From the NCBI GenBank assembly GCA_963575645.1, contig OY754466.1:44300001-44364000 (forward strand): 64,000 nucleotides of DNA, read 5' to 3'. The stretch comes from Xanthostigma xanthostigma. Its lineage: Eukaryota; Arthropoda; Insecta; Raphidioptera; Raphidiidae. Position numbers and translations under genes: made by a program. Shown in pieces: positions 1-64,000 of this stretch; within the stretch, counting starts at the first letter, position 1, and each line of letters opens with the position of its first letter. Below the pieces are notes generated by a model. It was not told where the DNA came from. It saw nothing but the letters and a program-made list of their open reading frames with translations, and ran no database searches.

Positions 1-305
1 ACGGGAAATAATGTAGGTTAGTTAATAAATCCTTTTAAATGTATTATAAATTATGCTAATAAATATATATACATATTTTGCCCATTAAATAAATTATATT
101 TTGTAGATATGTGCTAAAGAGTGAGGTTATATTGTGTTCGATAAACTTTGAGACGAACCGACTGCATATTATTGTTCGTTTATGAATTTAACATGAGCAA
201 ATTTGAGGTATTTACGCATTATTCTTAATAAATATATTTTAAATAATTATGGCAGGAAGAAGTTTTACTTCAGTCGTGTGGTCTAAAGCACACTCGCTTT
301 TTTTA
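1..305 (-). repeat. Dispersed repeat, inverted copy of 41624-41921
   Basis: The segment from ACGGGAAATAATGTAGG to AGCACACTCGC is the near-identical reverse complement of 41624-41921, which lies inside a small Helitron. It is cut by the window edge. The inner part (GAAGTTTTACTTC next to a GTGTGCTTTAG block) recurs as a short piece at about 62423-62475. It looks like part of the same non-coding Helitron family; no ORF is present. Confidence 0.6.
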
Positions 306-797
306 TTAGTAATTATAATTAATGGACACGATTGCTCGATAGCATATATTTTGAATTTGACATTCGAAGGTCGATCATCGGTCATTGCTGAATTTTTAAT
401 ATCGCATTTACGTATCTTTTGAATTATTCAGTTTTAATGAAAACAATCCTTTGCTGAAAAAATGCGATGTGTAAAGGCAATTAAAATGTAAATAGATATT
501 GTTTATTTGACATTTTACATAAATTAAAAATGTACATAATATAATGCTTCTATATGTTTGTTCAGACAAAAAAAATACAACGTTATAAGCTCGTATTGCA
601 TTGAAATGATATTGCAATTTTTACGGTTTCAAGAGGTATTTATTTCACTATTCTGTTTGTCAATCTTCTAAAAGTTCTATAATAATGAAATTATTATAGA
701 AAATATTATGTATATGGATGACCCAAATTCAAATAAGCTTACACTGGGGAGTACAAAGAAAATATATAATTTAACAATCGAGTGGAATAACAGACAT
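306..797. other. Unassigned AT-rich stretch
   Basis: No convincing coding potential, RNA gene or repeat boundary is seen. A 69-codon open frame on the minus strand has no recognisable motif and the base composition of its surroundings. Confidence 0.5.
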
Positions 798-1320
798 TTT
801 ACCATTCTAATCCACAAGTGGGGAATGGTAACTACTAGAGTAGGTCAAAAATCACTTTTCAAAAATTTTACAATATCTTTCCGTTTTGAGGTCCCCCGAA
901 TCCAAAATACATATTTTTGAAAAAACTCTGTGCGTCTGTCAGTCTTTTAGTCTGTGAGCACGATACAGGTCAAACGGATGAGCAGATTAAAATCAAAAAT
1001 TGGGAGGATGTTTGATATGCAAATTTGGGGAAAATCGGCGCATGCGCAGAAGAGATATATGCTATAACGGTGTTTTTTATATAATAATGGTATACTTTTG
1101 AAAATTAAAAAAAATCTGCTGTTCATTTGTTTCGTACAACTGTCAGAAATAAACTAGTTCGGCATGCTTTGATTAATTTTTACATGACGTGGAACATATT
1201 ATGCAGGTAACCATGGCAACGAATAGCAAATATCATATTTTATTTTTTTTATTATAATCAAATGTCAATATTTTTGAAGTTGGAATGGTCCCGTCGCCCA
1301 ATTGGCTGGAATTTTTTTTA
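798..1320 (+). mobile_element. Long-TIR MITE (GGAATGGT family), truncated copy
   Basis: It begins TTACCATTCTAATCC and runs to a conserved block GGAATGGTCCCGTCGCCCAA. The same sequence recurs at 14048-14590, 15399-17783, 18961-19693, 34700-35262 and 49621-50502, with a fragment at 32190-32490. The complete copy at 18961 shows inverted termini of about 110 bp; this copy lacks the right terminus. Internal landmarks shared by all copies include a GGCGCATGCGCAGAAGAGAT block and a CCATGGCAACGAATAG block. It is non-coding, and short ORFs here are chance. Confidence 0.7.
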
Positions 1321-2323
1321 TTTATTTATGGTCAAACACTGTTGGAGTTAATCGATTTTTTGAATACAATAAAAAAAACATGAAGCTGGAATTAAACAGG
1401 TGTTACTAATTTCGCAATTGCAGAAATACCTATTTCAAATAACAGTATTTTTTTTAAATAATATGTCCTTTAAAAAATGTCAAAATTTCAAAAACTACGA
1501 AGAAAATGTAGATAGATAGATGTAAACTGAAGACAGTGATAGAGTGGCTTCTATAATGACATGGCGTTGAGAAACTAATTTAAAACGCAAAAAACTTTAA
1601 TATATCTTACCAACAGATGAGTTATCAGTACATGCACAAAATATCTGAGAATGATTGTTCTGGTGTGTTGAGTCTCATGCTTATCACACGGATTTATTGC
1701 TGTATCAGTTCATGGGATAGTCGATAGAGTATTATAATTAGAATTCCGAAACAAAAAAAATCATTTCAAAAATCACGGAGAAAATGCGAAAGGGATCTAG
1801 TAATCGTACGAGTGGTGTCTTTCATGGCATAACGTTGAGAAACTGATGTTAAACGCGTTATTTAAAACAATTTCGGTTTCAAAAGCTACCCTAATGAGAA
1901 ACATTTCTCGCAAAGTATCCAGCCTTAATGGTGGAAGCAAAGGATGCCAGATGGCGGAGGTAACGTGACTTCGAATAATAATACACCGCTCCGGTGTCCG
2001 GAAGATTCAGTGTACCTTGTTAGCACACTGGCATTTAGTATCAGACGTAAAACAACAAATTAACTCGATCTTTCTACTGAAGTAATTTAACTGATCTCAA
2101 CACTCTGTTATTAAATTACATAAAATACACAACAGACTGGCAGAGTTAATTTCAACTTAGATACAATTATTGTGCAATCGTCAAGTTATTTTTTAAAGAC
2201 TTCTTTCCTATTTGTTTATCTTAAATTATAATTTGACACGTCCTTTGCTTAAAATTTGATGACATTTCAGAATTCTTACGTTCTTATCTGAGAATTGGTG
2301 AAAGTAACAATTATATTTGTATA
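1321..2323. other. Unassigned AT-rich stretch
   Basis: There are no coding signs. Two loosely similar blocks containing GAGAAACTGAT/GAGAAACTAAT and GCATAACGTTGA/GACATGGCGTTGA (about 1545-1590 and 1815-1860) suggest an old internal duplication. Nothing else is recognised. Confidence 0.4.
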
Positions 2324-2878
2324 CAGTATGTAAAAATAGGAAAACTAGCATTGGGAAAAAATACTTGATCAGAGTTAGCCATGACTACATTTATTGTTAT
2401 TTCTATTGAATTATCGTGGTAATCTTGAGGATTTCCATTTTATTTTGATTTATTTTTATTTTACTTGGCTTTTTTAATAATAAAAAGCTCTTATAAAAAA
2501 TTATTTTAATTTTTTTGTACAAAAATAAAACAAAAAAAAACAACTCAATCTGTTTGCAAACATTTCATTCAAAAATTGTCTGACTGTGTGACGTATGCGC
2601 GTTGGTAAATCAGTGACCCAATGTCTTTAGGTTCAACACGAATAGGCGGAGATATTTGATCTCGTACCATATTTAAGTATTTTTGGGAATTTAATGTCCC
2701 ATTAATAAAAAAAGTCCGATTATGTTGTAATCATTTGAATATTTTCTTCGGCAGTATACACATTCATTTTGCAAAAGAATATTATCTGTCAAATTGAAAG
2801 ACAAAATTTCACTCTGATCCAGTCATTTTTTCCCAATGTTAATTTCCCTATGTGCACCTTACACGTATTTACATACTG
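2324..2878 (+). mobile_element. Mariner-type MITE (CAGTATGTAAA family), copy 1
   Basis: A 555-bp element bounded by TA on both sides. Its inverted termini begin CAGTATGTAAA and share the subterminal GCACATAGGGAAATTA / TAATTTCCCTATGTGCACC. Copies are at 21626-22198 (opposite orientation) and 40679-41232. The TA duplication points to the Tc1/mariner superfamily. It is non-coding. Confidence 0.75.
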
Positions 2879-4439
2879 TATAAGCATCAGTTTGTTTTTC
2901 AGGTTTTAATCTGAGAAATAGTGAAGTATTAACTGAATTTTTTTCATTCTTATTCAAAGTAAATATTAAATTAAAAATATGAACATTGATAATTCTGAAA
3001 ATTGAAGGTATGTAGCAATTATTATTATTTTATTCAACATAATTATTAACGTAAGTTTGAAACATGAATATTATTTAATTCAACACATTTATTAATTTAA
3101 GTTTTTTTAACATGAACTACTTTCTAGTTCATACGCTCCGCTGCCATCTTGCCTCTGTTTTTCTACATGACCACCAGGGTACACCAGTGGCGGCGTGGCT
3201 TTTTAAGACGTGGTGTTACAGGTATGATTTTTTTTTATAACTTCTTATGTTATTTGACGATTTTAGGAACAACAAAAAATAGTTTTTAATTATTTATCAA
3301 TCAAATTAAAGAAACCAATTCCATCAGAAATGTACAGGAAAAAAGCTGCTTAAGGAAAATCGAAACAGAAAAGTTTATGTACGATTTCTGATATAAACAG
3401 CTTTAAATCTAGATCGAAATATGCAATCTCCATTTGTTTTAAGTCTGAAAAACTTGAAAGTCATATCAGAAACCCAGCATTAGTGTACTTACAGAGTTCT
3501 AAAACTATTGAAGTAAAACCGCGACTGCAAAGTAACTCAGACTTTTTTTTGGACGGAAGTAACGTGTTTACGCAGTTTCCGCTATCGACTGACAGATGGC
3601 GGCTTCAAAACGCATCTGTAGAAACCATCTTGAACGAAAGGTGAAACGGAACGCAACAGAATAAACAAAGCCAACCTAATTTAATTTGTGAGTGATATTT
3701 CCAAAAAAATGAGAATTAAAAGAAGTTTTACTTTAATTGCGCATAAAAGTTACACCCACTCATATTTTTTTATTTTTACTTGCCGATCTCTAAGTTATCA
3801 CTCGAGCGACAAAGGCACTACACTTATTCAAATATATATTTAGGATTTTAATAAAAATAAAAATTCCGCACGGCACGGCGGTTACGCATTTTTAGGTAAG
3901 CAAACTTAAAACGCAGTTTTTTACTATAAAAATGTAAAAAACGCAAAAAATTTTGCTTTGATAACTTTTGCGTATATATGTTATACAAATTAATATAGGG
4001 TAAATGTACCATCTCTTGATTACCTGTGGTAGATCATTTTTTTTATAACTGTCTTTACCACCCGGCTTCGCTTGGGTAGATTTCGGTTTGACAATGGAAT
4101 AAGAGTATAGGTACTTAACATATTTCTCATATCTTCACCACTATTCGTAAATGCGTAACTCCTAACTCTCCCTGAAAATAGCCTTTACTGCAATATGCTT
4201 AAACTTTTTGCAACTTAAACGATATAACAGTTTTTTATCTCCTATTGACTGAAAACTGTTATTAAACAAATAAAAAAATAGGTACTTGATTTTTTGCCAA
4301 ACTCGTCAGTTTGTCAATGTGCCAACCAATTGGTTTTTGAGTGGTTTTTGGTGGTTATCATTGCCTAGGTATAAGTGTTTGATTAATAAACTTTGCATGG
4401 AAAATTATAATTGCACAAAAATATTAATATAAAAAAAAA
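2879..4439. other. Unassigned DNA with a dispersed repeat at 3590-3790
   Basis: Mostly AT-rich without coding signs. About 3585-3790 (ACAGATGGCGGC, CGCATCT.TAG.AAACC, then AGAAGTTTTACTTTAA) is a diverged direct copy of about 6185-6400, and part of it occurs inverted at about 60945-61010. A CCCGGCTTCGCTTGGG block near 4055 resembles the 3' hairpin of Helitrons on the minus strand but lacks the CTAG end. Confidence 0.4.
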
Positions 4440-5102
4440 TTGGTTGTCTGTAAAGTCGGTTTACGGACGATAGTTTTACGTGATAACGTATTCCGTAATA
4501 CATAACCTAAACCTCCCAAAATTTGGTTTCAATCCGCTTATCCTTGGTGTCGGAATGATAAGAAATGTCAAAAGTGACGTTTGCAACTGTCAAAGTATTA
4601 TGTTCATATAATAATTAGTTATTCCAATACTTAACTTAGAAGGCGTTGCATTTCACAAAATACTAATGTCAAAAAATTGAATTAAACATTAGAAATGCAG
4701 CCGTTTTCATGTTAAGACAAGACATACGTTATCTTCTAATTTCCATATACGGCAAACAAAGACGACCGACCGCGTCGCGCCATGCATTAGACAACATTGC
4801 ATTTATACAGCTATTTTTCTATATAAATTTGTATAAAAAAACTGTTTAGGCAAATTCTGTTATACGAAATCTATGTAAAATGTTCTCCTCTTTCGTTTAA
4901 GACTGGTTTCAAACCGATCTGATTTAAATTGAGCGAGAAATTAGCAAAAAGCACGCACAGGGTCAGGCGGAACGTTACGCGTTACGCGTTACGAACGTTA
5001 GGAACGTTAGGATTTAGGAACGTTACACTTTTTCGTGCATGCAGCCGGTGTTTTATCAATTTATAAGATTCATCAATTTATAAGACGTTATCACGTCAAA
5101 AA
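4440..5102 (-). repeat. Dispersed repeat with GTGATAACG termini, copy 1
   Basis: One end is TTGGTTGTCTGTAAAGTCGG followed by TTTTACGTGATAACGTA. The other end is GACGTTATCACGTCAAAAA, so the element has short imperfect inverted ends around TTT(G)ACGTGATAACG. Copies are at 31629-32631 and 61547-62260 in the opposite orientation. The middle has GTTACGCG/GTTAGGAAC short repeats next to a TGACCCTGTGCG-type block. It is non-coding, probably a non-autonomous DNA transposon; the superfamily is not determined. Confidence 0.6.
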
Positions 5103-5289
5103 GTAGTTATAGATGATCAACATTTGAGGTTATCAGCGAACATAAAATATAAGTTTAAACCCATTTTACTTAAGCAGATTGCGCTAAATTCATATTAGAG
5201 ATGCACTGCTATCGTTTTCACTTTCTGTTGTAAATCAATGAATAGACGCAAAATTGGTATACAGTAATATCGAGCAATAGCGAATATTT

Positions 5290-5362
5290 TGTCTATAGCT
5301 CAGTCGGTAAAGCATGAGACTCATAATCGTAGGGTCGTGGGTTTGAGTAACACGAAGGGCAA
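5290..5362 (+). pseudogene. tRNA-like relic (anticodon CAT)
   Basis: TAGCTCAGTCGGTAAAGCATGAGACTCATAATC and GGGTCGTGGGTTTGAG match the D arm, anticodon arm and T arm of the tRNA-Lys-like segments inside the Helitrons at 26398 and 46341. Here the anticodon position reads CAT. The acceptor ends do not pair and the T arm is altered, so this is not a working tRNA gene. The downstream T-rich tract also resembles the Helitron copies, so it is probably a detached fragment of one. Confidence 0.6.
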
Positions 5363-5363
5363 A

Positions 5364-7706
5364 TGTATTTTTATTTATTCTGGATCTTGTTCATTCTTGC
5401 AATAAAAAATATCTTTTTATCAACAAAGAAAGACTAAAAAGAACAAAAAAAAATTAGTGAAAAACACTTTTTAAAAATAAGCTTTAAGTACCTAATTGAA
5501 ATTCACTAAAAAAAAAAATATTTTTTTAAACTTAGGTCAAATATTATAAAAGCGTGGGTCGTGACCAAAATATTGTCATAGAGCTAACAACTCACGCTTT
5601 TATAATTATGAAAGTATATTATTCAAAAATATTTTTGTTTTAAAATGCATTTTAATAAAGCTTACTTTTAAAAAGTTTTTTTACTAATATTTTATTTTTA
5701 ATTAAAATGCCCATATAGTCTTTGAGTAAGTTTTTATAAAGGGATTACAATTGATGCCGCAGCTCGACTGTGGATCACACATTACACAAGCAACATACGT
5801 GCTCGTGCTGTTTGTACGCTATGTCTGCGTATAATAAAAGCTCACAAAACTTTAAAATCGCCTTGAAAAGATTATTACATGCTATATAAGCTATTTTATT
5901 AAAGACATACCTGTACGACGTATAACGGGTGTTTCAAATATACAAATCAGTGACGATGTTTTTGGAAAAAAATAAGAGAGCATATTTTATAAAGAACTTG
6001 TGAAAATAACTAAAATGCGGCGCTGTAAGAAGACAACATGAATATGTCTTTTGCAATGTCTGTTTCACAAAATCGAAGACCTGGCTGAAGCTAGTAGGAG
6101 CTTAGCAACGCCTTGAGCTTTTGACTTTGCGAAATTTTATTTGCAAAAAAAGTAGCTTGACGTTCAAATCGAAATACTGTAACGTACAGTTTCCGCTATT
6201 TAAAGACAGATGGCGGCATTAAAACGCATCTCTAGGAAACCGTTACGGTTGCAAACCAATAAAAATAGCCATCGTTAATTTACGAGTAATTTAATTAATT
6301 GTGAGTGAATATTTCCCAACAATTGAGAGTGGCAAAAGCAAATTAAAAGAAGTTTTATTTAACCGCGCGTAAAGGTTGCACGCACTTGTGTTTTTTTTTA
6401 TGAACGATCGAAAATTATGGTGTTGACACGTTTCTTCGAACATACAGTATGCTTTATTACACACCTGAACTGAATTTTAATATACATAATGTACAGTATA
6501 CGTAAAGTAAAAAAAAAAACCGACGATTTCTCAGGGCTAAGAGGTCGGTCACGGTTTGCTTGTTTCCTATAGAGACTGTCTCAAAATTATTCAGTCAAAA
6601 AAATTATTTAATAGTAATTCGATACAATAAAAAAACCGCCTACGGTTAACATTATTTATTTATTAAACATATTTAACCTCGGTAGATTACTACTTTCTGC
6701 TTTTACAAAACTGTCTTTCATGATGCGAAATCAATAAAATACGGAATGGAAGTTTATAAACCTGATAATAACTTGAAATAACTTCAAAATAACACACAGC
6801 ACAACATAAACGTATAGGTATAGTTTACAGACGAATAGAAATCTGTAAACGTGATAATCACTTGAAATAACCTCAAAATAACACACAGTACAGCATAAAC
6901 GCAGGTTAGTTTACAGACGAAGTGACGTCACGCCGGAATTCAACAGCGTTTTAGACTTTTGTAGAACAGATTAACAAATACAATTCTTAAAATTGAATTA
7001 TAAAATTTATATTGCATTATTATGAATAGAAATCAACATTTCTCGTTTGCTTTTTATAAAATCTATCAAAAATATATATTATTAGATTTTTTTACATGGT
7101 GCAAAATACCCTACTGTTGACGAAAAACATTTTGAAGTTAAACTTCTTTTTGTGCGGTAGGGTAAAATTGATTAAAAATGTAACGATTGTGTCGCAATGT
7201 ACTTATATTTTAAACATTATCACAGGTGGCCGCGAGGTAGAACAGTTGCTACCTAGCGTAAATTCGATCCCGGCGATCAGTGGCTTTATTTTTTTTACAA
7301 TACCAGTTTTACTTCTGTAGCGTGTAGTGTAAAATACACAGTATTTTTTGCTTGCCAGAGAAATAAATAGTAGTACCTATTTGAAATCGATAAGGTCTAG
7401 GACGAAGATTATAAAATATTAAACGTGTTGAAATCAATTTTGCGGATACTAAAATATGTAGGTAACGAATATAAGACTGAAACAAAGGTTACTGTATTCA
7501 TATAGTGCTAAGAGGTTTTATTGGTTTATTTTTTGGCGCGATAGCTTTGTTAGTGCTACAGGGAATTTATCTTTTTTAAACAATCAGTTTTTCTCGTTTA
7601 ATCATTTTGACCAAAAATAATAACTCATTTGTTGCTTATTTTTAAATTCTGAACAAGAACTTCAAAAAATTCGTTTTAATAATTTTTATAATACATTTTA
7701 TAATAC
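5364..7706. other. Unassigned DNA with a dispersed repeat at 6185-6400
   Basis: This holds the second copy of the repeat described at 3585-3790. A short direct duplication lies at about 6765-6810 and 6838-6925 (CACTTGAAATAACCTCAAAATAAC-like). The 74-codon open frame at 7096-7320 has no recognisable motif. No gene is supported. Confidence 0.4.
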
Positions 7707-8130
7707 AAAGGCCGCTGCACACGAGGCTAGATTTGCCGCTTGACTCCTTGCTAGATTTGAGTAGGTACTTATTTTCTAACGCTGGTTTTATTGATTGCTG
7801 TTATGTGCTCGCTTCACACGAGACTATTTTTCAAGTGTGTTTTGTGGATAGATCTGGTGCGCGCGCAGTGAGAACTCGAATATAAACACAGAGCAAAACG
7901 TGTCTGCTATTTGACTCTGAGCAGAATGACGCCGTGTGGGCGTTTGTTCAAGTTCCCACGTGAAGATACTGCTTCCTGATTGGTTCTTGCTCATACCTAG
8001 CAGCAAATCTAGCAGGGAAAATAGCCATTGTTCTAATTTTGAAACCTATCTTCTGAGCTAGCAAGGCAGTCTGCAGTGACGTCATTTCCAGCTTCGTACC
8101 CAGGTTACCGGCTCGTGTGCAGCGGCCTTT
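7707..8130. mobile_element. TIR element (AAAGGCCGCTGCACACGAG), copy 1
   Basis: Perfect inverted ends AAAGGCCGCTGCACACGAG and CTCGTGTGCAGCGGCCTTT enclose 424 bp. A second, more diverged copy is at 30344-30771. The ends resemble those of cut-and-paste MITEs, but no unambiguous target duplication is visible, so the superfamily is left open. The 60-codon frame inside is chance. Confidence 0.75.
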
Positions 8131-8830
8131 AGTTCCATGTGCAAACTGACGCGCATCTATTCACGGACATGCGCATGAGACTCAGAGTATAATAAGTGAG
8201 ACAGACGTAGTGTCTGCACCGAAGTGTTTAAGTCTTTCTCCCGATCTTTGCTAGCGATATTAAATATATGGGTGTTACCTACTTAGGAAACACGCCGTAT
8301 AAACCTTGAACACGGTTCCTTTTTATTATTTTTCCAAACCTAATCGGAATTCTAAAATAAAATTGATTCGAATCCGATTATTGAAATTATCTTTCACACA
8401 GTTCTAACCGGAACACGAAATGAAAATTCCAAATCAATACAATGTTATCTCCAACGCTAATATATAATCGATATTATACCCAGTGGTTGGTAGTTTAAAT
8501 GAAAAAATAATAGTCATATCCCATAATCTTGACTCGGTATATTTATACGCATATGTGAATAAATACAAGCTTAATGATAATGGCTGCGATTAATTTAATT
8601 TTTCAGTGACGTACGTTAATGTGAAAACCGAAAAAAATATTAAAGGCTCTCACAGACCTGCAAGGCGGCCCGAGTGGCGATAGCGATCGTGGTTGCGATC
8701 AGATCTAGACCACGATAACTCTCGACAGACTTATTCGATTTAAACAGAATTTCCTCTACATATTGGAATTCTTCACCGCACAAAGCCTATTTAAAACGGG
8801 CCCAATCGGGGGTTGAAAAAATTTTTTGCC
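8131..8830. other. Unassigned stretch with repeat fragments
   Basis: A fragment near 8640-8710 (AAAGGCTCTCACAGACCTGC, GGCGGCCCGAGTGG) looks like one end of a TIR element with no partner. No coding signal is seen. Confidence 0.35.
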
Positions 8831-9171
8831 CCAAAAAAAAACCGAAAAAATTTTCAGAATCGTTTCAAAATTAAAATTTAACCCTTTAGTAATTATTTAA
8901 ATGTGCTGCTAAAATTTAAAAAAATCGGCCCGACAGGACCGGACTTACAAATTTTATGAAAACGCAAGTTTACTGATGTGGATCATACTGAAAGGTGTAT
9001 ATAATTTGGTACAGATGTTGAATTGATATGTAGTATTGAAATTAAGTAAAAAAATGTTGTTTAAAGGGGTGTATTAAGGGGTAATTTTTTTTATTTTGTC
9101 CAAAAACCAAGTTAAGTTTATACAATAGAGCCACACTGCCTATAAAAGCAAATACACTATATTGTCGGCAG
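8831..9171 (+). repeat. Repeat paired with 59338-59668
   Basis: About 340 bp with landmarks CGGCCCGACAGG.CCGGACTTACAAATTTTATGAAA and TATATTGTCGGCA aligns in the same orientation to 59338-59668. It is non-coding and of unknown class. The hAT element at 9222 lies just beyond its end. Confidence 0.6.
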
Positions 9172-9221
9172 GGTTTGGCACTGCGACCCGGAGTTTTTAT
9201 TATTATTATTATCATATAAAT

Positions 9222-9601
9222 CAGGCCTGGGCAAATGGCGGCCCGCGGGCCGGATACGGCTTGCAGTAGACTTTTGTCCGACCCGCGAAGCATTTTATAA
9301 ATGATTAATAAGAGCGAAAATACTTTGCCAATATAATTTGGCGCATAAAAAAGTTTTTAGAAAAATAGTAAATAGCAAGGGCCACAACAGACGAGAAAAG
9401 ACCTTTGTGCTGCGGAAATGAAAGAACCTTTTTTTTGCTCTCCAAATTTTTGTTACGGAGATGAAAGGACCTTTTTTTTGGCTCTACAAATTTTTGTTGC
9501 GGAGATGAAAGGACCTTTTTTTTTGCTCTCCAAATTTTTGGCCCACAGTCAAATTTTCATCAGCAATGTGGCCCGACGATCAAAAGATTTGCCCGCCCCT
9601 G
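9222..9601. mobile_element. hAT MITE (CAGGCCTGGGCAA ends)
   Basis: A 380-bp element starting CAGGCCTGGGCAAATGGCGG and ending TTGCCCGCCCCTG, flanked by the exact 8-bp duplication ATATAAAT (9214-9221 and 9602-9609). The 8-bp duplication and CAG...CTG termini are diagnostic of hAT. The inside holds a 43-44-bp tandem repeat and no transposase. Confidence 0.9.
9404..9545 (+). repeat. 43-44-bp tandem repeat, about 3 units
   Basis: The units contain GAAAGGACC, a T tract, GCTCTCCAAATTTTTG and a GCGGAGAT-type junction, beginning near 9418, 9461 and 9505. The repeat lies wholly inside the hAT MITE. The open frame across it (9418-9645) is a product of the repeat and not a gene. Confidence 0.85.
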
Positions 9602-9949
9602 ATATAAATAGTAGAGAATACGCCCTTAAAAGCTACTTTTGTTGAAAGAATTTGATTTTATGCCACAAGCCTAAAACGTGTATTAGTAATTTCCTCTTTC
9701 TTTGAAATATCCGGTGCCACGCGACGTACAATAATGGAAAAAGTAAACTGTGAGACATTCCCCGTGTTTTAATTTAATAATACACAAATTTTCACTTGTT
9801 TGAAAATTATTTGACAACAAAATTGGAAACAAAAATACGATGCTAACAAAATTTTAATCAAATCTTTGATTAACGTCTGAACAGAACTCTTCAAATAAAT
9901 AAAATTGTCGACCAATTTTTCTCAGACCAATATATTGACTTAATAGGTA

Positions 9950-11207
9950 CCGTAAAATGGGGTGACTTTGACCAATTTTTAGGTTTGAACTAAAATTTCT
10001 ATGTGAAGACTACAAAAATTCAGGGATATTGTTTTTTGACAATATGGGTATTAGGTAGTACTAGCGTTAAGGGAAAGTAGTATCTTTAGTTTGTTTACCA
10101 TTATCAAGAAAAAAAATAAAATGGCGTAATAGTCAACTTCACCCCAAATGGGGTGAAGTTGACCACAGCTTTAATTTTCATTCTAATTGTTTATTTTAGC
10201 TAGTTGGGGTTAGTTTGTCCACAGGAATATGAAAAGAACATTTTATGAAACATTTATTTAAAAAAAAAACGAACATTAAAGTCCGAACAACCTAAATAAT
10301 GCAAAAAAGTAGAAATTAAACAGTTTACTTTAAATCAGATTGAAATTAAGCAGTTTATGTCAACAAAAATGTATATAAATATCACTAAAACTACTTTCAA
10401 ATCTAAAAAAAAAATTTAGCTAAAATTAAACGCCGAAAGGTCCAAATTAAACAAAAATTCCCCTCTGCGACCGGTTTTGGGTTCGTACAATTAATATTAA
10501 TTAATATGTATTTATTAATATTTTTTTAGAAGCCTGAGTTGCACTTATCTTTCCTTCTAAAACCTCTTCTAAGCATTTTTCTAATGTTTCTTCACTATAA
10601 TCTTTAAAAACTCGAGCACCTAAATATATTCTCGGCATATCGTCAAATTACACTTTTAAATAATTAAGAACTCAATTTTACAACCACTCACATTCATTCA
10701 TCAGAACAAACCGCGTTGTTAGAACAGTACAGACACACAAGACTGCAAGTTTTTGCAAGACTCTGCAAGCTAATCAACTTCACCCAGGCGGTCAAGTTAA
10801 CCCCAAAATCGTAAAAATATTGTCAAAGTTGAATATTTAGAATACTGCGATCCAGTTATTAAAGTTATGTAAAATATGATAATAAAGTGTTGACACAGAA
10901 AAATCACGTTATTAAAATAACGAAACATATTAGTCGTAAAGTTTCTGGTTTTGCAAATATTAATGATAGTTTGAGCACTACGAATTTTCATTAACTTTCA
11001 TATATGACTTTGGCTTCGTATGTATCATGTATAGATAAAAATTAAAACATTTTGTTTACATGAAAACTTTTGACAATATATTAGCTTAATATTTAAGCAA
11101 TAAAACTTCCGAATAATTATATCAATACGGAAAGTATTTAGCACTGAAACATTTTTTTAGTTTTTGGTCAACTTCACCCCAGTGGTCAAAGTCACCCCAT
11201 TTTACGG
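9950..11207. mobile_element. MITE with CCGTAAAATGGGGTGA termini
   Basis: A 1258-bp element with inverted ends CCGTAAAATGGGGTGACTTT / AAAGTCACCCCATTTTACGG and TA on each side, suggesting the mariner type. Subterminal copies of the GGTCAA(C/A)TTCACCCC motif occur internally (near 10132, 10775, 11166). The inside is AT-rich without a transposase ORF. It is inserted in a hammerhead retroelement. Confidence 0.75.
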
Positions 11208-11354
11208 TACTTTGGTATCCAAAACTACGTACTATAAAATTTGTTTGTTATTAATTTTTCATAAATTTTTTTAATCATTCATACTTTCAATCTTTCGTTA
11301 TTTAGATAATAAATAACTTAATACTAATTAATTTTATATATTTTTTAGATATTT

Positions 11355-11386
11355 CTGAAGAAGGTCCAAATCCGGATCGAAACGTC
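11355..11386 (+). ncRNA. Hammerhead-like ribozyme motif H1 (family 1)
   Basis: CTGAAGA, one extra A, stem II GGTCC/GGATC closing a six-base loop, GAAAC, then GUC as the NUH triplet. ACGU can form the short palindromic stem III known from Penelope-type hammerheads. Stem I pairing is weak here. Activity is untested. Confidence 0.55.
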
Positions 11387-11493
11387 ATCTTGTGTTATAT
11401 TGATTTGTAATTTTATCTATTAATTATTTTTGTCAATATATTGGTCTGAAAAAAATTGGTCGACAATTTTATTTATTTGAAAAATTTTAATCA

Positions 11494-12111
11494 ACTAAAC
11501 CAAAATGTCCGTCTTTCGGAAGGACTACGCATCTTCGCGATGGTACGGCTGCGGTTACCATGGTTACATTGTAACAACGCTGATACCATCGTGAAGTTAC
11601 TAAACTGGCCTTTCAAAAACCGGACATCACAATGTAACACCGATGTGTAACATTTCGAAAATGTTTTCAAAAAATTGAACAAAAAAAAGAGAAAGTGTTA
11701 TTTTGAGATCTGCGTCAATTCGATTATTAGAAATTATTTTTTAATTTTATTAAATTGACGGCAACCTCAAGTATTAATAATTATTCAAATACAGATTAAA
11801 AAAAATCTGGGAATTGGGGGTTTGTAATAGACGAGCTAAAGATTTTTTTTTTAACTTTTAATATCACTGGTTTAGCTGTGATCAGCTATTCACAGTGTAG
11901 ATAATAATAGAAATAAATACCTATCTAGAAATTATATACCTAAGTATCTAGAAAAATTTATGTCAATAGGGTACACCTACTGTTGTTACAATTTAACATG
12001 CACTTTTGATGACAAGGAAAGAGGAAAAAAATAGATAATAATAGTTGACTAGAGTGAAGCTAAAGAATATAGATACGTCACATAAACAATGGGACACTTT
12101 AGGACCTAGGT
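11494..12111. other. Unassigned AT-rich stretch
   Basis: Open frames of 63-64 codons on both strands near 11456-11682 overlap each other and lack motifs. No repeat boundary is recognised. Confidence 0.35.
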
Positions 12112-12380
12112 CATAGTTTCTCAACCGGTGATTTTTGAGTGGTCCGCGAGGTTTTTAAGGATGTTGCATTTTAAGGATTTTTAAACTATATTTGTTTGTT
12201 ACTGTCTGTTTTAATATACTTAAATATTGTTATGTCAGCATAGGGTGTTGCAAAATTAATTGTTTTGAATAAAAAAACAGTTATATAAATATTTATTATT
12301 TTATACCAATGTTGATGGTCCGCAATATATTTTTGAATTTTTTTGGTAGTCCGCGGATGTAAAAAGGTTGAAAAACTATG
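12112..12380. mobile_element. hAT-like MITE (CATAGTTTCTCAACC)
   Basis: Inverted ends CATAGTTTCTCAACC and GGTTGAAAAACTATG enclose 269 bp. The 8-bp flanks are ACCTAGGT (12104-12111) and CTCTAGGT (12381-12388), which differ at two positions. The termini resemble the common hAT ends of the form AGTGGTTCTCAACC. It shares its right flank with the next element. Confidence 0.65.
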
Positions 12381-12388
12381 CTCTAGGT

Positions 12389-12707
12389 CAAGGGTCGGCA
12401 ACCTTTTGAGACGGAAGAGCCAAAAGTTACAATTTACAAAAGTTCCCAGTTTTTAAAGAGCCACTAAACATTTTCGTTTCTGTATTATAGTATTGGCTTA
12501 TATAGGTATATCCGCGAGGACGACACGTCGCGACGGGAGCGATGCGGGTGAGACGCGAGTGGAAATGGCTGAGAGATAGACATGGTGTTTCAATCATGGA
12601 TCGATTGGACGATTTTTAAGGGTTTATATAATAAATAAATATTTTTTGCGTATGGAACTGGAGAGCCGCAACTTTACATCAAAAGAGCCGCAGGTTGCCG
12701 AGCCCTG
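12389..12707. mobile_element. hAT MITE (CAAGGGTCGGCAACC)
   Basis: A 319-bp element with inverted ends (CAAGGGTCGGCAACC, GGTTGCCGAGCCCTG) and an exact 8-bp duplication CTCTAGGT at 12381-12388 and 12708-12715. It belongs to the same family as the larger element at 16121-17762. The AGAGCCGC(A/C) blocks near both ends are characteristic of this hAT group. It is non-coding. Confidence 0.9.
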
Positions 12708-12715
12708 CTCTAGGT

Positions 12716-13111
12716 TATTCGCAATTTAGACAGATATAAACGGCTAAAATTAAAATATATTTTTTGACACTCTGTATAGGGAAGGAAAATGTATTTGAGT
12801 TGTTTACATAGTGGAATTTTTTTTTTAGACAAACATAAAAAAATCCGGCAAGTAGTATAGTATTATACGTACATATTTTAGGCGTAATTAGTCACGCACG
12901 TGATTCTACCGGAGTCACAACATGCTACAAAATATGATTTATTTTAACAGCAGTACCTATAATAGATGGCTATTTATCAGATATATAAAGTTTACAGACA
13001 CACAGATGTTTAGGTATTTACAACTAAATATATTTTCAACTCTGAAAATAGAGTGTGATTATCTGAAAAATATCGAATTTTAACGTTTTAATAATTCATA
13101 CTAATATTAAA
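12716..13111. other. Unassigned AT-rich stretch
   Basis: No coding or repeat signal is recognised. Confidence 0.35.
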
Positions 13112-13405
13112 ATATATAAATTAATTAATATTTAATTTCTAATTCGCTTTATATACAATTCTTTCAAAATAATTAATTAGTATCAAAATATTAATTATTT
13201 TGAAAGAATTGTAGGTATATAAAGCGAATTAGAAATTAAATATTAATTAATTTTTATATTTTTAGATCCGTTCTGAAGAAGATCCAAATCCGGATCGAAA
13301 CGTTAATGTATTATTTATATTTTTTGTTAATATATTGTCTGGAAAATTTGGTCGATAATTTTATTTATTGAAGAGTTCTAATCAGACGTTAATCAAAGAT
13401 TCGAA
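13112..13405 (+). mobile_element. Hammerhead retroelement, family 1, with palindromic 5' half
   Basis: 13112-13266 is an almost perfect palindrome built from the family-1 region TTTCTAATTCGCTTTATATA...AATTAATTAT, with its axis near 13190. It is followed directly by the ribozyme-like motif and the usual 3' segment TGGTCGATAATTTTATTTAT...AATCAGACGTTAATCAAAG. No target duplication was found. The arrangement fits a head-to-head partial inverted copy joined to a normal copy, as Penelope-like elements often show. Confidence 0.6.
13273..13304 (+). ncRNA. Hammerhead-like ribozyme motif H2 (family 1)
   Basis: CTGAAGA, an extra A, perfect stem II GATCC/GGATC with loop AAATCC, GAAAC and NUH = GUU. Stem I is CGTT (13269-13272) paired with AATG (13305-13308). 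C3 and G8 of the core can pair. Confidence 0.65.
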
Positions 13406-13411
13406 AGTAAC

Positions 13412-13800
13412 TCTGTCTGTATGTCTGTCTGTATGTTACGCTTTCACGGCCCAACCGCTGGACCGATTGTGATGAAATTTAATATCAAGGTAGTTTGAGG
13501 CCTGGGAAAGGACATAGACTACTTTTTTTTCAAAATTCAACCCCTATGGTGTGAGGGTTGTAATATTGTATGAAGTTACGCTTTCACGGTCAGACCGCTG
13601 AACCGATTGAGATGAAATTTAACATTTTTTTTCAAAATTTAACCGCTATGGGAATGAAGTTATATTGTATAAAGTAACGTTTTCACGGCTAGACCGCTGG
13701 GCCGATTGTAATTAAATTCAATATGAAGAAGGATATAAACCACCTTTTTTTTCAAAAATTAACCCATAAGCATGTGAAATGTAGTCTCTTAAATTAAAGT
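13412..13800 (+). mobile_element. Helitron-type repeat with internal ~100-140-bp repeats
   Basis: After a GTCTGTCTGTATG tract, a unit (TTACGCTTTCACGG, ACCGCTG.ACCGATTG, GATGAAATTTAA, TTTTCAAAATTAACC) is repeated three times, starting near 13436, 13576 and 13674. This unit is familiar from insect non-autonomous Helitrons. Neither terminus is clear here, so the limits are approximate. Confidence 0.5.
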
Positions 13801-14047
13801 TAAAAGTGGATGTTCCGATACTTTTAATGTGAAATCTTGTTGTGCCCAAATTATGTAATGGTACGCGTTTACAAGTTTTTCATCTGGGTCGTAATATTGT
13901 GAAGGCTATTTTTTAATTAGTGGAAAATCTAAAGGAGACAGTGTTTTAATACCACGGTTAGCAATTATACAAGCGGACTTGCCTTTTCAATTTTAAAGGT
14001 TACAATTTCCAATAAAAACTGCTTTCGGAATAACTATAAAAAATTAA

Positions 14048-14590
14048 AATTAATCAAAGCATGCTTAACTAATTTATTTCTGACAGATCTACAAAACAAA
14101 AGAACACCTGACTTTTTTATTTTCAAAATATTTTCCAAAGCATAAAGATTAGAAAAAATTTTTTTTGACGAAACTTTCTTGAAAAAATAAATAGAATAAT
14201 GAGCCGTTATGAAAAGTATACCATTGTTATATAAAGAACACTGTTAGAACAAATATCTCTTATGCGCATGCGCCGATTTTCCCCAAAAACAATAGGACTC
14301 TTCATATTTGCATACCAAACATCCTCCCAAAATTTGGTTACAAGACAAACAGACGTTATATAATAACTTAATAAAAATCAGACAAATAGGATCAGAAAAT
14401 CAGTCAAAACTTCATGATTACTCGCTGTTTTGACTGATTTCCTCTGATTTTTATTAAATTATTTACATCATCAAGGATATAAGTTTTTTTGGATTCGGGG
14501 GACCAAAGCGAAAAGATATAAAATTTTGAAAAGTGATTTTTGACCTATACTAGTACCATTCCCCACTTGTAGGTTGGAATGGTAAAATTC
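14048..14590 (-). mobile_element. GGAATGGT-family MITE, minus copy
   Basis: It aligns in reverse to the copy at 18961-19693, from the TCTGACAGAT region to the terminus ...TTGGAATGGTAA. A small foldback (14362-14465) is inserted. The 168-codon frame at 14471-14977 on the minus strand runs from this element into unrelated DNA and is not a credible gene. Confidence 0.65.
14362..14465. repeat. Mini foldback inserted in a MITE
   Basis: TTAATAAAAATCAGA...AAATCAGTCAAAAC is followed by GTTTTGACTGATTT...TCTGATTTTTATTAA, giving arms of about 35-40 bp around an 18-bp loop. It is absent from the other MITE copies and is therefore a separate insertion of about 104 bp. Confidence 0.65.
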
Positions 14591-14599
14591 GCGTGTAAT

Positions 14600-15398
14600 G
14601 CTTTTATGACTCGTGTAACTGTTAAAACTCATTATTAACGATGTAACATTTCGTACACAAAATAATGCATTAAAATCTGATACACAGACCACTATTCTTC
14701 GTTCAAATCTTTGGTTTAATGTGTGCGTGCTTTGAAATGACTCTTCCGGTGTAATTCGAGTGCAAAATACGCAAGGTGCGTTTTGCGTTGCAAATGTGTT
14801 TGAAACGTTTATATTATAATTATTATTCTTTTTAAAATGATAATTTATGGAAATCCAACGGACACACCTTTTAAATTTTAAGTTGTTAACTGAAGTATTA
14901 ACATATTTACACAAGCCACAAATGTCATTAACATACAGTATTAACTTCAGAGCCGGACAATAGAGTCGTCCTATCAAAATTTGACAATTTTGAAGAGTGA
15001 TAATTAACCTTATTTAAAAATGATAATAAGCTTAATATGATCCGACAGCTGGGCAAAAAGGTCCCCCTAGGATCTTCAACCACACGGTATCAAAGTTTTT
15101 CTGCGAACTGGTTGATTTCGTCACTCTCTCTTCTCATTTGTCTGCCAATCGGTTACAATAATGCAACCCAAATATTTCGTTCCTATTGTAAGCACTATTA
15201 AGTTTATACTTAAAAAAATAAAACGCTTTAATTGAATTATAAATAATTCGTAAAATGATGTTTTCTCTAGAGAAGCAATTAAGGAAAACTAATTTTGACA
15301 ATATTTAAAAAAAAAAGAGAGAGAGAGAGTTAATGTAACAAAACTTACTACATTATATCCTTCCTCTTACCTAATTATAAACAAGAATATAAACAATA
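14600..15398. other. Unassigned stretch
   Basis: There is a (GA)n run at 15317-15330. No gene or repeat boundary is recognised. Confidence 0.35.
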
Positions 15399-15609
15399 TT
15401 CCAGCCAATTAGGCGACGGGACCATTCCAACTTCAAAAATATTGACATTTGATATAGAATAATAAAAAGAATAAAATTTCTGATATTGCGTGATTTGACG
15501 CGGGTAATGACTAGTATCCAATATGTTATTTGCTATTCGTTGCCATGGTTACCTACATAATATGTTCCACGTCAAGTATAAATTAATCAATGCATGCTTA
15601 ACTAGTTTA

Positions 15610-15786
15610 ATAAATAAAATTATCGACCAATTTTTCAGACAATATTATATTAACAAAAAATATAATTAATACATTAACGTTTCGATCCGGATTTGGATCT
15701 TCTTCAGAACGGATCTAAAAAATATAAAAAATAATTAATATTTAATTTCTAATTCGCTTTATATAAATTCTTTCAAAATAATTAAT
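15610..15786 (-). mobile_element. 177-bp hammerhead retroelement, family 1
   Basis: An exact 11-bp duplication TAACTAGTTTA (15599-15609 and 15787-15797) brackets the insert, which interrupts a known MITE sequence, so the borders are certain. The content on the minus strand is the AT-rich 5' part with AAAGCGAATTAGAAATTAAA, then the ribozyme-like motif, then TCTGAAAAATTGGTCGATAA to the end. It has no ORF and is the shortest family-1 copy here. Confidence 0.85.
15676..15707 (-). ncRNA. Hammerhead-like ribozyme motif H3 (family 1)
   Basis: The minus strand reads CTGAAGA, an extra A, stem II GATCC/GGATC, GAAAC, GUU. Stem I CGTT/AATG is as in H2. It lies inside the 177-bp element with a verified target duplication. 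Confidence 0.65.
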
Positions 15787-16291
15787 TAACTAGTTTATTT
15801 TCGACAGATCTACAAAACAAAGCACCAGCTGATTTTTTTGTTGTTTTAAAAATATTTCCGAAACTATAAAGTTTAGAAAATAATGTTTTTTACGAAACTT
15901 TCTTAAAAAGATAAGTAGAATAATAAGCCGTCATGAAAAGTATACCATTATAAAAAACACCGTTATAACATATATCTCTTCTGCGCATGCCCCGATTAAC
16001 AACAGGGCTCTTCATAATTGCATACCAAACATTCTCCTAAAATTTGGTTTCAATCCACTTATCCGTTTGAGCTGTATCGTGTTCACAAACAAATAGGCAC
16101 ACAGACTTTTTCCACTAGTCCAGGGGTCGGCAACCTGCGGCTCGCGAGCCACATGTGACTCTTTCGATGTTAAGTTGCAGCTCTTCAGTTCCATGCGCCC
16201 AAATTAAATTAGGTATTTTATTATAAACTCCCTTAAAATTTGTGCAATCGATCCATGTTTGAGACGTTTATTTTAAATCAAATATATTGGT

Positions 16292-16682
16292 ATATCGTCG
16301 TTGGTTCTGTAATAGCTCTTACGTGCATAATTGGCAGATTTTACGTTTTTTAAATGAAAAGATTCAGGAAACGGAGCTCTATACACTAGTAATACCTCCA
16401 AATTAATTTCACGGTAACCAACAAGGGGAAGTAACTCTTATGTGAAAAGTTGTATCAAATAATTCCTCCCGTGTGCCAATAAATGTGAAATTAACGTTAA
16501 ATATTTTTTAAGAAAATACTTCATCTTAATTAAACATGTATAGTGAAGATAAGTATGAATTAGTAATATACCTCTGAAATTGCTAGTTCTTACCATCCAT
16601 TGCTGAAATAACCACTTTCTGGCCTTTCTTGTAAAGTTTACTTTCTGCACATAAGAGGTATTACAGAACCAACGACGATATG
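16292..16682. repeat. Inverted repeat flanks inside hAT element
   Basis: ATATCGTCGTTGGTTCTGTA at the left and TACAGAACCAACGACGATAT at the right are perfect inverted arms about 390 bp apart, with further inner matches around CTTATGTGAAAAG / CTGCACATAAGAG. It may be a TIR insertion inside the hAT element. The 70-codon minus frame within is unremarkable. Confidence 0.55.
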
Positions 16683-16892
16683 CAAATACTAAAAGGGGAA
16701 TTATAAAACGTTCGAATAAAAAAAAAACTTGGTGACTGATGATGAGATACTGTTTTAATAACTTGAGCGACTAAATTACTAAGTGAGCGACTAGAATGCC
16801 TTGGGTAATTTTGAAGCAGATATCTTCTTTTTTTTCACTTTGAGACTTAAAACTCACATTTTCATGAAGATTGAAAACCACCGCCTTTTTTG

Positions 16893-17345
16893 ATAAAGGG
16901 GTATGCGAATTGTCTCGCCGTGAAACGCGATGGGGCAAAGGTGGAGTTTTCAAAAAAATAATTCCGGGGTGAACGATAAACGGGTATGCGAATTGTAATT
17001 CCGGGGTGAACGATAAAGGGGTATGCGAATTGTCTCGCAGTGAAACGGGAAGGGGCAAATGTGGAGTTTTTAAAAATGAATTCCGGGGTGAACGATAAAC
17101 GGGTATGCGAATTGTAATTCCGGGGGGAACGATAAAGGGGTATGCGAATTGTCTCGCAGTGAAACAGGAAGGGGCAAATGTGGAGTTTTTAAAAATGAAT
17201 TCCGGGGTGAACGATAAACGGGTATGCGAATTGTAATTCCGGGGGGAACGATAAAGGGGTATGCGAATTGTCTCGCAGTGAAACGGGAAGGGGCAAATGT
17301 GGAGTTTTTAAGAAAACAATTCCGGGGTGAACGATAACTGGGTAG
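16893..17345 (+). repeat. 119-120-bp tandem array, about 3.8 units
   Basis: The junction GGGGTATGCGAATTGTCTCG recurs at about 16899, 17019, 17139 and 17258. Each unit also contains a shorter internal echo, GGGTATGCGAATTGTAATTC, and ATTCCGGGGTGAACGATAAA. The units are almost identical except the first, so the expansion is recent relative to the hAT element. The 95-codon minus frame across it is a repeat artefact. Confidence 0.9.
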
Positions 17346-17377
17346 GCGAATTAAATAGTTAATTGTTTGAATAGAAC

Positions 17378-17456
17378 TGCGTTTTCTAAAAAATGTATAT
17401 TTAATTGACAGTCAATTAAATATATATTTTTTAGAAAACTATTAACAAAATGCTGC
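17378..17456. repeat. Near-perfect 54-bp hairpin
   Basis: TTTTCTAAAAAATGTATATT and its inverse AATATATATTTTTTAGAAAA meet at TTGACAGTCAA with almost no loop. It lies inside the hAT element between the tandem array and the right end. Confidence 0.75.
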
Positions 17457-17989
17457 TCAAACAAATATTACGTCGCTCAAATATTATGAAGTTTCCCATT
17501 TTGTATTTTAAGTAACTCAAATGGATGTTTGTAAGTTGCTGTTCTGTTGATTTCTCGTCACGCGCAGTCAGTCGCTCACTTAATAATACAGTAACCCAAA
17601 ATGATTATTTTTGTCACCCAAAATTGTAATTTACAGTCACTCGTTTAAATACTATCCATACTAAAATATTGAAACGAAATCTTTTAGCGGCTCTTTAAAA
17701 ACTGGAAAATGTTATAAATTGTCAATTTTGGCTCTTCCGTCTCAAAAGGTTGGCGACCCCTGCACTAGTCGATTGGAATGGTAAAATTGTTGCACTGTGA
17801 TCCTTCTTATTTACCATAGTGACACAATCAACGTGAATAACGTTTCATTTGACCTGCTTACAGTGTCCACAAAATAAACAAACCACGCTACAAATTTCCC
17901 CGTTATACACATTCGATTTAGATCACGTTTTATCTGACCATAAATGCACTCGTACCATAAAATGCATACAACATAAAATAAATACTGGC

Positions 17990-18280
17990 ACGTTACGTTT
18001 TACGTTACCGATAAAGCGTCCGACAGTAACGTTATGTAAGGCCGATAACGACACGTCGCGGCGGTCAGTAGGCAGGGCCGACACGTGCTCGTCGGCCGCT
18101 ACAAGTGGCTGTGGCGCTTCGACTAGCTCTCGTTGTCGTCGTGTCGGCACACGGTGGTAGACAGTTGTAGCGGCGTCGGTCGGCGCTCGCCGTTAACGCC
18201 CTGCAGTCTATTCTCTGTCTGTACACACGTGTACACACACCAACACACATACCTGGGTGTTCATGTTGTCAGGTATGAAC
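17990..18280. promoter_or_regulatory. CpG-rich island, candidate promoter or first exon
   Basis: This stretch is much richer in G+C and CpG than its surroundings (many CGGC, TCGTCG and GTCGGC words). It ends with TTGTCAGGTATGAAC, where CAG/GTATGA matches an insect splice donor near 18272 on the plus strand. Frames are open on both strands, as expected of CpG-rich DNA, and none has a recognisable motif. It could be a 5' exon/promoter of a gene extending rightwards, or an old GC-rich repeat. This is inference only. Confidence 0.25.
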
Positions 18281-18327
18281 AGTGTCAGTCGTGAGGCAGT
18301 GACGTCGGTGTGAGATTCTGAATACTG

Positions 18328-18932
18328 TAGTGATGTGTTCACATGACTCTTTATTGGGAGCTGGCTCCGTGCGCTCCGCTCACTAAAAAGAGTCGCTCAG
18401 AGCGAGTCGTTCAAAGGAGCGACACTAGACAGTACGCACTACACAAGAGTGCAGACTGCAGAGGTGTGAACAGTCATCATGCATGCTCAGGAGTCACGTA
18501 GCATTGCACAGCACAATACAAAATCAGCTCTGAACTCATTTTAATATGATACTGATCTTATATTATTCTCATTTCGGATAGACTATAAAGCATAATAAAA
18601 GCTTAACAATAATGTTTATTTTTACAATATTATATCTTTGTCAACGACGTCAATGTGAATGGTTTAAGTCACTGTAAGCTTAGTACTATTACAGTGTGTC
18701 ATTCAACATTAACTGACTCAGCAAAGATAACTCCGTACGCGCAAAATTCACTAGTACCTCTGTGACCTGTGCTGTGTGCGCTCTGTAAATGTGCGAATGC
18801 AACAGTACAGAACAGCTCAGCACAGAGCAATGGCGTTGGGAGTGAGTCAGTCACAAAAAAAGAGCGACTCGCTCCCCTCCGTGAAAGGAATCGTTCATTA
18901 TGAACGCCTCGTTCAGGAGCGACACACCACTA
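18328..18932. mobile_element. hAT MITE (TAGTGATGTGTTCAC), copy 1
   Basis: A 605-bp element with ends TAGTGATGTG and CACACCACTA. The 8-bp flanks are GAATACTG (18320-18327) and TAATACTG (18933-18940), with one mismatch. It matches 39034-39584 closely, including AGAGTCGCTCAGAGCGAGTC near the left end. It is non-coding; the 85-codon frame at 18776-19033 crosses its border. Confidence 0.85.
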
Positions 18933-18960
18933 TAATACTGACAGAATACGATACGCATAT

Positions 18961-19693
18961 TTATCATTCCAACCCTCAAGTGAGGAATGGTACTAGTTTA
19001 GGTAAAAAATATTACAATATTTTTTCGGTTTGAGGTCCCTCGGATTAAAAAAAAATTTGTTTGGAAAAACTATGTTAGTCTTTGAGCACGATACAAGTCA
19101 AACGGATGAACGGATTGAAACCAAATTTTGGGAGAATGTTTGGTGTGCAAATATGAAGAGCCTTATTGTTTTTGAGGAAAATCGGCGCATACGCAGAAGA
19201 GATGTATACTTTAACGGTTTTTTTTATATAATAATGATACACTTTTCATAATGTCTTATTATTCTATTTGTTTTTTCAAAAAAGTTTCGTTAAAACTTTT
19301 TTTCTAAGCTTTATAGTTTCGGAAATATTTTGAAAATAAAAAAAAATCAGCCGTTCTTTTGTTTTATGGATCTGTCAGAAATAAATTAGTTAGGCATGCT
19401 TTGATTAATTTTTACATGACGTGGAACATATTATGTAGATAACCATGGCAACGAATAGTTAATATCATATTGAATACTAGCTATTACCCGCGTCACCTCA
19501 CGCGATATCAGAATTTTTTTTCTTTTTTATAATCAAATGTCAACATTTTTGAAATCGGAATGGTCCCGTCGCCCAATTGGCCGGAATTTTTTTTTTAATC
19601 TTGAGGAACCTCAAAACGAAAAATATGTAAAATTTTTAAAAGTCAATCGTTACCTAAATTTGTACCAATCCCTCTTGTGGCGTTGGAGTGGTA
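18961..19693 (+). mobile_element. GGAATGGT-family MITE, complete copy
   Basis: The reference copy of the family, 733 bp. The left terminus TTATCATTCCAAC...GGAATGGTAC.A.TTTAGGTAA...TTTTCGGTTTGAGGTCCCTC is mirrored at the right (GAGGAACCTCAAAACGAAAA...TTACCTAAATTTGTACCAATCC...GTTGGAGTGGTAA). The imperfect inverted termini are thus about 110 bp. The target duplication is unclear and the superfamily is undetermined. It sits 28 bp from the hAT MITE. Confidence 0.8.
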
Positions 19694-19985
19694 AAAAGGA
19701 ATATTAACTTTAATATGCACAGCTCATTTGCATGTTGTTTAACTATTCAAAGGGTGGAAACTACAGACGTATTAAATCACGTTCCTTGTTATTTCCACCT
19801 TCTCGTTGCGACCAAACGAACCTCTCGATTTATTCCCAACAAGCTTTGAGTATAATAAGGGGCATAAGCCTTTTTAATCCCTTTGCCGACGTCACTGTAT
19901 ACAGTGCAGTAAATAAAACAATGTTTATTTACACGGACAGCTTGTATCAACATTGCGGACAAAAAGTAACCACATATACTAAGTC

Positions 19986-20133
19986 CAAATCTTTGATTAA
20001 CGTCTGATTAGAACTCTTCAAATAAATAAAATTGTCGAGCAATTTTTTTCAGACTATATATCGACAAAATAAAATTATAAATCAATAATACAAAAAATTA
20101 CGTTTCGATCTGGGTTTCAGAAATATTTAAAAA
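19986..20133 (-). mobile_element. Decayed family-1 hammerhead element
   Basis: AAATCTTTGATTAACGTCTGA...AAATTGTCGAGCAATTTTTTTCAGAC is the family-1 end in inverse orientation. It is followed by a motif remnant ACGTTTCGATCTGGGTTTCAGAAATAT (20100-20126) that has lost half of stem II. It is interrupted at 20146 by another hammerhead element. Confidence 0.6.
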
Positions 20134-20145
20134 TATAAAAAACTA

Positions 20146-20292
20146 GTAAAGTACGAATTAGATTTTGTGATGTTATGGTCAATTAATGTCAATTAATTAA
20201 AGACCTGAGGAAGACACCAAAACAGGTGTCGAAACGTAGTCTTCCTACAATAAACAAATTTGACTCATAAATCAACCGTTTCGTTTCTTTTC
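20146..20292 (+). mobile_element. 147-bp hammerhead retroelement, family 2
   Basis: An exact 12-bp duplication TATAAAAAACTA (20134-20145 and 20293-20304) borders the insert. It carries motif H6 and ends with AACAAATTTGACTCATAAAT and a short pyrimidine-rich stretch. Its sequence is unrelated to family 1 outside the motif. It lies inside an older family-1 copy, so two ribozyme families have used the same locus. Confidence 0.7.
20205..20238 (+). ncRNA. Hammerhead-like ribozyme motif H6 (family 2)
   Basis: CTGAGGA, an extra A, perfect 6-bp stem II GACACC/GGTGTC with loop AAAACA, GAAAC and NUH = GUA. Stem I AAGAC (20200-20204) pairs perfectly with GTCTT (20239-20243). This is the best-formed motif of the window. 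Confidence 0.75.
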
Positions 20293-20304
20293 TATAAAAA
20301 ACTA

Positions 20305-21625
20305 ATTAGTAAAATCTACTTATTTTACAATAGAATGCAGAAGTTAATTATCGAAAATTATAAAAAATTAATAACAACCAATTTTTTAATAAGTACTCTC
20401 ATGGATATCAAAGTACCTAAAAAGAAAGAAATAATCCATTAAAAAACAAAATATTATTTCAAAATAATATCATAAGTATTACTTAAATTTTCCGTATCTA
20501 ATTGAGCATTAAGGTTATACGCCCGATAGAGCAATGTATAGATAATACGCTGAAATTTTAATATCTCATACATTCAACTGCATTTTTTAAAAAACATTGA
20601 CCGTCTAGTTTTCAAGTTATTAATTATTAAAAATGCGATTTTTAACACAGTGATATATGAGAAGACTGACCGGAAGTGTATATAAAAATAAGATTAAACC
20701 AAATTGGCTATAGACAAATTTTTAAAAAACTGATTATTCGAAAGTTTGACTCATTTAGATAACGTAAAAATTAAAAAAACTATACTTTTCCGTGCAGTTT
20801 TGGAGAAATATTAATTAAAAATTTTCTAAACAACTCTCAAAATCTCTATTTTCTAGATTTGAATTATGTCACCATGAAAACCAGATTACACGAAAAGTTT
20901 TTCATAAATTTTGTTTTTATTAAATAATTTTTTTGACGTAGCTAATAACTAAAACTTGAAAATCGGATATTATCTCATTTACCGTGTATTAAAAACTGCA
21001 TTTAGTATCCAATAACTCAAAAACTATACGTCTAACGGTTCAAAGGTTTTTAAAATCAAAACGTAAGATAAAATCATTCGTGTACACTGGACTTAATTAA
21101 ATATACTGCTTAAGTCACAACTTTATGATATTATGTCAAATGTTTAAATATTATTTCTTAAATATTAAAAAATAAAGCTATGATCAACAGGATATAATAT
21201 TTCCATAAGAAATAATAAATTTACCAAGTCATATAACATTTTTTTGTTACAACAAAATACGGACGCAGTTTTTACTAATACGGTCGAGAGCGTATAACCT
21301 TAAGAGAATTTTTATTAGATTTTATATATAACATTTCCGAAATACCTCTTTCATTCATTATCCAAAATTTTAATACTAGGTATCCTAATTAATTTTATGG
21401 TCGTATTCAATTTGATGTTTAGTTTTCTTAGGTTGGGGATTTCTCCGTAATATTATACTTGTTTAGTGATGCAAATTTAAATTTTTATTTATTTTAGGGA
21501 AAATCGAATGGTAAACAATTTCTACACAAAATTTTATCTTAACGATATATTTAGGGTTTCGTAACCAAATGTCACAAAAACAAAACCATTATAATTACGT
21601 CCGTCTGTCCGTATATCATATCTTA
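20305..21625. other. Unassigned AT-rich stretch
   Basis: No repeat border or gene is recognised. The 60-codon frame at 20260-20442 is lysine- and isoleucine-rich AT DNA without a motif. A pair of GCCCGATAGAGC / ACGGTCGAGAGCG-type blocks flanking similar CTTAATGC/CTTAAGAG words (near 20515 and 21285) may mark an old inverted element. Confidence 0.35.
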
Positions 21626-22198
21626 CAGTATGTAAACGCGTAAGGTGCACATAGGGAAATTAACATTGCGAAAAAATGAGTGGATCAGAGTGAGCTTTGA
21701 AATCTTGTTTTTCAATTTGACAGATAATATTCTTTTGCAAAATGAATGTGTATACTACCGAAGAAAATATTCAAATGATTACAACATAATCGGACTTTTT
21801 TTATTAACGGGACATTAAATTCCCAAAAATACTTAAATATGGTGCGAGATCAAATATCTCCGCCTATTCGTGTTGAACCTAAAGACATTGGGTCACTGAA
21901 TTACCAACGCGCATACGTCATACCAGTCAGACAATTTTTGAATGAAATGTTTCCAAACAGATGGAGTTGTTTTTTTGTTTTATTTTTGTACAAAAAAATT
22001 AAAATAATGATTTATAAGAGCTTTTTATTATTAAAAAAGCCAAGTAAAATAAAAATAAATCAAAATAAAATAGAAATCCTCAAGATTACCACGATAATTC
22101 AATAGAAATAACAATTAATGCAGTCATGGCTAACTCTGATTCAAGTATTTTTTCCCAATGCTAATTTCCCTATGTGCACCTTACGCGTTTACATACTG
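21626..22198 (-). mobile_element. Mariner-type MITE (CAGTATGTAAA family), copy 2
   Basis: 573 bp with CAGTATGTAAACGCGTAAGG / CGCGTTTACATACTG ends and TA flanks (21624-21625 and 22199-22200). The internal sequence matches the reverse complement of 2324-2878. The 88-codon frame at 21839-22105 is entirely MITE sequence. Confidence 0.85.
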
Positions 22199-22330
22199 TA
22201 TGTATCTCTACTGCACAGTGTATGTTTCGATGCTCAAATAAATCAAAGATTTTTGCTTTTTTATATAACGTTCTTATTTAACTAGACACTCGAAGCTGTG
22301 AGAAATTGCACGTACTCTCTAATCCCTAAA

Positions 22331-22709
22331 GGCCCCCATACACCTCGTTCTTTTTTGGCAGTTTTAACCGCACGGGTAAAACTGTACGGGTAAAACGGTC
22401 GGTGTGTGGCCAAAAACCGTCCTTCTTACCGGCGTTCAAAAATATCTGCTGCTGCTTGATTTAAACCGTCCGTTTTAAACGTGGCGTTCAAGTCGGCCCA
22501 TGTGTGTGACGACACAGTTAAAAAGGACGGGTTTTGTTCGACTCTGTAACGTTGTAGGATCCATCAAAGCAGATCAGATGATGCAACGACTTCAGAAAAA
22601 CTGAACGAAACAACGCCTAGTGTATGGATATGGTCGTTGTTCGTGTTTACCCGTACAGTTTTGCCCGTGCGGTTAAAACTGCCAAAAAAGAACGAAGTGT
22701 ATGGGGGCC
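22331..22709. mobile_element. TIR element (GGCCCCCATACAC)
   Basis: Long inverted ends GGCCCCCATACAC.TCGTTCTTTTTTGGCAGTTTTAACCGCACGGG pair with the right end almost perfectly over more than 60 bp. CTAAA and TTTAG just outside continue the inverted match. It is 379 bp, non-coding, with no other copy in the window. The superfamily is undetermined. Confidence 0.85.
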
Positions 22710-22713
22710 TTTA

Positions 22714-23040
22714 GTCTACGCCACTGCACACGTACGTATACAAAGATTCGCATTTCGTTGGAAGTAGCTTAATAGATGAACGGTAAGGATCCTGAACGAA
22801 CGATCAATTATTTAGCAATCTTCTCTCAAAGTCAAAATAATGTCCGTATTTACTTTTTTGCCAATAGAATTTATCGATCGTTGAGGGATAGTTTGGTTGA
22901 GGAACAGTTTAAAAAAGAAGCTTTAGTGATGTTTCGCTTGTGGTCAGTTTGTTTTCATCATCAAGATCTCAGGTTAGTTGATAGATTCTAATCCTAAATA
23001 CAAGATCATAATCGCAATTTATATTATAATATATGTAAGT
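22714..23040. other. Short unassigned stretch with a weak exon candidate
   Basis: A frame at 22776-22991 reads MNGKDPERTINYLAIF and, later, FANRIYRSLRDSLVEEQF. A possible donor AG/GTTAGT lies at 22975-22980. No upstream acceptor of quality is seen and the protein is unrecognised. I do not call a gene. Confidence 0.2.
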
Positions 23041-23545
23041 ATATAAAATCGTTTGTCCTGACTGACTGACTGACTGCTTCATCAACGCCCAAATTTGGAC
23101 AATAAGTTTCTTTTATGACGTAAGCACCCGCTAAGAAGGGATTTTTTGAATTTCGCATCCTAAGAGGGTGTAAAGGTTTTTGATAAAATGGTCATATTTC
23201 AAAAATCGTTAAAATGAGAGACATTAAATTCAAGATAAGCACTCTTCATGAAAAATAAACAAACCCTTGTTTCAGCGTTTTTTTTTTTTTAATTCAACCC
23301 CTAATAGGGTTAAAAGAGGATGTAAAGGTTTTTGATAAAATGGCCATATTTCAAAAATCGTTAAAATGAGAGACATTAAATTCAACATTCGCACTTTTCA
23401 TGAAAAATAAACAAACCCTCGTTTCAGCATATCTTTAAATTCAACCCCTAATAGGGTAAAAGGGGGTGTAAATTTTATATTACCCAACAAAATTTTGAGG
23501 GCGGGAAATCGGAATCTTGCATTAGCGCCGGGCCGCAAACGAAAT
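23041..23545 (+). mobile_element. Helitron-type repeat with a ~151-bp direct duplication
   Basis: It opens with TATATAAAATCGTTTGTCC and (TGAC)n, a start familiar from insect non-autonomous Helitrons. A block GTAAAGGTTTTTGATAAAAT...AATAAACAAACCCT...TTCAACCCCTAATAGGGT occurs twice (about 23170-23320 and 23321-23460). The right side has GCGCCGGGCCGC, resembling a Helitron 3' hairpin, but no CTAG follows, so the end is uncertain. Confidence 0.55.
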
Positions 23546-24138
23546 ACATTTTGCAGAATTATATCTATCGAATCTGGGTGAAACCGGGACGGAATATACT
23601 AATCATAGAAATTGTATAGAAACACAAAGTAATATCATGGATTTACGATTAGTATAATTTTTCCACTTCTCAACCACCCTGAGAAAAAAACAAATTTTTC
23701 GAAGCGTTGGACCCAAACGAAACACCAGGAAAGATGCTTTTTTAAAATGTTGATTCACAAAATAATATTAGAATAATGCTGGATTCCAGAATGTGTTGCC
23801 ACTTGCCGGAAAACTTGGCATGATAATAAACTTCGATTGTAACTACATTGCGACAATCTAAATTAGTTTAACAACATAAATTATAAATTGACCAATAATT
23901 TTAATCTCTGGATTAATTAACTTACGGTCGTTCTCATTACCACTTTGTTGAAAAATAATAGCGAGTAAAAAAACATTTGTCCTTGAACTATTTTTCATAT
24001 TTTAAACTTATTTTTTATTGTTTGTAATTTTACGTTTTATCTGTTCGGTCGCAGAATTTTTGTGGTCTTCTTCATAGAAATTTTTAAAACATATTTGTGA
24101 TAATAGTGAAAATTTTAGAAAAATTGCAAAAAAAAACT
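23546..24138. other. Unassigned AT-rich stretch
   Basis: No gene or repeat border is recognised. Confidence 0.35.
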
Positions 24139-24615
24139 AGTCACAGTGCCCATCGGCAAAAATTTTACTGACAAATACCCTCCCCAAAACTTTGCATATG
24201 GCTTCATTAGGCCTAGTCTGACACCTATTTCCTCTATGACTTTTTTTCATTTTTAAACTTCAACTAAAACGCTAAACTAATGTTCTCTGACAAATAACAT
24301 GAACCATTTAAAATGTCTGACACCTCGAATATGTCGACATATTCGAGGTATCAGACATTTTAAATGGTTCATGTTATTTGTCAGAGAACATTATTTTAGC
24401 GTTTTGGTTGAAGTTTTTAAGCTCTCCAATTAAAAAACAAACAGTATCTATAATTTTTTTACATGTCGTCAAAACGACATCTTTCGGAAAATTTAGAGGG
24501 AAAACGCCCCAAAATCAAAAAAAGTCATAGAGGAAATAGGTGTCAGACTAGGCCTAATGAAATCGCATATTAACTAGTATTTGTCAGTAAAATTTTTGCC
24601 GACGGGCACTCTGAC
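24139..24615. repeat. 477-bp foldback with perfect centre
   Basis: AGTCACAGTGCCCATCGGCA at the left mirrors GCCGACGGGCACTCTGACT at the right. The arms meet without a loop at GTCGAC (24333-24338) and are nearly perfect for about 95 bp on each side. The right arm carries about 80 extra bases (around 24420-24505) with their own small hairpin TGTCGTC/GACGACA-like. There is no ORF. It is a foldback transposon or a hairpin-RNA source. Confidence 0.8.
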
Positions 24616-26397
24616 TAAACCTAAAAGATGTCAACCTAAAAATATTTTTTATCACAATAAAATGTATGCCAGTCTCAATGCTATGAGAAACTCGAGGCAT
24701 TTCGGGTTCGACTGACAAGTATAGTAGAAAATAATTATTAAAATTAAATGGCAAAACTGGACGACAGTTTAGGATTCCGTTATCCTGTGAGCAGCATCAG
24801 CGAATTGCTGAAGCCATCTCGTTTTATTTTCTGCTTTGTTCAAAGCGCGCTTTGAATATAAAAGTCGGTAGGTACCTACATTGTTGTTAGTATTCGTTCT
24901 AGTCGATGTTCGTATTGCACTCGAGTGGCGAAAATTAAATAACCAATATACCGGATATGATAGTGTTGAACCGAACTATTTATAGAATGAATTCATAAAA
25001 GAAGAAAGATCATAACATCGCCAAATGTGATAAATATTTCTCGTTTATTTATACAAAGGTTTCTTTGTTATGTTTCTATGAATACAGATCAATACACGAA
25101 TGACATCAATTCAAATGAAAATTTAAACGATTTTCCATGTATATTTCGTTAAACGTTCATTTTAACAACAAAAAAAATGTTTATATTGAAAATTGGAGAT
25201 TTTTAAATTATTTATAAAGAAGGCCTAATTGATTTTTATATTCTTTTTTTTAATTTTTTAAACGATAATAATTCCCCTTTTCGTAAAGAAAAATAGTATG
25301 TACCTATACTTAGGAGTTAGTACTACACGTTACAAAGGAAACTCTATCAGTACAAGAATTTTTTAAAATAAATTTTAATTAAGATATTTATGACGAACTC
25401 CTGCTGTATAGCTATTATGGACAATAAATTTATCTATCTATCATCTATCTAACTCATCGACGTACTTTTGCGCCCTCTCTCTTTCACATACGTTAAAAAC
25501 AATTTAAACTTTTAAATAAGCACCATCTCGGAAACTCCTTCATCATTTTATTCTGCCATCTTTTATGGAATTATCTAATTTCTCTATAGTAGTGCCGCTG
25601 TTGCATTACCTATCTCAACTAATTCTTTCGTGATGTTATTTTTTTATCTATCTAATCGAATGCATGCTTGAAGAAGTGTCCCTTCAAAAAATCAAAATTT
25701 TAAAACTTTGCGATTTTTTTATCCGAAAAAGAAGTTCTAAAATTTTGATTTGTCCTTGCCGGAAAACTTTAAAAAGTCACATTTTCATAAAAAATGTTTT
25801 GGGATAAAAGTAATCTATTTTTAGTCAAACAATACGAATCTGCAAAGAAAAATAGAGGTTCCCATTTGAGAATATGAAGTTGACCTTAAAAAAACGTGGT
25901 ACTGCCACCAAATCGAAAAACACTTGCACCATCGGTTCTCCCCCTTGATTACCTGCAACTTTTATTCGAAACATGCTCCCCTTTCGTGTTAAACCCTATG
26001 GTTACTTTAAAACGAACACCTGGTATCAATATGTTTTGTTGACAAAAACAAGATGAGTGATTTTTACGTATCCGTAAAAATAAGAAAAGAAAATAATAAC
26101 ACAAATTGAAGAAGCAAATAATATGTGAGTTTTGTAAATATTTACGCATCGTTGAACTGTAATTCTGTTAAAAAAAAACTACGATGTATTTTATTTGTAC
26201 AGTCCAATAAAATAAATAAAAAAAGCACTTCAACATGTCGGAAACTATATTATATTCATATATACACATTTTTCAAATAATTGTCTGCATGAATGCGTTT
26301 TTTTAAATTTTATTTAATAGATGTCTACTGACAATGACATTGTTTTTATGTACAATAATTATTCCTTTACATCTATATTTCGCGATACTCTTGAATA
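24616..26397. other. Unassigned stretch with a LINE 3' tail at 25390-25452
   Basis: GACGAACTCCTGCTGTATAG...GGACAATAAATTT followed by (TATC)n at 25427-25451 is typical of a CR1/L2-type LINE 3' end on the plus strand; only the tail is recognisable. The rest is AT-rich without motifs. The 66-codon minus frame (25949-26149) is unsupported. Confidence 0.4.
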
Positions 26398-27118
26398 GCT
26401 ATACTAATATATAAAGCTGAAGAGTTTGTTTGTTTGTTTGAACGCGCTAATCTCAGAAACTACTGGTTCGAATTGAAAATTTTTTTTTGTTGGATAGCCC
26501 ATTTATCGAGGAAGGCTATAGGCTATATAATATCACGCTACGACCAATTGGAGCGGAACATCAATAAAAAATGTTGCAAGATGTATCTCAAAATTAGTCC
26601 GTCCGACAAATATTTTCAGGTGAAATGTCTTAACTAAATATTGCAATATTAGCGCGTGACGTTCACAGGCCCGGATAGCTCAGTCGGTAGAGCGTAAGAC
26701 TCTTAATGCCAGGGTCTTGGGTTCAACGTCGGCGAATATATTTTTATTTTTTCTACATTGCTTTCTTCTAAGGCTTACATTTCAATTTTTTTAAATTTTG
26801 TTACGACTAATTAAAATTAAATAAATCTAATTAATAGCTCATTTGAAAACTGTTACAACAACTATAGGTACCTACCTATATAAAAATAATTTTCCTACAG
26901 TGTTTTCAATTAAATATTTATTATATTAAAAGAAATTTATCTTAATAAAAGTATAAATACTGCTTTTTAACGACAAAAACTTTTGAACGGTAACTCCGAT
27001 CATTATGAAGTTTGGACACAACATTCATCTCGGTAAACTAAGATGAATATGCGTACTCATGTCCCTTCCTTCCCCATTCGTTCTTTTGCACCCGGGTGAA
27101 ACCGGGCGAGACCGCTAG
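26398..27118 (+). mobile_element. Lep1-like non-autonomous Helitron, copy 1
   Basis: The 5' end CTATACTAATATATAAAGCT leads into GAGTTTGTTTGTTTG and GAACGCGCTAATCTCAG. The 3' end CCCGGGTGAAACCGGGCGAG...CCGCTAG is followed by T, with a GC-rich hairpin just inside, as in Helitrons that insert at A^T. The middle holds a tRNA-Lys-like segment. Related copies are at 30786-31368 and 46341-46943. It has no Rep/helicase and must move in trans. Confidence 0.85.
26669..26735 (+). pseudogene. tRNA-Lys-like segment inside Helitron
   Basis: GCCCGGATAGCTCAGTCGGT AGAGCG...GACTCTTAATG keeps the tRNA-Lys D arm and anticodon CTT. The T arm is shortened (GGGTTCAACG), so it cannot fold as a tRNA. It is present at the same place in the three Helitron copies and is therefore captured sequence. 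Confidence 0.7.
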
Positions 27119-27920
27119 TAATATTATACACTTAGTCCAAGCTTTAAAATCTAAAGTTTTATGCTGGGATTGTCAAACAATCTGATTTTACAATGACCTT
27201 CGATCGTGAACAAACATATTTCTCCACACGAAAAGCATTGTACAGTTTTAAATCGATCTTACTCGAAAAATAATTGATCGATTGAATCGATATTTTTCTT
27301 AAACTGTGTATACATGTATTTAGCGTCGTTTTTTTGTACAGTTTTCATTTCGAAACAACATTTTTATGATCTAAATTTAGCTTAAAAAGCGTTTTTTTTT
27401 TTATGTAGACCAATCATTTATTTTTGAGTGAGTACAATCTATCTAGATGATAGAGTGTGTGAGTACGATTTCCTGATGTAGTATGGAAATTGTAAATTTA
27501 AGACAATCCTTTCTACAACGCAGCATTCGTTTTCTAAGACACCGTAAACAATGAATAACGCGTGCATCATTCCGCGGGTACAGACTAGTAGGTATTAGAT
27601 ATTTTACAAAAGAATTTTTGATCCGTTTTTTTAATATTAAACAGTATTCAGCTTCCGGTTTACGGTTGGTTGATTAATGAATTATCGATTTTACAAAGAA
27701 AAAATATTTAGGTTTATTTTTCCAGTCAACATTTTTTTTATTTCATGATTAAAATTCGAAACTTTTCGCATATTATACTAAAATATTCATATAGCTTGGA
27801 AACGGCTTCCACTAAGTTGGGTAGAAAATTTTCAGTTATAAGTGAATGAAGAGTGAATTTAATTTTAAAATTTATACCGAATGTTTTCGCTATACTTATT
27901 TTATTTTTAATAGATGATAG
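27119..27920. other. Unassigned AT-rich stretch
   Basis: No gene or repeat border is recognised. Confidence 0.35.
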
Positions 27921-28242
27921 GTATAATACGCGCCACGGATCTAAAAGGTTCGGAAGCTAGTCACAAACAGCATGTCAAAGGCACATTTTAGAGCCGTTGA
28001 TACTCCCACCACCTCCCAGCTATCTGCACGGAACGTGCGCTCGTCGGTGATTGGCTGTGATCGCTCGTTGCCTTTGTCACTTTCCTGCTTTAAAGTACAG
28101 TCGAGTACGCTATTGTCAAGTTTTTATTGCTATTTTATTTTTGTTGAGTTGCGAGTTTGTAGTTTTTCAACAGACTATACAAGCGCAAGCCCGCATTCGC
28201 ATCTAACTTCCGAGCCTTTTAGATTCGTGGCGCGTATTATAC
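27921..28242. mobile_element. MITE with GTATAATACGCGCCACG ends
   Basis: Inverted ends GTATAATACGCGCCACGGAT / TGGCGCGTATTATAC continue inward to TCTAAAAGG.TCGGAAG. The size is 322 bp. A partial reverse copy lies at 42770-42977. The 95-codon frame inside and its counterpart in the second copy align only because the DNA is repeated. Confidence 0.8.
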
Positions 28243-29063
28243 ATGTCAAATACAATTAAAATAAACATAGCCTTGACACAAAAAAGTAAACTATGGAGGG
28301 TAGAGGGTAAGGAGAACCATCTCTGTGTATGAAAAATGTCCGTCAAAAAGAATGAAATTAAGATAGCGCTAACGTAAGAAGAGTGTCAATTTTTCTCTGA
28401 TGATTCTATAGGTTATATTTACCAAATAATGTTTGACTACGTAAGTGTTTGAGTTTTTATTTACTGTCAACATATTTATTACTCTACTCGCCAAAAATAT
28501 TAAATATTTGATGACAAAGTGCAGTTGACTTTTTAGAACCTTGAAAAAGGTCGAATATGGATCGAAACGTTGGTGGAATAAATAATTAACTGCACTAAGA
28601 AGTCCTAGATTACCCTTTAAAATTCAATTTTATTATTAATTCACTTCGACTGCTAAGTTTACATTAAACACTTTTTCTACACTAGCGCCATTTTGGTAAC
28701 TTTTTGAACTGTTATTGACGCTTTCAGACTCTGTGTTCAACTAGTCCTTATATCAGTTAATATTTTTTCATTGTTTATACGTCGCTTATATTTGAATATG
28801 GGGAAAGAATAAAGTCTCTATATTTTTATTGTTCTTTTATGTCTTGTCAACCTTCACCAGCTGTCAATTGTTTTTATTGAAATATCTGCGGTTACAAAAC
28901 AAAGCAGCTTATTCGATATTTTTGTTATAATAAGATTAATGACGGTTTAATCCCCAAGCAGTTTATTTATTTAATGCGATGAAAGCATAAACCAAACAAT
29001 TTCTTGAATCACTTTCTTCTAATACGAAAATCACGTGGACAGATAGATAGACTGTGGACTAAA
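28243..29063. other. Unassigned stretch around ribozyme motif H7
   Basis: Apart from H7 and the local inverted words GTGCAGTTGA / TTAACTGCAC (about 28519-28528 and 28597-28606), which may delimit a ~90-bp structure, nothing is recognised. Confidence 0.35.
28541..28571 (+). ncRNA. Hammerhead-like ribozyme motif H7 (U3-A8 type)
   Basis: TTGAAAA in place of CTGANGA, an extra A, stem II GGTC/GATC with a 7-base loop, GAAAC, NUH = GUU. Stem I ACC (28538-28540) pairs with GGT (28572-28574). Positions 3 and 8 are U and A, so the core pair is kept. No target duplication was found. Confidence 0.5.
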
Positions 29064-29574
29064 CAGAATGATTTTTAAGTTGATTCTTTTTTTTTAACAA
29101 CGTGTAGAAATCAAATAGACGAATAAATATTTCAAGTCACTTTTTTATCAAAACTCAAAAATGAAAGAGAAACGAGTTTTTAAGTCTCATTGAATTTTAT
29201 CAAGTTTTGATGTCTGTCCTGGCGTTATGTTATGTCACTATGGAAATATGTTGTGTCATTATCAAGTATTCACAGAAATTGTTCGGAGTTGTCCCCGTTT
29301 TGTCGGACACAAAGTGCGTGCGTCGTAGCCCTGCTTTTCTGTACATGCCTGCAGTAGCGATGAGGTCCTTCCGCGAATTATTTGAGATGCATTAATTTAT
29401 TTTTTATTTTTGATTATTAACCGAGCTTTTAAATTAATAAAATAAAATGTAATTTAACTGTTTTTCTCTTATTCTCACTTCTTTTTGAGTTTTGATAAAA
29501 AATTAAAATATTTGTTCGTCTATTTGATTTCTACACGCTGTTAAAAAATAAGAATCAACTTAAAAATCATTCTG
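29064..29574. mobile_element. Mariner-type MITE (CAGAATGATTTTTAAG), copy 1
   Basis: 511 bp with inverted ends of about 110 bp starting CAGAATGATTTTTAAGTTGA. TA follows the right end, and the left flank is AA. The second copy, 39644-40165, has TA on both sides. The core contains TATGTCACTATGGAAATATG and TTCACAGAAATTGTTCG, shared by both copies. There is no transposase. Confidence 0.8.
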
Positions 29575-29669
29575 TATATACACTCGGTATCACGTGGACG
29601 ACAAATCGAAAAATTAATTCACTACATTAATAAATACAATACAGTAACGATAACAACAAGTACATTTTT

Positions 29670-29933
29670 AAATCTTTGTTTAACGTCTGAATAGAACTCT
29701 TCAAATAAATAAAATTGTCGACCAATTTTTCTCAGATTCTAACTTTCAATTTTTCGTGCATTCTATTAGATAATAAATAACTTAATACTAATTAATTTTT
29801 ATATTTTTTAGATATTTCTGAAGAAAATCCAAATCTGGATCGAAACGTCATCTTGTGTTATTTGTATTTTTATTTTTTTTTGTCAATATAATATGGTCTG
29901 AGAAAAATTGGTCGACAATTTTATTTATTTGAA
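29670..29933 (+). mobile_element. 264-bp hammerhead retroelement, family 1
   Basis: An exact 12-bp duplication AAGTACATTTTT (29658-29669 and 29934-29945). The left 60 bp (AAATCTTTGTTTAACGTCTG...AAATTGTCGACCAATTTTTC) is the inverse of the right end. Between them lie a short AT-rich segment, ATATTTTTTAGATATTTCTG and motif H5. This is the cleanest example of the family layout: inverted partial end, body, motif, 3' segment. Confidence 0.85.
29818..29849 (+). ncRNA. Hammerhead-like ribozyme motif H5 (family 1)
   Basis: CTGAAGA, an extra A, stem II AATCC/GGATC (one A-C mismatch at its base), GAAAC, NUH = GUC. It is identical to H1 apart from stem II changes. Confidence 0.5.
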
Positions 29934-30343
29934 AAGTACATTTTTGTTATATTGAGAAATAAAGCATTTGTTGACTTAATGTGTTACTATGGACTATGCG
30001 CAAGTGGATTGAATCAAGCCGTTTCCTTTTGTTTCATTTCAGATGTTATTTAATCATGTCATGAAACATCTTGTTTTGTGGGCAAAGATATTCGTTCTGA
30101 ATATTTCCAATTCCCAGTAAACAATAGTATAACAATCACAGTATGAAAGGTTTAACAATACGTTATTTACGAAACCATTCAACCAAACCGGCGCCTGTTT
30201 TCAAGTATGGAACAATAATATTATATATTATATAATACATTCGTTGGTTTCAATCCACTTACCTACTCACTGAAACACACAAAATATACGACTTTCAGTG
30301 GTCGGCTTTTTGATAAGATTTTCAGTTTTAAATCTAGATTTAA

Positions 30344-30771
30344 GAATGTGCTGCACGATTTGCCGCTAGATTTGACTCCTATTTTTCTAGCGCTGGTTTT
30401 CTTAATTGCTGTTATGTGCTCGCTTCACACGAGACGACTTTTCAAGCTTCTTTTCTAGGTAGATTCGGTACGCGCGCAGTGATAGAACCGTAACAAAAGT
30501 GGATGTTTATTGTTTCTGAACAGAACACATACAGCACAGAGTCTGTTTGTGGGGGTTTATTCATGTCGCCCACGTTCAAGATATTTGTTTCCTGGTTGGT
30601 TGTTGCTCAGAGTAGGTAGAGGACCTAGCAAGAAAAATAACCACTGTTCCAATTTTAAAATCCATCTTGTGAGCTAGCAGGCGAGCCCGCAGTAACGTGA
30701 TTTCCAGCCTCGTTACCAGCCTGCCGGCCAGCAGTAGTCCCAGCAATTTCCAGTCTCGTGTGCAGCGGCCT
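30344..30771. mobile_element. TIR element (GGCCGCTGCACACGAG family), copy 2
   Basis: A diverged copy of 7707-8130 in the same orientation. The left end AATGTGCTGCACGATTTGCC is decayed; the right end CTCGTGTGCAGCGGCCTTA is well kept. Shared internals include CTGTTATGTGCTCGCTTCAC and GCGCGCAGTGA.AGAAC. Confidence 0.75.
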
Positions 30772-30785
30772 TAATTTATTTTAAA

Positions 30786-31368
30786 CTAGCGGTCCCGCCC
30801 GGTTTCACCCGGGTGCAAAAGAATGAATGGGGAAGGAAGGGACATGAGTACACACATTCATCTTAGTTTACCGAGATGAATGTTGTGTGCAAATTTAATG
30901 ATGATCGGAGTTACCGTTCAAAAGTTTTTGTCGATAAAGAGCAGTATTTAAACTTTTTTTAACTAATAATTTTTTTTAAATGAATTAAATAAAATTAAAA
31001 TAAATTTAAATGTAAGCCTTAGAAGAAAGCAATGTAAAAAATAAAAAAAAAATAAAAATATATTCACCCAACGTGGGGCATGCGAAACCGATTGATCTAC
31101 CTAAGGTTGTGTTCTTTCGTCACTAATATGAGTATATCTAGTTAGTGCATTTCACATGAATAGAAGCTTATTTTTGAGATACTTTTTGCAACATTTTTCA
31201 TTAAAGCTCCGCTCCTAATGGTAGTAGCGTAATATTATATAGCCTATAGCCTTCCTTGGTAAATGGGCTATCCAACAAAAAAAAATTATTCAATTTGAAC
31301 CAGTAGTTCCTGAGATTAGCGCGTTCAAACAAACAAACAAACTCTTCAGCTTTATATATAAGTATAGA
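30786..31368 (-). mobile_element. Lep1-like non-autonomous Helitron, copy 2
   Basis: On the minus strand it begins TCTATACTTATATATAAAGC and ends CCCGGGTGAAACCGGGCGGG ACCGCTAG at an A^T target; length 583 bp. The tRNA-like segment (about 31070-31130) is strongly decayed. It lies 15 bp from the TIR element's end. Confidence 0.85.
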
Positions 31369-31628
31369 TATAGATTAAATGGACATCTTAAATATTTTTA
31401 AAATGTACTTTGTAAACTATCTTTTGTAGTAATATGGACAGATGGAAGACCTAACTTATGTTAGAATCATGCACCTTTTACTTTTATAGCAGGAGCAATA
31501 AACATATAATATGTATTTATTTATTTCTTATTTAAATCTCGATTTAAAGCTAAAAGTCGTATCAAAAGGCGAGCATACATGTAGTATTCCGCTTTCAAAG
31601 TAGTTATGTTATTGAATTTATCAAATTA

Positions 31629-32631
31629 TTTTTGACGTGATAACGTCTTATAAATTGATGAATCACCAATCTTATAAATTGATAAAACACCGACTGCATG
31701 CACGAAAAAGTGTAACGTAACGTTCCTAACGTTCGTAACGCGTAACGCGTAACGTTCCGCCTGACCCTGTGCGTGCTTTTTGCTAATTTCTCGCTCAATT
31801 TAAATCAGATCGGTTTGAAACCAGTCTTAAACGAAAGAGGAGAACATTTTACATAGATTTCGTATAACAAAATTTGCCTAAACAGTTTTTTTATACAAAT
31901 TTATATAGAAAAATAGCTGTATAAAATATAAATGCAATGTTGTCTAATGCATGACGCGACGCGGTCGGTCGTCTTTGTTTGCCGTACATGGAAATTAGAA
32001 AATAACGTATGTCTTGTCTTAACATGAAAACGGCTGCATTTCTAATGTTTAATTCAATTTTTTGACATTAGTATTTTGTGAAATGCAACGCCTTCTAAGT
32101 TAAGTATTGGAATAACTAATTATTATTAGAACATAATACTTTGACAGTTGCAAACGTCACTTTTGACATTTCTTATCATTCCGACACCAAGGATAAGCGG
32201 ATTGAAACCAAATTTTGGGAGGATGTTTGATATGCAAATATGAAGTGGCCTATTGTTTTTGGGGAACATCGGCGCATGCGTAAAAGAATATATCTCTTAT
32301 AATGATGTTTTATATAATAATAATATAGTTTTTAAAACGGTTTTTACTCTATCTATTTTTACTAGAAATTTTTGTAAATTTTTTGGGGAAAATCGGCGCA
32401 TGCGCAAAAGAGATACATGCCATAGTTGTTTTTTATATAATAATAGTGTACTTTTTATAGTGTTTTATTATTCTACTTAATAAAATTAACCTAAATTTGA
32501 AGCGAAAGATGCAATATCATAGATTCGAATTATTATAATTATTATATAAATTTAGGTTATGTATTACGGAATACGTTATCACGTAAAACTATCGTCCGTA
32601 AACCGACTTTACCTACAGACAACCAATTTTT
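31629..32631 (+). repeat. Dispersed repeat with GTGATAACG termini, copy 2
   Basis: From TTTTTGACGTGATAACGTCT to AGTCGG...GACAACC in inverse orientation to 4440-5102, with more internal sequence. 32190-32490 is GGAATGGT-family MITE sequence (GATTGAAACCAAATTTTGGG, two CGGCGCATGCG blocks). A trace of the same MITE is in copy 1 near 4515, so the MITE fragment was acquired before the copies diverged. Confidence 0.65.
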
Positions 32632-33517
32632 TTAGGTAATTGACTATTTCGTTGAAATCAGTCGATTTACACAGAAAAAACCGTATTTTCCAGCACATTT
32701 ACTTATTCAAACAAGTATAGTACATTTTTTTCTTTATTTTGATGAAAGAACCCTAACGCTCGTGTTGTATCTAAGATACTTTTGAAGTATCTAAAATATT
32801 TCTGAAGTATCTAAGCTATTTTAAATAATTTAACAAATTTTAAAGTTTCATTAGTATCCAAATCTACGTCGCAGTGTCGCTGGAAATGAAATACTTTGTT
32901 TCAAATATACTGTAGCTGCTACGAAATAGTATCTGGTATTATGCGTATATACATTTAAAACAATGTGTTTCATTTTGAGCGACACATCTGTCAAACCATT
33001 AAAGGAATTTGTCGACATCTACCAATATTGTTTTCAAAGCTATAAAATCAACACACGAACGTCGCGACGAATGAAATTTATACTTTAACGTTAACAGTTG
33101 AAATTCGAGTAAAACTAAACTTTGACAAAGCATCGTTTTTGTGAGTTTGTAAGTTCCTAGCGCGTCGATGTGTGTTCAGTAAAGTTCTTCCCACACAGAA
33201 GCCTTATGCTTACGGTATTTCATCCCGCATCAAAACGATCATTACTACAGAACAAAGTTAGAGTCTTTTCTACCAACAGATATACGACGCTATTTTGTAT
33301 AGTTACTGTTCAAATTAACAGCACTTTTAAACTGCTGAAATGACTTTCGACCAATGACTACGGGTAAATGACGTAATTCTAGGGTGCCCGGCGAGCTTGG
33401 AACTAGTGTAACTTCGGATTGCGTCGAGTGAGAACTACGAAAGGTGTCGTTCGAAAGTTAACGAGCTACGTTACAGGTAATATTGAGCAAAAATCATCGT
33501 AAACTTATTCCGCTTAC
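32632..33517. other. Unassigned, possibly host sequence
   Basis: No repeats are recognised. At 33475-33484, TTACAG/GTAATA could be a splice donor at the end of an untranslated exon, but the frames before it are closed. It could be a unique host intron or 5' region; evidence is thin. Confidence 0.25.
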
Positions 33518-33693
33518 CAGCCCCGGATTTAGGGAGGGCAAACCGGGCGACAAAATCATAATATAATACGGTTGAAAAATGCCAAACATATATTTGTGAG
33601 TTTTTTTTAATTAATTTATCTCAAACGCTGAAGAGAGGGGACGCCGTTATCAAGTTTCTGCCCCGGTTCGAAAAAATCGTATATCCGAGGCTG
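33518..33693. mobile_element. 176-bp hAT MITE (CAGCCCCGGATTTAG)
   Basis: Ends CAGCCCCGGATTTAG and ATCCGAGGCTG, with an exact 8-bp duplication CCGCTTAC (33510-33517 and 33694-33701). It is non-coding. Confidence 0.85.
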
Positions 33694-34275
33694 CCGCTTA
33701 CTTCATTCATTTCATAATTCAATAATAAAGCCGAGTATTCAAATCAAAATTTGAGCAAAGATTTAGGCAGTTATAGGTAGCTATATCTCCGAAAATAATT
33801 GAAATTTTGAAAAATCCTTTGGAGGATATATTTTTGAAGGTCTAAGCTTTAAAATGCAAACCGCATTCAGTGTGGAGACACCTTTAAAAGTTAAAAGTGA
33901 TCGCACAAACTAGGAACAGTGGAACGCCAAAGGGTTTCACTAAAACACGGTATCGTCATTTAGAACGAGATGCACTATCTTTATATTATGTTCTATACGG
34001 GTAATACCACGCTCGACACCTATTATTGGCTTGTATTGCATTCTCTCTCCCTCTCGCTCTCTGTCTCTCTCCACAAAACTCTACGCCCTACGGGATGATT
34101 CTTTTTCATTTTGGAGTTACTAAAATTATACTACGACTCTGAAATAGTAGAGAATGAGCCATCGTTATACTACGGGTCGCTTAATGGAACGGCGAGGCAA
34201 TGAAACAATGCAAAGCGTGTCCGTACCAAAAGTAGGCGCAGAATAATCCATCAGCCCTAGATCTAGGAGAGGGTA
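33694..34275. other. Unassigned stretch with a CT-rich tract
   Basis: A (CT)n-type tract lies at about 34041-34073. No gene is recognised. Confidence 0.35.
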
Positions 34276-34683
34276 TGGCACGCCGTTTCACTATTTAATA
34301 GTAAAATATTTTTCCCAAAATTATAAAAATATTTAACAATTTTAATTTCAGAAAAAAAAATTTGAGAGAATTTTTTTATGTGGTGACATAAAAATACATT
34401 ATTATTATGTCATGACATAATAAAAATACATTATTTTTATATCATGACATAAAATTAAATGCTTATACATAGGAAGAGATACGAAAAACAACGAATTATA
34501 ATAATGTCATGACATAAAAATAAAATATTTTTATTGTCATGACATAGGTAATAATAATGTATTTTTATGATGTCACCACATAAAAAAATTCACTCAAAAT
34601 TTTTTTTCCGAAAATAAAATTGTTAAATATTTTTATAATTTCTGGAAAAATATTTTACTATTAAATAGTAAAACGGCGTGCCA
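34276..34683. mobile_element. Foldback MITE (TGGCACGCCGTTT), TA-flanked
   Basis: Arms of about 190 bp (TGGCACGCCGTTTCACTATT...) are nearly perfect inverted copies around an axis near 34480. TA lies on both sides (34274-34275 and 34684-34685). It contains several ATGTCATGACAT palindromes. It has long-TIR mariner-type architecture and no ORF. Confidence 0.8.
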
Positions 34684-34699
34684 TAGAGGGGGAGCAAAC

Positions 34700-35262
34700 C
34701 CCGAATCCAAAAAACATATTTTTGGAAAAACTCGATGCGTCTGTTAGTCTGTTATGAACGAACTGAAACCAAATTTTGGCAGGATGCTTGGTATGCAAAT
34801 ATGAAGAGGCCTATTGTTTTTGGGGAAAATCGGCGCACACGCAGAAAAGATATATGCTATAACGGTGTTTTTTTTTTAATATAATAATGGTATACTTTTC
34901 ATAATGGCTTATTATTCTATTTATTTTTCCAAGAAAGTTTCGTTAAACATTTTTTTTCTAAACTTTATAGTATCTGAATTATTTTGAAAATAAAAAAAAA
35001 TCAGCTGTTCTTTTGTTTTGTAGATCTGTCAGGAATAAACTAGTTACGCATGCTTGGATTAATATTTACACGACGTGGAACATATTATGTAGGTAACCAT
35101 GATGTTAACGAATAGCAAATGTCATATTGAATACTAGCCATTACCCGCGTCACCTCACGTGATATCAGAAATTTTATTTTATTTATTATAATCAAATGTC
35201 AACATTTTTGAAGTTGGAATGGTCCCGTCGCCCAATTGGCTGGAATTTTTTTAATATAATGC
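34700..35262 (+). mobile_element. GGAATGGT-family MITE, truncated left
   Basis: It aligns to 18961-19693 from the CCCCGAATCCAAAAAACATA region to GGAATGGTCCCGTCGCCCAA. The left terminus is lost at the junction with the foldback MITE at 34683. Confidence 0.7.
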
Positions 35263-36520
35263 GAGAATATTCTATCTATCTGGGGGCCCCCCTTCCGTCT
35301 GGATCCTGGACACGTGCCCTTGCCTAGCTACGGTCCTGGCTATACGTAATGAAGAAAATGGTCTAATTTACAATTTTATCAAATTTAAAAAAAAAAACGG
35401 AAGCTTTTGAAATAGCATATTACTTCCACCCGTTTATTCTTCTTGTTAGTAAATCCGTATGATACGATTAATGTTGTTTTTTTAGAGCTTTTTTTCATAT
35501 TTTTTCCATTTTTAACGACGAAAGCCGTAAATCGTGTTACTTTCCAGTTGGCACTGACATTTCTCTACTATATATTATATATGTACGTAGTATAATGTCA
35601 CCACTGGACAATATCTATACATGCATCACCCCACCGAGGCACGGCAAACCCTTTATAAGCACTACTATCAGTCTAGGGGCGCATTACGCCCCTATTTAAT
35701 ATCCGTGTCCACTGCGACTTGTTTGTTGTATTTTTCGTAGACCCGCTCATGTATGTGTAATACAAGTTTGTTACATTGCAGTACAGGGTTGCACTTAAAA
35801 AACTAAAAAAACACGATTTTAGCAATGTGCACTAAAAAATAAAAAAAACGAGTGTATGAATTAAACATTGCTCTAAAATTGCATTGTAACTTCAACAATG
35901 GATCTTTCATAAGTCATAACATTTGTTGCAACTGCAGCTATTTATGTGTGCCATTATTAGAATCCAACCCTGTCTCCGGAAATGAATGCAAAACCCACGA
36001 AATATTATATAATATATATAGCGACAAAGGCGCGCATGCGCTCATCTCTCTTATGTAACAGTTGAATATCGTTATTACACGTATAATTCGCAGGTAGAGC
36101 TGCATCTCCATCTGAGTTTCATGACATTACCCACAATACAACGCTGCAAATATTGTGGTGAATACGTGAACTATGTGGGCTATGTTGAGCTTCAATTCTG
36201 TCAGCTGAATATATTTCACATTTTACTTCTCAGCTAAGTATTTTCCTTGACAGTTTTGTAAAAACACGATGCTTGAATTCGTGCTCCCAGCTTTGCATAC
36301 TACGTTGCAGGAATCGTGACGTCACTGATCAGTTTGCTGGGAGCGTATTCTCAGCTTTTTTTTTGTTATAATAGCGAATTCGTTGCTAACACCCGTTATT
36401 ATTAGTTGGTGGATGGGATTTTCCGCGGTAGGTACTCAACTTCGACTAGTTGATCCATAAAAGTTCAGTGCGCATGTGCGCAAAACCTCATGTTTTTATT
36501 AAAAACATAACCTCTATAAT
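35263..36520. other. Unassigned stretch with a hAT-like end fragment
   Basis: 35275-35340 (GGGGGCCCCCCTTCC, CCTAGCTACGGTCCTGGC) resembles the terminus of a hAT MITE of the CAG(T)GCC...type without a partner. The 68-codon frame at 35852-36058 has no motif. Confidence 0.3.
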
Positions 36521-36624
36521 TTAATAAAATATGTAATAAAAAAGATCAGCTTTTCAGGAAAATTAGCTTGCGTTTATTATCTCTATAATGAACCGGCAAC
36601 ACTGCAGATCAAACGCAAGCTAAT

Positions 36625-37160
36625 TAGTGATGTGCCGGATCGTTAAAAATGTATATCCGCGGATACGGATCTATATACGGATCTTTGGTTTCAAGATCCG
36701 CGGATACGGATACGGATCTTAACTTTCTAATAGTACGTGGCGGTAAATATTACACATCGACCTTTGGAAAGAGACTATCTGTTATGGGAAAAAGTTATTG
36801 ACCTCTTTAAGAGTAACTCTCATAACAGATTGTCTCTTTCCAAAGGTCGATGTGCAATATCTCATTATAAAGATAGTTGATTTAGTACCTTTGAGTATTA
36901 GTATGGTACTCACTACGATAAATGTTTGCAATATAAAGGTGCCAAATACGATTTAAAATAATAAAATATAATCTGAATGGAATTTAACAGGTTTTCATTA
37001 TTACCTAATCACCTATAAGTATATATAAAATTTCATCTATGAATTGAAAATTAATAAGGTATAAGATCCGCCAAAAACTACCGGATACGGATACGGATCT
37101 TTCTTTTCCCTCGGATATCCGCGGATACGGATACGAATACGGATATCCGGCACATCACTA
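36625..37160. mobile_element. hAT MITE (TAGTGATGTGCCGGAT)
   Basis: 536 bp with ends TAGTGATGTGCCGG and CCGGCACATCACTA and an exact 8-bp duplication AAGCTAAT (36617-36624 and 37161-37168). Both ends carry arrays of GGATACGGAT (also CCGCGGATACGG). An inner inverted repeat ATTACACATCGACCTTTGGA / TCCAAAGGTCGATGTGCAAT (about 36749-36857) forms its own hairpin. It is inserted in a short palindromic element whose arms are TTTTCAGGAA.ATTAGCTTGCG (about 36550-36575) and its inverse around the insertion. Confidence 0.9.
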
Positions 37161-37189
37161 AAGCTAATATTCCTGAAAAGCGGATCTTT

Positions 37190-39033
37190 TTTATTAAATA
37201 TCTTTTAATATAGTCGGGCACTAAGGCTTTTCAATTTTCTTTATTAATAACTTAACTTTTAATTAGATAGTTTTTTTTATTTTCTTCGACTTTAGCTTAA
37301 AATTATTAAAACATGTCGCTTATCTGTCGCTTTGCCATAAGACCAATGTTAAATATGCTTAATTTAGAAGTCAATTATTTATTTAAATAATTGATTACCC
37401 CCCTCTCACATTTTCAGAATTTGTTTACAAATAAATTGGTATCGTGCTCCTTAATCATCGTAATTATATAAATGGTGACTTTTCGATGCACACCCGGTAT
37501 AGCAAAGATGCAAGTAGATACGAAAAAAAACAATGGATCGTTTCATCAAAACATAAATCTATGTCGGACTACTGTATTAAAATATTTAAAAGACGACTGC
37601 AAAGTTATAGTAGGCTGTGAGATGTTTACCGTTGCATAAATTCAAAGAAATATTACTAACTTCTGTGTGAAAGAGAATAAAAATTTATATTTTACATAAA
37701 TGTTTGTACTGTTGAACACACTTTTTTACTGCGTTCATAAAAGTTGCATTCTGTAAAAAATAAATGTGTTTTTCTGACTTTTGCGAGTTTAAATACCGAG
37801 TGTTCAGTAAAATCTATAGTTACTTATAAAAATTGGTTTTTTACCGGCCTTATCTTGGTAATTCTACTAAGAAGGGCTACGTCACACGATTTTTAAGGTT
37901 TCCAGACTCCTTCTTCTCCCTACGTCACATAAAGTTCTTCATTGAACCCTTCTGTCAAGTGATGTCACACTATGACACGACTTTTAATGATTCATTGAAA
38001 AAAAAATAATAAAACACGGTTTATGTTTATTACTATTTAATTATACAGTGTGACCGGTAATTGCTTGTATTCTTCTCGGGAGAAGAAACTGACTAATTTG
38101 GAATGATTTACCCTCTATCACTTGAGTGTCGGAAATGAGTCATTTTCGAGAAAATCTACTTCGGTTTCCTTTTTACAAAAATCTGAATTTTAGAAGTAAA
38201 AATATTCTGCCTTTTTGGACTGAATTTTCCTATGATCTGATAGCTTATCAATTGGCTAACCTTCCTAAAGCTAAACACCACGAAATTTATTGTTAGCTTT
38301 TACGTTGTGTGTTAAAACTTACAATAAATAAAGAAAATAAAATAAAAACTCTTCTAAAACATAGTTTTTTATTATTCTGTCTAATAGATGAAGAGCATTA
38401 TTCATAATAGTCGGTGAATTTAATTATTTGAATAGTTTTTATCACCTTGCCCTCTCATATTGGACATTTTTCAAACTGCCCGGGTATTATGAATAATGCC
38501 CTATTTATCACATGGTCCAACATATCCATTGAAATGACTGTCAAGATTGAAGGGGTTAAAATAGTCTGAGTAGATGTGTTAAAATGAAGAGTAAAGTTTA
38601 TATAAATTCTTAAACCATTTCTGAATATCATCCCAGATAATCGGCCCGACATCTGAAGTTTATATCGCTTTCTAAAAAATGTGCTCCAGGCTTAACACGT
38701 ACCCCCATACGACGACGCGACGTCTCAAACGCAGGCCGGCGGAATATTGATGATATCCCGAGGGATAGCTGACACAGAACTATATTTAACCGCAACGGCC
38801 AATAAAAATTGTCATATAATGGAATTCCCCCAAGGATTGTGGTGTGGATAGTATTTTACACTGCCTTTGAAATGTTGGTACACTATAATATTACATCACG
38901 TGCGGTCCGGTTCGGCTTTTTTTATGTGAAACATCTAGTCGCGTTTTGGATGGGAGCAAAAACGTGCAATTGGCGCGACGCTGTGAAGGCGCAAGTTACT
39001 TTTGTTTCGTTAGAAGACAGCGCGTAACGCCAT
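37190..39033. other. Unassigned stretch, possibly partly unique host DNA
   Basis: No repeat border is recognised. 38690-39030 is somewhat richer in CpG. The 72-codon frame at 38809-39027 (MSYNGIPPRIVVWIVF at the start) is unrecognised and has no splice signals that I trust. Confidence 0.3.
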
Positions 39034-39584
39034 TAGTGATGTGTCCACGTGATTCTTTATTGAGAGCTGGCTCCGTGCACTACGCTCACTAAAAAGAGTC
39101 GCTCAGAGCGAGTCGTTCAAAGGAGCGACACTAGGCAGTACGCACTACACAAGAGTGCAGGCTGCAGAGGTGTGAATGTCATCATACATGCTCAGGAGTC
39201 ATGTAGCATTGCACAATACACACACTCATCTCTGAGCTCATTTTAATATGAATCTGATCTTATATTATTCGCATTTCGGATAAACTATAAAGTAAAATAA
39301 AAGCTTAACAATAATAATGTTTATTGTTACAATATTATATGTTTGTCAACGCCGTCAATGTGAATGGTTTAAGTCACTGTAAGCTTAGTTCTATTGCACT
39401 TACATTCATTCAACATTAAATCACTCAGCAATGATAATTCCGTACGTGCAAAATTCACTAGTGCCTCTGTGACTTGTGCTGTGTGCGCTCTATAAATGTG
39501 CGAATGCAACAGAACAGAATAGCTCAGCACACAGAAATGGCGCTCGGAGTGAGTCATTCACAAAAAAAGAGCGACACCTCACTA
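39034..39584. mobile_element. hAT MITE (TAGTGATGTG), copy 2
   Basis: 551 bp with an exact 8-bp duplication AACGCCAT (39026-39033 and 39585-39592). It is homologous to 18328-18932 throughout. Short overlapping frames on both strands in the right part are MITE sequence. Confidence 0.9.
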
Positions 39585-39643
39585 AACGCCATTATATCAC
39601 ATACTAAAAACATAACCTACTATTACTTTGACATCTATATTTA

Positions 39644-40165
39644 CAGAATGATTTTTAAGTTGATTATTTTTTTTAACAGCGTGTAGAAATAAAATAGACA
39701 AACAATTATTTCAAGTAACTTTTTTATCAAAACTCAAAAATGAAAAAGAAACGGGCTTTTAAAGTTTCATTAAATTTTGTGGTCGATTCTGGCGTTATGT
39801 TATGTCACTAGGGAAATATGTTATGTCATTATCAAGTATTCACAGAAATTGTTCGAGGTTGTCCCTTTGTTGGACACAAAGATGCGTGCGTCGTAGCCAT
39901 GCTTCTGAACATGTTTGTAGTAGCAATAAGGGCCTTAATTCCGCGAGTTATTTGGAATCATTTTCGATTCGTGCTATCATTTCTTCGCGTGTGTTCGCCG
40001 GGCTTTTGAATTAAATAAATAAAATTTTAAAAATCTAAATAAACTTTGAACGGCTGTTTCTCTCTTATTTTTGAGTCTTGATAAAAAAGTTACTTAAAAT
40101 ATTTGTTCGTCTATTTGATTTCTACACGCTGTTAAAAAAGAACAATTCACGTAAAAATCATTCTG
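39644..40165. mobile_element. Mariner-type MITE (CAGAATGATTTTTAAG), copy 2
   Basis: 522 bp, TA on both sides (39642-39643 and 40166-40167), inverted ends of about 100 bp, same orientation as 29064-29574. Two short overlapping plus-strand frames (from 39802 and 39818) lie within the repeat and are not genes. Confidence 0.85.
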
Positions 40166-40359
40166 TATATTTTAGTACTTTCAGATCCTTCCCAATCCAA
40201 TTTCTTAATACGTGCCTGCTTAACGCACAGCTCTTTTAAATAACGAAAATTCTAGTATTAGTTTTCCCACTCTAATTTTATTTCATACTTTTAATGTTAT
40301 CACGATATCAAATGAACCATTTTCAATGTATTTCGTGCTGAAAAATTGTTATCTCTTAC

Positions 40360-40552
40360 CTTTGCGAAACATTGCTGAGTAGATCTGGCCATGCAATTGT
40401 TAGCAGCGAGTCTCTTACAAACAATTCCCACGAGTTCAGTTGTGTTTCGCTGAGTACCCGCTCGGAGCGCTGCAATCGCGGCCGACCTCTAGCGCGTTGC
40501 TCCATTGTTAATCGACCCCGAACGCCCCACTTCTTCCCGTTATCAAACCGAT
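40360..40552 (-). CDS. Internal coding exon of an unidentified host gene
   Basis: On the minus strand a 193-bp block is bounded by a good acceptor (pyrimidine-rich CGTTTGTTTCCAG, then exon ATCGG) and a perfect donor (CGCAAAG, then GTAAGAGAT). Exactly one of the three forward frames is open through the whole block. It begins with a split codon and reads RFDNGKKWGVRGRLTMEQR, then ARGRPRLQRSERVLSETQL and NSWELFVRDSLLTIAWPDLL, ending SNVSQ before a split codon. Base composition is clearly richer in G+C than the surroundings. I do not recognise the family: there is a basic patch (RARGRPRLQR) followed by an amphipathic, partly hydrophobic stretch, and no signal peptide or membrane segment. A minus-strand gene would have its upstream exons to the right and downstream exons to the left; none is identified, so the flanking kilobases would be introns filled with transposons. 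The opposite strand is also open here but lacks splice signals. Confidence 0.55.
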
Positions 40553-40678
40553 CTGGAAACAAACGATTGATGTTCAGACACAGATTATTTCGAATAGCAA
40601 AATTTAAACCAATTTTGCTATTTGTATGTATAATGATTGTTTGCTAGCCAATATACATAACTATGCATATACACTATA

Positions 40679-41232
40679 CAGTATGTAAACACGTAAGGTG
40701 CACATAGGGAAATTAGCATTGGGAAAAAATACTTGGATCAGAGTTAGCCATGACTGCAATAATTGTTATTTCTATTGAATTATCGTGGTAATCTTGAGGA
40801 TTTCTATTTTATTTTGATTTATTTTTATTTTACTTGGCTTTTTTAATAATAAAAAGCTCTTATAAATCATTTTATTTTTTTTGTACAAAAATAAAACAAA
40901 AAAACAACTCCATCTGTTTGGAAACATTGCATTCAAAAATTGTCTGACTGGTATGACGTATGCGCGTTGGTAAATCAGTGACCCAATGTCTTTAGGTTCA
41001 ACACGAATAGGCGGAGATATTTGAGTATTTTTGGGAATTTAATGTCCCATTAATAAAAAAAAGTCCGTATATGTTGTAATCATTTGAATATTTTCTTCGG
41101 TAGTATACACATTCATTTTGCAAAAGAATATTACCTGTCAAATTGAAAAACATGATTTCAAGGCTCACTCTGATCCAGTCATTTTTTCCCAATGTTAATT
41201 TCCCTATGTGCACCTTACGTGTTTACATATTG
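40679..41232 (+). mobile_element. Mariner-type MITE (CAGTATGTAAA family), copy 3
   Basis: 554 bp, ends CAGTATGTAAACACGTAAGG and CGTGTTTACATATTG, TA flanks (40677-40678 and 41233-41234). Same orientation as 2324-2878. The 71-codon minus frame inside is MITE sequence. Confidence 0.85.
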
Positions 41233-41435
41233 TAGATCCAATCACCAGTGTACAATTTTCCATAGGCATTTACATATATACAGTGAAACTTCGATATTGT
41301 AATTTGTAACGCTTCGGGCTATAAAGCTTATATTTAGCTCTTTTTGGCGCCCCAGTACCGTCATAGTATTTTAATGTAATAAAAATAAACCGTTTTTATT
41401 AAAATATACCATACCTACTAAAAATAAATACGTTA

Positions 41436-42288
41436 TCTAATATTATAAAGAGGTAAAATTTGTAACTTTGGATGTAGGAGGTAATTTGCGAATCTACTCA
41501 TCCGATTTCAAAAATTTTTCCCCAATATTTAGAATGGACCTTCAGAATGGACACAGGCTGTACATTATCGCGTTAAAATATAAGTGCTTTTCGTGGAGAC
41601 CGATTTTGCAACATAAGTCGACAAAAAAAGCGAGTGTGCTTTAGACCACACGACTGAAGTTAAACTTCTTCCTGCCATATATAATATATAATAATATATA
41701 ATAATGATACAATAATATTCGATAATCTATCACCATATTTTGATTAGACATCCTGATTTAACGACACAATATAACCTCACTCTGTAGCACATATATACAA
41801 AGACGAAATGTTTAAAATATCATTTTTGATTAATTAATAGGCAAAATATGTATATATATTTATTAACATAATTTATAATACATTTAAAAGGATTTATTAA
41901 CTAACCTATATTATTTCCCGTTACAAAATGCAGCAAAATTCGATGAAATGAATTTTTGATACGAAAACAATTGTTTTCATTTTAAACGTCAAATAGTTGT
42001 CCAAAAAAAAAAGATTTTCGATTAATGCTCCGTCTTTGTCGCACTCACTAACTTCCAATATACAAAACGTAACTCTCTCTCTCTATCTTCACTAACTTAT
42101 ATCTCCCTCTCAACTACCGTTCGCCTCGAATGATCACGCACCGTTCGCGACGTCCAATGACGCACTTCCGTAACCGCTTTCGTCAGGCATTTAGCAGCTT
42201 ACTCCCAAAGTCAAGCGTGCCTAAAGAAGTTTTACTTCAAAAATTGTGCCAATCTACAAATTCCGGCCAAGCCGGACTGGGCCGCTAG
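41436..42288 (+). mobile_element. Complete small Helitron (TCTAATATTATAAAGAGG)
   Basis: It begins TCTAATATTATAAAGAGGTA after A (41435). It ends CCGGCCAAGCCGGACTGGGC CGCTAG before T (42289), with a GC hairpin just inside the 3' end. Length 853 bp, no Rep/helicase. The internal segment 41624-41921 is repeated inverted at 1-305. The 3' part (CCAAAGTCAAGCGTGCCTAA, AGAAGTTTTACTTCAAAA) recurs near 62935-62985. Confidence 0.85.
41624..41921 (+). repeat. Inverted partner of 1-305
   Basis: AAAAAGCGAGTGTGCTTTAG to TATTATTTCCCGT is the reverse complement of the left window edge. It lies within the Helitron, so the left window edge probably contains part of another copy of the same Helitron. Confidence 0.6.
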
Positions 42289-42769
42289 TTTTTAAAAATT
42301 TAGGTTCATATAAAAGGGTAATCCATCTATAATCCGTTAATTAGTCACAACTCATGCTTTTATAAATTATGAACCAAAATTATTAATACTATATTACATC
42401 ACAAGGGCTGAAAGTTTGAGATTCTTGCACTGCGTGCCATGATGCATTTTGTTCAGCAATTTTAGTTTCAGCGCTTGGGCGATGAGACTGAAGTTTAAAA
42501 TAACATTTTATGAAACGAATGATCTTTCTCTACTACTTTTGTTACCTACGTAACCTGTTTGTTATCGTAACAAAAAATCTGTTATCACACCATACAGAAT
42601 TCGCGCTTTTTAAGCTCTGTTTTAACCTCTTCCATTTAAGCTTCACGTATCCTAACTAAACACACGCAAGCTCACGACTTGTTGACACGGTTCAGTACTA
42701 TATTGTTCTGAACTGAAACATCTTTTGGATAATTGTGACAATTTTTTCAGTAGGTAAGTATTCTTAGGT
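42289..42769. other. Unassigned stretch
   Basis: No gene or repeat border is recognised. Confidence 0.35.
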
Positions 42770-42977
42770 TCGGAAGTTAGATTCGAATGCGGGCTTGCGG
42801 CTGTACAGTCTGTTGAAAAACTACAAACTCGCAACTCAACACAACTAAAATAACAATTACAACTTGACAATAGCGTACTCGACTGTACTTTAAAGCAGGA
42901 AAGCGACAAGTTACAAAGGCAACGAGCGATCACGGTCAATCACCGACGAGCGCACGTTCCGTGCAGGTAGCTGGGGG
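42770..42977 (-). mobile_element. Truncated copy of the 27921-28242 MITE
   Basis: TTCGGAAGTTAGATTCGAAT to CGTTCCGTGCAGGTAGCTGG matches the middle of that MITE in reverse; both outer termini are absent. Confidence 0.7.
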
Positions 42978-43004
42978 GAGACAATTCTTGTTTTCGATTA
43001 TATT

Positions 43005-43334
43005 CAGGGGCGGATTTCCTATAAGGCAATGTAGGCTCGCGCCTAGGGCGGCAAATTTTTTAGGGGCGGCAAAAATCAGAGTTGAAAAAAATATATGTGT
43101 TTGAAAAAATATAAAGTCGCCAAATTTTTTTTGCGTTCACGTAATTTCATTAACTAAATTTTTTAAAGCAAATACTGATTTTTTTTCAATTTTCAATTTG
43201 AATTTCCCGCTGAGAATCAGCTTAATACCAGCCTCCATGCAACTGACATGAAAAAAAAATTCAGTAAGACCTCAATTAGAGAGGCGACACAATTTACTCT
43301 GCCTAGGAGCGGCCAAATTGTAAATCCGGCCCTG
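43005..43334. mobile_element. hAT MITE (CAGGGGCGGATTTCC)
   Basis: 330 bp, ends CAGGGGCGGATTT and AAATCCGGCCCTG, exact 8-bp duplication ATTATATT (42997-43004 and 43335-43342). Subterminal blocks (CTAGGGCGGCAAATTTT and GCCTAGGAGCGGCCAAATT) are near-inverse. It is non-coding. Confidence 0.9.
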
Positions 43335-44043
43335 ATTATATTTATATGTTTGTTAAATTATAAAAGAATCTATACTTGGTTTCAGAATAAATTATTTATT
43401 GGAAAACTAGAGTGGAAAAATTGTCCATTTTTTTGGAAAATAATTTGGGGCCAGGGGGCCTCCACTCCTTTGTTGCCCCGAGGCCTCCAGAACTCTAAAT
43501 CCGGCATCGGTCGGTGGCAGTACTTTATAGTCCGACAAATGCAAAACGTTTGTCGGAAAAACGCGGGTCAACTGTATTTTAAATTTCAGCACACGTAATT
43601 TCATTTTAGGATAGTTTGATATCGTGCCAACTCCATATGACGTGTCGGTAATACAGGTTCCTGTATATGAGCTTATGTGTGCACAGGGTTTTAGACTGTG
43701 CGCTTTCCTACACATTAGAATTGATCCACAGCTCGGATACAACTTGCAATACAAACATTGGTAAATTGCTTACAACACTTTCGGTAGGTTAGATTAGCTT
43801 GAACGCCGTCGAGTTCAGATATATACAGTCAACTGAATATAAGTTAGAGCGCAAGCGCGAATTTAAAGAGCAACGCTAGAACCAAAAATCATGTAATATA
43901 TGCATTCCTGGCTAAAGAAGTGAGAGAGATATTGTAGATTATAGACGCTCGACCCGCGGCACACATTAAAAGAAACACCACGTGTAACCTCATAAAAATT
44001 ATTTTTTTCTTACGTAAGATTTTTAAGCAAAAAAAATTAATTT
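43335..44043. other. Unassigned stretch with a TIR-element fragment
   Basis: 43440-43515 (GGGGGCCTCCACTCC, CCCGAGGCCTCCAGAACTCT, AAATCCGGCATCGG) looks like one end of another CAG..CCGGATTTA-type hAT element with no visible partner. The overlapping 115-116-codon frames on the two strands are not supported. Confidence 0.35.
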
Positions 44044-44206
44044 ATCGTTTTGAAATTTTGTAGGCACACATTAAAGGGGCTCATAAAATTTAATTTTTTT
44101 TTACATAAGATTTTTAAGCATAAAAAAAATTATTTTTTATAATATTTTTTTACACTAGGTGCCTCTTTTAGTGTGTGCCTCCAATTTCAAAACGATATTC
44201 GTTACG
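44044..44206. repeat. 163-bp imperfect foldback
   Basis: TATCGTTTTGAAATTTTGTA-GGCACACATTAAA at the left is mirrored by TAGTGTGTGCCTCCAATTTC AAAACGATA at the right. A third CACACATTAAAAG block lies at about 43963. Confidence 0.65.
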
Positions 44207-45879
44207 ATAATAGTTATGATATTAATTAATCATTACTTTGTTCACTAAATAACCTGATTTTTTAAACGTGTTTTTCTCAGAACATTATTTTCGAAGTTTA
44301 TGGGCGCAATATCTCAAAAACTATTAAAGATTTTGGGCTCAAATTTTTACCAGATTTAAAAAAAACAACTTTTATTCGTAGTTGAATCTACTTATTTGGC
44401 AAATAATTGTCATAAATTTTATTTATAAATATTCATAGGTCAACATTTTATGCGAAAAATTGAGAAATTTTTTAAAACTTCAAATTAAATACTTTTTTTC
44501 CAATTCATTATAAAATATTTTATAGGTTTAACTACAAATTATGAATGTTATTAACAAGAAATTTTTTGAATGGATGTTCTAAGTTCAATCTAAAGGCTGT
44601 AATCATGCCCACAAATTGGACATCGAAACTGCAACGCATCTGATAGTAATGCTTACCACGCCGCCATTTTGTACCGAAAAAAATAATACATTTTTTTTAA
44701 GAACTTTAAAAGATGTTCTATAAGGCCAAATTTATGAAAATATCATAAAAATATAGTATAATTTTTTTTTCGCAAGTCACATTTTACTACTGTTAGAGAC
44801 TTTCAGAACTGTTTTTCAAGTAAGATAGTGCCTGTTGTATACACATACACATTTACAATGTTCATAAAGTAGAGGTATGTGAGTCATATTGAACAGATGT
44901 AGAACAGCCACCTTAAACTTTCATGTTTGTATCGCAGATTCGATACGTTAATTAATTTTGTATCTCAACTATCCCACTGTTATATTACCTTGTTTATGTT
45001 CACTATTTGTACAATTAGTAGTTACCTAAATTACAAATTAGAACATTTCAATGTAGCGAAAAAACAGCAGATGCCGTTAAAACCCGTTGCTTCCACCGTA
45101 TATTCCCGTTCTTCCACCATATGTAGAAAGATTACGAATCTGTAAAGAAAGTACAACGCTGACTTATGTAGAGATCAAGTCAAGATTTTTTTAGGTTTTT
45201 GCCTTTTTTGCCAGAGATTCCCTCATTTTTGTGATCGCTCAACACGATGGTGAGGGTTTCACATTCTTTTTCTCGGCAACTCCTTCAAATTGACCAAAAA
45301 ACAACCCCAAATTACACTCCAGCTTATAAATGATTTCCGACTCCCTTTTTTGGCCTGTTTAAGACTTCCTCGAGCACAGGGGTTCGGATGAGTCAAAGCA
45401 CCCCCAACGCCTGATTGCCACCCCTTGGAAAAAAATTATAAAAAAATTTGAACACAACAGTTTTGTAGGAAAATTAACTTTACAAAAAATCTTTCTTGCT
45501 TTTTTTATCTAAATGTGGTACTTTAATTTTACGTAGAGTTTCCATAAAGTACCACATTTACAGAAAAAAAAAACAAAAAACATTTTGAAAAGATAATATT
45601 AATTTTCATACAAAATTGTTGGGTTCAAATTTTTTTATAATTGAGGTGGAAATCGGGGGTTGGGGTGGTTTGGCTCATAATTTTCCGATCAATTTTTTTA
45701 TATTTTTTTTTAATTTATTATATAAAAAAACATAGGTATAATCCCAATTTCTCAGTCTCCCAGCACCTCTAAAAATTTTTTGACCAATATTTTGTTTAAA
45801 AAAATAATGAGCGTTTCCTTCACAACTGACCGTTTGTCTACTGGGTTCGCTATTATTCCATAAAAAATTCCGATACCTG
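44207..45879. other. Unassigned AT-rich stretch, probably Helitron interior on its right
   Basis: An inverted pair around AAATGTGGTACTTTAATTTT (45512) and AAAGTACCACATTT (45546) forms a small hairpin. No coding region is recognised; the 72-codon frame at 44927 has no motif. Confidence 0.3.
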
Positions 45880-45929
45880 TGTTTAATAAGTAATCCACAA
45901 ATCCGGGCGAAGCCGGGCCGGGCCGCTAG
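45880..45929 (+). mobile_element. Helitron 3' terminus
   Basis: AATCCGGGCGAAGCCGGGCC GGGCCGCTAG followed by T is the canonical 3' hairpin plus CTAG end of an insect Helitron. Its 5' terminus was not located; the body may reach back through 45180 or further. Confidence 0.75.
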
Positions 45930-46340
45930 TTATGATATAATTAAAAGTAATGCAAATATCTCTATTCCGTAAATAACTCGAAGTTTCAAGAAAACAAATC
46001 AATACTTCGCAAGTGCAGACTTTTGTCATAATTCTATTTTACAAACACAATTTTGTCATTGTTTTGTATTTGTGTCCTGTATTATTGATTACGTCAAAGC
46101 ATGACAAATAGTCCAATTTCACAATTTCATTTATCATTCAATTGTTGTCTGATTTTTCACACGATATTATTCTGTAAGAAATTTTTGTCATTAATATTAT
46201 GTTTTTTATCTAGATATGTGCTTTTGAATCGCCTACATGAACTAAAATGTTGACCCTATTAAATACTTACTAGAATGGCTTCTAAAAATTGAAAATTGGT
46301 TTCTCAACGCGTCTAATAGACAGCACAGTTTTTGAAGTTA

Positions 46341-46943
46341 TCTATACTAATATATAAAGCTGAGGAGTTTGTTTGTTTGAACGCGCTAATCTCAGGAACT
46401 ACTGGTTCAAATTGAAAAAATTTTTTTTGTTGGATAGCTCATTTATCAAGGAAGGCTATAGGCTATATAAAATCAGGCTACGACCATTAGGAGCGCAGCA
46501 TTAATGAAAAATGTTGCAAAATGTATCTCAAAAATAAGCTTATAACCAGGGGAAATGCACTAACTAAATATACTCATATTAGCGTTGCCAGACTACAACG
46601 CCGGCTAGCTCAGTCGGTAGAGCACATGACTGTCAATATCAGGGTCGTGAGTTCGAGCCCTACGTTGGGCGAATATAATTTTTTTTATTTTCTACATTGC
46701 TTTCTTCTAAGGCTTACATTTAAATTTATATAAATTTTATTTAATTAATTAAAAAAAAATTATTAGTTAAAAAAAGTATAATTACTGCTTTTTATCGACA
46801 AAAATTTTTGAACGCTGACTCCGATCATCATGAAATTTGGACACAACATTCATCTCGGTAAACTAAGATGAATATGTGTACTCATGTTCCTCCCTTCCCT
46901 ATTCGTTCTTTTACACCCGGGTGAAACCGGGCGGGACCGCTAG
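46341..46943 (+). mobile_element. Lep1-like non-autonomous Helitron, copy 3
   Basis: TCTATACTAATATATAAAGC to CCGGGCGGGACCGCTAG, target A^T, 603 bp. It shares CGCGCTAATCTCAGGAACTA, GGAAGGCTATAGGCTATATA and AACATTCATCTCGGTAAACT with the other two copies. It carries the best preserved tRNA-like segment. The 70-codon frame at 46521 crosses the tRNA-like part and is not a gene. Confidence 0.9.
46599..46671 (+). pseudogene. tRNA-Lys-derived segment in Helitron, anticodon changed
   Basis: Full 73-nt length with intact D arm and T arm (GTCGTGAGTTCGAGCCCTAC) like insect tRNA-Lys. The anticodon-loop triplet reads GTC instead of CTT, and the anticodon and acceptor stems do not pair. It is not functional as a tRNA. 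Confidence 0.75.
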
Positions 46944-47417
46944 TATAATATAATCTAATAAAAATCTGTTTTTCTGTTATTCATGACAAAAAAATGTGAG
47001 CCTTCGTGGGACGCCTGGCAGATATTATAATGCTTAAATTTAAGCGGAATTATAGTAACTAAATTTCGCCCAACTAACTAAATATCGTTCTGTAACCAAA
47101 TTTAGTTACGCATACACGAAAAAACATTTGGTCGGAAAAATAAAAAAAAAAATTCTGGATCTCGACTAAAAACAATTCAGGTGATCCCATAAGTACAAAA
47201 AAAAGGTCATCAAAATCGGTAAAGCCGTTTCGGAGGAGAAGAATTACGAACACAAGGACATCAGAATTTTAGAATATAAACAAAAGTAAATTTTAAATAA
47301 ATTATGACACTTTATCTCTCAATAAAGGACTAGCGGACTGCTTACGATTTAAATATAAATAAATAATTGGACTGATAGCATTTTGAAACAGTCTATGAAT
47401 TGATAACAATTCTTAAT
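46944..47417. other. Unassigned stretch with a possible retroelement 3' UTR remnant
   Basis: AAATCGGTAAAGCCGTTTCG GAGGAGA near 47210-47240 resembles a 3' UTR motif common in insect LINE/SINE-like repeats. Nothing else is recognised. Confidence 0.35.
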
Positions 47418-47430
47418 ATTATTAATTCTT

Positions 47431-47666
47431 TATATATTAGATATGTGTCCATCGAGATAATAATTAATAAGAAAAATCGCAGGAATGTGGACAAAAAGTT
47501 AGATTTATTAATGTAAGACGTTTCGTCTATAGATTCAGACTTTTTCAAGTACAATATGAAAATTCAAAACAATAATTATGAAAATAAACATTAATGACTA
47601 ACCATAGCAATTAACAAAAGTTAAGGTACATAAGACAAAAACATTCCTGCGATTTTTTTTATTAAT
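47431..47666 (-). mobile_element. 236-bp hammerhead retroelement, family 3
   Basis: An exact 14-bp duplication TATTATTAATTCTT (47417-47430 and 47667-47680). Inner inverted ends AAAAATCGCAGGAATGT (about 47473-47489) and ACATTCCTGCGATTTTT. The motif H8 lies on the minus strand near one end. The sequence is otherwise unrelated to families 1 and 2. Confidence 0.8.
47517..47548 (-). ncRNA. Hammerhead-like ribozyme motif H8 (U3-A8 type)
   Basis: Minus strand: TTGAAAA, an extra A, stem II GTCT/AGAC with an 8-base loop, GAAAC, NUH = GUC. Stem I has one mismatch next to the core and then four pairs. U3-A8 replaces C3-G8, as in H7 and H9. Confidence 0.55.
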
Positions 47667-47680
47667 TATTATTAATTCTT

Positions 47681-48089
47681 GTTTGACAAAATCCAAAAAT
47701 GATAATTTTTATTTATATTGAAAAAGTTCAATAGTATTTTTTTTAATAAGAGCAAGTGCAATCTATTATAAATTGTGAATGAGTTGAAAGGAAAACAAAA
47801 CAACGCCTTTGAACTGATTAATTTTGTTTTTAATCAAGTTAGAAAACAAAACACGTCTACAACTCGTGAACTATCGGGACATTCGACTGATTGTTTCCGT
47901 ATCTCATACCAGCTATGGTTTCAACACCAGTCTACAGGTTGCTGCCTCGCAGTTGCCCTCAATCAAAGGGAAGCCACTTGTTAGACGAAGACACAGTGAG
48001 AAAACTATACAGTGCGTTCACCGAAAGAGGCAACAGTTAGTCGTTAATTTGTGTACCCTACTAGGTAATTAAAAAAAACAATTCAAACA
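47681..48089. other. Unassigned stretch with two overlapping open frames
   Basis: Frames at 47775-47984 and 47824-48072 overlap in different phases. The second reads RDIRLIVSVSHTSYGFN and SIKGKPLVRRRHSEKTIQ, unrecognised. There is no convincing splice acceptor. Confidence 0.25.
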
Positions 48090-48100
48090 GTTTTTTGTTC

Positions 48101-48380
48101 CAATAAATAAAATTATCAACCAATTTTTCAGACAATATATTTACAAAAAATCATTATTTTTTCAATATTTTGATACTAATTAATTATTTTGAAAAAATGT
48201 TATATAAAGCGAATTAAAAATTAAATATTAATTATTTTTTAGATCCGTTCTGAAGAAGATCCAAATCCGGATCGAAACGTTAATGTATTAATTATATTTT
48301 TTGTTAATATATTGTCTGAAAAATTGGTCGATAATTTTATTTACTGAAAAGTTTTAATCAAACGTTAATCAAAGATTTGA
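48101..48380 (+). mobile_element. 280-bp hammerhead retroelement, family 1
   Basis: An exact 11-bp duplication GTTTTTTGTTC (48090-48100 and 48381-48391). The left end CAATAAATAAAATTATCAAC is the inverse of the region before the 3' end. The body ATTAATTATTTTGAAAAAAT...AAAGCGAATTAAAAATTAAA, motif H4, and the 3' segment ending AACGTTAATCAAAGATTTGA are complete. It is probably the fullest family-1 unit here. Confidence 0.85.
48250..48281 (+). ncRNA. Hammerhead-like ribozyme motif H4 (family 1)
   Basis: CTGAAGA, an extra A, stem II GATCC/GGATC, GAAAC, GUU, stem I CGTT/AATG. Identical to H2 and H3. Confidence 0.65.
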
Positions 48381-48589
48381 GTTTTTTGTTCAACTCGAGA
48401 TTTGCTATCAGAAACTGCTTAAGGATACTTCTTTCTATTTCAAACTCAACAGAAAGTGTACAAATGCCAACATTATTTTTTACTTTTTCGTAATCTCCAT
48501 TTTTGTCTCTATAAATTCATATTTAATTTTCATAAATTTACACAAGATTATATTCGAGAAAAACGTTAATGTATTAAAAAAGTATAAAT

Positions 48590-48905
48590 CGAGATTTACT
48601 GCCGGTAATTGCATTTTTGAAATTTTTTTGTCTATAGATTGATATAAAATTTTCATAAGGTTACATAAGAAAATATTCGAAAAAAACGTAGTCAATTTAT
48701 TAATTAAATACACAGTATCTAAGAGTTATTTTCCGTATCACTCTAGACATGTGTAAATTATTAATAATAAAATTATTACTGTGTAATTAATAAATTGATT
48801 ACGTTTTTCTCGAATATTTTCTTATGTAACCTTATGAAAATTTTATATCAATCTATAGAGAAAAAAATTTCAAAAATGCAATTACCGATAGTAAATCTCG
48901 AGTTA
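48590..48905. repeat. 316-bp foldback
   Basis: Arms CGAGATTTACTGCCGGTAAT...GTTACATAAGAAAATATTCG and its inverse (48775-48905) are nearly perfect, around a spacer of about 55 bp. The flank 48378-48540 (GTTTTTTGTTCAACTCGAGA, TTTCAAACTCAACAGAAAGT) has a diverged copy at about 56360-56500. Confidence 0.75.
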
Positions 48906-49570
48906 AACTTTTTTTGTATCTATTAGGAGTCACGAATTATTCAAATCATAATATCTTTAATATTACTGACAGCTGTATATATGTACTATGTAGCTTAAAT
49001 GGTAACTAAAAGTTCGTTTTAGAAAATTACTATTAGATTGGTAAGATAGCATTTACTTGTGTTAGTTAACAGCACTAGTGTTAAACGAGTCATTTCACAA
49101 CCGCTCTACATTCACGAAAAGCACATTTTTTATAGGCTACGTGCCAAAATATCATTAAAGTCAAAATATCATGACATAGATATGTGATCAAAACTGCAAC
49201 ATTTTGCGTCAATTGTTAATTTGTAAGAGAGTAAAAATTAAGTTCAGTTAGATAATAATCAGCATGATAGGTGTGCGGCTGGCTCTATCGGTATAATCGA
49301 CTTTTCCGTAGAGACGTATCGAATTGAAAAGCAAAAGCTCAAAAGAGAGACGACCACAAAGATAGAGCGAGAGGGAAATTATATAAGAGATAAAAAGCGA
49401 CAAGATTGATTGATTTCTCGCGGTTACGAAATGTGTAGATATGTAAACGTGACCTGTGTATAAACCTTCATAACAATCCTTTGAATAAAGCTACATAAAA
49501 ATGGAATGAGTACCAAACTCGCTAGTACTAACATAATGAATTACAAAGCGAAACAAACTCGAAGCTTATG
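48906..49570. other. Unassigned stretch
   Basis: No gene or repeat border is recognised. Confidence 0.35.
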
Positions 49571-49613
49571 TTTAGAATAGAATAGAACTTTATTCAATAT
49601 TGTCATAATAGAG
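49571..49613 (-). mobile_element. LINE 3'-end remnant
   Basis: Minus strand: TATGACAATATTGAATAAAG then (TTCTA)n, a polyadenylation-like AATAAA and microsatellite tail typical of CR1/L2-type LINE 3' ends. Only the tail is present, and it abuts a MITE. Confidence 0.5.
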
Positions 49614-49902
49614 AAAAAAATTCCAGCCAATTGGGCGACGGAACCATTCCAACTTCAAAATGTTGACATTTGATATGATATAATAAACAAAATAAAATTT
49701 CTGATATCACGTGAGGTGACGCGGGTAATGACTAGTATTCAGTATTTTTGCTATTCGTTGCCATGGTTACCTACATAATATGTTTCACGTTATGTAAAAA
49801 TTAATCAAAGCATGCTTATCTAGTTTATTTCTGACAAAACAAAAGAACATGTGATTTTTTTTATTTTCAAAACTATAAAGTTTAAAAAAAATTGTTTTTA
49901 AT

Positions 49903-50140
49903 ATAAAGTAGTGTTGATCCAATAGACTGTTAAGATAAAGGAAGGTTTTGGTTGAGGATCATAAAATAAGCTTTACCAATGTTTCGCTAGTGGCCAACGT
50001 TTCGAAAAATTTATTTTCAGCTTCAGGGCCTATATGAACATATTGTATATATGTATATAATTTAGAACATATTGTATCTTACAATTTTAATGTACAAAGA
50101 ACCATGGCTCAAACGATAAGTTTTAGTTAAAGCTACTACT
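49903..50140 (-). mobile_element. 238-bp hammerhead retroelement, family 4
   Basis: An exact 12-bp duplication ATTGTTTTTAAT (49891-49902 and 50141-50152) inside MITE sequence, so the borders are certain. It carries motif H12 on the minus strand and no ORF. The sequence is unrelated to the other families apart from the motif. Confidence 0.85.
49996..50026 (-). ncRNA. Hammerhead-like ribozyme motif H12 (family 4)
   Basis: Minus strand: CTGAAGC (position 9 is C instead of A), an extra U, stem II GAAAA/TTTTC with a 5-base loop, GAAAC, NUH = GUU. Stem I GGCC/GGCC is perfect. Confidence 0.55.
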
Positions 50141-50502
50141 ATTGTTTTTAATGAAACATTCTTGCAAATTAAATAGAATAATAAGCCGTTATTAAGAGTA
50201 TACCATTATTATATAAAAAACATCGTTATAGCATATCTATTCTGCACATGCGCCGATTTTCCCCAAAAACAATAGGGCTCTTCATATTTGCACACCAAAT
50301 ATCCTCCCAAAATTTGGTTTCAATTCACTCATCCGTTTGACCTGTATCGTGCTCACAGACTAACAGACGGGCAGAGTATTTCCAAAAACATGTTTTTATG
50401 GATTAGGGGGACCTCAAAGCGAAAAGATATTGTAAAATTTTGAAAAATGAATTTTAACCTAAATTAGTGCCATTCTACACTTATGATGTTGGAATGGTAA
50501 AA

Positions 50503-51084
50503 ATGTACATCGAGTACGGATATTCTTTACGTATTTCTAGAGTTAATTTCTTTTGAAATTTTTAACAGCTGCAATAGCTAGTAGCTACGTGAAACAATTT
50601 CACACAAGAAACCGCTCGCTATCTTCAATATCCAAACGTGCCAACATAAATTCTGAATGCGCTCAAGCTAATGACGCATAAAGTTGGCAGTAAATACTCT
50701 TTTCCTGCATTTAAGCTCGACATTCACTTTTATAACGATGCTTCATTGTTCACCAACAATGGTGATAAATTATAGCTTTCAACTTGACTTTGATGTAAGA
50801 TTTAGCTGTATGTAAAAACTATCGAAATTAATCGAGTACAATTTTTTTTAATAAATTTTCTTTGGCTTGCTGCAGAGCTATCGAAGAATGTTAGGTACGC
50901 TTGTTTAACATAATGCCCGAACACATCAAAAATAGATTTTTCTTCATACCTCGATCGAAAGTGCATACTTTCGGCTCCAATTGTAAGGCAGAAAGTCTAA
51001 CATTTACTCCTTGGTGGGATTACATGCTACAAGCTTGTACGTTCGTGCGGTAGTAAAGCAAAAACAACCAATAAACTGTTGTTT
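50503..51084. other. Unassigned stretch left of the LINE
   Basis: TTTTTCTTCATACCTCG at 50939-50955 is the exact inverse of CGAGGTATGAAGAAAAA at 54212-54228 on the other side of the LINE. Each is followed by a CGAAAGTG block, so both flanks derive from related palindromic modules. Confidence 0.45.
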
Positions 51085-54000
51085 ATATGAATATGAATAT
51101 GAATTTTATTGTCAATAGAACTGTACATATACAGTATATTTGACTAGTCAAAATTACACAGAGATATAATACTATTTAAAATAAGAATAAAATTCGTCAA
51201 GAGAATAAAATGCATTATTGACAAGTAGGCTTTTAACTTTAGATTTAAATTTTGTGAAAGAAGCCAAATTTCTGTATTCTGCAGGCAGTATATTGTATAA
51301 ATGGGCTGAGATATTTGACGGACTATATTTAAAAATATTATTATTTGCCATAGGTGTTATTAACCTAAATTTCGTACGTGTATCATGCGAATGAATAGTG
51401 TCTACAGTTGTAAAATTGGCTATGTTTTGGCGAGCAAAAACAATGCAACAATAGATGTAGATACATGGCACGGTTAACATTTTTTTACTTTTAAAAATAT
51501 CTCGGCATGAAGCGTTCCATTTTAAACTATACATTGCTCTAATAACTTTTTTTTGCAGAATGAAAATGTTTTTACAATGTGGACTATTACCCCACCCAAT
51601 GATCCCATATTTCAACTGTGGATAAATATAACCGAAGTAGATAGATCTTAAGATAGAAATATCTTTATACAGAAATTTAGCTTTTTTCACAACGTACAAT
51701 TTTTTAGAAATTTCATTGCGAACGTGCAGTATGTGTTCATCCCACTTTAAATTTGAATTCATATAAATTCCTAAAAATTTGAAGACTTCTACCCTTTCTA
51801 TATGACAGTTATTAATGGAAAGATCTATATGTTGGTCGTTTTTGGATTGAACAGTTTTCATGCACATGAACTTTGTTTTGTGTTCATTTAATAATAGTTT
51901 ATTGGCATTGCACCAGTCCTGTACCTGGGCGAGCGCTGATATTGCTTTTGGTTTCAAATCAACAGGATTTAATGCTGAAACTAAAAGATTAGTGTCATCT
52001 GCATATATAATACAATTATCTGCAGACGATGCTGCTTTAGGAAGGTCATTAATATACAGTACGAAGAGTACCGGACCCAAGACAGACCCCTGTGGGACAC
52101 CTGTAGATACTGCTTCTATAGCAGAAGAAAATTCACCCGATACACAAACCTGCTGTGCTCTGTCTGTCAAAAACGATTCAATCCAATTACGACCAATACC
52201 TCTAACCCCCATATACTCGAGTTTAGACAAAAGAATTTGATGGTCGACAGTGTCAAAGGCTTTACTCATATCTAAATAGATTGCAGAACAACATTTTCTA
52301 TCATTCAAAAGTGTAGCACAAAAGTCAATGAAACTGTAGATAGCCGATTCCGTCGACCTACCTTTACGGAAACCATGCTGCGAGTTACTGATTATACCAC
52401 TGTCGTATAGAAAAGGTACAAGTCTATTCATAAAAGCATGTTCAAGATATTTGGAAAAGATTGATGGAACTGAAATCGGTCTGTAATTTTTTATAGATTT
52501 TTTATCACCGCTTTTATATAGTGGTGTAACTTTTGAAGTTTTTAGAGCTGTAGGAAACACACCATAGGTAAAAGATATATTAATTAAATTCATTAATGGA
52601 TCAATTATATGAGGAAGTACATCTTTTACTATTGAGCCTGGAATGCCATCAATGCCAGCTGATAGAGAATTACTTATTTTACATGAAATCTCATTTAATT
52701 CATTTTTTGTTATGGGGCTTAAAAAGAGTGTTTTCGTATTATGTTCCATGTTAAAATTCGGGTTGTTAAAACTGTTATGTGAGCGTAGAGATTTCACTAA
52801 ATCAATAAAATAGTCATTAAAGGCATTTGCCAACATTTTTGGATGGTTTATAATAGTTTCATCTATCTCTAACTCTGACACTTGATAGCATTTCGTATTA
52901 TTTGAATTACAATCAGATTTGATAATGTTCCATAGTTTTTTATTTCGATTATTAGATCCATTAATGCTGTTTTGCACAAATTGTGTTTTTGTGTCATTAA
53001 CTAAATTGTCATAAAACATTTTATAGTCTTTATATATGGTTTCCAGGTTATGATCGTTTTTATACATGTAGAAAAGATTCATTAACCTATTTTTATGATA
53101 TATTATGTCTTGAGATAGCCATTTTTCTTTATTGTTATACATTTTTTTAGTTTCAAGGGGAAATGCTATTTCAAAGTAGTATTTAAAAACAGAATAAAAG
53201 TTATTAAAAGCATCATTAAAATTGTTTTTATCTGATACTTCATCCCATTTTTCAATTGAAATCAGATATTTAAAATAATCTCTGTTCTGAAGATTATAAG
53301 ATCGACATTTTATCGGCGTCGAGTTATCAGTTTGCACTGATTGAATACCGTCATTGAAAACTAATGATACAGCATAATGATCTGATAAAAAATATTTTAA
53401 AACGGAGGCGTTAAATTCACAGCAGTTAGTTAAAATATTGTCAATGCATGATTGAGAATATTGACCAACTCTAGTAGGCTCATTGACAGTGGGGGACAGA
53501 TTATATGTATTGATGATGTCAAGTAAATTTTGTAATGGCGGAGCCATAGTGAGAAAGTCTATATTGAAGTCACCTGTCAAAAAAATTTCATAATCACTAA
53601 GGGACAATTTATTAAGTATTCTGTCTAATTTGTGCAAAAATATATCTATGTCACCACTTGGACTTCTATAAAGACATAGTATAATAGTTTTTCTACGTCC
53701 ATTTATAAACTGAACGCCGCAAATTTCAAAATTTAAATCATCACAGTAGTCATATAAAAAGATTAGTTCTTCTGTTACAATTTTAGAATTAATAAGTATC
53801 ATAGACCCACCATGAATATGATGCTTTCTGCAGTACCGCGCACCTATATAAAAACCTTTAAAATTTACAGTAAACATTTCGTCATCGTACATCCAATGCT
53901 CTGTGATACACATAAATGATGGCTGCTCTTGATCTAGTAATACAGTCATTTGATTGACTTTATTGCGCAAACACTGAGTGTTTAAATTTAAAATTTTAAG

Positions 54001-54120
54001 TCTACTTGTATTATATGATATATCATGATAAACGTGCACATTTTTAGGATTTAGATGTCGTTTCCATAGCAATCCTATTACATTTTCGCTAACAGTCGCG
54101 AACAGCTGTCATTCTTGTTT
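51085..54120 (-). mobile_element. LINE (CR1/L2-like, Jockey superfamily), 5'-truncated
   Basis: A minus-strand non-LTR retrotransposon. The 3' end (left) is a short UTR of about 70 bp and a hexamer tail, (TTCATA)n as read on the minus strand, instead of poly(A), as in CR1/L2-group elements. The ORF2-type protein occupies most of it. No ORF1 is visible to the right and the 5' limit (about 54120-54200) is uncertain. I found no clear target duplication. Confidence 0.85.
51172..54072 (-). CDS. LINE ORF2: AP endonuclease-reverse transcriptase
   Basis: 966 codons without interruption. It would nick genomic DNA and copy the element's RNA at the nick. The N-terminal apurinic-type endonuclease shows N31 (LNTQCLRNK), E58 (CITEHW), the GDFN motif at 167-170, the specificity region near NEPTRVGQ (197-204) and SDH at 230-232. 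The reverse transcriptase spans roughly 455-760: TPLYKSGD (516-523), NYRPISV (529-535), HGFRKGRST (566-574), the first catalytic Asp in YLDMSKAFDTVDH (599-611), GVPQGSVLGPVLF (658-670) and the catalytic YADD at 690-693. About 200 residues follow, rich in basic residues, without RNase H. All expected catalytic residues are present, so the protein could be functional. Length fits a CR1/L2-group ORF2. I chose the first ATG; it precedes the endonuclease by about 25 residues and the true start could be upstream in a longer element. Clade assignment within the Jockey superfamily is inferred from motif style and the 3' tail. The plus-strand frame at 51860-52240 is its shadow. Confidence 0.95.
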   Translation of the reverse strand: MLWKRHLNPKNVHVYHDISYNTSRLKILNLNTQCLRNKVNQMTVLLDQEQPSFMCITEHWMYDDEMFTVNFKGFYIGARYCRKHHIHGGSMILINSKIVTEELIFLYDYCDDLNFEICGVQFINGRRKTIILCLYRSPSGDIDIFLHKLDRILNKLSLSDYEIFLTGDFNIDFLTMAPPLQNLLDIINTYNLSPTVNEPTRVGQYSQSCIDNILTNCCEFNASVLKYFLSDHYAVSLVFNDGIQSVQTDNSTPIKCRSYNLQNRDYFKYLISIEKWDEVSDKNNFNDAFNNFYSVFKYYFEIAFPLETKKMYNNKEKWLSQDIIYHKNRLMNLFYMYKNDHNLETIYKDYKMFYDNLVNDTKTQFVQNSINGSNNRNKKLWNIIKSDCNSNNTKCYQVSELEIDETIINHPKMLANAFNDYFIDLVKSLRSHNSFNNPNFNMEHNTKTLFLSPITKNELNEISCKISNSLSAGIDGIPGSIVKDVLPHIIDPLMNLINISFTYGVFPTALKTSKVTPLYKSGDKKSIKNYRPISVPSIFSKYLEHAFMNRLVPFLYDSGIISNSQHGFRKGRSTESAIYSFIDFCATLLNDRKCCSAIYLDMSKAFDTVDHQILLSKLEYMGVRGIGRNWIESFLTDRAQQVCVSGEFSSAIEAVSTGVPQGSVLGPVLFVLYINDLPKAASSADNCIIYADDTNLLVSALNPVDLKPKAISALAQVQDWCNANKLLLNEHKTKFMCMKTVQSKNDQHIDLSINNCHIERVEVFKFLGIYMNSNLKWDEHILHVRNEISKKLYVVKKAKFLYKDISILRSIYFGYIYPQLKYGIIGWGNSPHCKNIFILQKKVIRAMYSLKWNASCRDIFKSKKMLTVPCIYIYCCIVFARQNIANFTTVDTIHSHDTRTKFRLITPMANNNIFKYSPSNISAHLYNILPAEYRNLASFTKFKSKVKSLLVNNAFYSLDEFYSYFK

Positions 54121-54227
54121 TTACGTATAACCTCAAAGCTTCTTGCTTGTAACTTATCTGTGTTTTTATGTAATTAATTAATTAATGTATTTAATAAGCG
54201 TGTTTACGACCGAGGTATGAAGAAAAA

Positions 54228-54358
54228 TAGTATACACCACACTGGCCGAAAGTGTGATACTTGCCCTTCGCGCCATGATGCGCTCGGCTTCGCCTCAGGC
54301 ATCATGGTGTGCAGAGCAAGAATATTACACTTTCGGCCCTTGTGGTGTAATATACCAT
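54228..54358. repeat. 131-bp palindromic module
   Basis: TAGTATACACCACACTGGCC GAAAGTGTGATACTTGC...CCATGATGC folds onto GCATCATGG...GCAAGAATATTACACTTTCG GCCCTTGTGGTGTAATATACCA. The loop region CGCTCGGCTTCGCCTCAG is GC-rich. It may be a MITE or a recurrent foldback end. The 71-codon minus frame over it is chance. Confidence 0.7.
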
Positions 54359-54375
54359 TTTTATCTCCTAGATAA

Positions 54376-55457
54376 TAATTAAAACACCCAAAACATTCCT
54401 GTATTGTTCGATTGTTCATATAATTATTTTTTTAATAGTTTGCTGCATATTGCTACTACCTACTTGGCTAGAGAAAAGGAACACAAACCAAATTTAACTA
54501 ATAACAATAATAATAAAATAAAAAATGAATAGATTTTAAATGTAGATAACATACACGAACGTAGAATTTCATATGAATTAGAAAAAAATTAGTATGGTGT
54601 AGGTGCAGTTATTCGTTACGGCGCTTCCGCCATATATTTTTAACTATACATTAGGGTGTGTTTTTTTTTATTTTCTTCAAACCTGTGAACGGCGCAAACC
54701 GAGTTTGTTTCTCATTTAATTAACATGGGAAAAACGACGTTTTTACTCAAAAATGGGTAGCTGGTCGACATTTTTTTTTAAATTTTTGATAGCAACATTT
54801 TGTAGAGAATTAAATTTCCCACGAAAATGGTCCTCGGTCCTAAATCCGTGATTCATTATTTTTAAACTAATTAAATTATGAGAATGTTTAAACGAACATA
54901 TCTTTGAAAATAATGAAATCACGGACTAAGGACCGAGGATCATGTTTGTGGGAAATTTAATTCTCTGCAAAATGTTGCTATCAAAAATTAAGAAAAAAAT
55001 GTCAACCCATGTTTGAGTAAAAACGTCGTTTTTCCTATGTTAATAAAATGGGAAAAAAACTCGGTCTGCTCCGTGCACAGGTTTGATTTGGGAAGCTGAA
55101 ATTTTTAGAGAACTTTTTTTACATCGAATGCTAAAACATTAGCCAATGAGAGCGATAGAAAATTAAAAAAAACACACTAATGTATATTTAAAAATATATG
55201 GTGGAAGCGCCGTAACGAATAACTGCACCTACACCACATTTAATTTTTTCTCATATGCGTATGAAATTCTACATTCGGGTATGTTATCTGCACTTAAAAT
55301 CCATTCATTTTTTATATTATTATTATTATTATTATTAGTTAAATTTGGTTTGTGTTCCTTTTCTCTAGCCAAGTAGTAGCAGTATACAGCAAATTATTAA
55401 ACAAATAATTATATGAATAATCGAATAATAATGGAACGTTTAGGGTATTTTCAATTA
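54376..55457. repeat. 1.08-kb foldback (long inverted repeat)
   Basis: Two arms of about 490 bp each, separated by a spacer of about 50 bp near 54860-54910, with matches such as TGTAGGTGCAGTTATTCGTT ACGGCGCTTCC against GGAAGCGCCGTAACGAATAA CTGCACCTACA, and CTACTTGGCTAGAGAAAAGG AACACAAACC on both sides. The arms agree at about nine in ten positions by eye. No ORF and no target duplication. A transcript would form a very long hairpin. Confidence 0.85.
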
Positions 55458-56810
55458 CTAAGTTTATATTATTAATAATGCAATGATAGTGTTTAAGAAA
55501 AGCTTTCCATTTTTTTTTCTAAATTGTTTCTTATTTTTTAAAGTCAAAAGAGTTGCCTGCTGAAGAAGCACGAATCACATTATGGCCCGCCCTGTTACGT
55601 AAAAAAGTAATTTTAAAACAATACTTGAATTTTACATTATCTTAAAATAGTCACGTAGATGAAAAATATTGACGTAACCAACTCCATTAACATAGTTCTA
55701 TTTTATTCTAAAGAAACAAGTGAGCTATGACGAACAAACGTTTGCGTCATTCGGATGAAACAGTTGACAATAATTAACTTAGCTTCTACGAATTGAATGC
55801 AGCCACAGAATGTAATATAATGCATGCTGCTGCTACAGTAGAGAGACAGTTAACTACATTCATGGCAGTTATTTTGAAATGTCAAATAGTTGTTTCGTAT
55901 ACACTAGGAGCTATTATTAAATTTATTATTGTTGCAGCAACTATTTACTGCGTTATTTCTCACGTTCAATAATATAATACTCTCCAAAATTATTTTCCTT
56001 AGCTGCGCAGAAAATTGCAGTTACAAGGATAATGGGGTTTTTGGCTCTATCGAATTACAGTCTTGTCTCGCGGAGCTATGCCCCGTCCGGGAACGATAGC
56101 AGTAGAGGAGCTTTTGGCTTCACCGTATTAAAATACCAGTCTTAAACGCAATGTTTATACATTTCGAATTTTTTGTTTTGGGTCAAAAACCTTTGCGGGC
56201 TCGCGCACAACCACTCATCAAAATTTCATCGTATAATCTATGAACGGTATAGGAACGAATAGGAGACGAACAAACAAACAAACAATCATTTTTATATACA
56301 GTGTGTTCACCAATAGTGGTAACGCTGAATATTTCTTGTGTTCTGCTAAAAAAAAAGTTTATATAGTTTTTTGTTTAACTCGAAATTTGCGATTGTTAAT
56401 TGCTGAGGTATATTTTTTTGTACTTCAAACTCAATCGGAAGTACATGAATGACTTATTTTTTTACATTTTCTAAATCTTCATTTTTCCTTACAAATTCAT
56501 AAAAAATATATATACCTACCTAAGATATTATGTAAGATTTAAATTTATTTTTTCTTATTTTACTTTGTATCTTTGAAAAGTTTCGAACAATTAAAATCAA
56601 ATAAATGTCTTACTTCGTAGATTTTACAGGTGATGATATTTCACTCTTATTTCACAATTAAACGAAATCGCAAGATGTTTCATAACCCGATTACAAAGTA
56701 ATTTATGAGTATTGTTGCGAAGTTTTCTGAAGTGTGGAAAAACTACATTAGGAAAGTTCTCGGAAGTTCAGAGCAGATAATAAATGAATTGTTATTTTCT
56801 GCTGTTTTCA
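55458..56810. other. Unassigned stretch with repeat fragments
   Basis: 56025-56300 contains GGTTTTTGGCTCTATCGAAT, GACTCCG-like blocks and GAACGAATAGGAGACGAACA with (AAAC)n, resembling the end of a non-autonomous element. 56360-56500 is a diverged copy of 48378-48540. No gene. Confidence 0.35.
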
Positions 56811-56925
56811 TTAGCGTCGATTTTTTTTCTCTGTTAAAACAAAAAAGAATTAATCTCTTAACCTTTTTTAAGCACAAGGCGGTCTACTCTTTATAGTATC
56901 ATCACAGAGTTTATTGGGTTCCGTT
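56811..56925 (+). repeat. 115-bp repeat paired with 63549-63665
   Basis: ATTAGCGTCGATTTTTTTTC TCTGTTAAAACAAAAAAGAA...GTCTACTCTTTATA...ATCATCACAGAGTTTATTGG is shared in the same orientation with 63549-63665. Both copies lie next to a SWIM-type coding fragment, but those fragments are in opposite orientations. Confidence 0.65.
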
Positions 56926-57038
56926 AAATGGGCGGAGCTTTAGAAACATGGCGACGATGGGGTATAATTTTCCATAGTCCCTATAGTATAATGTGAAATT
57001 GTGAATTTTTTTAAATGCAATATAATGATAAGTATCAG

Positions 57039-57303
57039 CACAATACGCGATTGGGCTGATAAAAATCATCGAAAAAGGAAGGAAGGGGAACATGTATTTC
57101 ATGCTGGTCATATCATAAAATTAGGACTAAATTCATGTGAAACAGAACCTTCAAGTAAGTTCAATTTTAATGCTTTCTGTTTACAAACTTCCGATTTAAA
57201 AAGTAATCCACATAAAACAAAAGTAGTAAATAGAGATATTATATTAATGCAGTGTTAATGAACGTTGCAAACATATTATTGAAACATTACTTTATTGCAA
57301 CAG
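57039..57303 (+). pseudogene. Exon of a SWIM-zinc-finger-type gene, decayed
   Basis: The frame from a possible acceptor (AGTATCAG at 57031-57038) reads TIRDWADKNHRKRKEG, then EHVFHAGHIIKLGLNS and AFCLQTSDLKSNPHKTKVV, ending ILMQC. In the next frame CKHIIETLLYCN follows, then a perfect donor CAACAG/GTAAGT at 57298-57309. The order (A)GHII.CG..., LCLQTS.LK..PHE, then C.C...CKH....LLYC is how I remember arthropod proteins with a SWIM zinc finger (CxCxnCxH) that often also carry a YqaJ-like nuclease domain. Between the Cys at 57253 and the CKH at 57266 only ten bases remain where about eight or nine codons are expected, so the zinc finger is damaged and the frame shifted. A second fragment is at 63405-63545. 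The family call is from memory, not a search. Confidence 0.5.
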
Positions 57304-57729
57304 GTAAGTTCCTAACCTAAAAATCGTCTTTTGTCTAAATGTATGTTCAGTTTGAAGTTAACTTTACTTTTTTTCTATCAAAAGTTTTCAATATTAAGAC
57401 TACTGAATTTACTAAAACTTCGTAAGTTATTATTAATTAATTTCATTTATTTTCTTTCCATTTTTTTCCATTCGTATTTTGAAAATATTATACGCTACAA
57501 ATACCTATTAAAATTCTAAAATGTTTTGTTTCCTACCCTGAAACTGGCCCTGCCAAGTTGGGTAGGAAAACTTACATATTATAATGACATTTATAAAAAT
57601 AATATGTAAAATTAAGTAAAATAAATCATATTCATATTCAATATAATATCTACTTACTTGGTAAAATATTTAACCATCTGCATTAAAATGACGTGGTTTA
57701 TTCCTTAAAAATTTGCAGATTCCAAATTT
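57304..57729. other. Unassigned AT-rich stretch
   Basis: If the preceding exon is real this would be its intron. Nothing else is recognised. Confidence 0.3.
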
Positions 57730-57874
57730 ATTCAACGCTTTTTATTATTATAATAAAAAAATTCACGAACAACAGTACGGATTCACAGCACGATTCATAA
57801 TCATGTTTACCTGATTATAGTTGTAGGTTTCGCCGCCAGATAGAGTAGTCCATATAAAGGATCCCAATACTCAA
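57730..57874 (+). repeat. 145-bp direct repeat, left copy
   Basis: ATTCAACGCTTTTTATTATT...GCCAGATAGAGTAGTCCATA...CCCAATACTCAA is repeated at 58375-58519 with about 7 differences. Between the copies, GTTCAACTCATGCGCGTTAT and its near-inverse ATAACGCGCAATTGTTGAAT (57899 and 58270) form inverted arms. It is a tandem duplication with a 645-bp period or a small element with direct terminal repeats; there is no target duplication and no coding content. Confidence 0.75.
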
Positions 57875-58374
57875 AACATAATAAGTCATTTATTAATTTG
57901 TTCAACTCATGCGCGTTATTCATGTTTTATCATGCCTAAAAACCGAACCCTAAATAGCCATTTACCGACTGATGACAATTACTTGTCATAACTCAATGAA
58001 GATTCCTACTAGCTCGGCCATTGTGGAGTAATGAAAATAAACGTAATTATTTTCTGAGTCGTAACGAAATAGTAGGTAACAACAACTCCGTTGTTACCCA
58101 TTGAGACTAAAATTGAGAGGCCGAATGTTTTCGACATGGAGTTTATTCATAACCGGCTAACCTCAAACCAAAACATTGAATCGTGCTGTTTGGTGCTGTT
58201 AGTATTGACAGTTTTTTTTATAAAGAAATAAATAGATATTTACAACATCTCATTATAATTAAAACATGAATAACGCGCAATTGTTGAATAAAATTATGAG
58301 CGCAACTTGTAGGCTAAGTCATGACCTGTCAGCGCGATGAATGACTTAGACTACTAGTTACGCCAATAACTATT

Positions 58375-58519
58375 ATTCAACGCTTTTTATTATTATAATA
58401 AAAAAAGTCACGATTAACAGTACGGATTCACAACACGATTCATAATCATGTTTACCTGATTATAGTTGTAAGTTTCACCGCCAGATAGAGTAGTCCATAT
58501 AAAGGATCCCAATACTCAA
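58375..58519 (+). repeat. 145-bp direct repeat, right copy
   Basis: Same orientation as 57730-57874. See that entry for the arrangement. Confidence 0.75.
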
Positions 58520-59337
58520 TCTAGAATATTATATGGTTGAAGTTATATGTTCGCCGAATTATTATCTTTATATATAAAATATTTTTTTTACATTTATGAC
58601 ATTCAGGATGAACATGGGCTATATATTATCGCGTTAAAATAAAAGCGCTTTTCGTGGGGACGCGTCGCATAAAGAAGTAAGACTTTCAAGCCCACAGTCA
58701 ACACACTTAATACAAATAAAACCACATATCCGATAGCTACCGTAATTGGAAAGTTAATAAATTGCTAAAACTTGTAACAAAATGATTGCAAATTTTAATT
58801 GCGTTTAGAAACTACTCTATGTCGATGAATGTCCATGGAATAAGTTACACAATTTCTAAAAGTTAGATTTCAGAGTCATCCAAAGTTAATTAAATGGAAA
58901 TTTTAATGGTCACAACTATATTCTTTAATGACGTATTTAAAATATGAAAACTGCTCTGAATGCAAATAACACCGAGCTTCATCCATCATTTTATTGCAAA
59001 GCTAACGACTTTGTGATTATTATATTCAAAATCTCTCTTTTCAACAGAAAACTCATAAATTACCTTTGAAATATAAAATAATGATCTGAATAATACAGAT
59101 TAAGGACAACGCTGAAATTGATGGACACATGATATTTTCAATTTTTAGTGTATTTGGCATATAGCTATCAGCTTCGGTCGGATGGCGAGGCCTAGAGAGC
59201 GAACCAACATTCATAGCCTTATGAGCAATTTGGCACCGCATTTTTGGAAATGCTTCTATATATATTATATATGTCTACCTATATTTATAGGTATAAGGAT
59301 GGTTTTTAGAGGTTAAAAATATTTTTGAGAAAAAATA
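58520..59337. other. Unassigned stretch with a Helitron fragment
   Basis: 58607-58685 (ATTATCGCGTTAAAATAAAA GCGCTTTTCGTGGGGAC) matches the 5' part of the Helitron at 41436. The rest is unrecognised. Confidence 0.4.
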
Positions 59338-59668
59338 TGGAAAAAAATTGCAGAATCGTTTCAAAATTAACAGTTAACCTTTCAGTAAGAATTATAATAT
59401 ATACTGCCAAAATTTTAATAATATCGGCCCGACAGGTCCGGACTTACAAATTTTATGAAAGCTTGTTTACGGATATGGATTTACTTACTGAAGGGTGTAT
59501 TTAATTAGTTAAAGACGTTGAATTAATATTATTATTGAAATTAGGAAAAAAGTATTTTTAACGAATGTATTACGAGGTAAAATTTTTTAATTTCTCCAAA
59601 AACAAAAATAAGTTTACATAATAAAGCCATAATGCCTGTATTAGCAAATAAATTATATTGTCGGCAAA
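59338..59668 (+). repeat. Repeat paired with 8831-9171
   Basis: Same orientation and landmarks (CGGCCCGACAGGTCCGGACT TACAAATTTTATG, TATATTGTCGGCA). It ends at the same GTCGGCA point as its partner. Confidence 0.6.
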
Positions 59669-60090
59669 TTAATTACGATTTTTCATGCCCGACGTATTTT
59701 TGTTCATTTAAATTATAGTTTTTTGTACCTAGTAAGTTTTCAACTTAAAACAACAACCAAAATTACATAGGTACAGTTTAGATTAGCCGGTACCGCTGGA
59801 ATCTCCTTAAATATATAATATAATATAATAATATTCAAATTTAACTTCATGTTTTGGAACATAAAACTTCTATTGAAGAAGTTAACTTCTTCGCTATAAT
59901 ATAATAGTTAGAAGTGAATAACAAATAACAATAGATAAACGCAATGTGGTTTGTTGTCAGATTGTTAGTAAACTTATAGTTTAGAGTTAGTTCCATAAAG
60001 TAGAAAGGCTATAGACTTGTCATAACTCGGAGGCTGTAGCTTTAGTTTCAAATAAAAGATGACATTTTATTATTTTTACATAAGCATACC
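59669..60090. other. Unassigned AT-rich stretch
   Basis: No gene or repeat border is recognised. Confidence 0.35.
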
Positions 60091-60120
60091 TAATTAGTAT
60101 AACCATTGGTATTTCTACCT

Positions 60121-60155
60121 AACGTTTCGTCTATAACTGCGGTAGACATTATCAA
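60121..60155 (-). ncRNA. Hammerhead-like ribozyme motif H9 (U3-A8 type)
   Basis: Minus strand: TTGATAA, an extra U, perfect stem II GTCTA/TAGAC, GAAAC, NUH = GUU. Stem I GCCT/AGGT (one G-U pair) lies at 60156-60159 and 60117-60120. Confidence 0.6.
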
Positions 60156-60228
60156 AGGCGACCATAAAAGACGGAATACTTACTCGTGAGAAGCCTAGAA
60201 GGACACTTTGCCCGCTACCACATCGCCT

Positions 60229-60263
60229 TTGATAATGTCTACCACAGTTGTAGACAAAACGTC
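60229..60263 (+). ncRNA. Hammerhead-like motif H10, altered core
   Basis: Plus-strand partner of H9: TTGATAA, extra U, stem II GTCTA/TAGAC, then AAAAC where GAAAC is expected, NUH = GUC; stem I GCCT/AGGT. G12 is the general base of the hammerhead, so this copy is probably inactive. Confidence 0.45.
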
Positions 60264-60350
60264 AGGTAGAAATACCAATGGACTACGGCATACAAGCCCA
60301 GAAACCAAGAAACAACACCGGCCGTGAAAGCCTACACATTAATTAGTATA

Positions 60351-61546
60351 AAAATTACGGTTTCGTTTGAAAAAATCTGTTTTACTATTATAGCAAGCAT
60401 TTTGTAGGCTTTTTGAAAAGCTATTGAAAAATAGATCCGATCTTCAGAAAACGTTTTTCAAATCTTATTTTAACATTCAATATCATCCTTTTTAACGAGC
60501 CAGGATATAAGATGTAATACTTTTCAAAACAAAAATCATAATATAAAGCAAGGGATGTTTTGATCTAAGCGACATACGCGCGTACAAAAGAGCCCCTGGC
60601 TGTTCTTACGTCATAAATTCACGCGTCAATAAATCGTTTCGTCGAAGAAATTCATGAATACTAACGTATTTAATATCATATATCATGTGTACTAATAAAA
60701 ACGATCCAGTTTAAATATTCGGGCATAGCTGCACAATATTTTGTATCTAATAGAAAATTGACTATTTAAAGCTGCATCTACATCTACATTAGATCCGTAT
60801 TTCTCCCGAGTCAACGTCGGCCAACATCGGACGACATCGGAAGAAAAGCTCCAAGATTATGCCTACATATTGAAAAGGGAAGCCCGATACGACAAGAAAC
60901 GATGACAAAATTGCTTTGTCCTCATAACTATGTCCACCTTTCGTTCAAGTTAGTTTCTACAGATACGTTTTGATGGCGTCATCTGTCAGTCGATGTCTTC
61001 AAATAGCAGATACTGCCTAAAAACGTGACTTCCATTCGAAGAAAGATCTCAAGTCGCGCCTAAAAAGTTTTACTTCAAAATTCATGTCACTTCCCAATTT
61101 CGCATAAAATGTCCTTGTCTTCAGAGTCGAAATTAAAATTAATTTAAATATCCCGAAAAGAATCTATAAAATGTCATGAGCGGATACGCACCTCATATCA
61201 TCAAGAGAAGTCTCTTTTTTCCCACTGCAGTTCATATCAAACGGTTATCGAGATAATTAAGGGAGGGGGCCGTTTTTTTTGCAACGCATGATATATATTT
61301 TTTCACAACAAAAAGTTTATAGTGAAAAGATGAAAGAAAACTTCAATACTTAGAAGTTAGAATATATAGATTTTTGTGTGTATGTATTTCTTAAATCTCC
61401 TGGAGTTTTTATAAAACTAACTGTAAAATTTAATGTTTTTACAATATATTATACGCAATGTAACAGAAAATAGTTGAGAGAAAGCCTAAAAATAAAAGAA
61501 ACGTCTTTAATGTCGTAATTGATAAAACTAAATCATATGCAACAAA
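60351..61546. other. Unassigned stretch with dispersed repeat piece at 60945-61085
   Basis: About 60945-61010 is the inverse of the repeat at 3590-3650 (GACGCCATCAAAACGTATCT GTAGAAAC-type). A GTTTTACTTCAAAA block follows at 61066. No gene. Confidence 0.35.
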
Positions 61547-62260
61547 TTTTTGACGTGATAACGTCTTATAAATTGATGAAAACACCAGCCGCACGCACGA
61601 AAAAGTGTAAGGCCGTAACGTTCCGTAACGTTCCGCCTGACCCTGTGCGTACAAGCGAGAGCGCATTATAAGCGATAGAGAAGCACGATCGGCGTCGGCT
61701 TGTACGCATTTCACTCTTCTCGCGTGACGTCAGAGAGTAGTGTGCGTTCAACATGTTTTTCGGCTGTTCCAGCGAAAGCTACATCTGACAGATGGCCTTT
61801 GTTTTATAAACCGTGGAAATTAAGACTTAAAATCAAGATATCTAATAAAAATGTCATAAATTATCGAATTTTTAAAGCAATTTTTCAGATAATACATCGT
61901 TATTTGTTCGTTTTTGCACGGATATTTTTTGTGTCATATAATTATTACCGATTCATCCAAGCCAAAGTTTACCTGAACGCACGATAATGGCATGTATCAA
62001 AAACAAATCTTCATGACAGCAGATAAATTATACGGTTTGTTAACAAATATATATAATATATATATTCTTTTAAATGTCTTTTATAATTGCTTAAAAATAT
62101 GTATTTTGCTTTGGTTGATCAAATTATTAGTCGGTAAAAATATAGTTTGACAGCTACTAAAATTTAGGTTATGTATTATTAAACATGATATTCGAGCGAA
62201 ATACGTTATCACGTAAAACTATCGTCCGTAAACCGACTTTACAGACAACCAATTTTTTTT
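61547..62260 (+). repeat. Dispersed repeat with GTGATAACG termini, copy 3
   Basis: AAATTTTTGACGTGATAACG to AGTCGG...ACAGACAACC, same orientation as 31629-32631. The middle is unlike the other copies, so only about 90 bp at each end is shared. Confidence 0.6.
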
Positions 62261-62800
62261 TTATTAACTATTTTCCACTAAATGATTGACAATGGCTATG
62301 CATCCCATTTGTTTCAGTGACTTTTAGGAAAATAGATTTTAATAGTTATTTTTTCTGTTTTTACAAGAAGACATTCGAGCGTACCGAGTTTGCCTTGAAC
62401 ACAATCGATCTAGGTAAATAAATATAAAAAAACGAGTGTGCTTTAAACCACAGACTGAAGTAAAACTTCTTTAGTTCCATCTAAATGTATGTATAATAAT
62501 AATAATAATAATAATTAATAGTTAACTTTATTGTTAGCAGAATATATGTTTATATATGAATAATATATACATGTATATACATACCTATACATATATTATG
62601 TATATAAAATTGTTCAGAAACGAAATGAAATTACGAAATAATCAAAAAATCACCGCTGGCAAACTCGCTAGCAAACGAACTACTGACTGAGTTATATTGC
62701 ACTGGCTATGAGAGGAAGAGAGAAAGAAATTGTTCGCGCGCGCTGCTCTCTTGCTCCTACAGTGTGATACAGACAATAGGCCTGCACTGTGTCTTAGATA
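62261..62800. other. Unassigned stretch with Helitron fragment and (AAT)n
   Basis: 62423-62475 matches the GTGTGCTTTA...GAAGTAAAACTTC segment of the left window edge. (AAT)n lies near 62497-62515. No gene. Confidence 0.4.
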
Positions 62801-62921
62801 TACGAAACATAACTGGCTATGATCACACTTTTCGTAACGCTCCGAAACGTAACTGGCTATGATCACACTTTTCGTAACGCTACGCAACGTATATGGCTAT
62901 GATCACTTTTTTCGTAAGGCT
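62801..62921 (+). repeat. 40-bp tandem repeat, three units
   Basis: TGGCTATGATCACACTTTTC GTAACGCTCCGAAACGTAAC repeats at 62814, 62854 and 62894 with few changes. It stands next to a Helitron-like block (62935-62985), so it may be an internal repeat of that element. The minus-strand 81-codon frame here is a repeat artefact. Confidence 0.85.
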
Positions 62922-63404
62922 CTCGTCACGCATTCACCAGCTTACTCCCCAAGTCAAGCGTGCGTAAAGAAGTTTTACTTTGAAAACATGTTTCTTTTGC
63001 GCGTTCAAGAGACTCGGCGCAAATTCACCAACAAAGCAAAATAATTTTACAAGTTTTCAATATATTCCGTGCATGAAGAACTAAAACCGGTTAAAATTGA
63101 ATATTTATAATGTAGGTAATATTTCATGCACGTAACTATATTTAACACTCATATCATGTCTCACCGTTATTAGTTATATGAAAACAAATGACGAGAGAGT
63201 AATTATAAACATAGAATATGAGACGACATCCACTCAACAAAACAACAGCTAGACTAGTCTAGTGGGTGCTTATTACACCAGCAAGCTGAAGAATCGCTCT
63301 TCAAAGTTATACAGTGTGATTAAAACAAAGCGTTAAAAGCGAAGGACTCAAATCTGTTGCCAAATGGCAGAATCGCAATGACTATTTTATTTCATGTAAA
63401 TTAT

Positions 63405-63545
63405 TCTTTAAATCGGAAGTTTGTAAACAGAATGCATTAAAATTCACCTTACTTGAAGGTTCTGTTTCACATTTTTTTTTTCTAATTTTATAATATGATC
63501 GGCTTTAAATACAAATTCCCGTTCGAAAAAATTCCTTTTTCGATG
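63405..63545 (-). pseudogene. Fragment of the same SWIM-type coding sequence
   Basis: Minus strand: NHRKRNFFEREFVFKADHII KLE, then in another frame FCLQTSDLKNNLHEIK, matching the exon at 57039-57303. The middle carries a run of A and a frame change. It is a second decayed copy in opposite orientation, followed by the shared 115-bp repeat (63549-63665). Confidence 0.5.
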
Positions 63546-63665
63546 ATTTTCATTAGCGTCGAGTTTTTCTCTCTGTTAAAACAAAAAAGAATTATTCTGA
63601 ACATATTTTAAGCACTAGGGCTGTCTACTCTTTATATACTTAGTATCATCACAGAGTTTATTGGA

Positions 63666-64000
63666 AGGTAGTATGAGCACCAAGGCTATTTTAAATAAAA
63701 GGCTTGATTTTTTTTAAATTGAAGTTGGACTCAGTCTAAATCAATTCTGAAAATTTTAGGGGATTTTCCCGACTATTTAAATAAATAAATGACTTCAAAA
63801 GTAGGCATATTTAACATTGGCTTTATGGTAAAACGGTAGATAGATGATATGTTTTCATTGATTTCTCCAAAACTAGTCAGTGGAAATTAAAAAAAAAACT
63901 ATTTAAATTAAAATTAAAACCTTAATAAATTATTGAAAACAAAAAAAACCCGTTGTGCCCGACTAATTAAAAAGATATTTAATTAAAAAGATTAAATATC
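63666..64000. other. Unassigned AT-rich stretch at the window edge
   Basis: No gene or repeat border is recognised. Confidence 0.35.

What the first reader, a model, noticed from the sequence alone, without database searches (positions are those of the whole stretch)
9861..60339. A set of 147-280-bp retroelements built around a hammerhead-ribozyme-like motif
Eight insertions (9861, 15610, 20146, 29670, 47431, 48101, 49903, 60102) carry a CUGANGA-like box, a stem II hairpin, GAAAC and a NUH triplet, and are bounded by exact 11-14-bp direct duplications. Two interrupt identifiable MITE sequence, so their borders are certain. At least four sequence families share only the motif. Hammerheads are known in the terminal repeats of Penelope-like elements and in retrozymes. 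Such short, complete units in several unrelated families in one 64-kb window suggest a thriving non-autonomous class mobilised in trans.
Basis: partly seen in the sequence, partly recalled or inferred. Interest (0 to 1): 0.85.

Follow-up and report, generated by a model that had tools for sequence, protein, structure and literature searches.

The report
Short Penelope-type insertions with hammerhead motifs
This stretch of genome holds many very short inserted elements that carry a hammerhead-ribozyme-like RNA motif and the insertion footprint of Penelope retrotransposons; at least one kind is the tail end of a full Penelope element, and others look like short elements that borrow its enzymes.

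Summary
In detail: all eight insertions have exact 12-14-bp duplications and a hammerhead-like core. That core occurs 10 times in the window against 0.13 in shuffles. No Rfam hammerhead model hits the window, because the motif lacks helix III and has one extra base before stem II. Penelope-like elements (PLEs) of the same genome carry the same variant. One narrow form occurs 12,649 times genome-wide against 7 for the backward control.

The insertions have the PLE footprint: head-to-head inverted arms and two alternative 3' ends 26-38 nt apart. One end carries the 'tail', the other lacks it: 32 of 32 double-arm loci in four families, and 12 of 13 resolved loci in a sample of 15 chosen by motif alone.

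A recheck corrected my first reading. Family F is the end of a long coding PLE. The E family recurs as a fixed 254-290-bp unit; D and I look like short units; H is open.

Best explanation: PLE enzymes made all of these insertions, and E, D and I are probably non-autonomous. This is a new variant of a known kind. Ribozyme activity and mobilisation in trans are untested.

The parts
9862..11480 (+). Insertion A (E family), interrupted by a 1.26-kb repeat at about 9947-11211; duplication AAAATTTTAATCAA at 9848-9861 and 11481-11494
11355..11383 (+). Hammerhead-like core of A
13104..13404 (+). Further E-family copy (B) with an inverted left arm and the tail at right; no duplication found
13273..13301 (+). 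Hammerhead-like core of B
15610..15785 (-). Insertion C (E family, truncated, tail-less), inside a MITE-like repeat; duplication 15598-15609 / 15786-15797
15679..15707 (-). Hammerhead-like core of C
19986..20425 (-). Older E-family copy (J) interrupted by D; right limit approximate
20146..20292 (+). Insertion D, single tail-less arm, 147 bp; duplication 20134-20145 / 20293-20304
20205..20235 (+). Hammerhead-like core of D (stem I 5 bp, stem II 6 bp)
28541..28568 (+). Extra hammerhead-like core of the U3-A8 type; its element was not delimited
   Evidence: E = 0.68
29670..29933 (+). Insertion E: short inverted tailed arm (29670-29736) joined to a tail-less arm (29736-29933); duplication 29658-29669 / 29934-29945
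29818..29846 (+). Hammerhead-like core of E (mismatch at the base of stem II)
   Evidence: missed
47431..47666 (-). Insertion F: end of a long PLE family, here a tailed arm (sense -) plus a short inverted tail-less arm at right; duplication 47417-47430 / 47667-47680
   Evidence: PLE coding upstream of the same sequence elsewhere
47520..47548 (-). Hammerhead-like core of F, U3-A8 variant
   Evidence: (E = 0.08)
47446..47493 (-). 3' hairpin of F: 6-bp stem TGTCCA/TGGACA, 36-nt loop holding the first 3' end
48101..48379 (+). Insertion G (E family): short tail-less inverted arm at left, tailed arm at right; duplication 48089-48100 / 48380-48391
48250..48278 (+). Hammerhead-like core of G
49903..50140 (-). 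Insertion H, single tailed arm (sense -), inside a MITE-like repeat; duplication 49891-49902 / 50141-50152
49999..50026 (-). Hammerhead-like core of H (A9 to C)
49915..49961 (-). 3' hairpin of H: 6-bp stem, 35-nt loop
60103..60339 (+). Insertion I: two inverted arms, tail at right; duplication 60091-60102 / 60340-60351
60124..60155 (-). Hammerhead-like core of the left arm of I, U3-A8 variant
60229..60260 (+). Hammerhead-like core of the right arm of I, U3-A8 variant, G12 to A
60285..60325 (+). 3' hairpin of I: 5-bp stem ACGGC/GCCGT, 31-nt loop

Best explanation
All of these insertions were made by the enzymes of Penelope-like elements. The PLE protein would cut both target strands with a stagger (giving the duplication) and prime cDNA from each cut strand on an RNA that carries a minimal hammerhead and, 50-90 nt further on, a 3' hairpin with two start sites 26-38 nt apart. 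One strand starts at the first site (tail-less end), the other at the second (tailed end). Where the two cDNAs meet they form a head-to-head inverted pair; a short second arm looks like a MITE terminal repeat. F is such an insertion of a long coding PLE, truncated to its end. The E family (A, C, E and G) and probably D and I are short non-autonomous templates copied in trans; H is undecided. Shown: motif, duplications, inverted arms, one tail per insertion, hairpin geometry, PLE coding for F, a recurrent unit for E. Inferred: the enzyme in trans for E, D and I, dual-strand priming, and ribozyme activity.
For: PLE in the same genome: L063 has an 804-aa frame with RVT_1 and GIY-YIG. Its insertion has inverted head-to-head copies, and by reading the sequence a 13-bp duplication and a roughly 34-nt tail at one end only. 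L066, a PLE with a long tail-less arm and a 115-bp tailed inverted arm, has the architecture of E. F lies at the end of a PLE reading frame.

Same motif variant, with one extra base before stem II, in 9 of 16 GIY-YIG loci examined (L033, L039, L040, L042, L063, L064, L066, L067, L068) and in all 10 hits.

One tail: D 8 of 8, F 6 of 6, H 8 of 8 and I 10 of 10 double-arm loci, among 40 loci. In all 15 head-to-head pairs of the list, 12 of 13 resolved differ by 28-38 nt between ends, tailed side left 6 and right 6.

Orientation: 27 of 30 neighbouring cores within 500 bp are head-to-head, none tail-to-tail.

3-8 pairing genome-wide: C3-G8 12,649 (control 7, narrower pattern); U3-A8 4,258 (control 410); U3-G8 1,167 (control 2,298); C3-A8 841 (control 177).

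Hairpin geometry: 0 of 4,000 shuffles reach the joint score.

Short units. E: 24 of 30 loci with their own duplication, lengths 254-290, and no PLE coding in any of the 30 with 1.5-kb flanks. I: 6 of 10 loci with a duplication of 9 bp or more, lengths 270-298. D: 8 of 10 with a duplication of 9 bp or more, and the single-arm copy L078 loses similarity 77 nt upstream of the motif although 132 nt were available.

Published: the PAc protein cuts and extends both strands and starts internally at two sites bounding the tail (PMC11167929, main text); Adineta PLEs have inverted pseudo-LTRs, a 31-bp tail on one of them, 8-10-bp duplications, and a host gene moved in trans (PMC3846280, passages).
Against: F is the end of a long PLE, so the short form alone does not show an independent element; longer PLEs carrying E, D, H or I may exist and were not excluded. 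The stacked 5' ends I first counted follow the limits of the queries and are withdrawn as evidence; one search shows F and some H copies running on. No helper PLE sharing sequence with E, D, H or I was found. Seven of 16 GIY-YIG loci show no motif (at least one, L036, looks like another gene, and flanks were short). Free folds are no better than shuffles (z -1.5 to +1.0). Single hairpins are weak (3.5% to 32% of shuffles do as well) and were noticed by eye first. L117 breaks the one-tail rule (difference 9), and L110 and L123 are unresolved. D in the window is a single tail-less arm. In vitro, PAc insertion did not need the hammerhead (PMC11167929). The U3-G8 backward control exceeds its count, so that comparison is rough.
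Confidence: 0.65

Rival explanations
1. All of them, not only F, are truncated ends of long autonomous PLEs made by ordinary PLE insertion, with no independent short template.
For: Shown for F. Same footprint throughout. H arms vary in 5' extent. Double-arm loci in the motif-chosen sample vary from about 290 to 456 bp, as truncation would give.
Against: The E unit with one fixed internal junction recurs at 24 of 30 loci with separate duplications, and none of these 30 has PLE coding within 1.5 kb. D and I loci show no PLE coding either, but their flanks were short.
Confidence: 0.28
2. They are MITEs: short DNA transposons with terminal inverted repeats, the hammerhead-like motif being incidental.
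For: Short, terminal inverted repeats of 30-60 bp, thousands of candidate copies.
Against: Duplication length varies (8-17 bp); the two ends differ by a tail; inverted arms vary from about 30 bp to the full length; F is a PLE end.
Confidence: 0.02
3. They are metazoan retrozymes that move through self-cleaved circular RNA.
For: Size range, type-I core, PLE suspected as helper (PMC7229834: abstract and two sections).
Against: No helix III and no Rfam hit in the window; head-to-head pairs, with 3 of 30 on the same strand.
Confidence: 0.03

Closest known systems
Penelope-like elements with pseudo-LTRs (Drosophila virilis Penelope, Adineta vaga Pen families, Anolis PAc)
   Same: Minimal hammerhead, inverted head-to-head arms, a tail of about 30 bp on one end, duplications of around 8-15 bp, internal start of reverse transcription
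   Different: The window insertions encode no protein; F is the end of such an element, E recurs as a fixed short unit
Short nonautonomous Penelope elements of heliconiine butterflies (PMC6685494, passages)
   Same: Short, non-autonomous, attributed to Penelope
   Different: The passages give no anatomy, so identity of kind cannot be judged
Dispersed minimal type-I hammerheads of animal genomes (PMC7761336, passages; the 2014 and 2017 original papers were not read)
   Same: Thousands of type-I cores lacking helix III in non-coding DNA, some in PLE pseudo-LTRs
   Different: In the passages read, the dispersed motifs are not assigned to complete short insertions
Metazoan retrozymes (PMC7229834, abstract and two sections)
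   Same: Small, non-autonomous, type-I hammerhead, duplications longer than 4 bp
   Different: Retrozymes are tandem repeats with canonical hammerheads

Membership tests
Penelope-like element (insertion made by) | Minimal hammerhead as in the genome's own PLEs | tested here: met
   PLE-only model finds 5 window motifs at E < 0.01 and misses A, E and I
Penelope-like element (insertion made by) | Inverted head-to-head arms | tested here: met
   27 of 30 close pairs. C, D and H in the window are single arms
Penelope-like element (insertion made by) | Tail on one of the inverted ends | tested here: met
   32 of 32; 12 of 13 resolved of 15
Penelope-like element (insertion made by) | Target duplication of variable length | tested here: met
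Penelope-like element, autonomous | Reading frame with reverse transcriptase and GIY-YIG joined to the element | tested here: inconclusive
   met for F elsewhere in the genome, GIY-YIG end of the frame only; no PLE coding in the window (no match better than E = 0.03), in 30 E loci, or in the D, H and I loci with short flanks
Non-autonomous PLE derivative | Recurrent short unit without coding | tested here: inconclusive
   E met; D and I suggestive; H open; F not met
Non-autonomous PLE derivative | Insertion by PLE enzymes in trans | not testable with these tools
   needs a bench test
Metazoan retrozyme | Canonical type-I hammerhead | tested here: not met
   no Rfam hit in the window; no helix III
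Metazoan retrozyme | Head-to-tail tandem copies | tested here: not met
   3 of 30 close pairs on the same strand
Metazoan retrozyme | Circular RNA | not testable with these tools
   no RNA data
Hammerhead ribozyme | Core with 3-8 pairing and stems I and II | tested here: met
   Exceptions: F has no contiguous stem I pair, H departs at A9, one arm of I at G12
Hammerhead ribozyme | Self-cleavage | not testable with these tools
   no assay
MITE | Fixed-length duplication and symmetric terminal inverted repeats | tested here: not met

The most novel reading that the evidence does not exclude
Several families of short PLE-dependent elements exist, each defined by its own start hairpin, and they account for many of the dispersed minimal hammerheads of animal genomes. 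The near-invariant pairing of one tailed with one tail-less end shows that PLE integration primes the two cut target strands from two different start sites of one RNA hairpin, perhaps one site per protein of a dimer. The hammerhead core is kept under pairing constraint because it serves this process.
Probability: 0.3. Interest if true: 0.72.

Novelty: new variant of a known kind. Interest (0 to 1): 0.52.

Why it matters
How Penelope-like elements integrate, and what their minimal hammerheads are for, is still open. Thousands of short insertions are a natural record of that reaction: two start sites, with both kinds of end in almost every double-arm insertion, and a candidate recognition hairpin in several independent versions. 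The E unit gives a substrate of under 300 nt to test with a purified PLE protein. The footprint also gives a rule for telling such insertions from MITEs in genome annotation.

Tried and rejected
Rfam hammerhead families gave nothing in the window. Over the genome, RF00163 scored 73 of 81,843 first-look candidates and gave two canonical motifs in another element, just under the cut-off. Insertion A was first taken for a long form; its interior is an unrelated repeat.

Withdrawn: my first count of recurrent 5' ends (F 37 of 39 rows, H 30 of 39, D 45 of 63 arms, the query itself and one short D row left out). Those points are where the window copies used as queries end.

The hairpin was looked for by eye in PLE loci L033, L039, L040 and L042 without a clear result. 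Copy numbers are not settled: first-look candidates (E 3,438, F 2,371, I 1,840, H 1,349, D 138) are unverified and only 40 places per family were scored. In one search, 24 of 30 E loci had a duplication of 9 bp or more (L016 in a microsatellite); the other six gave 6-8 bp. The E loci all show one tail, but their query carried one. In one search, L110's longest repeat (10 bp, difference 86) lies inside the similar part of the arms and was set aside, L123 gave only an 8-bp repeat inside the arms, and L113 and L122 rest on 8-bp repeats. The organism was not identified. Literature searches were made; only PMC6685494 was found to name short nonautonomous Penelope elements, and the library lacks most subscription journals.


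Full report
Check of the observation. The window is G000:C3:44300001-44364000 of a 623-Mb genome in 28 contigs, unnamed. All eight listed insertions have exact direct duplications of 12-14 bp. For C, H and D, the joined flanks align without interruption to five, four and two other places of the window. The tuned core motif occurs ten times against a mean of 0.13 in 60 shuffles, each with one extra base between A9 and stem II, and nine with at least one stem I pair (F none, A one pair). The untuned scan gave nine hits against a mean of 1.5, two of them probably chance. Rfam finds no hammerhead in the window. A covariance model built from five PLE motifs of this genome lists eight matches up to E = 10 in the window: C, G, B, H and D below 0.01, F at 0.08, 28541 at 0.68, and one likely chance match. 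It misses A, E and I.

Families. BLAST within the window groups A, B, C, E, G and an older copy J into one family; D, F, H and I show no relation to it or to each other at that sensitivity. D is inserted into J.

PLEs. A GIY-YIG search gave 37 matches. L063 holds an 804-aa frame with RVT_1 and GIY-YIG, preceded by a partial copy in tandem and one inverted head-to-head. Reading its ends, a 13-bp duplication bounds the whole, and one end only carries a roughly 34-nt tail. L066 pairs a long tail-less arm with a 115-bp tailed inverted arm. Nine of 16 GIY-YIG loci carry the motif near the frame.

What the short insertions belong to. My first evidence for independent units, stacks of 5' ends in the search tables, proved to follow the ends of the queries. 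Alignment beyond the queries shows F copies staying alike to the limit of the fetched DNA. In the extended flanks of two F loci the sequence upstream encodes the end of a PLE frame, and PLE peptides also match L081, L082, L084 and L087. F is therefore a pseudo-LTR of a long PLE, and the window's F is a truncated PLE insertion with its own duplication. H copies run up to about 80 nt past the window copy, and one upstream flank holds no PLE coding, so H is open. E is different: 24 of 30 loci have their own duplication around 254-290 bp, 28 of 30 match the query in one piece across the same inverted junction, and none has PLE coding within its flanks. A fixed junction at so many target sites means that the composite itself is copied. 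These 30 were the best of 3,438 candidates by likeness to the query, so they do not describe the whole family. I recurs at 270-298 bp in 6 of 10 loci with duplications of 9 bp or more. D forms inverted pairs of 230-385 bp with 9-15-bp duplications in 8 of 10 loci, and most D arms are 94-100% identical to the window copy, so D was active recently.

One tail per insertion. In ten loci each of D, F, H and I, every insertion with two outward arms (8, 6, 8 and 10) has one end reaching the second site and one stopping at the first. D's query held no tail; the F, H and I queries held one. To remove that bias I took all 15 head-to-head pairs within 500 bp among the first 100 places of the core pattern. 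Twelve of 13 resolved have ends 28-38 nt apart, the tailed side left in six and right in six; L117 differs by 9; L110 and L123 are unresolved. Among the first 100 places of each of two patterns, all on contig C1, 27 of 30 neighbours within 500 bp are head-to-head, three on the same strand and none tail-to-tail; fewer than one per list is expected by scatter.

Pairing 3-8. In the hammerhead fold C3 pairs with G8 (PMC11167929, main text, reports the C3G/G8C partial rescue). F, I and the motif at 28541 have U3-A8. Genome-wide, U3-A8 (4,258, control 410) exceeds both one-step forms, U3-G8 (1,167, control 2,298) and C3-A8 (841, control 177). Many listed one-step forms look like decayed copies of C3-G8 families, whereas the U3-A8 list shows several stem II sequences of its own. 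This supports a real fold at the time of amplification, not present activity.

Hairpin. In D, E, F, H, I and the L063 PLE a 5-6-bp stem encloses the first 3' end, with a loop of 31-41 nt and the 3' arm ending 15-18 nt after that site. Each alone is unremarkable. Their joint agreement in geometry, maximised over position in the same way for shuffles, was not reached in 4,000 shuffles with or without L063. The test is post hoc on the sequences where it was noticed, and free folding of single copies does not favour it.

Mechanism. The Anolis PLE protein cuts and extends both target strands, starts internally at two sites that bound the tail, and its hammerhead is active only with protein and not needed for insertion in vitro (PMC11167929). 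Adineta PLEs show inverted pseudo-LTRs, a 31-bp tail on one of them, and a host gene moved in trans between pseudo-LTRs (PMC3846280, passages). The short insertions fit this footprint. The step I add is inference: each double-arm insertion uses both start sites, one per target strand.

Novelty. Minimal hammerheads in PLEs and dispersed in animal genomes are known (PMC7761336, passages; PMC6155905, passages), and short nonautonomous Penelope elements have been mentioned (PMC6685494, passages). Not found in the searches: a fixed-junction short unit like E, the one-tail rule counted over many insertions, the common hairpin geometry, and the genome-wide 3-8 covariation.

Noticed in passing
window 9947-11211: A 1.26-kb repeat with 27-33-bp inverted ends sits inside insertion A; 38 other full-length places are 98-99% identical, so it is young. 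Its class was not determined.
   Followed up: partly
window 51172-54108 (-): 978-aa open frame with Exo_endo_phos and RVT_1 domains, an intact-looking LINE-type frame.
   Followed up: partly
L001 and L002 around 1507-1540: Two fetched stretches of 3,046 bp, 41 Mb apart on one contig, are 100% identical and hold a canonical type-I hammerhead (33.6 bits, Rfam cut-off 34) between frames matching MULE (below its cut-off) and Ulp1 protease; an assembly duplication was not excluded.
   Followed up: partly
window 48576-48914, 54381-55451, 34274-34685: Large fold-back repeats with arms of up to 135 bp; the one at 54381-55451 has nested arms over about 1 kb.
   Followed up: no
   Followed up: no
window 1096-1239, 14046-14282, 15500-15997, 19176-19491, 34824-35148, 49721-50260: At least six copies of one AT-rich MITE-like repeat, two of them interrupted by C and H.
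   Followed up: partly
window 16771-17411 (-): GC-richer stretch with repeated coding-like sequence; its longest frame has no Pfam match.
   Followed up: no
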